A stretch of DNA of 27,765 bases from a virus. The stretch spans positions 1 through 27,765 of IMG/VR virus record IMGVR_UViG_3300031957_003354; one strand, 5' to 3'. Made by a program: the position numbers and the translations under genes. The notes beneath the pieces were generated by a model, which had not been told where the DNA came from, did not search any database, and worked only from the letters and a program-made list of their open reading frames with translations. Of the stretch, positions 1 to 27,765 are shown one piece after another. How positions within the stretch are numbered: the first letter of the stretch is position 1; each line of letters begins with the position of its first letter.

Positions 1-47
1 ATCCGCTGTGCCCTTTGACACGGACTGTCAGGGATCAAGCATATGAA

Positions 48-290
48 ATGGCTGTCGCCTTCGATGCTGGCCCTGAATTCATTGAATTCGAAAAGGCGGA
101 TTATGAATTGTATCGACTCCGTCTTCAGATTGAGAACCACGACCTGACTCTGGCGATGCGATGCAACCAGCCCGACGATGTGCAGGCAAGTCGAGCTGCA
201 TTGATGATGGAAATCAGGTCAGCCATAGTCAGGCTGGCGATGTGTCGGGAGCAGTTGCGGCATCGCGTCGACAAAGGAGCGATCAAATGA
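48..290 (+). CDS. Small hypothetical phage protein, possibly 5'-truncated
   Basis: About 80 residues from the ATG at 48. The frame stays open to the left edge of the window, and a TTG at 15 is also possible, so the true start may lie outside. The protein is alpha-helical in character, with alternating charged and leucine/arginine residues and no recognisable motif. Its stop overlaps the start of the RusA gene (ATGA at 287-290), which indicates co-translation with a recombination nuclease in a DNA-metabolism operon. An AGGGA at 30-34 lies about 13 bases before the ATG, which is a long spacing. Function is unknown. Confidence 0.55.
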   Translation: MAVAFDAGPEFIEFEKADYELYRLRLQIENHDLTLAMRCNQPDDVQASRAALMMEIRSAIVRLAMCREQLRHRVDKGAIK

Positions 291-736
291 GCGGACCACC
301 CGTTTTTATGTGCTTCATCCCCGGCGAGCCAGTCGCAGCATCGCGGCCCCGTGTCACTCGTTGGGGGACGTACAACACCAAGCGATATCAGCGATACAAA
401 GAGCAAGCCAGCCTGTTTCTCCAGTCTGCCAATCGCTCCGGATTGCCTATTGCGCATGCGATTGCCATCAGTGTCGAAGTCGTCATTCCACGCCCAAAGA
501 AAAAACCGCGCACAGGGCTGCATGGTTTGTACTGGAAAAGCGACGAAGACTATCCGGCGCCCATCGGCGGGAAGTGGGGAGATCTCGACAATTACATCAA
601 ATCCATTCTTGATGCGGCCCAAGATGCTCGCGTCATTGTTAACGATTCACAAGTGGTCGAGATTTCAGCCACGAAACACGCTGGCGATGAACCAGGGGTT
701 CATGTCACTATCTGCATAGTGGATCCCGACGACTGA
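287..736 (+). CDS. rusA: RusA-family Holliday junction resolvase
   Basis: 149 residues. RusA enzymes are small dimeric Mg-dependent nucleases that resolve four-way DNA junctions and branched replication intermediates. The sequence shows the family core: a GDLDNYIK motif with acidic residues D99 and D101 and lysine K105, a following helix (SILDAAQDA), then VNDSQVVE with D120, and lysine K130. This matches the catalytic Asp/Lys pattern known for RusA. The N-terminal GEPVAASRPR strand is also typical of phage members. The ATG at 287 is chosen because it overlaps the previous stop (ATGA); the same frame is open further upstream, but the family start fits here. It sits in the early DNA-processing block ahead of the methyltransferase and terminase genes. 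Confidence 0.9.
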   Translation: MSGPPVFMCFIPGEPVAASRPRVTRWGTYNTKRYQRYKEQASLFLQSANRSGLPIAHAIAISVEVVIPRPKKKPRTGLHGLYWKSDEDYPAPIGGKWGDLDNYIKSILDAAQDARVIVNDSQVVEISATKHAGDEPGVHVTICIVDPDD

Positions 737-744
737 GGTCTGGC

Positions 745-2076
745 ATGGCTGGAAAGGTGATTGATTTTCCAGACCAGCCAGCCAGTCAAAACAAACGGAC
801 AAGACGGCGCCGGGTTGATTACAATCAGCCCGGTGTTTCATTTCCAGAGCTGGACATCGAAGGCGTCGACTGGTCTGCTGAGACTGTGGGACCGCTCACG
901 ACCGATTCGAGAGATGCCAGTGTCGACACACTGGGTGTATGCTCTTCGAATGCTGATTGCGATCCTGCTAGGTCTGACGATACAAAATCAGCACAATCCG
1001 CCTCGCGTGATAGCATTCGTGCTGATGGTTTATCTGGTGTTCTGGGCGGTGTTCGCTCCGATGCCGAACCAAAAGAGGTGACATATGGTGTTCGACAAAA
1101 AATGGGCGATTCGGCTGGCGTGGATGATTGGGGGCATGTGTTGCGGAGTGCTGATCAGCACCAACGACGAAGAGCTGACAGCGATGATGGATGTGTGCCC
1201 AGAATGCGAATGTCTGGAAGCATCGACCGAAGAGCCGGAGCAGCCAGAAGAAGTCGAAGAAGAGACACCAGCCAGCCAGCCAGACGAGCTGACCGAAGCA
1301 CTCGAAGAAGTCGACAGCCAGCCATCGGACCACGAGCAGGAATGACAGACCCAGCCACCATGCCCGGACTCCACTTCAGCAACACGCTGATGTGGTGGGA
1401 CATGCCTGGTCATCCGATGGCATGTCCGCTGTGCGGAAAGCCGCAGGTGTGGTGGCTGAATGTCGAGCGATTCAGGGTGCGTCGAACAGCACCTGACACC
1501 GAGCCGCCACCCGGCTGGGGATATGTTTCATGTGGATACTGTGCTGGCCTGCTGGTGCTGGTCTTGCGACCATGGCCGGGGCTGCCAAATCCGCCATACC
1601 TTCAGGAGCTGCAAGCCATGATGCTCAGACATTCATCGGTACAATATCGACTCGAAGATGATGTAAACTCACGGGAGCCGCGATGGCGGTCAGCCATGGT
1701 CACAAAACAGCGACCCGGTGGTGCACTGGATTTGCAGGTCACACTCCACTCGACAGATCCAGAGCACCGCGACTTGATGCTGAAGGCAGCTCGGACGGTT
1801 CAGTTTCGACTGGCTGATCTGGATGGCGTCGAGCGGTGGCGGACTGCACTGGTCGCAGATGTGCCGCACCCTGATGGCTCACTTGATTTGACTGTGCACT
1901 ACTCTCAGGCCGACCAGCTGCTGTCCGGTCGCGCATTCGAGCGAATCGCTGGTGTCATCGAAGGCGATGGCGTTGGACAGTGGCGCCATTCGTCGCTGTC
2001 ATTCACTGTCAGCATGCGAGTCGAGAGATCAAGGCGCGGCACTGACATTGGCTGCTGGCTCCCGGTCGACTCATGA
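745..2076 (+). CDS. Long open frame of uncertain status; first ~60 codons look genuine
   Basis: An uninterrupted 443-codon frame begins at ATG 745 behind a GAGGT ribosome site. Residues 1-60 look like a real phage protein: MAGKVIDFPDQ start, a basic RTRRRR stretch, then an acidic segment. Residues 11-15 are PASQ-type, encoded by a CCAG repeat (774-785). From about 917 to 1341 this frame turns into Arg/Ser-rich, low-quality sequence, while another frame carries better genes (917-1081 and 1085-1345). From 1342 the same frame is convincing again and has its own ATGA-coupled start. Three readings are possible: a true 443-residue protein, a short gene that shifts into the +1 frame to fuse with the membrane segment, or a gene whose stop was lost. 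See the separate entries. Confidence 0.4.
   Translation: MAGKVIDFPDQPASQNKRTRRRRVDYNQPGVSFPELDIEGVDWSAETVGPLTTDSRDASVDTLGVCSSNADCDPARSDDTKSAQSASRDSIRADGLSGVLGGVRSDAEPKEVTYGVRQKMGDSAGVDDWGHVLRSADQHQRRRADSDDGCVPRMRMSGSIDRRAGAARRSRRRDTSQPARRADRSTRRSRQPAIGPRAGMTDPATMPGLHFSNTLMWWDMPGHPMACPLCGKPQVWWLNVERFRVRRTAPDTEPPPGWGYVSCGYCAGLLVLVLRPWPGLPNPPYLQELQAMMLRHSSVQYRLEDDVNSREPRWRSAMVTKQRPGGALDLQVTLHSTDPEHRDLMLKAARTVQFRLADLDGVERWRTALVADVPHPDGSLDLTVHYSQADQLLSGRAFERIAGVIEGDGVGQWRHSSLSFTVSMRVERSRRGTDIGCWLPVDS
917..1081 (+). CDS. Putative two-helix small membrane protein
   Basis: 54 residues from ATG 917, in the +1 frame relative to the 745 frame. Two hydrophobic segments are visible, around residues 8-18 (MLIAILLGL) and 30-46 (VIAFVLMVYLVFWAVF), joined by a polar Asn/Gln/Pro loop. 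Codon choice looks natural, unlike the overlapping frame. It ends three bases before the next start at 1085, so the two would be coupled. The ribosome site (GAGAG immediately before the ATG) is poor. The segment could therefore be the C-terminal part of a frameshift product beginning at 745, or start further upstream at ATG 761 in the same frame. Function is unknown. Confidence 0.4.
   Translation, partial: PVSTHWVYALRMLIAILLGLTIQNQHNPPRVIAFVLMVYLVFWAVFAPMPNQKR
1085..1345 (+). CDS. Small single-pass membrane protein with acidic tail
   Basis: 86 residues with a good ribosome site (AGAGGTGACAT before ATG 1085). A hydrophobic segment at residues 8-24 (AIRLAWMIGGMCCGVLI) is followed by a cysteine pair motif (CPECEC, residues 38-43) and then a strongly acidic Glu/Pro-rich tail. 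The tail contains TPASQP, encoded by a four-unit CCAG repeat at 1268-1283. The likely topology is one membrane anchor with a long acidic domain. The stop overlaps the next ATG at 1342 (ATGA), which supports real translation. It overprints a long alternative frame (745-2076). No family is recognised. Confidence 0.6.
   Translation: MVFDKKWAIRLAWMIGGMCCGVLISTNDEELTAMMDVCPECECLEASTEEPEQPEEVEEETPASQPDELTEALEEVDSQPSDHEQE
1342..2076 (+). CDS. Zinc-ribbon protein with two tandem ~51-residue repeats
   Basis: 244 residues from ATG 1342, translationally coupled to the preceding stop. Near the N-terminus a CPLCGK pair and a CGYC pair (about 45 residues apart) suggest a four-cysteine zinc site. Residues about 102-152 and 153-202 are two copies of one unit: each has a YRL/FRL start, an RWR-S/T-A-M/L-V motif (R114 and R165), a Gly-x-Leu-Asp-Leu-x-Val strand and a helical end, and a partial third WR strand follows. 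The spacing of the two RWR motifs is exactly 153 bases. The stop overlaps the next gene's ATG at 2073 (ATGA). Function is unknown; the repeated beta-rich unit may be a binding module. Confidence 0.65.
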   Translation: MTDPATMPGLHFSNTLMWWDMPGHPMACPLCGKPQVWWLNVERFRVRRTAPDTEPPPGWGYVSCGYCAGLLVLVLRPWPGLPNPPYLQELQAMMLRHSSVQYRLEDDVNSREPRWRSAMVTKQRPGGALDLQVTLHSTDPEHRDLMLKAARTVQFRLADLDGVERWRTALVADVPHPDGSLDLTVHYSQADQLLSGRAFERIAGVIEGDGVGQWRHSSLSFTVSMRVERSRRGTDIGCWLPVDS

Positions 2077-2576
2077 GAGAGGCACTGCCCATCACCCTGT
2101 TTGCCTTGTGTTCTCAAATAGAAGAAAAACCCGATCCAGCCAGCCAGCTTGGAACCGTGGCGGACTTCGATGATTTGGAAGACCGCACCCAGCCAGACAC
2201 AGTTGATGCAGTGGCGCCGATTTGCCCAATCAGGCAAACAGTGACAACGCCCAGCGGACCGCGAATCGACCCCGTCGACCCTTGGGGCATTCAAACGCTG
2301 ACCTTTCTTAGTGATCCAAGACGGCCCGGGTACATCTGCGAAGTGTCCTGCCTGCTGTCGACATCTCAATGCTGGCTGTCATCTGCTGAAGACTGTCATG
2401 ATTCGCTGCCCATCCCTTCGCAATTCCCAAAACGAAAGCGCGGTGAAAGCTCGAATCTTTATGTCTGCGTCGCTGCTTCGTTGGCTTCACCGATTCCACT
2501 TCGAGAGACTGTGTCGGTCATCACCAGCAACGATTTGGACAACGCGGTCAGTTATATGGTGAAGGGTGCCGACTAA
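2073..2576 (+). CDS. Hypothetical protein, CCAG-repeat insertion near N-terminus
   Basis: 167 residues starting at the ATGA junction with the preceding gene. Residues 21-25 (DPASQ) come from a CCAG repeat at 2136-2147, and another two units lie at 2189-2196. The protein is rich in Ser, Pro and Cys (about seven cysteines, CEVSCLL-type) with no recognisable domain. The C-terminal 40 residues (SNLYVCVAASLASP onward) look like a compact beta/alpha segment. A 43-base gap with a new ribosome site separates it from the methyltransferase gene. No function can be assigned. Confidence 0.55.
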   Translation: MREALPITLFALCSQIEEKPDPASQLGTVADFDDLEDRTQPDTVDAVAPICPIRQTVTTPSGPRIDPVDPWGIQTLTFLSDPRRPGYICEVSCLLSTSQCWLSSAEDCHDSLPIPSQFPKRKRGESSNLYVCVAASLASPIPLRETVSVITSNDLDNAVSYMVKGAD

Positions 2577-2619
2577 TTCACAACTGCGGATAATCTTGTG
2601 AACAACTCAGGAGACAAAC

Positions 2620-4185
2620 ATGGAACCAACCAACCCAGCTCAGTGGGTACATATTGACGATGTGAAGCCGTGGGAGAACAATCCCCGCAACAATGACCAT
2701 GCGGTCGAGCATGTTGCAAAATCCATCGAGCGATTTGGCTGGGGCGCACCCATCATCGCTCGACGGTCAGACGGTGTCATCATTGCAGGGCATACACGGC
2801 ACAAAGCCGCCAAAAGCCTTGGCATGGACAAGGTCTTGGTCCGCTATATGGATCTGGATCCAGCACAGTCGGCAGCACTGGCATTGGCTGACAACAAACT
2901 TGGCGAGATTGCCGATTGGGATGATGCAGGTGTGGCTGAAATCTTGAAGGATCTGGATGCTCAGTCATTCGATTTAAGTGGGCTGGGCTGGGATGATGCG
3001 GAGCTCGATGCAATTTTAGCTTCGGATGTTTTCAATTCTATCGACACTGAACCTGCTCCAGATACTGACGACAACGCGATTCCTGAAGAGATACCGACTA
3101 TCACTCAGCCGGGTGACAGTGTGAAGATTGGGCGCCACGATCTGCACTGCGTTGACTGTCTTTTAATGTTGCGAAACCTTCCAACTGACAGCGTCGATAG
3201 CATCGTAACAGACCCACCATACGGGATTGGCTTTATGGGCAAAGGCTGGGATTCCAGTGTGCCAGGCGCAGAATTAGCCGCTGAATGTCTTCGTGTACTG
3301 AAGCCTGGTGGATATATGGTTGCATTTGCAGCCACACGCACGGTCCACCGACTGGCGGTGAATCTTGAGGATGCAGGTTTTGAAATTCGCGATCAGATTG
3401 CTTGGCTGCAATGGCAAGGGTTTCCCAAAAGTCTTGATATTTCAAAGGCCATCGACAATCAGCTTGGGTATAGCGATCAACGCAAAATCATCGGCACTAA
3501 GTTTAGCGGCATAGCAGTACCCGGTGAAAAGAGGCACACTGTTGGCGGATCTCGCGCAATCGAGGTGAACATCACTGCACCTGCTTCACCTGAAGCCATC
3601 CGCCATGATGGCTGGGGAACTGGTTTGAAGCCAGCCCAAGAGCCAGCAATACTTGCTCGCAAACCTCTTGACGGCACTGTCGCAGATAACGTGCTCAAGC
3701 ATGGCACTGGTGGTTTGAATATTGACGGATGCCGGATCCCGTATGGAGATCCAGCATGGCCACAATCAGACAGCCATACTGATTTGCAAGATGCTGGCCG
3801 ATGGCCAAGCAATGTTTATTACTGTGTAAAGCCTGCCCGATCTGAAAAGGAAGCCGGATGTGAAGAGCTCAAATCAATATCCGGCGCCAATGCTGTTTCA
3901 CGGAAGGAAGGTTCCGCAGGACTCAACAACCCAAGGGCAGGCGCCAGCCGGACTGCTGATGAAGTAAAGAATTTCCACCCGACTGTAAAGCCGATCAAAT
4001 TGATGCGCTGGCTGATACGGTTAGTCACACCACCCGGTGGTTTGGTTGTCGAGCCGTTTGGGGGAAGTGGAACGACACTGATTGCCGCAGAGCGTGAGGG
4101 TTTTTCTTGTATCGCCAGTGAACTGGAGCCTCAATATTGCGACATCATACGAGCTCGACTTTCGGCGGCTCTGGAGAGTGAGTGA
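2620..4185 (+). CDS. ParB-domain / DNA methyltransferase fusion (adenine-N6 or cytosine-N4)
   Basis: 521 residues with a strong ribosome site (AGGAGACAAAC before ATG 2620). Residues 1-135 form a ParB/Srx-like N-terminal domain (IIAGHTRHKAAKSLG, then ALALADNKLGEIADW), as found in many phage methyltransferases. Residues 165-515 are the methyltransferase: catalytic motif IV DPPY at 198-201, and the AdoMet-binding motif EPFGGSGTT at 478-486 near the C-terminus preceded by HPTVKP. This order, DPPY before motif I, is the beta class (N6-adenine or N4-cytosine). No restriction endonuclease partner is next to it, so it is probably an orphan modifying phage DNA against host restriction or for packaging or regulation. 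The TGATG at 4183 couples it to the small terminase. Confidence 0.9.
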   Translation: MEPTNPAQWVHIDDVKPWENNPRNNDHAVEHVAKSIERFGWGAPIIARRSDGVIIAGHTRHKAAKSLGMDKVLVRYMDLDPAQSAALALADNKLGEIADWDDAGVAEILKDLDAQSFDLSGLGWDDAELDAILASDVFNSIDTEPAPDTDDNAIPEEIPTITQPGDSVKIGRHDLHCVDCLLMLRNLPTDSVDSIVTDPPYGIGFMGKGWDSSVPGAELAAECLRVLKPGGYMVAFAATRTVHRLAVNLEDAGFEIRDQIAWLQWQGFPKSLDISKAIDNQLGYSDQRKIIGTKFSGIAVPGEKRHTVGGSRAIEVNITAPASPEAIRHDGWGTGLKPAQEPAILARKPLDGTVADNVLKHGTGGLNIDGCRIPYGDPAWPQSDSHTDLQDAGRWPSNVYYCVKPARSEKEAGCEELKSISGANAVSRKEGSAGLNNPRAGASRTADEVKNFHPTVKPIKLMRWLIRLVTPPGGLVVEPFGGSGTTLIAAEREGFSCIASELEPQYCDIIRARLSAALESE

Positions 4186-4631
4186 TGGCACGCATACCTG
4201 AGATCACGCCAGAGATGCTGCGACTGGCATCTGAAGCCATGCGCCTGGGGATGACCAATGAGCTGGCGTACCAATACATTGGGATCGGACGCACGACCTT
4301 TTACCGCTACCTAAGTCGAGGCAGGAATGAGAAGGGCACAGTGTACAGACAATTCTGGGACGTTATCTCGCGAGGTCGAGCTCAGTGCGCTGCGATGCAA
4401 CTTGCCAGGATTCAGCAGGCTGCCCAAGATGATTGGAGAGCCTCCGCATGGATCATGGAGCGCCGATTCGGATACCATCGACAGCTGGACGTGAGAGGCG
4501 AGTTTGCCCAGACTGAATCGCTCAACCTTGGCGATGGTGATGACTTGGACCGCTTGATTGCACGCATCGATGAGACTCAGGTCATCCGCGATAAATTGAT
4601 CTCGGTCGTCTATCATGAAGACGAAGAATAA
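4185..4631 (+). CDS. terS: Terminase small subunit (HTH)
   Basis: 148 residues. It starts at the ATG at 4185 inside TGATG, overlapping the methyltransferase stop; the GTG three bases earlier is less likely. Residues 10-40 form a helix-turn-helix (NELAYQYIGIGRTTFYRYLS), followed by a helical QLARIQQAAQDDWRASAWIMERRFG region that is very common in phage small terminases. Small terminases bind the packaging site as a ring and hand DNA to the large subunit. Its position directly before terL supports the call. Its 3' end overlaps the large-subunit start by 17 bases. Confidence 0.82.
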   Translation: MARIPEITPEMLRLASEAMRLGMTNELAYQYIGIGRTTFYRYLSRGRNEKGTVYRQFWDVISRGRAQCAAMQLARIQQAAQDDWRASAWIMERRFGYHRQLDVRGEFAQTESLNLGDGDDLDRLIARIDETQVIRDKLISVVYHEDEE

Positions 4632-6150
4632 AATCCAGCCAGCCAGCCAGTCAACAAACACCAAGATGGATGTCAACGAAGCACGATGGAGGCTATCGGA
4701 GCACATCCAAGACTTGGATCATCTTGAACGAGTGGCGGCTGCATTTCCGATGGCCTTTGCTCGGCTATGGCGCCCACACTGCACTCGGTGGAATTGTGAC
4801 TCATCCAGAGCTCGTGGATGCGGTCATGAGATGGTCCGAGTCGCAGATAGTCGAGGCGCCTTCGTTTGTGTCAACAAAGACTGCGAGATGTACAACCAGC
4901 CAGAATCCAGGACATCGCAGCGAGACACCATTGCCGAGCTCGTACAAACTCGAGGCTTGGTTGCTTACATGATTGGTGGAGCCAATCGCGCTGGCAAATC
5001 AGAATCTGCAATCCAGTTGGCCATCGCATTGGCGGCAGGATCCGGTGAGTGGTGGGTCCGCAGATGGTGTCGGCTCAACGGCATCGACGCAAACTGCATC
5101 CCGAAAGATCCTGCGAGCAATGATCGAGCGGTTTTGATTAGCGCACTCACCTTTAATGATTCACTCGAGTACCACCGACCCAAGCTGGACCGATGGCTCC
5201 CAGCCGGGTCACAAAGACGAAAGTGGAAGGCGCAGGATCAAGCCGAAGTTATTCTTCCAAATGGCGGCAGGATTGTTTTGAAAGCAGCTGCCCAAGGTCG
5301 TGAAAAGTTTCAAGGCAATGCGCCTCGAGCAGCCATTTTGGACGAAGAGCACCCAGAAGATGTCTACGAGGAGATCAGTCGTGGTTTGGCTGAAACCGAT
5401 GGCCCGGCCGTGCTGTCCATGACACCGCTGAAAGGACTGACATGGACGTATCAGCGATTCGTTCATGAGCCGCCACCGGGACACCTGCACAGCCGAATTA
5501 CTGGGCTCGACAATCCACATGTCAAGAGCCGCAGCCTGCTGGCTCGTTTCAGTCATCTCGAACCGCACAAGCGCGATGCTCGATTGTATGGCAAGTTTGC
5601 CAGGGCAAGGGGTCTGATATACCCCAGCCTCGACCGCGCCATCCATGTCATCAACGACCTGCCTGACTTGACTGGCTGGGAGAAGTATCGATCGATAGAC
5701 TTCGGATTTAATTTCGCCTGTCTTTGGGGCGCCTACAATCCAAACCGCGACCAGCTAGTCATATATCGCGAGCTCTTGACGCAAGATGTGAAGCTGTCAG
5801 GCAACGCAAGACAAATCAAACTGCTGTCAGGCGATGACAGATACGCATGGACTGTCGCTGACCCAGCAGACAGAGATGGCAGAATCACGCTGGCGCGAGA
5901 TCATGACATCATCACAAGCCCAGCCAAGAAAGATGTCGAGGCCGGTATCGATGCAGTCGCCGAACGTCTGGCGGTTACATCTGGCGGATATGCTCGACTG
6001 GTGATTCATGCTTCATGCGTCGAGCTGCTGCGTGAGTTGAATCTGTATCGGCGTCGACCTGATGGCACGATTCACAAACAGGCCGACCACCTCTCCGACT
6101 GTCTTCGCTACATGATCTATTGGATGAAGACAGCCCCGAAATGGGTATAA
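4615..6150 (+). CDS. terL: Terminase large subunit (packaging ATPase/nuclease)
   Basis: 511 residues. The motor domain has Walker A GGANRAGKS at 121-129 and Walker B AAILDEE with D243/E244. The C-terminal RNase H-like nuclease shows D362 (SIDFGF), D416 (VADPADR) and the DHLSDCLRY acidic cluster at 491-495. Five cysteines ahead of the ATPase (C56, C61, C69, C85, C90) suggest a small zinc-binding insertion. The first 17 residues include IQPASQS, encoded by a four-unit CCAG repeat at 4635-4650. An alternative start at ATG 4666 would exclude this stretch; neither start has a clear ribosome site, and coupling to the overlapping terS stop favours 4615. The protein drives DNA into the prohead through the portal encoded downstream. 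Confidence 0.93.
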   Translation: MKTKNKIQPASQSTNTKMDVNEARWRLSEHIQDLDHLERVAAAFPMAFARLWRPHCTRWNCDSSRARGCGHEMVRVADSRGAFVCVNKDCEMYNQPESRTSQRDTIAELVQTRGLVAYMIGGANRAGKSESAIQLAIALAAGSGEWWVRRWCRLNGIDANCIPKDPASNDRAVLISALTFNDSLEYHRPKLDRWLPAGSQRRKWKAQDQAEVILPNGGRIVLKAAAQGREKFQGNAPRAAILDEEHPEDVYEEISRGLAETDGPAVLSMTPLKGLTWTYQRFVHEPPPGHLHSRITGLDNPHVKSRSLLARFSHLEPHKRDARLYGKFARARGLIYPSLDRAIHVINDLPDLTGWEKYRSIDFGFNFACLWGAYNPNRDQLVIYRELLTQDVKLSGNARQIKLLSGDDRYAWTVADPADRDGRITLARDHDIITSPAKKDVEAGIDAVAERLAVTSGGYARLVIHASCVELLRELNLYRRRPDGTIHKQADHLSDCLRYMIYWMKTAPKWV

Positions 6151-6153
6151 AAA

Positions 6154-6175
6154 AACCCAGCCAGCAGGCCGGGTT
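6154..6175 (-). terminator. Rho-independent terminator for the leftward gene at 6198-6545
   Basis: Read on the minus strand, a stem AACCC/GGGTT plus GCC/GGC with one internal mismatch and loop TGCT is followed by seven T residues. It lies about 25 bases past the leftward stop codon. On the plus strand no T tract follows the stem, so it would not end terminase transcription. It incorporates two CCAG units (6157-6164). Confidence 0.75.
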
Positions 6176-6197
6176 CAGAAGCGAAACCGCTCAGCGA

Positions 6198-6545
6198 TTA
6201 GGCGGCATTCTCCAGTGCCGCCATGTAGCGACACAGCATGTCCCAAACATCCGAATACAGCGCATAGCCTGCAACTTTGAGAAAGAATTCAGACGGGCTG
6301 TCGACAGTAAGGGCTCCGAAATGGTCGAAGTATGCGTTGGCATTGTCAGTGTGCAGCAACACGAACTGGCTTTTGAACGTGTAGATAGTCCATTCATGAT
6401 TGTCAGTGATTTCCCCGCAGATCGATGCAGCCTTCTCCCAATCGGCGACTTCAAAAGATGTCTTGGCAGCTTTGGTTTCATCAATCACGGTCAGCATCAG
6501 GTCGACGACTTCTTCCCAGTATTGTTTGTATGTGATGTGTGCCAT
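6198..6545 (-). CDS. Leftward small hypothetical protein (moron-like)
   Basis: 115 residues on the minus strand, opposite to all surrounding head genes. The ribosome site AGGAGACAGAAA stands directly before the ATG, the same cassette used at 24682(-) and 27123(+). The protein is acidic and aromatic-rich (YKQYWEEVVDLML start, then WTIYTF and YALYSDVWDMLCRYM) and looks like a compact soluble alpha/beta protein with no recognised motif. It has its own promoter (6590-6617) and terminator (6154-6175), so it can be transcribed independently. Such a unit between terL and portal fits a moron, often a superinfection-exclusion or host-modifying gene, but nothing in the sequence fixes the function. Confidence 0.75.
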   Translation of the reverse strand: MAHITYKQYWEEVVDLMLTVIDETKAAKTSFEVADWEKAASICGEITDNHEWTIYTFKSQFVLLHTDNANAYFDHFGALTVDSPSEFFLKVAGYALYSDVWDMLCRYMAALENAA

Positions 6546-6589
6546 TTTCTGTCTCCTGGTTTGTGGTGATTCATCTCAACCACACCTCT

Positions 6590-6617
6590 TTAATAGTCCG
6601 ATGCTCAACATCGTCAA
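6590..6617 (-). promoter_or_regulatory. Sigma70-like promoter for the leftward gene
   Basis: On the minus strand TTGACG (6617-6612) and TATTAA (6595-6590) are separated by 16 bases, within an AT-rich stretch upstream of the gene starting at 6545. The predicted leader is about 40 bases. Confidence 0.6.
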
Positions 6618-6663
6618 CATAAAACATGTAGAAAAGTGAAGAAAAAAAAATGACGATATATTG

Positions 6664-6691
6664 TTGACGCTCAGCCAATGGTTGATACATA
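6664..6691 (+). promoter_or_regulatory. Sigma70-like promoter for the 6740 gene
   Basis: TTGACG (6664-6669), a 16-base spacer, then TACATA (6686-6691), about 50 bases upstream of ATG 6740. The -35 hexamer is identical to that of the divergent promoter at 6590-6617. Between them lies an A-rich tract with nine consecutive A residues. Confidence 0.5.
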
Positions 6692-6739
6692 TTGTGTGTG
6701 GTTGGCAGTCAAGCCGGCCACAATCTCAGGAGACTTCAA

Positions 6740-7030
6740 ATGCAATACACTGGAATCAATCACGCTCTTTTGTGGCAGCATGCCATCGGCATGGCTCGCA
6801 CATCAATCCGCACAGGCACTCCAGTTCGTCACCTTGTCGTCAACCATCCCTTTTTCGCCGATGCAGCAAATCATGCGGACATCGCCCGCATCACTGGCGG
6901 TGGTGAAATGGTCGACGAATATCTGATGAAGAATGACCGAACAATGAGCGAAGCCAATCGAAACAAGATGGGCGCCCGTGCTGGTTGGTTGGGCTATGTC
7001 AATATCGCAGTTGACCGCATCAACGAATAG
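6740..7030 (+). CDS. Small hypothetical protein with own promoter and terminator
   Basis: 96 residues. The start at 6740 is set by AGGAGACTTCAA directly before the ATG; an in-frame start at 6692 has no ribosome site and lies at the promoter. The protein has a HALLWQHAIGMARTSIRTG segment near the N-terminus, several histidines, and a basic Asn/Arg-rich middle (ANRNKMGARAGW). No signal peptide or membrane segment is seen. It is flanked by a promoter-like sequence and a strong terminator, so it forms a stand-alone unit between terminase and portal, divergent from the 6198-6545 gene. Function is unknown; a capsid-associated or host-modifying role is only a guess. Confidence 0.72.
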   Translation: MQYTGINHALLWQHAIGMARTSIRTGTPVRHLVVNHPFFADAANHADIARITGGGEMVDEYLMKNDRTMSEANRNKMGARAGWLGYVNIAVDRINE

Positions 7031-7052
7031 CACATCATTTGATGTCAAAGGA

Positions 7053-7076
7053 CCCGGCCAAACGGCCGGGTTTTTT
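7053..7076 (+). terminator. Strong rho-independent terminator
   Basis: A perfect seven-base-pair GC stem CCCGGCC/GGCCGGG with loop AAAC is followed by six T residues. It lies 22 bases after the stop of the 6740-7030 gene and ahead of the portal gene. It implies that the portal operon needs read-through, antitermination or its own promoter in 7077-7143, where I see no clear hexamers. Confidence 0.9.
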
Positions 7077-7143
7077 GTTGTTTTGACTTCTGGCGTGTAT
7101 GTTAGTCTTGACCAGCAAACCCTGCGGCGGTATTCGGCAACCA

Positions 7144-9930
7144 ATGGCGAAAGATCAAAACAGCAGCATAGCGAAGCGGCTGGCCGATGGCTGGCGGTGG
7201 ATTGTCCGTCAGTTGACAGTCGTTGAACAGCCGGAGCAAATCACGTTCGGCTCTTCTTGGGATCAGGAGTATCCGACCCCGTCACCGTATCCAGTCGTCA
7301 ACAGCATGTCTTCGTTCGGCAGCTTCCCATGGGTCTATGCTGCCATCGAAGCGGTCGCGAATGACATCAGCGGACTGCCGATCAACATTCAACGCACAGT
7401 CGGAACACGGTCACGAGTCGTTGAAAACCATCCCATGCAACGGCTGCTTCGGCGCCCATCGTCGCAAGTTGGTCCCACACTGTGGCGCCGACAGATGCTG
7501 GTCGACCTTCTGCTGTGCGGCAACTTCTATGGGCTGGTGATCGGTCGCGGTGCTGCTGTCAGTTCCATCATGAGACTGCACCCAGAGCACGTCCAAATCA
7601 TTCCCAGCGTGAATGGTGGTGTGCTGGCCTATCGGTTCACTGATGGAGAAGTCGAGACAGACTACAGCCCCGACGATGTCATCCACATCAGGCAGACCAG
7701 CTGGAGAGACGGCCCAGCTTCTTTGTATGGTCAGGGCGCCATCGAAGTGCTCAAGACCGAACTGGCTGGAGAGTATGCAGCCAGTCAGCGATGGAGAACT
7801 GAAGCTGGTCGCGGTCAGCCATCCATGACCATCAGTCCCAAGGGTGACATGCCGATACCGGGCGATGTCATGCAAAAGCTGGTCAAGGCTGTTCAGAAGA
7901 ACATCGAAGCCAGTGGCGTGGTGCCGATCAATGGTCCGGTCGATGTGAACCTGCTCCCGTTCAATGCAAAGGACATGGAGTTCAGCAGTGCTCGCGACTG
8001 GACTCGATCCAGCGTGCTGGCTGTCGTGGGTGTTGCCTATGTTCGATTGTTCTTGCCGTCTGCAAACTTCGCGACAGCAAAAGAGCAGAATCGGATTTAC
8101 TGGCAGAACCTGCTCGGTCTGATCGCGCTGGTCGAAGATGGGCTGACCCGAATCGCTCAACGCATGGGCACGACATCCGACAGGGTTGTTCATGACACAT
8201 CTGGTGTCGATGCCCTTCAGGAGAGCAGAACGGACCGCATGACAAGAGCTGCCATGCTGGTCGAGACATTCGGACTCAGCCCGATGGATGCACTGAAGGT
8301 CGAAGGATTTAACGAAATCGATCCATCAATGCTCCAGCCAGCCAGCCAGCCAAGTGATGTCGAGGCAGCACCAGTCGAACCGATTGCAAGTGCCGAAGAC
8401 CAGCTGCTGTCTGCACAGCGTGCTGAAATCTTGGTTGGTGCTGGTGTGCTGTCGCCGAACGAAGCCCGTGACGAACTGGGCTACACACCGATCCCTGAAG
8501 GGGATGAAGTCCGCCCAGCTCTGCGGATCGTCCGTGCCTTCTCCGACTTGTCTGAAGAAGTTCAGGAGGGTCTGAAGAACAAAGCCGAAGAGCACAACGA
8601 AGCGATGAAGAATCGAGCTGAGTGGCGCCGCACAACTCCGGCAACACTGGGGCAGGTCTTCGAGCGTGGTGTGGGTGCATACAACACAAACCCAGCATCA
8701 GTTCGACCCGGTGTGGGGTCTGCTGATCAGTGGGCATATGCTCGCGTCAACTCGTTTCTGTATGCCTTGAGAAATGACCGCTTCAGGTCTGGCAAGCATG
8801 ACACGGATCTGCTGCCTGAACAGCATCCAATGTCGACGCGTGGTGAGAAGTCGACCGACGAAAAGGCAGTGCCGCAGAAATACGCTCACATTGATTTCAT
8901 GCCGACAGCTGGCATGATTGACGAAGCGAAACGAGCTGTCGAGTGGATCGAAGAAGGTGAAGCCGGTGATGGCATGGTGCAGTCAACAAAGCTGTGGGCT
9001 CGCAAGGTTGCCAACGGTGAAGAGATCACACCGGAGAAAGCGCGACTGATGCGGGCATGGCTGGCACGCCATGAGGTTGACAAACAGGGTGAAGGGTTCA
9101 ACCCAGGGGAGCCGGGTTATCCCTCTGCTGGCCGCGTTGCATGGGCAGCGTGGTTCGGGGATCCCGGCCAATCATGGTCGAACAAAGTTGTCAGGCAGAT
9201 GGAAGCCGCCGACGAAGAAGAGAAGGCGGCGCCGCAATATGCCGCCAAAAGTGGAGACGATATGACACAGCGACTCGGTATCGTGCTGAAGCGGATTCAT
9301 AATGAAGACGAAGAAGAGATGATTCAGAGCCGATTCAAATTCATCGCGTCGACTGCTGATGTGGATCGCATGGGCGACATCGTCGAGCAGTCATGGAACC
9401 TTGAATCATTCCGCTCAAATCCGGTCATCCTCTGGAATCACGACAGCAGCAAACCCCCAATCGCCAGGGCAACATCGGTCGACGTCGAAGACGGCCAACT
9501 GATGATCGAGATGGAATTTGATATGCAGGATCCCTTCGCTGCCGAAGTGGCTGGCAAACTGCAACGCGGATTCCTCTCTGCTGGGTCGGTCGGATTCTTC
9601 CCTGGTGAGGTGAAGTATCGTGCGGATCTACCAAAAGATGATCCCCGATATAAAGAAAACTCGCTGGGCATCGTTGCCAGCCAAAACGAACTTGTCGAAT
9701 TTTCAATCACGCCAGTGCCAGCAAACAGCGCGGCACTTCTGGCAGCATCTGCTGACCAGACAACTGATGAGCAGCTGCGGAACCTGCTGGCCGATCCAGC
9801 GACACGGCGCCGCATCCATGCGATGATTGGAAATGCGAAAACATCTGCCAAGTCGGATTCACTGTCTTGGCTTCGTGATCAACCAACGGCGCCCGATTTG
9901 GGGCTGCCCTTTCTGAAGGAGTCCGAATAA
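7144..9930 (+). CDS. Portal - linker domain - prohead protease fusion polyprotein
   Basis: 928 residues from ATG 7144 (an in-frame ATG at 7099 is possible; neither has a good ribosome site). Residues about 40-462 are an HK97-type portal (WVYAAIEAVANDISGLPI, LLLCGNFYGLVIGR, then a C-terminal GAGVLSPNEARDELGYTP segment). Residues 397-403 (LQPASQP) are CCAG-encoded and interrupt the portal C-terminal region. Residues about 490-700 form a separate module (SVRPGVGSADQWAYARVNSFL, AKRAVEWIEEG, ARHEVDKQGEGF, RVAWAAWFGDPG) that I recall from phage head proteins but cannot name. Residues 707-928 are an HK97-type serine prohead protease with likely H766 (ILWNHD) and S815 (SAGSVGF). The portal is the dodecameric DNA gate; the protease matures the prohead. 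Most relatives encode these as separate genes. Confidence 0.88.
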   Translation: MAKDQNSSIAKRLADGWRWIVRQLTVVEQPEQITFGSSWDQEYPTPSPYPVVNSMSSFGSFPWVYAAIEAVANDISGLPINIQRTVGTRSRVVENHPMQRLLRRPSSQVGPTLWRRQMLVDLLLCGNFYGLVIGRGAAVSSIMRLHPEHVQIIPSVNGGVLAYRFTDGEVETDYSPDDVIHIRQTSWRDGPASLYGQGAIEVLKTELAGEYAASQRWRTEAGRGQPSMTISPKGDMPIPGDVMQKLVKAVQKNIEASGVVPINGPVDVNLLPFNAKDMEFSSARDWTRSSVLAVVGVAYVRLFLPSANFATAKEQNRIYWQNLLGLIALVEDGLTRIAQRMGTTSDRVVHDTSGVDALQESRTDRMTRAAMLVETFGLSPMDALKVEGFNEIDPSMLQPASQPSDVEAAPVEPIASAEDQLLSAQRAEILVGAGVLSPNEARDELGYTPIPEGDEVRPALRIVRAFSDLSEEVQEGLKNKAEEHNEAMKNRAEWRRTTPATLGQVFERGVGAYNTNPASVRPGVGSADQWAYARVNSFLYALRNDRFRSGKHDTDLLPEQHPMSTRGEKSTDEKAVPQKYAHIDFMPTAGMIDEAKRAVEWIEEGEAGDGMVQSTKLWARKVANGEEITPEKARLMRAWLARHEVDKQGEGFNPGEPGYPSAGRVAWAAWFGDPGQSWSNKVVRQMEAADEEEKAAPQYAAKSGDDMTQRLGIVLKRIHNEDEEEMIQSRFKFIASTADVDRMGDIVEQSWNLESFRSNPVILWNHDSSKPPIARATSVDVEDGQLMIEMEFDMQDPFAAEVAGKLQRGFLSAGSVGFFPGEVKYRADLPKDDPRYKENSLGIVASQNELVEFSITPVPANSAALLAASADQTTDEQLRNLLADPATRRRIHAMIGNAKTSAKSDSLSWLRDQPTAPDLGLPFLKESE
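9262..9930 (+). CDS. Probable independently initiated prohead protease (internal start)
   Basis: An in-frame ATG at 9262 is preceded by TGGAGACGAT, with GGAGAC at good spacing. GGAGAC is the recurring ribosome site of this phage (also before 2620, 6545(-), 6740, 15288, 24682(-) and 27123). The start falls exactly where the protease domain begins (MTQRLGIVLKR), just after an acidic/alanine-rich connector. A 222-residue free protease could therefore be made in excess over the portal fusion. This is an inference from the site and domain boundary; expression is untested. Confidence 0.6.
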   Translation: MTQRLGIVLKRIHNEDEEEMIQSRFKFIASTADVDRMGDIVEQSWNLESFRSNPVILWNHDSSKPPIARATSVDVEDGQLMIEMEFDMQDPFAAEVAGKLQRGFLSAGSVGFFPGEVKYRADLPKDDPRYKENSLGIVASQNELVEFSITPVPANSAALLAASADQTTDEQLRNLLADPATRRRIHAMIGNAKTSAKSDSLSWLRDQPTAPDLGLPFLKESE

Positions 9931-11420
9931 TGTTCGGAAATGAAAACAAAGGGCTGACAGTGCCCGAACAAATCACCGAGAAAAGCCTGCGTGAGCATTT
10001 GAAAGAAGCCGCTGCTGTGCTGACCCGTACGGCTGGCGACACAACCGCCACCAGCCGCGCCGTTGATGACCTGTCTGGCAAGCTGCAAGGACTGCTTGAA
10101 GCGCAAGCGCGCCCAGCTGCTCGCAACGTCGAGAACACCAGCGACCGCGAAATGATGCATCGGTACACCGATGAAACTGGTCGCCTGTATCTCAGCAGCA
10201 CGAAGCGCCGACTCCAGTTTGCTGGCAAGTCCGCTGAGATTCATCAGCCCGGCCTGCTCGATGACAAGACCATCTGCACCGACTGGCAGCATGACCTTCA
10301 GAAGGCAGTCGAGCGTCGAAGCCTTGTCCGCCTTGTCGCCAAGAACAACGCGACACCGCGCACCGATGCTGAGATTCTTCAGATCCTGCATCGCGCCCCA
10401 ACTGGCATTCGTGGTCAGATTGAAAAGGCCATCACCGACACCGCTGGATCGGGTGCTGAGTGGATTCCTGACGGAACCTTCCCAAGCATCTATGAAGAGT
10501 TTCAGACCCCCAATGCTGTCGCTGCTCTGTTCGGCACAATCGATATGCCGAATGCAACCATGCTTCAGCCATCGCTGACGACTGGTGTTCGCCCCTACAA
10601 GCGCAACGCCATCTCCAGCGACGACCCGACCAACTACACCGGGTCTACCCCTGTCACGTCCGAAACGACCATCACCGTCAGCAACTGGGCTGTGCGCGTT
10701 GTTTATGATGAGATGGATGCGGAAGATGCTGTTGTCGCCATGGAGCCGCTGGTGCGGCGCCTTGTCGTTGATGCCCTGAATGACGGGTATGAAGACACCA
10801 TGATCAATGGTGACACAGCTGCGAGCCATCAGGATGATATCGCCAACTGGAACATCCGCAGCCGCTGGGGTTCTTCTGGTCTTGGTGGTGCTGCTGATCA
10901 CCGCCGCATCTTTCTCGGTCTTCGCGCTTTGGCTGCTGACCGCTCCCAGACTGTCGACATGGGTTCCGCACAGACCGTCACCGGTTTGATGTCTGAACTG
11001 GTCGGCGGCATGGGTGAGCGCGCTGCTTCTCAACTGGCCATCATCGTCAGCCCAGAAGTGTTCTACCAGAAGTTGCTGGCCGACACGAATGTGCTGACCC
11101 TCGACAAGCTGGGCAACGGTGCGACCCTTCTGACTGGCCAGCTGGCATCGGTGTTCGGTCATCCCATCATCGTCAGCCGCTACCTGTCTGCTGACCTTGC
11201 TGCCACTGGTCTTTACACTGGCTCCGGTTCTCTCTCCGGCGCACTGGCTGTCGACCGCTCTGCATTCATGCACTATCAGCGTCGTGGTTCGCTGGTCGAG
11301 CTGGAGCGCGACATCAAGACTGGCGGAACACATGTCGTCGCCACCTTGCGTCGTTGTTTCAAGACCGTGTCTGGCGCCAATGAAGCAGTCGTTCGCTTCG
11401 GATACAACTGGCTCTCGTAG
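9930..11420 (+). CDS. Major capsid protein (HK97 fold)
   Basis: 496 residues; the ATG overlaps the previous stop by one base (TAATG). The N-terminal ~115 residues are charged and helical, like the scaffolding (delta) domain removed by the prohead protease. The remainder has the features of HK97-type capsid proteins: an E-loop-like PTGIRGQIEKAITDTAGSGAEW region, ETTITVSNWAVRVVYDEMDAEDA as the spine/P-domain segment, LNDGYEDTMINGD, and a C-terminal hairpin ending VVRFGYNW. Codon choice shifts here towards CGC, GCT and AAG, as expected for a highly expressed gene. A CCAG-loop hairpin follows immediately after the stop. Confidence 0.88.
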   Translation: MFGNENKGLTVPEQITEKSLREHLKEAAAVLTRTAGDTTATSRAVDDLSGKLQGLLEAQARPAARNVENTSDREMMHRYTDETGRLYLSSTKRRLQFAGKSAEIHQPGLLDDKTICTDWQHDLQKAVERRSLVRLVAKNNATPRTDAEILQILHRAPTGIRGQIEKAITDTAGSGAEWIPDGTFPSIYEEFQTPNAVAALFGTIDMPNATMLQPSLTTGVRPYKRNAISSDDPTNYTGSTPVTSETTITVSNWAVRVVYDEMDAEDAVVAMEPLVRRLVVDALNDGYEDTMINGDTAASHQDDIANWNIRSRWGSSGLGGAADHRRIFLGLRALAADRSQTVDMGSAQTVTGLMSELVGGMGERAASQLAIIVSPEVFYQKLLADTNVLTLDKLGNGATLLTGQLASVFGHPIIVSRYLSADLAATGLYTGSGSLSGALAVDRSAFMHYQRRGSLVELERDIKTGGTHVVATLRRCFKTVSGANEAVVRFGYNWLS

Positions 11421-11431
11421 TTATAAATCTT

Positions 11432-11469
11432 CGACCGATAGACCAGCCAGCCAGCCAGTTTATCGGTCG
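11432..11469 (+). repeat. CCAG-loop hairpin behind the capsid gene
   Basis: The stem 11432-11443 pairs with 11458-11469 over 12 base pairs, including one G-T pair (outer part CGACCGATA/TATCGGTCG). The loop is the 14 bases CAGCCAGCCAGCCA (11444-11457). It starts 11 bases after the capsid stop and lies before the ribosome site of the 11490 gene. There is no long T tract, so an mRNA-stabilising or processing hairpin is as likely as a terminator. This is the strongest member of the family. Confidence 0.85.
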
Positions 11470-11489
11470 TTAATCTTCTGGAGATTACA

Positions 11490-11876
11490 ATGGGTATCAA
11501 TCAACGGGTGATCACATCTGGAACCCTCACCGGTGCAAACTCTATCGACGCTGCACGGGTCGTCTGGCCATATGCTGAGAAGGGTTACCTCGAAGCGGCA
11601 TACATCGAAAATGCTCTGGCAGTCGATCCAGCAAGCGACACCGACAACATCACGATCAGTGCGACCATCAATGCAACCACCATCTTTAGCCGCCAGACCA
11701 ATGTTGCTGGTGGCGTCTTGGCTCAGGGTGTTCATGCCCAGACGATTGGTGCTTCCATGGTCGGTGACAAGCGTGAAGTGAGCAGCGGTGACACGATTAG
11801 CTTCGATGTTGCTGAAGCCGGAACGGGTCCATCATATGACCTGCGCGTGACTTTGGTTTTCAATCTGATCAACTGA
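11490..11876 (+). CDS. Putative capsid decoration or head-stabilising protein
   Basis: 128 residues with the ribosome site TGGAGATTACA before ATG 11490. The composition is beta-rich and Ala/Thr/Ser-rich with no charged clusters (GTLTGANSIDAARVVWPYAEKG, ITISATINATTIF, then SYDLRVTLVFN at the end), as in small structural shell proteins. It lies directly after the capsid gene, the usual place for decoration or stabilisation proteins. No specific family motif is recognised, so the role is inferred from position and composition. Confidence 0.6.
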   Translation: MGINQRVITSGTLTGANSIDAARVVWPYAEKGYLEAAYIENALAVDPASDTDNITISATINATTIFSRQTNVAGGVLAQGVHAQTIGASMVGDKREVSSGDTISFDVAEAGTGPSYDLRVTLVFNLIN

Positions 11877-11890
11877 TTTGGAGGGTGTAA

Positions 11891-12511
11891 GTGGCTCTTA
11901 CCAATGCCAGCAATGTCGCAGCCTTGTCCGGTGGTTCGATTCAGGCCACTGAGACAGGCATGTCAGATTTGATCTCACGGGCAGGGATCATCATTGCTCG
12001 GTATTGCGGATACCCTGCTGCGACGGTCAGCGGAAATCCGACAATGGAATCAGCCACTTACACCCACTATTCCGGCACTTCTCAAGTTGTGGTGAGAGAC
12101 AGCCGCGAGCTGGTGCTGGAGCCTTACCCCGTCACTGCAATCACTTCGATTCATGACGACCCGGATGAAGAGTACACGGCGGCGGATCTTGTTGCTGGGT
12201 CTGACTATGTCCAGCGTGGTCTGCATGGTGAGGTCATCCGGCTGAAGGCGGATAGCCTGCATGGTGGATGGTCACGCAGCAGCCACGCCATCAAAGTCAT
12301 TTATACAGCAGGCTATTCAACAGTTCCCGATGATTTGGTTCATGCTGCGACTGAGTTTGTGCTGCACATGTTCAATCTCAGAAGTCGACGCGGAACATCC
12401 GCGACATCGAGCCCCGATGGGCTCAATATTACGTATCGGTCTGAGCAAATTCCCGACCATGTGAAGCAGCTGCTGGCACAGTATCGGCTGCCATCGGTGT
12501 ACGTGCCATGA
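11891..12511 (+). CDS. Head-tail connector (gp6-like adaptor)
   Basis: 206 residues starting at GTG 11891 behind TTTGGAGGGTGTAA. It has the layout of the HK97 gp6/SPP1 gp15-type adaptor: an N-terminal helical part (MSDLISRAGIIIARYCGYP), a beta region (LVLEPYPVTAITSIHDDPD, GEVIRLKADS), VIYTAGY, and C-terminal helices (VPDDLVHAATEFVLHMFNLR). Adaptors dock under the portal ring after packaging. The TYHA/ITAGY-type pattern and the position between capsid and gp10-like genes support the call. The stop overlaps the next ATG at 12508. Confidence 0.78.
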   Translation: MALTNASNVAALSGGSIQATETGMSDLISRAGIIIARYCGYPAATVSGNPTMESATYTHYSGTSQVVVRDSRELVLEPYPVTAITSIHDDPDEEYTAADLVAGSDYVQRGLHGEVIRLKADSLHGGWSRSSHAIKVIYTAGYSTVPDDLVHAATEFVLHMFNLRSRRGTSATSSPDGLNITYRSEQIPDHVKQLLAQYRLPSVYVP

Positions 12512-12963
12512 AGCCGCTCAGCCAGTTTCCGCTGGATCTGGGCTATGCTGCGGATCACTTCGAAGACCGTGTCAGTGATGCAGTCAAGCACACCATGGCG
12601 ACAGCCGAACGACTGGCCATCATGAATGCCAGCGGTCGCGTGTTGAAACGTCGCAGCGGCAATCTGGCTCGGTCAATCAAGACACGCATTCAAAAGAAGG
12701 GCGGGAAGGTCACGGCTTCTCTGTCAGCCGGAAACGGAAATGTCAGATATGCGATGATTCATGAAGTCGGCGGCATCATTCAGGGTCGCCCCTGGCTTGT
12801 CTTTCAGCTGGCTGACGGTGGATGGCGAAAAGTGGAGCGGGTGCGGATCCCGGCTCGACCGTATCTGGGGCCAGCAATGGATGAAGCCTTGAGCGGTCTT
12901 GATGATGATCTTCGCGCCGAACTGGAACCGCTGCTGTCATTGAATCATCGTGGGGTGATGTGA
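12508..12963 (+). CDS. HK97 gp10-like tail completion / head-tail joining protein
   Basis: 151 residues, coupled to the connector gene by ATGA. It has the typical helical start (VSDAVKHTMATAERLAIMNA), a basic RRSGNLARSIKTRIQKKGGKV segment, YAMIHEVGGII, and the RIPARPYLGPAMDEAL motif. The last motif is characteristic of the HK97 gp10 / lambda gpZ type family. These proteins help to join the completed head to the tail tube. Confidence 0.83.
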   Translation: MKPLSQFPLDLGYAADHFEDRVSDAVKHTMATAERLAIMNASGRVLKRRSGNLARSIKTRIQKKGGKVTASLSAGNGNVRYAMIHEVGGIIQGRPWLVFQLADGGWRKVERVRIPARPYLGPAMDEALSGLDDDLRAELEPLLSLNHRGVM

Positions 12964-13433
12964 TGTCGAGCAGTCAAGTCCGAAGCGCATTGATTCAGAT
13001 GCTGCAAAGCATCAATGGGATTTTGCCCTATACGATGAATCTCAGCACATCGACATTCTCCGGTATGGAACCAGCAACGGGTCGACCAGCTGGCCAGATT
13101 GCATATGTATGGCGTGGTCGCGCCAGCATCACAAGAGATCCCGACGCCACACTGGCTGGCTGGATGGTTGAACGGGTTCATGCCCTGACAATCTACAATC
13201 CGCCAGACAGTCAAGACAACGCTGACCGCGAGACGGCACTGGATGTCATCGAAGCCGACATCCTGAATGCAGTCGATGAAGCATTGGGAAGCGGTGGAGC
13301 ACTGGCAAACATCAATGTGCTCGATGTTACCAACATCGAAATCGTGCCGCGTTTCTCATCACAACCCGGCTCACAGGCACAGCCCAGCGCGGTCGATGTG
13401 CTCTTGACCCTTCGATATCTCAGAGGCCGATAG
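12963..13433 (+). CDS. Tail terminator-like protein
   Basis: 156 residues from ATG 12963, inside GTGATGTGATG at the previous stop. The pattern of an N-terminal helix (SSQVRSALIQMLQSI), a central beta sheet with ERVHALTIYNP, a helix over ALDVIEADILNAVDEAL, and a final strand (SAVDVLLTLRYLRGR) resembles the lambda gpU/gp-terminator family. Such proteins cap the tail tube and stop its growth. The position directly after the gp10-like gene is the usual one. An LAGW tetrapeptide (residues about 63-66) comes from a reverse-oriented CCAG repeat at 13152-13163. Confidence 0.65.
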   Translation: MSSSQVRSALIQMLQSINGILPYTMNLSTSTFSGMEPATGRPAGQIAYVWRGRASITRDPDATLAGWMVERVHALTIYNPPDSQDNADRETALDVIEADILNAVDEALGSGGALANINVLDVTNIEIVPRFSSQPGSQAQPSAVDVLLTLRYLRGR

Positions 13434-13434
13434 C

Positions 13435-14241
13435 ATGGCATGGCTGAAAATCTCAGGATCCTCGAATCCATTCAACCAGCGATTCCCAGTGTGCGTGAAT
13501 GCATCAACGCTGGCCAGTTCCGGCAATCAAGATGTGCAAGTCATCATTCCAAAAACGCTCGAGCTCTTCTGGGAGTCGATTGGATCTGACGGATACGACA
13601 TCCGGGTGACCGATGCCGATGGCATCACACTGGTCGACCATGCATGGGGAACATGGAACTACACCAGCCGCTCAGGCACTCTTGAGATTTATGGCGCCAG
13701 TGGTTCAAACAATTGGGAAGCCCAGCAGTCATCGATGCCTCTGCTGTGGATCTATGTCGGAGATGCTGACGCTGGCGATGCTGCCGCGACAGCCACCATC
13801 AGCAGTCCGCTTGATGGGTTCTTGTCACCAGAGCGCCCAGCCGAAATCATCGTGGTTTCAGACCCGACCCCAGGCAGACAGCTTCCAGACAACACACGCA
13901 GCAAGTCCAGTGGCGACCGTCGTGGATACTGGTTCGACTTCCGGTCTGTGCTCCGTCGTGGCGCTCGACGATACAATGACCGGACTGAATGGGAAGAGAT
14001 CGATTTCGTTGAAGTTTCGACCGAGTCTGGCGGATCTGCCGCCAGCATCGAAGTCGAAGCATCAACACGATTCGAAGGATCTGCACTGGTGCGCGTGGTT
14101 GTCGATGGTGGCACCGATGGCACCGACTATACTTTGATTGTCAAGGCAACTACCCGGATCCCGGATGATTCAACTGGCGCGACTCGACAAGTCGTCGAAG
14201 GCAGATTGCTGATTCAAGTCCGCGACCAAGATGACGCATAG
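13435..14241 (+). CDS. Beta-rich structural protein, probably head-tail or tail surface
   Basis: 268 residues, starting two bases after the previous stop. Two beta-rich halves can be seen. Residues 1-120 (FNQRFPVCVNASTL, VTDADGITLVDHAWGTWNY, PLLWIYVGDADAGD) resemble the carbohydrate-binding-like DUF2341 style. Residues 165-262 (WFDFRSVLRRGARRYNDRTEW, VEVEASTRFEG, TLIVKATTRIPD) look immunoglobulin-like. No catalytic motif or membrane segment is seen. Its position between tail terminator and tail tube is unusual for a purely enzymatic protein and suggests a virion component, perhaps an external decorating or host-surface-binding protein. The assignment is tentative. Confidence 0.6.
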   Translation: MAWLKISGSSNPFNQRFPVCVNASTLASSGNQDVQVIIPKTLELFWESIGSDGYDIRVTDADGITLVDHAWGTWNYTSRSGTLEIYGASGSNNWEAQQSSMPLLWIYVGDADAGDAAATATISSPLDGFLSPERPAEIIVVSDPTPGRQLPDNTRSKSSGDRRGYWFDFRSVLRRGARRYNDRTEWEEIDFVEVSTESGGSAASIEVEASTRFEGSALVRVVVDGGTDGTDYTLIVKATTRIPDDSTGATRQVVEGRLLIQVRDQDDA

Positions 14242-14249
14242 GAGTAACA

Positions 14250-15245
14250 ATGCCCAGCACATTACCATTCAAAACAGCAATCGGAATCGGTGTAGAGTCG
14301 ACCCGTGGCACCCCAGTCAGCCGGACAAACTGGGTCGAGGCCCAGTCGGCTGAATTCACTGAGACAGCCACGTATGAACGGTTCCCAGTTATGCAGGCAG
14401 TGTGGGGTGGATCCCGCCAGCTGTCTCACATCACCCAGAAGCAGGTGGTCGGCACACTGACGGTTCCGCTTCAATATGATGGCATCGGTCTGCTGCTCAA
14501 AGGGCTGATGGGCAATGTCGTCACCAGCGGTCCGGTTGGAAGCAAGTATTCGCATGCGTTCAATCTCAGCACTGTCCCGCCCGAGTTTCTGACGATTGAA
14601 AAGATCATCGGAACATCTGGACAGCGTGAACTGTACACCGGATGCTGCATTGCTGGCGGTCGCATCACATTCCGTCGAGCTGCTGTGTCATTCATGGAGC
14701 TGGACATTATCGGATTTAAGGCTGACAGCTTTGCCAGTGCACCGACACCGACTTTCGGCGCCAGCGTGGTCGGCCGTGCTCTCTACTCTCGCCACTTGAA
14801 CAACAGTGCCAGCGGTATCCCCTTTGAGCTGACATGGAACAGCGCACAGTACACCGCACAGGAAGTCACAATCACCTTCGCCAACAATGTGAGCGATGTG
14901 GGTGACATGGGCAGCTATTACGCCACCGATGTCGACCAAGGTGGCGAACGGCTGATCACCGTTGCAGTCGGGACTCGACATGTCGGCAGTGGTACTGATG
15001 CACTGTATACAGCGCACCGAGATGAAACCCAGTCTGACTTGACCTTTACTGCCACAGGTGACGGCGCCGATCAGTCAATGGAATTCACCTGTCGAGCAGC
15101 CAAGATCACAGACATGCCAGCACCGCCATTGAGCGGCAATGACCGTGTCATTGTTCGACCTACCTTTACATGCCATGACACGGCATCAGACGGTGCAATC
15201 AGCATTGTCATTGGCAATCAAAGCTCATCAGCAACATCAAACTGA
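14250..15245 (+). CDS. Major tail tube protein
   Basis: 331 residues with the ribosome site AGGAGTAACA before ATG 14250. The start (MPSTLPFKTAIGIGVESTRGTP) and the layout of repeated beta strands (VVGTLTVPLQYDGIGLLLKGLMG, ITFRRAAVSFMELDIIGFK, DLTFTATGDGADQS) are typical of siphovirus tail tube subunits. In relatives they stack as hexameric rings around the tape measure. It sits two genes downstream of the terminator and directly before the tail chaperone pair, as expected. The stop codon lies within the left arm of a CCAG hairpin (15242-15279). Confidence 0.82.
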   Translation: MPSTLPFKTAIGIGVESTRGTPVSRTNWVEAQSAEFTETATYERFPVMQAVWGGSRQLSHITQKQVVGTLTVPLQYDGIGLLLKGLMGNVVTSGPVGSKYSHAFNLSTVPPEFLTIEKIIGTSGQRELYTGCCIAGGRITFRRAAVSFMELDIIGFKADSFASAPTPTFGASVVGRALYSRHLNNSASGIPFELTWNSAQYTAQEVTITFANNVSDVGDMGSYYATDVDQGGERLITVAVGTRHVGSGTDALYTAHRDETQSDLTFTATGDGADQSMEFTCRAAKITDMPAPPLSGNDRVIVRPTFTCHDTASDGAISIVIGNQSSSATSN

Positions 15246-15279
15246 TTGACCAGCCAGCCAGCAGGCCAGCCAGTTTCAG
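15242..15279 (+). repeat. CCAG-loop hairpin behind the tail tube gene
   Basis: CTGA (15242-15245) pairs with TCAG (15276-15279), and GAC (1548-50 of this block, 15248-15250) pairs with GTT (15273-15275), with a two-base TT bulge. The loop is 22 bases made of CAGC units with one AGGC variant. The stem overlaps the tail tube stop codon and its right arm enters the ribosome site (CAGGAGAC) of the next gene, so folding could lower translation of the tail chaperone. Confidence 0.65.
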
Positions 15280-15287
15280 GAGACAAC

Positions 15288-15809
15288 ATGCCACCATCAA
15301 ATACGGGGTCGATGTTTTCACGCATCGACCAAGCCAGTTCAGCCATCGCCTATCAGCCACTTCGGGCTGATTTGGCCCTGGCATTCAAAGTTCGATTCAT
15401 CGGTGTTCAAGAGGCTGCGCGACTGGGTGTGCTCATCCAGACCATGCAGCAACTGATCGGACGATATCGTCAGCCCAGCGAAGAAGACCTGAGCGGACTC
15501 GAAGCCGCTGAGATGGAAGCGGCTCGCATGGATGACGAACAACAGCGCGAACAGATTGATCAGATGATCGGTCGTTCCATGGCGGTCGCAAAATCGGTGA
15601 TCACCCATGTGCAGGATTTCGACGACCCTGAACAGTGGGTTCCAGTTCGCTGGGTCGACAGTCCAGAAGAAGAAGGCGACCACGATGACCATGTCTGTCT
15701 GTGCGCTGAGCGTGTCATTCGGTCCGATGGACTGGCCAACATTTTGCAGGCCACACTGGCTCCCGCGTCGGAGGTGGCGGATCACTGGCGCCCCTTTCCT
15801 GTCAGATGA
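15288..15809 (+). CDS. Tail assembly chaperone, short form (frame 0)
   Basis: 173 residues from ATG 15288 with AGGAGACAAC upstream; an in-frame TTG at 15246 runs through the CCAG repeat and is less likely. The protein is acidic and helical (LGVLIQTMQQLIGRY, EAAEMEAARMDDEQQREQIDQMIGR). Its position between tail tube and tape measure is diagnostic for the tail assembly chaperone pair (lambda G/GT type), which coats the tape measure during assembly. The frame ends CGC CCC TTT CCT GTC AGA TGA. The +1 frame continues as a good coding sequence without its own start (see 15792-16020), so a programmed frameshift is expected. Confidence 0.75.
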   Translation: MPPSNTGSMFSRIDQASSAIAYQPLRADLALAFKVRFIGVQEAARLGVLIQTMQQLIGRYRQPSEEDLSGLEAAEMEAARMDDEQQREQIDQMIGRSMAVAKSVITHVQDFDDPEQWVPVRWVDSPEEEGDHDDHVCLCAERVIRSDGLANILQATLAPASEVADHWRPFPVR

Positions 15810-16020
15810 AGCGACCTGCAACCAGCTGGACAAGCAGGCTCGACGATACAACACCGCACCGTCTCAGATCCTTGGCATCGACTCCGGTTCATGGGCGTCG
15901 GTGTTGGTTGATACTGCATGCCGACTGTCAGGGCTTGCTGAATTTGATGTGATGGTCGAAAATGCCAGACAGCAGAAGGCTATGGTTTTCCCAACGCTGC
16001 CAATGACTGGGGGTCTGTGA
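15792..16020 (+). CDS. Tail assembly chaperone extension (+1 frame, no own start)
   Basis: About 73 residues (APFLSDEATCNQ to FPTLPMTGGL) in the +1 frame relative to 15288-15809. No ATG, GTG or TTG with a ribosome site begins it. The sequence is typical of the C-terminal T part of phage chaperones (LDKQARRYNTAPSQILGI, DTACRLSGLAEFDVMVENA). The likely slip site is the CCC TTT C run at 15792-15798, where tRNA-Pro can move from CCC to CCT or tRNA-Phe from TTT to TTC, 9-15 bases before the frame-0 stop. The fused product would be about 245 residues. The TGA at 16018-16020 overlaps the tape measure ATG. Confidence 0.7.
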
Positions 16021-17738
16021 TGGCAACGGTTTACAAGTACACAGTAGAAACCGATGCTTCGGGATCAGTGAAGTCACTCAAGATGGTTGAGGATCAATCT
16101 GAAAAGACCAAGGATGCAGTGCAAAGGGTTGGTGAATCTGCAAAACGAACGACAGACGCCACTGAAGAACTCGGTGATGGTGCTGGTAAGACGGCATCGG
16201 CAATGGGCATGCTCGGTGGTGTTTTGGGTCGGATTGATCCACAACTCGAAGAGATGGCAAGGGGTGTCGCTGATGTTGCGGACAGTCTGGATGCCGCAAC
16301 AATGTTCGGGTCTTCAGCAGCAAAAGCACTGGGCGTGATCGGCACTGTTGCCGCTGTTGCTGGTGCTGCCTTTGTTGTACTGAAAAACAATCTGGATAAT
16401 GCGACCGAAGCCATGGAGAAGCAGGCTGAAGCAGCTCAAACCATGGCTGATCTACATCAAAAGGTCAAAGAGGCTGCATTGCTGGCGGCTTTGGCTCAAG
16501 AGCAAATCACTCAGGAAGAATTCAATACTGCGGTTGCTACACGCACAGCGGCAGAGGCATTTCAAGAACAACGAAGACAAGCTGAAGACGAAGTGAGAGT
16601 GCTCGATGAGCAGATTGAAAGACAACAAGAAATCATTCGACTGAGAACAGAACAGATCGAAAGAAATGCAGCCCTGGCAATAGATGAGCGAGCACTGACT
16701 GAAGTCAATCGCAACTCGATCATGGAGATGAGAAATGCAGCTATGGCAATTTCCAATCTCAACCAAGAGCGTGATTTAGCTGGAACCAGACTCGAAGTCT
16801 TAAACGCAGCGGAAGAGCGGTATGCTGATGATTTGAACACCGTAGCAGATGCACAAATTGAAGTGACCGAAGCGGTAAAAACTGGTACCGAAGCGATCAA
16901 GACTATGAATGATCATGTCCTTGATTTAAGCGATGCCTTTTTTGACCTGCACGATATTTTGCAGGGCATCGAAGACATGGAGTTTGCAGAAAATATTCAA
17001 GGGGCCGCTGCCGCAATTGATGCAGCCATGGCTGCTGCACAAGCGGAAGAATTTGTGCAAGGCATGGATAGACCACAACGAACGGCTGGCGATATTGCTG
17101 GCAGCATTCAGACTGGTCTATCTTTGGCAGCTGGCAATCTTGGTGCACTTGGTCCGATTGGTGGAATACTGGGGGGGTTAGCCACCATTGGAGAGATGGG
17201 CGCCGAAGGCGTTGAAGACAAACTCGATGATCTCAAAGAATCAATCATCGGTGGTGTGCGTGCACTGCCTGAAATCTTGGTCGACATCATTCCTGAGTTT
17301 GTGGTGGCTTTGGTAACTGAACTACCCGGAGCGATTGCCGATGCGCTTTCAGAGTTGTTCCGCCGACTGTTCAATCTCATCCCCGGTGTTGACATCCAAG
17401 AACCAGGGGAGGGGGAGAAGTCGCTGATCCGCCAGTTGTTCAGCGAAGAAGGGCTGGTGCTTTATACTGAAGAGCAGGGATTTGGGGTACGCAAGAACAA
17501 TCCCAATCTGGCTGGCAGCTCAAGTCGATCAGCAGCTGCCAGCACTCGTGGTCGGATGGTTCGTGCTGATGGCGCCCAGCGATTGGCGATGTCGAGAGCA
17601 CCGACCAGCACTATGTTTGGTCAGGGTGCAACGGTCATCCAGCAGGCACTCGGATTCGACAGCGGAACCCAAGACCGATTCCAGAGACGATTCAGCCAGC
17701 TGATTGATGCCGACACCGGACTTCGAGGGAGAACATAA
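16020..17738 (+). CDS. Tape measure protein (short)
   Basis: 572 residues from ATG 16020 (TGATG overlap). Residues 90-130 are hydrophobic (AAKALGVIGTVAAVAGAAFVVL). A long alpha-helical coiled-coil stretch of Gln/Glu/Arg (about 140-300, e.g. QRRQAEDEVRVLDEQIERQQ) follows, and Gly/Ala-rich hydrophobic helices (350-400 and 415-460) come near the C-terminus. This layout and the position after the chaperone are typical of tape measures, which set tail length and later help DNA entry. At about 1.5 angstrom per residue, 572 residues predict a tail near 85 nm. Codons are visibly more A-rich here than in flanking genes, which may point to a separate origin. Confidence 0.82.
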   Translation: MATVYKYTVETDASGSVKSLKMVEDQSEKTKDAVQRVGESAKRTTDATEELGDGAGKTASAMGMLGGVLGRIDPQLEEMARGVADVADSLDAATMFGSSAAKALGVIGTVAAVAGAAFVVLKNNLDNATEAMEKQAEAAQTMADLHQKVKEAALLAALAQEQITQEEFNTAVATRTAAEAFQEQRRQAEDEVRVLDEQIERQQEIIRLRTEQIERNAALAIDERALTEVNRNSIMEMRNAAMAISNLNQERDLAGTRLEVLNAAEERYADDLNTVADAQIEVTEAVKTGTEAIKTMNDHVLDLSDAFFDLHDILQGIEDMEFAENIQGAAAAIDAAMAAAQAEEFVQGMDRPQRTAGDIAGSIQTGLSLAAGNLGALGPIGGILGGLATIGEMGAEGVEDKLDDLKESIIGGVRALPEILVDIIPEFVVALVTELPGAIADALSELFRRLFNLIPGVDIQEPGEGEKSLIRQLFSEEGLVLYTEEQGFGVRKNNPNLAGSSSRSAAASTRGRMVRADGAQRLAMSRAPTSTMFGQGATVIQQALGFDSGTQDRFQRRFSQLIDADTGLRGRT

Positions 17739-18548
17739 ATGGGACAGCCGAAGATATTCTGGTATCCAGAAGGTGCCGCCGCTTTCCAGACTATTGCGCT
17801 GCCGCATGTATCCGCAATCGCTGTCAGCCAGTATCGAGATGTCGCCGATGCTGAAGGGTTGACGATGACACGGCTCGACCGTGGTGGCGGTCGATTGATT
17901 ACGCTTCGTGGTCGATACAATGTCGCCAACCATGCCAATGTGATCCGAGCTCTTCAGACCCTTGACAGTTATCTTCGCTATGGTGGTCGAATCGCCTATG
18001 CTCACGACAGCGACAAAGCATGGATGGCACCGCTGATTCGGTTTGGCGCCAGTGGGTCGACATCTGTTTTCACCGACTCGAATGTGCTTCCATACAGCAC
18101 TGCGGTCACACTATCGAACAACGATGAAATCGAATTCATGGTCACGAATCCGCTTCGGTTCGAAAGGGCTGTGATATCGACAGCGATTGCATACGGGACT
18201 GGATACCATTTGACGCTGTCGCGTGGTCTGTACAATCAGCAACCAAACAACGGGATCGTGCGCACTCAGTACTGCTTTCCATCGCTGTACATGGATGCCA
18301 GGGCAGCAAACAGCCCAGAGCGATGGCTTGATGATTCACGTCATCCGGGTCTGATTTACGAAATGGATTTGACGCTGGTCGAGCTGCCCTATGAAGTCGC
18401 GTCGATGCTTGGATCTTCACTGGCCAGTGGCAACTATCAAATCGGTGCAGGTGGATTCAGCATCAACGACACAGTGAATGCAACGGACTTTCAGAGCGAA
18501 CGCTTCACCAATGAATCGACGAATCCTAATAGGGTGCTGATCCGATGA
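17739..18548 (+). CDS. Tail tip protein (distal-tail-like)
   Basis: 269 residues with the ribosome site GGGAGAACATAA; the ATG follows the tape measure stop directly. It is beta-rich and lacks membrane segments or enzymatic motifs. The segment RLDRGGGRLITLRGRYNVANHANVIRALQTLDSYLRYGG resembles the ring-forming domain of distal tail proteins. Directly downstream of the tape measure, this is the usual place for the first tail-tip component. Family membership is inferred mainly from position. The stop overlaps the next ATG (18545). Confidence 0.6.
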   Translation: MGQPKIFWYPEGAAAFQTIALPHVSAIAVSQYRDVADAEGLTMTRLDRGGGRLITLRGRYNVANHANVIRALQTLDSYLRYGGRIAYAHDSDKAWMAPLIRFGASGSTSVFTDSNVLPYSTAVTLSNNDEIEFMVTNPLRFERAVISTAIAYGTGYHLTLSRGLYNQQPNNGIVRTQYCFPSLYMDARAANSPERWLDDSRHPGLIYEMDLTLVELPYEVASMLGSSLASGNYQIGAGGFSINDTVNATDFQSERFTNESTNPNRVLIR

Positions 18549-20152
18549 CATGGCCCAGCGAGTTTCGTGAGCTTCTGTATTCAGGCGGTATCGTGCATCA
18601 AGCACTCTTGCTCGAATGCATTATGCCAGCCAATGGTGAAGGAGTCGGGCTGGCTGAATGGTTCGCATCAACCGACCCCAGTCTGGCGCCCTATGCGAGG
18701 CTGCTCCAGAAGTCTGGCTTCGAGCCGCGGCTGGGTTCGACTGGTGTCAATATTCAGAGCTGGTCACCCATCGAAGGCGGCTGGAGTGTCACGGTGAAAG
18801 TCGCTGACGGGCTGGTCGCTGGTCAATCGTTCACACGTCCCGCACTCGAATATGCATCGAAGGCACTGCGCAAGGGTGCCATGCTCCGTCTGTCGATTGG
18901 AGAAGTCGGATATGCAAAGTCCGAATATCAGCCATTGAAGATCGGCCGCATCAATCAAGTGCAAAACGACGGTCACCCGAATCTCTTCCGCATCGATGTC
19001 TGGGATCTGACGACAGCGATTCGAACCCGGATGTCAACAGCTGGAGCATCAACCGCTGAACGTGCGAAGCTCTTCTACAACTCCGCTGGGCAGCTCGACA
19101 CCCTTTCATCGAATTACAGCACTGGCGACACATCACTGGCCATTACTGGCGCCACGACAAATCGTTTTCTTCGTGAGACAGGGCAGCGCGGTGCAGTCAT
19201 CGTCGATCCGCATTCTGGCGGACATCCACAGTTTTATTTGACCTTTACTGGTGAGACGACAAACACACTCACTGGCCTATCAGCAACCGGACAATTTGGG
19301 ACGACTGAGCACAATGCAACATCTGGCGACACAGTCAAATCAGTCGTCTTGCTCGAGGGTCATCCGATTGACATCTTGAGAAAGGTGCTGGTGTCGACTG
19401 GTGCTGGCACGAATGGCGCCTTCGATACGCTCCCGCAGGCATGGTCGCTGGGCATTCCAGAAGACATGCTGAGCGATACGGCATGGGACCGAGCAAAACG
19501 AATCCTGAAAGTGACTGGCGCATATGAATGGCGTTTTCTGCTGACTGCTGAGATTGACGACCCAGCATCATGGATTGTCCAGACCTGGGGCACAGCTGGA
19601 ATCTGGCTGGCATTCAAAGAAGGTCAGATTGTGCCCAGATTCGCTCGCCAATTGCACACTGCTGGGCTGTCTCGTCAGTTCGGAGACATCACCGACAGCG
19701 AAATCATCGAAGTGCCGAAAGTCATCTGGCACCCTCCTGATGTGCCTGAAGTTTATCAGCGGATTCAAGTCACATACAACGGCGGCACTGTTGCAGCGAC
19801 TTCCAATGTGACGACACTGCCAGCGCGAAAAGAGATTGAATATGACATCTCCGCAGTGACCAACACAGTCACGGCACAGGTAGCCATCGCCAACGAAACA
19901 CGCGACAGACTGGCTGGCTGGGCTCACTTTGTTCCTGAGTTTGTGGAGGTCGTGTTGTACGGTCTTCGAAGCTATGCCGCTGGCGATGTCATCCAGCTGT
20001 CAACGACTGGTGTTCGTGGTCGACTGACAGGCACACGGTATGGGTACGAAAACAGACTGGTGATGGTGGTCCGCGAAGAAATGGACATCGGCGAAAACAA
20101 GACCATGCTGACACTGGCAACATTGCCGACAGACCGAACCGAAGATGAATAG
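18545..20152 (+). CDS. Large tail-tip / hub protein
   Basis: 535 residues, ATGA-coupled to the preceding gene. The middle part (SVVLLEGHPIDILRKVLVSTGAGTNG, LPQAWSLGIPEDMLSD) and the beta-rich C-terminus (VEVVLYGLRSYAAGDVIQLSTTGV, VMVVREEMDIGENKTMLTLATLP) look like hub or tail-associated proteins of short siphovirus tail tips. I place it as the hub or tail-associated protein by position (second gene after the tape measure) and size. LAGW at about residues 455-460 comes from a reverse CCAG repeat (19910-19921). It is the last large structural gene before lysis. Confidence 0.6.
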   Translation: MTWPSEFRELLYSGGIVHQALLLECIMPANGEGVGLAEWFASTDPSLAPYARLLQKSGFEPRLGSTGVNIQSWSPIEGGWSVTVKVADGLVAGQSFTRPALEYASKALRKGAMLRLSIGEVGYAKSEYQPLKIGRINQVQNDGHPNLFRIDVWDLTTAIRTRMSTAGASTAERAKLFYNSAGQLDTLSSNYSTGDTSLAITGATTNRFLRETGQRGAVIVDPHSGGHPQFYLTFTGETTNTLTGLSATGQFGTTEHNATSGDTVKSVVLLEGHPIDILRKVLVSTGAGTNGAFDTLPQAWSLGIPEDMLSDTAWDRAKRILKVTGAYEWRFLLTAEIDDPASWIVQTWGTAGIWLAFKEGQIVPRFARQLHTAGLSRQFGDITDSEIIEVPKVIWHPPDVPEVYQRIQVTYNGGTVAATSNVTTLPARKEIEYDISAVTNTVTAQVAIANETRDRLAGWAHFVPEFVEVVLYGLRSYAAGDVIQLSTTGVRGRLTGTRYGYENRLVMVVREEMDIGENKTMLTLATLPTDRTEDE

Positions 20153-20155
20153 AGA

Positions 20156-20179
20156 TAGACCAGCCAGCCAGCCAGTATA
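20156..20179 (+). repeat. CCAG repeat with weak stem after the tail hub gene
   Basis: Four CCAG units (20160-20175) follow the hub stop by seven bases. A short imperfect stem TA-G-AC/GT-A-TA encloses the 14-base loop CAGCCAGCCAGCCA. The layout matches the stronger hairpins at 11432 and 26970 but the pairing is poor (four pairs and one mismatch). Confidence 0.55.
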
Positions 20180-20254
20180 GAAACATGCACCGAGCACATG
20201 CCCGGACTTTACCGAAAACAGGCCAGCAGGGTATAACGATGGAGAGGTTGACAA

Positions 20255-20500
20255 ATGCCAGTGCTGAAAACCTACATCGTAAAAAGTATCCCAGCCCAGT
20301 TTCGAGGTTTCCGCAGTCGACCGCCATTGACTGATGAACTTCGCGCCAATGCAAAGGCTGAAGATTTCCCTGACCTTGTCGCCGATGGGCTGTCGGGTCC
20401 GATCTTTATCGAAGCCATTTCAGCCTACAGCGGACGGAATAGGCCAGACGGTCTGCCGATGTTGTGGCGCCTGATCTGTGCAAAGGTGGACGAACGATGA
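20255..20500 (+). CDS. Small hypothetical protein upstream of endolysin
   Basis: 81 residues with the ribosome site TGGAGAGGTTGACAA before ATG 20255. It has a basic N-terminal region (VLKTYIVKSIPAQFRGFRSRP), then a mixed alpha/beta sequence ending LWRLICAKVDER. There is no membrane segment, so it is not an obvious holin. Its stop overlaps the endolysin ATG at 20497, suggesting translational coupling and a lysis-associated or tail-associated role. No family is recognised. Confidence 0.65.
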   Translation: MPVLKTYIVKSIPAQFRGFRSRPPLTDELRANAKAEDFPDLVADGLSGPIFIEAISAYSGRNRPDGLPMLWRLICAKVDER

Positions 20501-21213
20501 TCCTTCGGCTTCAGCACACACTGTCACGCATGGGATACGAACCGGGTCGGCTCGATGGTGTGCTGGGTCCGCGAACCCGTGGTGCGATTCGAGCTGCTGA
20601 GAAGGCCGCTGGGCTTCGTCAAACTGGCCAGCCTTCGGGTGTGTTGATTGCTGATCTGGATCGCCGGCTGGCTGGTCTGGTGTCTGGGATTGGATGGGTG
20701 CGACTCGAAGATGTCCAAAGCATTGCAACGATGTTCCCTGCCAGCCATTTGCCGCTGTTACAGGCCGCATTGATCGAAATATCGGCCACACCTACACGGG
20801 CGGCACATTTTATCGCTCAAATCGCCCACGAAAGCGCAGGTTTCATGGCGCTTCTGGAGTACGCCAGCGGGACAGCATATGAAGGCCGCGCAGACCTTGG
20901 AAACACACAACCAGGGGACGGCAAGCGATACAAAGGCCGGGGCGTGATTCAGCTGACTGGTCGCGCCAACTATCGGCGCACTGGTGTGTATTTGGGTGTC
21001 GATTTGGAGAAGCAGCCCGACTTGGCTGCTGTCCCAGCGATTGCCTATCAGACAGCCGCATTCTATTGGCTGGATCGAAACATCAACGCGCATGCAGACC
21101 GTGACGATATACTGGCGGTGACAAAGGCCATCAACGGCGGCACAAATGGTCTGAAGCATCGGACCCAGTTGCTCAAAGCAGCGAAGGCCGCATTCTTTCT
21201 CGACATCGCATAG
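20497..21213 (+). CDS. Endolysin: peptidoglycan-binding domain + GH19 muramidase/chitinase fold
   Basis: 238 residues from ATG 20497 (ATGA overlap). Residues 1-60 form a PG_binding_1-type repeat (LQHTLSRMGYEPGRLDGVLGPRTRGAIRAAE). Residues 75-238 form a glycoside hydrolase family 19 domain: AHFIAQIAHESAGF with E112, EYASGTAYEGR with a second acidic candidate E121 or E129, then GDGKRYKGRGVIQLTGRANY. Phage GH19 endolysins cut the peptidoglycan glycan strand. There is no signal peptide, so release needs a holin or another route. The neighbouring downstream membrane protein (21708) is the best candidate partner. Confidence 0.9.
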   Translation: MILRLQHTLSRMGYEPGRLDGVLGPRTRGAIRAAEKAAGLRQTGQPSGVLIADLDRRLAGLVSGIGWVRLEDVQSIATMFPASHLPLLQAALIEISATPTRAAHFIAQIAHESAGFMALLEYASGTAYEGRADLGNTQPGDGKRYKGRGVIQLTGRANYRRTGVYLGVDLEKQPDLAAVPAIAYQTAAFYWLDRNINAHADRDDILAVTKAINGGTNGLKHRTQLLKAAKAAFFLDIA

Positions 21214-21222
21214 GAGCCAGAC

Positions 21223-21708
21223 ATGGCTGAACTGATTCAAAAGATACGTGCTCGACTCGAAGAAATCAGGGGCAACATCAAAAGCAAACGACAAGACATC
21301 GTGGAAGAAGCGGTTGAAATGCTGGCTGCTGGCTTTGATGAGGAGCTTGTCTTCGAAGAACTGCGCGACCGATATGTTGATTCGGTTCCACTGTTTGCAG
21401 AGAAGCTTGATGCCAGTGTCGACTTCGAAAAGGTCATCCCTGGCATCGCTGGTCAGATTCTGGAAGCGGTCGACGGCCTGCTGATTGATAGACTGCTGAA
21501 GCTTTTCATTGCGGCAGCTGGGCGCCGTGTGAATCTTGACGGACCGACCATCGGAGACATGCGCAGACAGATGGCTGGTGTGCAGCGTCGACGTGTCGAG
21601 ATTGTCCGGCGCCCGATTGCTTCCAGTGTCGCCGATGTCCCCAGTCGTCCCAGTGCACTCGAAGTCAGCTCTGGCGGGGCTGGCTGGGGCATGGATGAAG
21701 AAATCTGA
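21223..21708 (+). CDS. Hypothetical helical protein in the lysis block
   Basis: 161 residues with AGGAGCCAGAC before ATG 21223. The first 95 residues are predicted helical and charged (IQKIRARLEEIRGNIKSKRQDIVEEAVEML, LFAEKLDASVDFEKVIPGIAGQILEAVDGLL). The C-terminal third is a low-complexity, probably disordered, Arg/Ser/Gly tail. No signal peptide or transmembrane helix is seen. It sits between endolysin and the membrane protein at 21708, whose ATG overlaps its stop by one base. Its function is unknown; a lysis accessory role is only suggested by location. Confidence 0.62.
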   Translation: MAELIQKIRARLEEIRGNIKSKRQDIVEEAVEMLAAGFDEELVFEELRDRYVDSVPLFAEKLDASVDFEKVIPGIAGQILEAVDGLLIDRLLKLFIAAAGRRVNLDGPTIGDMRRQMAGVQRRRVEIVRRPIASSVADVPSRPSALEVSSGGAGWGMDEEI

Positions 21709-22208
21709 TGATCACGCTGACGGTAATCGCTCTACTGCTTTTCCCGTCGAATGCATGGGCGACTCAAAAATTGAACATCGATCCAAACACGCTGGGCGCC
21801 ATCTTGGCGGCACTGCTCACCACACTGGGCGGCGGTGGCTATTACCTGAAGCGGCACCGCGATGTCAAAGACGGTCGCGATGACCTGTCGACAAAGACAA
21901 AAATTGCCATTGCTCGCGACAACGCCGAACAGGTGATTCGGGAAAAGGTGCGCGACTATCATGACGAAGTCTCCAATCTTCGTCGCGATGTGATTCAGAT
22001 GCAGCAGCTGGTCGCCAATGCAATCAAAGCCAGTCAAGCAGCCGTCGAAGATGTGAAGACACTGCGGCAAGAGATGGATCAGCGATTCCGCGACAACTCG
22101 CAAGCCCAGCAACTCGAGCGACTGCTGGGACCACTTTCAGACCTTGAGACAAAGCTGACAAGAGCAATCGAAATCACCGAGCGAAAAGGGGGCGGATATG
22201 GCGACTGA
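21708..22208 (+). CDS. Membrane protein with signal peptide and coiled coil (spanin- or holin-like)
   Basis: 166 residues. Residues 1-18 form a cleavable-looking signal sequence (ITLTVIALLLFPSNAWA, with AWA before Thr). A second hydrophobic helix lies at 28-47 (TLGAILAALLTTLGGGGYYL), and a basic KRHRDVK stop-transfer stretch follows. Residues 65-160 are a charged coiled coil (VRDYHDEVSNLRRDVIQMQQL, VEDVKTLRQEMDQRF). One helix plus a long coiled coil recalls inner-membrane spanins, which bridge to the outer membrane in the last lysis step. With two hydrophobic stretches it could instead be a holin. The basic residues after the helix would place the coiled coil in the cytoplasm, which argues against a standard spanin, so the call stays open. 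Confidence 0.6.
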   Translation: MITLTVIALLLFPSNAWATQKLNIDPNTLGAILAALLTTLGGGGYYLKRHRDVKDGRDDLSTKTKIAIARDNAEQVIREKVRDYHDEVSNLRRDVIQMQQLVANAIKASQAAVEDVKTLRQEMDQRFRDNSQAQQLERLLGPLSDLETKLTRAIEITERKGGGYGD

Positions 22209-22410
22209 TGACCAAAGATGGACACGAACGAAGCCAACACTGACTCCAGCAGGTGGATGGCAGCCGATACCCGGTTCACGGATTCGGCCTGATGCTGAAG
22301 TGCCGGGGCACTGGCGCCCGTTTGCTCTTTTGATTCCACGGCTGTCAGTTGTCCGCTATCTGCTATCAAAGACCATCAGACATTTATCCAGCCAGCCAGC
22401 CAGCAAATAA
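22198..22410 (+). CDS. Small basic protein ending in a CCAG-encoded tail
   Basis: 70 residues, overlapping the previous gene by 11 bases, with AAGGGGGCGG upstream of ATG 22198. It is Pro- and Arg-rich (PDAEVPGHWRPFALLIPRLSVVRYLLSK). The last residues SSQPASK derive from four CCAG units (22388-22403) that extend to the stop, so the repeat defines the C-terminus. It could be a second lysis protein such as an outer-membrane partner overlapping the spanin-like gene, but no lipobox or signal sequence is visible. Unknown function. Confidence 0.5.
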   Translation: MATDDQRWTRTKPTLTPAGGWQPIPGSRIRPDAEVPGHWRPFALLIPRLSVVRYLLSKTIRHLSSQPASK

Positions 22411-22422
22411 TAGGAGCCACAC

Positions 22423-22713
22423 ATGGGCACTGCATCACCGACTTACAGCCGATCCGGTCAAATCGCCATCAGCAGCACAATGGCCAACAATTATCTGAGT
22501 TTGAATGACACAGTGAAGGCCGTGTCGGTCTATCTCGACGACAGTTCGAACAATGGAACGATGTCGCTGAACAATGCGACCGATGCAGTCACGCTTCCAA
22601 AGCAGCAATGGCTGACCATTTGGCAACGTGCGGAAGGATTCACCGGTCTTTATCGACTGTACTTTGCCAGCACTTCAGGCACTCCCAATTTGAAATACAT
22701 TACCTGGGGCTGA
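22423..22713 (+). CDS. Small structural-like protein
   Basis: 96 residues with AGGAGCCACAC before ATG 22423. The sequence is polar and beta-rich with many Ser, Thr and Asn residues (IAISSTMANNYLSLNDTVKAVSVYLDD, ATDAVTLPKQQWLTIWQRAEG), as in small virion or fibre-associated proteins. It sits just before the Gly-rich protein at 22715, and the two starts and stops almost touch. No family is recognised. Confidence 0.6.
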   Translation: MGTASPTYSRSGQIAISSTMANNYLSLNDTVKAVSVYLDDSSNNGTMSLNNATDAVTLPKQQWLTIWQRAEGFTGLYRLYFASTSGTPNLKYITWG

Positions 22714-22714
22714 G

Positions 22715-23524
22715 ATGAGTTTTGCATACACAGGCGGCATGCACATGATGGGGGTGCCACCAGCTAGCGGCGGTGGCGGTGGTGGTTCAGAAGATATCGA
22801 CAGCAGCGATGTCACGTATGAAACGGTTGACCTGACGGATACATCAGAATGGACTTTGCTGGATCCCGACAGCATATTGAACACTGTCACAATCAATTCT
22901 GGTGTCCACACGTTCACTTTCAATGCTGTGGCTGATGTGCTGCCAGAACACACTCCAACGAATTCAACTCCAAAATGGCCGCGATGGTATCGGCGCCTGT
23001 CTCCAAATGGTACCGATTGCAATACTGATGATCATGTCGTGCTCTTGAGTCGGATGTCAGATTTGACACGCAATTTCACGGCATCCGACACATTCGGAAT
23101 TTATATGCTGCATGGTCTGCATGAAGACCCAACGCAAATTGCAGTCCGAGCAGACATGAAAGCGTCTGAATTTTTTGTGCAATGGAATAGCGGCGTGTCA
23201 GCAAATCCCCAATTTGGCGGGATCTGCAATGCGCAGCGCACAGCTTTTGCGACTGGCGCCAATCAAAACCGCTGGCTGGGGCATGTGATTACACGCCCTG
23301 ACCTTCACATCGGTGTAACTGGCTGGGGTCTGAAAACTGACGGCACCCTGGTGGGCAACGGTTTTCGCCAGTATCCCTCCGCCAATCCCTTTTCATCGCC
23401 AGCAGTAGCAATTTATGAAGTCGTTGGTCTGGCATTTGGCAGTGCCTCATCAGACACGGTCGCGGCTGGCGATAGTATCACAATGAAAATCATGTCTCGC
23501 GGCATGAAACTACCGGGGTCATGA
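22715..23524 (+). CDS. Putative tail fibre-like or virion surface protein
   Basis: 269 residues, starting one base after the preceding stop (TGAGATG). A short N-terminal head (SFAYTGGMHMMGVPPA) is joined by a SGGGGGGSE linker to a Thr/Ser/Asn-rich beta body (ETVDLTDTSEWTLLDPDSI, VTINSGVHTFTFNA, ending SITMKIMSRGMKL). A flexible glycine linker after a small anchoring region is common in phage fibres and decorations. The body shows no catalytic signature. It follows the lysis block, where several siphophages keep host-range genes. The inference rests on composition and context. Confidence 0.55.
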   Translation: MSFAYTGGMHMMGVPPASGGGGGGSEDIDSSDVTYETVDLTDTSEWTLLDPDSILNTVTINSGVHTFTFNAVADVLPEHTPTNSTPKWPRWYRRLSPNGTDCNTDDHVVLLSRMSDLTRNFTASDTFGIYMLHGLHEDPTQIAVRADMKASEFFVQWNSGVSANPQFGGICNAQRTAFATGANQNRWLGHVITRPDLHIGVTGWGLKTDGTLVGNGFRQYPSANPFSSPAVAIYEVVGLAFGSASSDTVAAGDSITMKIMSRGMKLPGS

Positions 23525-23763
23525 TGAGCCATCAAACAGACTATCAAGCCGTCACATTTGGCAATTTTGATGTGGAGACAGCAGACGGGTCACGGCCGGG
23601 TGAAGTCGAAGGATACAGCATTCCCGTCATTATCTCCAGCTCGGAAGCGGCAACACTGCTGGCAGCCTATGACCAAGCTGACAGCGGTTCGCCAACAGCG
23701 AACACCGCCCGAGAGATTGCCCGTGCGGTGTTGGATGCTTTGAAGAGATACACTGGCAGCTAA
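23521..23763 (+). CDS. Small hypothetical protein, end of rightward block
   Basis: 80 residues at an ATGATG start overlapping the previous stop. Soluble, acidic first half and an Ala-rich helical end (TANTAREIARAVLDALKRYTG). It has no recognised domain, though it may associate with the preceding structural protein since they are coupled. Its TAA (23761-23763) overlaps the TAG of the convergent leftward gene (23760-23762 read on the minus strand), with no terminator between them. Confidence 0.6.
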   Translation: MMSHQTDYQAVTFGNFDVETADGSRPGEVEGYSIPVIISSSEAATLLAAYDQADSGSPTANTAREIARAVLDALKRYTGS

Positions 23764-24062
23764 CGGCAGTCGATGACCCCGACAGCAATCAGCAGGGTCA
23801 TCACTGCTTCTCTGTCTTCACCCAGTGGCATTTGATTGGCTTTAAGTGCATGGTATGCACCAATCAATCGAGATGCCGCCAGACCGTCAGCCAGGACTTG
23901 GTATCGACCCTGAGTGAAGCGGTCGAGAGTCGTCCGAATTTCCAGAATCTGACACCGCAGTTTGACGATTTCATTCGGGAAAGTCGGCGCCAGCAGCGCG
24001 ATGGACTGTTCAGCCAATCGCAACTGCTCCCGCAGCTGGTCGCACTGGTCACACTGCACCAT
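23760..24062 (-). CDS. Leftward hypothetical protein with N-terminal cysteine pair
   Basis: 100 residues from the ATG at 24062 (a GTG at 24068 is less likely), with GAGGAGTGATC upstream on the minus strand. Near the start is MVQCDQCDQLREQL, a CxxC followed by a coiled-coil-like helix with leucine spacing. The remainder is helical (KLRCQILEIRTTLDRFT, SRLIGAYHALKANQ). It begins two bases after the previous leftward stop, so it is the last gene of a three-gene leftward operon. Unknown function. Confidence 0.65.
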   Translation of the reverse strand: MVQCDQCDQLREQLRLAEQSIALLAPTFPNEIVKLRCQILEIRTTLDRFTQGRYQVLADGLAASRLIGAYHALKANQMPLGEDREAVMTLLIAVGVIDCR

Positions 24063-24064
24063 GA

Positions 24065-24682
24065 TCACTCCTCACCAGCCAGCAGGGACTGGATGTGCCG
24101 CATGTCATCATGATGGGCTGCGGTGAAGCCAGAGTCGGGATCGTTCGCCTGCTCGATCATCTCCAGCAGCAGCTCACCCAGTCTGTCTTCGAGCACCTGC
24201 ACAGTGTCGCTGTGATTGATCCAGACACCGCCATCTCGCGCCTCACTTTTCAGTGCTGTCGCGATGTCGTCGATGGTTGACCCCAGTCGAGAGACTTCGA
24301 TCAAATCAGCGACCCCCAGCCAGTCGTCAGCATCCCAATACTGCGCCACCGACTCGAATGCAGATTGCAGACGATAGGCGAGTTCTTCCATTTCTTCCGG
24401 CTGGTCAATCCAATCACCGACCAGATTGTGACCATCCCACACTGTACCTTTGTAGAGTGCCGCCAGCTCTTCGATTATCGGCATGCACTCGATGACTTCA
24501 GCTCGAAGCCGCTCAGGCACTGTCGACGGACTGACGAAGAAGATCGATGCGCGATGGTGGAAAACTTTTGCAGGAACGCCAGGGCCAATCGCGCAAAACT
24601 CATCGACAATGCCTTCATCCCAGTCGATGCGAACACCGTATTTTCCGCGACTGTATCCACCGAGAAATTTTGTTACTTCCAT
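24065..24682 (-). CDS. Leftward acidic hypothetical protein
   Basis: 205 residues on the minus strand with AGGAGACAGAAA before the ATG, identical to the cassette of 6545(-). The protein is acidic, with Trp/Asp-rich stretches (QYWDADDWLGVADLIEV, WDGHNLVGDWIDQPEEMEEL) and a helical C-terminal half (QVLEDRLGELLLEMIEQANDP). There are no membrane segments. It lies downstream of the 24747-24944 gene, from which a CCAG-loop hairpin separates it. Acidic small proteins in phage early leftward operons are often host-takeover or anti-defence factors, but nothing specific is visible here. Confidence 0.7.
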   Translation of the reverse strand: MEVTKFLGGYSRGKYGVRIDWDEGIVDEFCAIGPGVPAKVFHHRASIFFVSPSTVPERLRAEVIECMPIIEELAALYKGTVWDGHNLVGDWIDQPEEMEELAYRLQSAFESVAQYWDADDWLGVADLIEVSRLGSTIDDIATALKSEARDGGVWINHSDTVQVLEDRLGELLLEMIEQANDPDSGFTAAHHDDMRHIQSLLAGEE

Positions 24683-24708
24683 TTTCTGTCTCCTATTGAA
24701 AGATTGAA

Positions 24709-24738
24709 GACCGGACCAGCCAGCATGCCAGTCCGGTC
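24709..24738 (-). repeat. CCAG-loop hairpin between two leftward genes
   Basis: A perfect eight-base-pair stem GACCGGAC/GTCCGGTC (24709-24716 with 24731-24738) encloses a 14-base loop CAGCCAGCATGCCA, read on the plus strand. The loop length and flanking AC/GT match the elements at 11432 and 26970, but the stem sequence is unrelated. On the minus strand it follows the 24747 stop by eight bases and is trailed by a weak T-rich stretch, so it could attenuate transcription between the two genes. Confidence 0.8.
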
Positions 24739-24746
24739 GAGTTGTT

Positions 24747-24944
24747 TTACTTGAACCAACCGGGCAGGTCAGTTTCGAAGATGGGTGCCATGTATTCAGC
24801 GAAGCGGTCGTCTTCGTCTTGCTGTGCGAGATCGGTCACCATTTCTTCGACGGCTTCAGCTGTCTCGGTCCAGCAGTAGTCGCTGACATCTTCGAGAAAG
24901 GTGATGTCTTCGACGGCTTCAGTGTTGTTTTCAGTTTCTGTCAT
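24747..24944 (-). CDS. Leftward small very acidic protein
   Basis: 65 residues from the ATG at 24944, with GGGAGG at suitable distance upstream; an in-frame ATG at 24962 lies at the predicted transcript 5' end. It is strongly acidic (EAVEDITFLEDVSDYCW, AVEEMVTDLAQQDEDD). The start MTETENN closely resembles the start of the rightward membrane miniprotein at 26151 (MTEMTETENN). It is the first gene of the leftward operon behind the divergent promoter. Such small acidic early proteins may mimic DNA or bind host factors; this is an inference only. Confidence 0.65.
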   Translation of the reverse strand: MTETENNTEAVEDITFLEDVSDYCWTETAEAVEEMVTDLAQQDEDDRFAEYMAPIFETDLPGWFK

Positions 24945-24968
24945 TGTATGCCTCCCAAGCATGTCTGA

Positions 24969-24997
24969 TCTTTATCCCCTCCCTGGTAAAGTGTAAA
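24969..24997 (-). promoter_or_regulatory. Leftward sigma70-like promoter
   Basis: On the minus strand, TTTACA (24997-24992) and TAAAGA (24974-24969) are spaced by 17 bases. Six bases after the -10 box the sequence reads ATG of the conserved leader (24962), so the predicted transcript starts at or next to that ATG. Confidence 0.65.
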
Positions 24998-25043
24998 CCC
25001 AAAATAGGAAAAAAAATATATGCAGAAAAGTGATGCATAGGCG

Positions 25044-25072
25044 TTTACATGCCTATCAGGATTCGATATAGT
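25044..25072 (+). promoter_or_regulatory. Rightward sigma70 promoter for the HNH operon
   Basis: TTTACA (25044-25049), a 17-base spacer and TATAGT (25067-25072) give a near-consensus promoter. Six bases later comes ATG 25079 of the conserved leader, exactly mirroring the leftward promoter. The A-rich tract at 25006-25021 lies between the two promoters and may act as an UP-type element. Confidence 0.8.
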
Positions 25073-25096
25073 GTAGACATGCTTGGGAGGCATGAC

Positions 25097-25459
25097 ATGG
25101 CACATACCAAAAATTGGATCCGGCGAGACAAGAGACTCGCAATATACCTGCGCGATGGCTTTGAATGCGTCTACTGTGGCGCCAAGGCTGAAAGCCCTGG
25201 CGTGATGCTGTCACTCGATCATCTCATCTGTCGGTCAGCTGGCGGCGGAAATAACGCATCAAACCTCATCACCGCCTGCATGCACTGCAATTCAACCCGA
25301 CGCGACACTGAGCTGGGTGAATGGCTTCAAATCGCTTGCGGTGATGATGCCGCCAAGACCGCACGGTTCATCGTCGAGCATACAGCACTGGACTTGGCGC
25401 CCTACCGGAAAGAAGCCAAAGCTATCATCGCCAGACGGAAATCGTCCGTCAGCAAATAA
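25097..25459 (+). CDS. HNH endonuclease
   Basis: 120 residues from ATG 25097, with GGGAGG upstream in the conserved leader; in-frame ATGs at 25079 and 25049 are alternatives, 25049 being inside the promoter. The HNH zinc-finger nuclease core is complete: C24xxC27, the LSLDHLICRSAGGGNN motif with catalytic H42, N55, and C61xxC64N. Phage HNH proteins either act at cos ends together with terminase or are free-standing homing or degradative nucleases. Placement at the head of the early rightward operon, far from terS within this window, favours a free-standing role, unless the genome map closes differently outside the window. Confidence 0.88.
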   Translation: MAHTKNWIRRDKRLAIYLRDGFECVYCGAKAESPGVMLSLDHLICRSAGGGNNASNLITACMHCNSTRRDTELGEWLQIACGDDAAKTARFIVEHTALDLAPYRKEAKAIIARRKSSVSK

Positions 25460-25510
25460 ATGAATGCAGCAAATGTGTTATGCATCAATAGTCTACACGG
25501 AGGTAGTGAC

Positions 25511-25729
25511 ATGGAACATCTCGGAACACAGATCAAGAGAGCTCGTGAGCAAGCTGGCGTCGGCATGTACACGCTTGCCAGAGAAATCAAGACATCACCG
25601 CACACACTGCGGAAGTTGGAGAAGGATGGCTGGTGCCGCCATCCTGAGCTGCTTCAGGAAATCGCCACGTATCTCAATGCACAATTTGTCATCGTCATTC
25701 AGCCGGCGGCTTCAGATGCGATACAGTGA
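25511..25729 (+). CDS. Small HTH (XRE-like) regulator
   Basis: 72 residues from ATG 25511, with CGGAGGTAGTGAC upstream; the in-frame ATG at 25460 has no ribosome site. Residues 5-45 have the XRE/Cro helix pattern (QIKRAREQAGVGMYTLAREIKTS then THTLRKLEKDG). The C-terminal part (LLQEIATYLNAQFVIVIQP) matches the C-terminal strand of Cro-like antitoxin or repressor proteins. Adjacent to the divergent promoter, it could regulate that switch. The identical GGAGGTAGT site recurs before the 26151 gene. Confidence 0.78.
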   Translation: MEHLGTQIKRAREQAGVGMYTLAREIKTSPHTLRKLEKDGWCRHPELLQEIATYLNAQFVIVIQPAASDAIQ

Positions 25730-25865
25730 AGCCGACCAGCTGGCTGGTCTGGGCTGGGGTTTGTCTCCTGACAGTCTGGACTGGCTGGCTGGTTTTCTCC
25801 GCTGTCGGCTGATCAAATCGATACCCTGCATAAACCGACACACCGATCCCACGGACATCAAATGA
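25716..25865 (+). CDS. Possible miniprotein bridging the two HTH genes
   Basis: 49 residues from ATG 25716, overlapping the previous gene by 14 bases, with its TGA overlapping the next ATG (ATGA at 25862). That coupling geometry is typical of real genes here. The sequence is largely composed of reverse-CCAG translations (LAGL, then WLAGF). No good ribosome site is visible. It may be real, or the region may be a repeat-built intergenic spacer containing a perfect GACCAGC/GCTGGTC palindrome (25734-25749). Confidence 0.33.
   Translation: MRYSEADQLAGLGWGLSPDSLDWLAGFLRCRLIKSIPCINRHTDPTDIK
25734..25749. repeat. Perfect palindromic CCAG/CTGG element
   Basis: GACCAGC and GCTGGTC are separated by two bases. 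A three-unit CTGG run follows at 25781-25792. It lies in the gap between the two HTH genes and could be an operator for one of them or a degenerate member of the CCAG family. Confidence 0.6.
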
Positions 25866-26098
25866 CAGAGAAGAAGGAAAGCTGGGGCGCCCTGATGAAG
25901 AAGGAGCGCCAGTCCATCGGAATGACCATTTATGAAGCAGCTCGACGTTTGAACCTTGACTGGGTCAAGCTCGACAAGATGGAACGCGGCCTTTATCGGG
26001 TCAGACCTGAAGTGCTGGTAATGGCACTGGCTGAATATCAAGCCAGTATCTTCACCCGTGAACGGGCATACCGCTGGGCGAAACAACAACAAAAATGA
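25862..26098 (+). CDS. Second small HTH (XRE-like) regulator
   Basis: 78 residues from ATG 25862. The layout (WGALMKKERQSIGMTIYEAARRLNL then VKLDKMERGLYRVRP) is an XRE-type helix-turn-helix, with an aromatic-rich C-terminus (AYRWAKQQQ). It is the second small HTH in the same operon, and the first two-thirds aligns in pattern with the upstream regulator, suggesting a paired repressor/antirepressor or duplicate regulators. Ribosome site weak. The stop is followed after four bases by the hairpin 26103-26136. Confidence 0.75.
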   Translation: MTEKKESWGALMKKERQSIGMTIYEAARRLNLDWVKLDKMERGLYRVRPEVLVMALAEYQASIFTRERAYRWAKQQQK

Positions 26099-26102
26099 AA
26101 AT

Positions 26103-26136
26103 GGACCCGGCACCGCTTGGGAGGCATGCCGGATCC
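26103..26136 (+). repeat. CTTGGGAGGCAT-loop hairpin
   Basis: Stem GGACCCGGCA/TGCCGGATCC (one mismatch in ten pairs) with a 14-base loop CCGCTTGGGAGGCA (26113-26126). The loop repeats the CTTGGGAGGCAT core of the divergent leaders at 24948 and 25081, and the 14-base loop size equals that of the CCAG hairpins. It lies between the second HTH gene and the 26151 gene and ends before the GGAGGTAGT ribosome site. No T tract follows on the plus strand. Confidence 0.7.
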
Positions 26137-26150
26137 ATGGAGGTAGTCAA

Positions 26151-26312
26151 ATGACAGAAATGACTGAAACGGAAAATAACTCGATCAGCATCGATGTCGA
26201 GTTGTGGAAGGAATGGGAGCGCCAGCTGGCCATCAGAGAAACCTTGCTATGCATGATCTGGTTTTGCCTTGGAATGTGCACCAGTCTGCTGATCGTGGTG
26301 TTCTGGCTATGA
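26151..26312 (+). CDS. Single-pass membrane miniprotein
   Basis: 53 residues from ATG 26151, chosen for GGAGGTAGTCAA just upstream; an in-frame ATG at 26058 lies inside the preceding gene. The acidic start (MTEMTETENN) resembles that of the leftward 24944 gene. Residues 33-53 are a hydrophobic helix (LLCMIWFCLGMCTSLLIVVFW), preceded by a basic/acidic WKEWERQ stretch. The helix reaches the C-terminus, as in tail-anchored small membrane proteins. Its stop overlaps the next start (ATGA). Possible roles are superinfection exclusion or membrane-linked takeover; unproven. Confidence 0.65.
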   Translation: MTEMTETENNSISIDVELWKEWERQLAIRETLLCMIWFCLGMCTSLLIVVFWL

Positions 26313-27133
26313 AAATTGCAGTCACTGGCTGGGAGCCATGCAAGGTTGAATGGTGGCTTGACACTGTCGACGACTTGATTCGCGGTGGGCTTCCATGGTC
26401 TGACGGGTCGTGCTTGATGGATTTGGCCTTTTGGCAGGGTCAGATTCGTCTTGGTCGTCGGTCAAAGATCCCGACCAGCAGAACGCTGGCAAAGCGTTGG
26501 AAGCGGACTCGCTATGCCACACAGGGTCTGCTGCGACGCGCTGATGAATGGAAAGACTTCCATATCGACCAAAATCAGCCCAAACATCAACCAGATATCG
26601 ACCAATCTTCAGCCAAATTTCGAAGCAAAACGAAGGAAGAATGTGAAGCGGTCGACCACTTTTCATCCACTTTTCGCCCAGAAGTCGACCAAAAACCGGC
26701 ACAGGTGCGTAATACAAAGACAAAGGCAAAGACAACGAACACAATTCCAGCCAGTGCACAGGCTGGGCTGGCTGGGATCAATCTTTTGGATATCTCTGGA
26801 AATAGCCGCGACCGTCTGTGGCCGGAGTTGGTCAGTGATTTGATCAGCGCCGGTTATCAGACACTCGAAGAAGTCGCGGCAGCTGGTCGACACAATCTGG
26901 CGACCGATCTGGGGTCTGCTGCCAGCCGAAAGCGACTCGACAAAGTGCAGCGAGTAATCGAAGTCCATGGATTGACCAGCCAGCCAGCCAGTCAATCACC
27001 ACCAGGGCTGAAGTCTTTCGAGACATCCGACAGCCTCTCACTGGTCGAGCGGTATGCTCTGCCGACCACAGCACCAACGGGTCCCGCACCATGGGATTCA
27101 GTTGACTATTCAGGAGACAGAAATGGCAAGTGA
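26309..27133 (+). CDS. Probable phage replication protein (winged-helix type)
   Basis: 274 residues from ATG 26309 (ATGA overlap). The N-terminal 85 residues (WKW-like GRRSKIPTSRTLAKRWKRTRYATQGLLRRADEW) resemble HTH proteins of phage replication initiators in the O/replisome-organiser group. The middle is a long Gln/Lys-rich, disordered, NQPKHQPDIDQ-type region. The C-terminal third (DRLWPELVSDLISAGYQTLEEVAAAG) is helical. The CCAG hairpin 26970-26997 lies inside it and encodes TSQPASQS. Relatives bind the origin and recruit helicase; an origin may lie inside this gene, as for lambda O, but no clear iterons were seen. Confidence 0.6.
   Translation: MKIAVTGWEPCKVEWWLDTVDDLIRGGLPWSDGSCLMDLAFWQGQIRLGRRSKIPTSRTLAKRWKRTRYATQGLLRRADEWKDFHIDQNQPKHQPDIDQSSAKFRSKTKEECEAVDHFSSTFRPEVDQKPAQVRNTKTKAKTTNTIPASAQAGLAGINLLDISGNSRDRLWPELVSDLISAGYQTLEEVAAAGRHNLATDLGSAASRKRLDKVQRVIEVHGLTSQPASQSPPGLKSFETSDSLSLVERYALPTTAPTGPAPWDSVDYSGDRNGK
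26970..26997 (+). repeat. CCAG-loop hairpin inside the putative replication gene
   Basis: A perfect seven-base-pair stem GATTGAC/GTCAATC (26970-26976 with 26991-26997) encloses the exact 14-base loop CAGCCAGCCAGCCA. The encoded residues are LTSQPASQS. This copy proves that the loop and stem pairing can be kept within a coding sequence. It could serve as an origin-like or regulatory structure. Confidence 0.8.
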
Positions 27134-27765
27134 AGACGATATCAGGGACGTGTTCCTCTACCTGCGAAGCGCACGGGTTCACAAGGCACCGCATCCGGGC
27201 GACATCGATGTAGTCCGCGCCTATGCAGATGCGCTGCGGAATGTTCGTAGCGACGTTGTCCTGCAAGCTGGGCGATCATGGGTTCAAGACCCCGACAGCG
27301 GACGATACTGGCCGACAGCTGCCGACCTGCTTCATCTGGCAATGGCCATCGAAGCACAGGAGCGGCACGAAGTCCGCGATATCGTTCGTGGCTGTGCCTG
27401 CTGTGGTGAGATCATCAACGAAGAAGGCCGAGTCATCGAGCACGGCAATGGTTTCCGCCACTTTATCCAGCACTGTCATCCGCTGAATGATGAGGGTGAT
27501 GTCGACTTCGATGCCGAGCCATATCGAATCGGATCCCGACTGGTGCTGTGTGACTGCACAAAGGGCAAACAAATTGCCGCAGCACATGAACTGGAGATGA
27601 ACCGCGAGATGCCGAAGGGACAGATATCCAGCCGACCAGCAAACTGGCGCCCGACCCTGACACTGGAGAAGGCTTGGCAGGTTTTCAGTCGAGCAGATGC
27701 CCGCATATATGTCACTGGGTCACATGCTCGCCTGATTGCTGAAGACCGGCGCCCAGCATCGCCCT
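27123..27765 (+). CDS. Partial hypothetical protein, probably replication-associated (runs off the window)
   Basis: 214 codons are visible from ATG 27123, with no stop before the window end. AGGAGACAGAA precedes the ATG, and it overlaps the replication gene by 11 bases. Residues 20-60 (DVVRAYADALRNV, AGRSWVQDPDSGRYWPTAADLLH) resemble the N-terminal region of phage helicase-loader or replisome-associated proteins. Cysteines and histidines at CACCGE, HCH and CDC could bind zinc. The rest is not seen, so the function is a guess from position after the probable initiator. Confidence 0.6.
   Translation, partial: MASEDDIRDVFLYLRSARVHKAPHPGDIDVVRAYADALRNVRSDVVLQAGRSWVQDPDSGRYWPTAADLLHLAMAIEAQERHEVRDIVRGCACCGEIINEEGRVIEHGNGFRHFIQHCHPLNDEGDVDFDAEPYRIGSRLVLCDCTKGKQIAAAHELEMNREMPKGQISSRPANWRPTLTLEKAWQVFSRADARIYVTGSHARLIAEDRRPASP

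Follow-up and report, generated by a model that had tools for sequence, protein, structure and literature searches.

An uncultured tailed phage and its close relatives carry a dispersed family of short repeats whose common unit is a 16-base (CCNG)4 core, usually flanked by GA and TC to give GA(CCNG)4TC. The family is restricted to one clade, is biased towards gene junctions, occupies orthologous positions in diverged genomes and is homogenised in spelling within each genome, and its C and G positions change more slowly than the flanking sequence. We favour the interpretation, at slightly less than an even chance, that these are clade-specific recognition sites with that extended consensus, read by a putative sequence-specific factor that is co-inherited with them and acts at gene boundaries.

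The CCNG repeat family

The window, by which we mean the whole stretch of DNA analysed (27,765 bases; IMG/VR record IMGVR_UViG_3300031957_003354; G000), encodes a terminase, a portal protein with a fused protease domain, a tape measure protein, a GH19 endolysin and a major capsid protein, the last assigned from weak similarity to annotated head proteins; gene limits are our own reading from open reading frames and homology. Approximately 540 further bases in the relative L007 bridge both window ends, and the record is thus close to complete. Named phages gave no DNA match to the window and protein matches only to the terminase or capsid, at less than 60% identity, and a search for capsid relatives in bacterial genomes found none. 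ORFs 745-2076 and 1085-1345 overlap in different frames, and both are similar in protein sequence to G001 and G004, possibly reflecting a nested gene. A strong terminator-like hairpin with a T run at 7046-7077 lies outside the repeat family.

Uninterrupted runs of at least four units (CCNG or CATG) occur eight times in the window, compared with 0.09 expected from synonymous-codon shuffling that keeps the proteins, and CCAGCCAGCCAG is present at 20 places (17 forward, 3 reverse), with none for the reversed control pattern. The set of relatives, which includes several fragments, shows about one core per 1.5-2 kb where capsid identity is at least 64%, and most contigs of this clade are enriched roughly tenfold or more over shuffles, whereas capsid relatives at 51% identity or less, although similar in GC content, show no core enrichment over shuffles; bacterial genomes likewise lack such a density of cores. 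The full 22-base pattern is found in three viral stretches only, one of them in this clade. An origin in host genomes was considered and rejected, as the 54 stretches in bacterial species genomes that match the generic 22-base pattern are scattered across unrelated taxa and are thus attributable to chance. Searching the literature for phage CCAGCCAGCCAG or GGCCGGCC repeats returned nothing relevant.

Most sites in the window lie on the plus strand. A (CCAG)4 core at 11443-11458, within a hairpin at 11432-11469, separates the capsid stop codon at 11420 from the next ribosome-binding site and start at 11490, and stemless (CCAG)4 cores are found directly after terS and upstream of terL (4635-4650), after gene 18545-20152 (20160-20175) and at the 3' end of gene 22198-22410 (22388-22403), where 19 bases separate the core from the next start codon. 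The tail-tube gene is followed by (CCAG)3-CAGG-(CCAG)2 at 15250-15273, a weakly folding core immediately before TTTCAGGAGACAACATG. Three sites are on the minus strand: CCAGCCAGCATGCCAG in a hairpin at 24709-24738, between the minus-strand genes 24747-24962 and 24065-24682; (CCAG)3 at 25781-25792, which follows the HTH gene, precedes AGGAGAC and is conserved in G001, G004 and G005; and a variant core, CCAGCCAGCAGGCCGG, at 6153-6176, in a terminator-like hairpin with a T run that belongs to the minus-strand gene 6198-6545 after terL. Other copies are within genes, including (CCAG)4 in the portal/protease linker, where it encodes QPASQ (8334-8349), (CCAG)4 with a 7-bp flanking stem in the disordered linker of gene 26309-27133 (26970-26997; residues 222-241), (CCAG)4 in the two overlapping ORFs (1268-1283), and (CCAG)3 near the starts of ORFs 745-2076 (774-785) and 2073-2576 (2136-2147).

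Junction zones make up 10% of the window and hold seven of the ten four-unit cores, counted with one variant unit permitted (p=1e-5). The distance from a core to the next start codon is mostly 15-33 bases, and the junctions are short, such that placement downstream of a stop and upstream of a start are inseparable. AGGAGAC(N)ATG follows the cores at 15250 and 24716 (minus strand, with the ribosome-binding site at 24694) and cores in G001 and G004, but not most others; TCAGGAGACAA occurs at nine separate places in G001. CCAG runs are mainly on the plus strand together with plus-strand genes, and the run at 24716 is oriented opposite to its genes. Between two plus-strand genes, the minus strand carries a conserved core with TGTCAGGAGACAAACCCCAGCC after it (window 25769-25740), with counterparts at G001 5805, G004r 10744 and G005 739; TGTCAGGAGACAAACCCCAGCC resembles a ribosome-binding site that lacks a following start codon.

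The two in-gene cores examined, in the portal and in gene 26309, are both in linkers, and the structural model of the latter has low confidence at residues 222-241. The encoded peptides are always PASQ, PAGQ, PAGR or LAGW. CCNG repeats contain no stop codon in any frame, so that one motif fits both gene junctions and protein linkers. Gene 26309 is one of two neighbouring genes in 26309-27764 with no family match: proteins 26309 and 27126 have none in Pfam, PHROG or NCBIfam, and the low-confidence model of 26309 has no significant fold match. By resemblance the pair may be a replisome organiser and a helicase loader, and our guess for gene 26309 in G001 is an O-like replication gene.

Hairpins at a subset of sites

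An initial annotation described the sites as a family of hairpins with a shared loop and unrelated stems. Hairpins are indeed present at 11432-11469, 24709-24738 and 26970-26997 (z -2.4 for the last), with 12, 8 and 7 pairs respectively and loops of exactly 14 bases, CAGCCAGCCAGCCA or CAGCCAGCATGCCA. The 12-bp stem, which includes one G-T pair, is the longest of all stems with a 14-base loop in the window. Only 46 stems of at least 7 bp enclose such a loop in the 27.7 kb, so that finding three among 11 cores has a chance probability of about 1e-6 (binomial, by hand). Two further loci proposed as weaker members, 15242-15279 (z -1.2) and 20156-20179 (z +1.0), fold no better than shuffles, and stemless copies of the same core at 1268, 2136, 4635, 8334, 20160 and 22388 had escaped listing. 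Flanking stems of at least 5 bp surround three of the 11 window cores and none or one per genome in five relatives, where orthologous cores are either paired in a different register or unpaired. The common denominator is therefore the repeat, present at many stemless places, and the notion of a paired stem around every copy is not sustained. Since stem registers shift among orthologs once the cores are aligned, a single covariance model would not fit, and stems were tested directly; an Rfam search of the window gave no match at the gathering score.

Selection on structure, which had been proposed for the whole family, is supported at two places and fails as a general property, most cores being unpaired. 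The capsid-3' site (z -4.5 in the window) folds in 10 of 10 sequences tested, significantly in most, and almost every clade member read retains it (L023 does not); L017 differs from the window there by two compensatory stem changes and by a G-C pair in place of G-U. Distant capsid relatives without CCNG cores often have an ordinary GC-rich hairpin at the same place, and the post-capsid hairpin thus appears more widespread than the repeat. At 24709 the better fold is that of the transcribed minus strand (12 pairs counting G-U; z -5.1), and the ortholog of this site at G001 4619 retains a hairpin with a changed stem. At the other window sites structure is weak or absent.

These observations give some weight to the idea that the elements are intercistronic RNA hairpins, folded at gene ends to terminate or attenuate transcription, protect mRNA or insulate translation, with the loop either bound or simply tolerated. 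The clade-wide capsid-3' hairpin, the terminator-like 6153-6176 site and the self-complementarity of CCGG spellings accord with it. As an account of the family we nonetheless judge it unlikely: the copies at 4635, 20160 and 22388 are unfolded in the window, relatives seldom have long flanking stems, and those that occur are in different registers; some cores are also in the middle of genes.

Orthologous positions and genome-specific spelling

Six genomes share sites in the portal linker, in the tail of gene 26309, at the end of gene 22198 and between the minus-strand genes, as well as downstream of terS, the capsid and tail-tube genes, gene 18545 and the HTH gene, although not all of these are present in each genome. 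The spelling is CCAG×4 in the window and G005, CCGGCCGGCCAGCCGG in G001, (CCGG)3CC[AT]G in G004, and mostly CCAG(CCGG)3 or CCGG×4 in G002 and G003, the CCGG forms being palindromic. The core distance is 1.76 within a genome, whereas cores at one site in different genomes are 2.82 apart, a difference reached in 0 of 5000 permutations, and spelling tracks the genome rather than the site. GC content does not account for the spelling, being 54% in both G001 and the window. Mismatch rates in alignable pairs, whose comparisons are not independent, are 6-7% at unit positions 1 and 4, 17% at position 2, 30% at N and 21% in the flanks. L029 has lost the portal core and L014 has an altered version of it, and in G001 the core in gene 26309 has grown to CCGG(CCAG)7 (L095 7049-7080), a phage microsatellite.

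That expansion, the rapid change at N, the restricted set of peptides and the placement in a linker of low predicted confidence are all as expected of a tetranucleotide repeat that has no function, lengthens by slippage, is made uniform by conversion or recombination between its copies and survives where it is tolerated, that is, in junctions and in linkers, since it introduces no stop codons. We consider such an origin improbable, because the same junctions are occupied in genomes diverged by 20-50% in protein, positions 1 and 4 change about three times more slowly than the flanks, the capsid site has compensatory stems, and the repeat is absent from distant relatives of similar GC content.

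Junction placement, together with a RusA-like resolvase encoded by the phage, might also suggest boundary sequences for modular recombination among related phages, but this is very improbable: genome-specific spelling opposes shared homology, RusA was not found in G002 or G003, and the single similarity break examined, in the methyltransferase gene, is not at an element. At that break the nucleotide similarity of L007, about 90% on either side, is interrupted within the gene (window 2973-4170), which suggests that part of the methylase has been replaced. The short mobile hairpin of the initial annotation, REP-like or MITE-like, is hardly credible; a single sequence is found in scattered copies, and some of these have inverted-repeat arms, as such an element would, but positions are orthologous, no target-site duplication was noticed, and none of 458 alignable flank pairs contains a clean empty site. 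Pairing of the repeat with GGCUGG in 16S rRNA was dropped, as that stretch presumably sits in a helix.

Proposed recognition sites and comparison with known systems

Many junction sites, a lineage-specific consensus and orthologous placement match two systems of mycobacteriophages, the stoperators and ESAS, and it is for this reason that we favour recognition sites. We infer that a protein reads the sites, on DNA or RNA, with a regulatory effect. The sites, placed at orthologous junctions and in disordered protein linkers and spelled differently in each phage lineage, would most likely be bound by a putative reader that is phage-encoded or is a host protein that differs between hosts, and binding would act on transcription or translation at gene boundaries, as for ESAS and stoperators. 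At a few gene ends (post-capsid, 24709 and 6157) the site also forms part of an RNA hairpin, whose probable role is termination, attenuation or protection of the message. The linker sites and the near-palindromic symmetry speak for reading on DNA, whereas the cores that precede ribosome-binding sites and the stem with compensatory changes speak for reading on RNA at some sites. Several points count against recognition sites: no binding protein was identified; the methyltransferase, RusA and the HTH gene are without a match in G002 and G003, though both carry sites; and several cores are in tolerant in-gene linkers, as a neutral repeat would be. A stronger form, in which a putative co-evolving factor would read the 4-base periodicity of (CCNG)4 at most junctions as a regulatory code, with the third base conferring lineage specificity such that related phages keep separate expression systems on a shared site layout, is distinctly doubtful.

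For an uncultured phage group, the analysis documents dispersed junction sites that are spelled by lineage and lie at orthologous places, as described earlier for the stoperators and ESAS of mycobacteriophages; should a reader protein exist, the spellings would provide a ready-made specificity series. The initial annotation knew of no described family with such a layout, but there are precedents: Cluster K SAS/ESAS for dispersed sites, and hairpins with CUUCGG in T4 and other phages. The latter combine a conserved loop with unrelated stems and are predominantly intergenic (Tuerk et al. 1988, via PMC8948821); each of them contains a hyperstable tetraloop, whereas here the loop has 14 bases and most copies of the loop sequence are stemless. 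Known phages have binding-site families whose spelling tracks a recognising protein, and the repeats here are likewise spelled per phage.

Cluster A stoperators number 20-34 per genome, are mainly intergenic and have one predominant orientation, and their consensus differs between subclusters as the spelling here differs between genomes (PMC3029335, PMC6550527). They are, in contrast, 13-bp asymmetric sites with a proven repressor that stops transcription elongation; the window yielded two HTH-like genes, at 25460 and 25862, and no demonstrated repressor or lysogeny functions. Cluster K SAS/ESAS are short genome-wide repeats at gene starts, of unknown function (PMC3203893). The Cluster K SAS is a 13-bp GGGATAGGAGCCC with 17-bp inverted repeats, and no sequence similarity to either was seen here, where the motif is TCAGGAGACAA; the present repeats differ further in having a core of 4-base period and in being distributed genome-wide, including among structural genes and sometimes inside genes. 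The ESAS inverted repeats lie upstream of a repeated ribosome-binding motif; among the cores here some, though not most, precede AGGAGAC. As in the present phages, the same orthologous genes carry ESAS, and the ESAS inverted-repeat consensus varies between genomes (PMC3203893).
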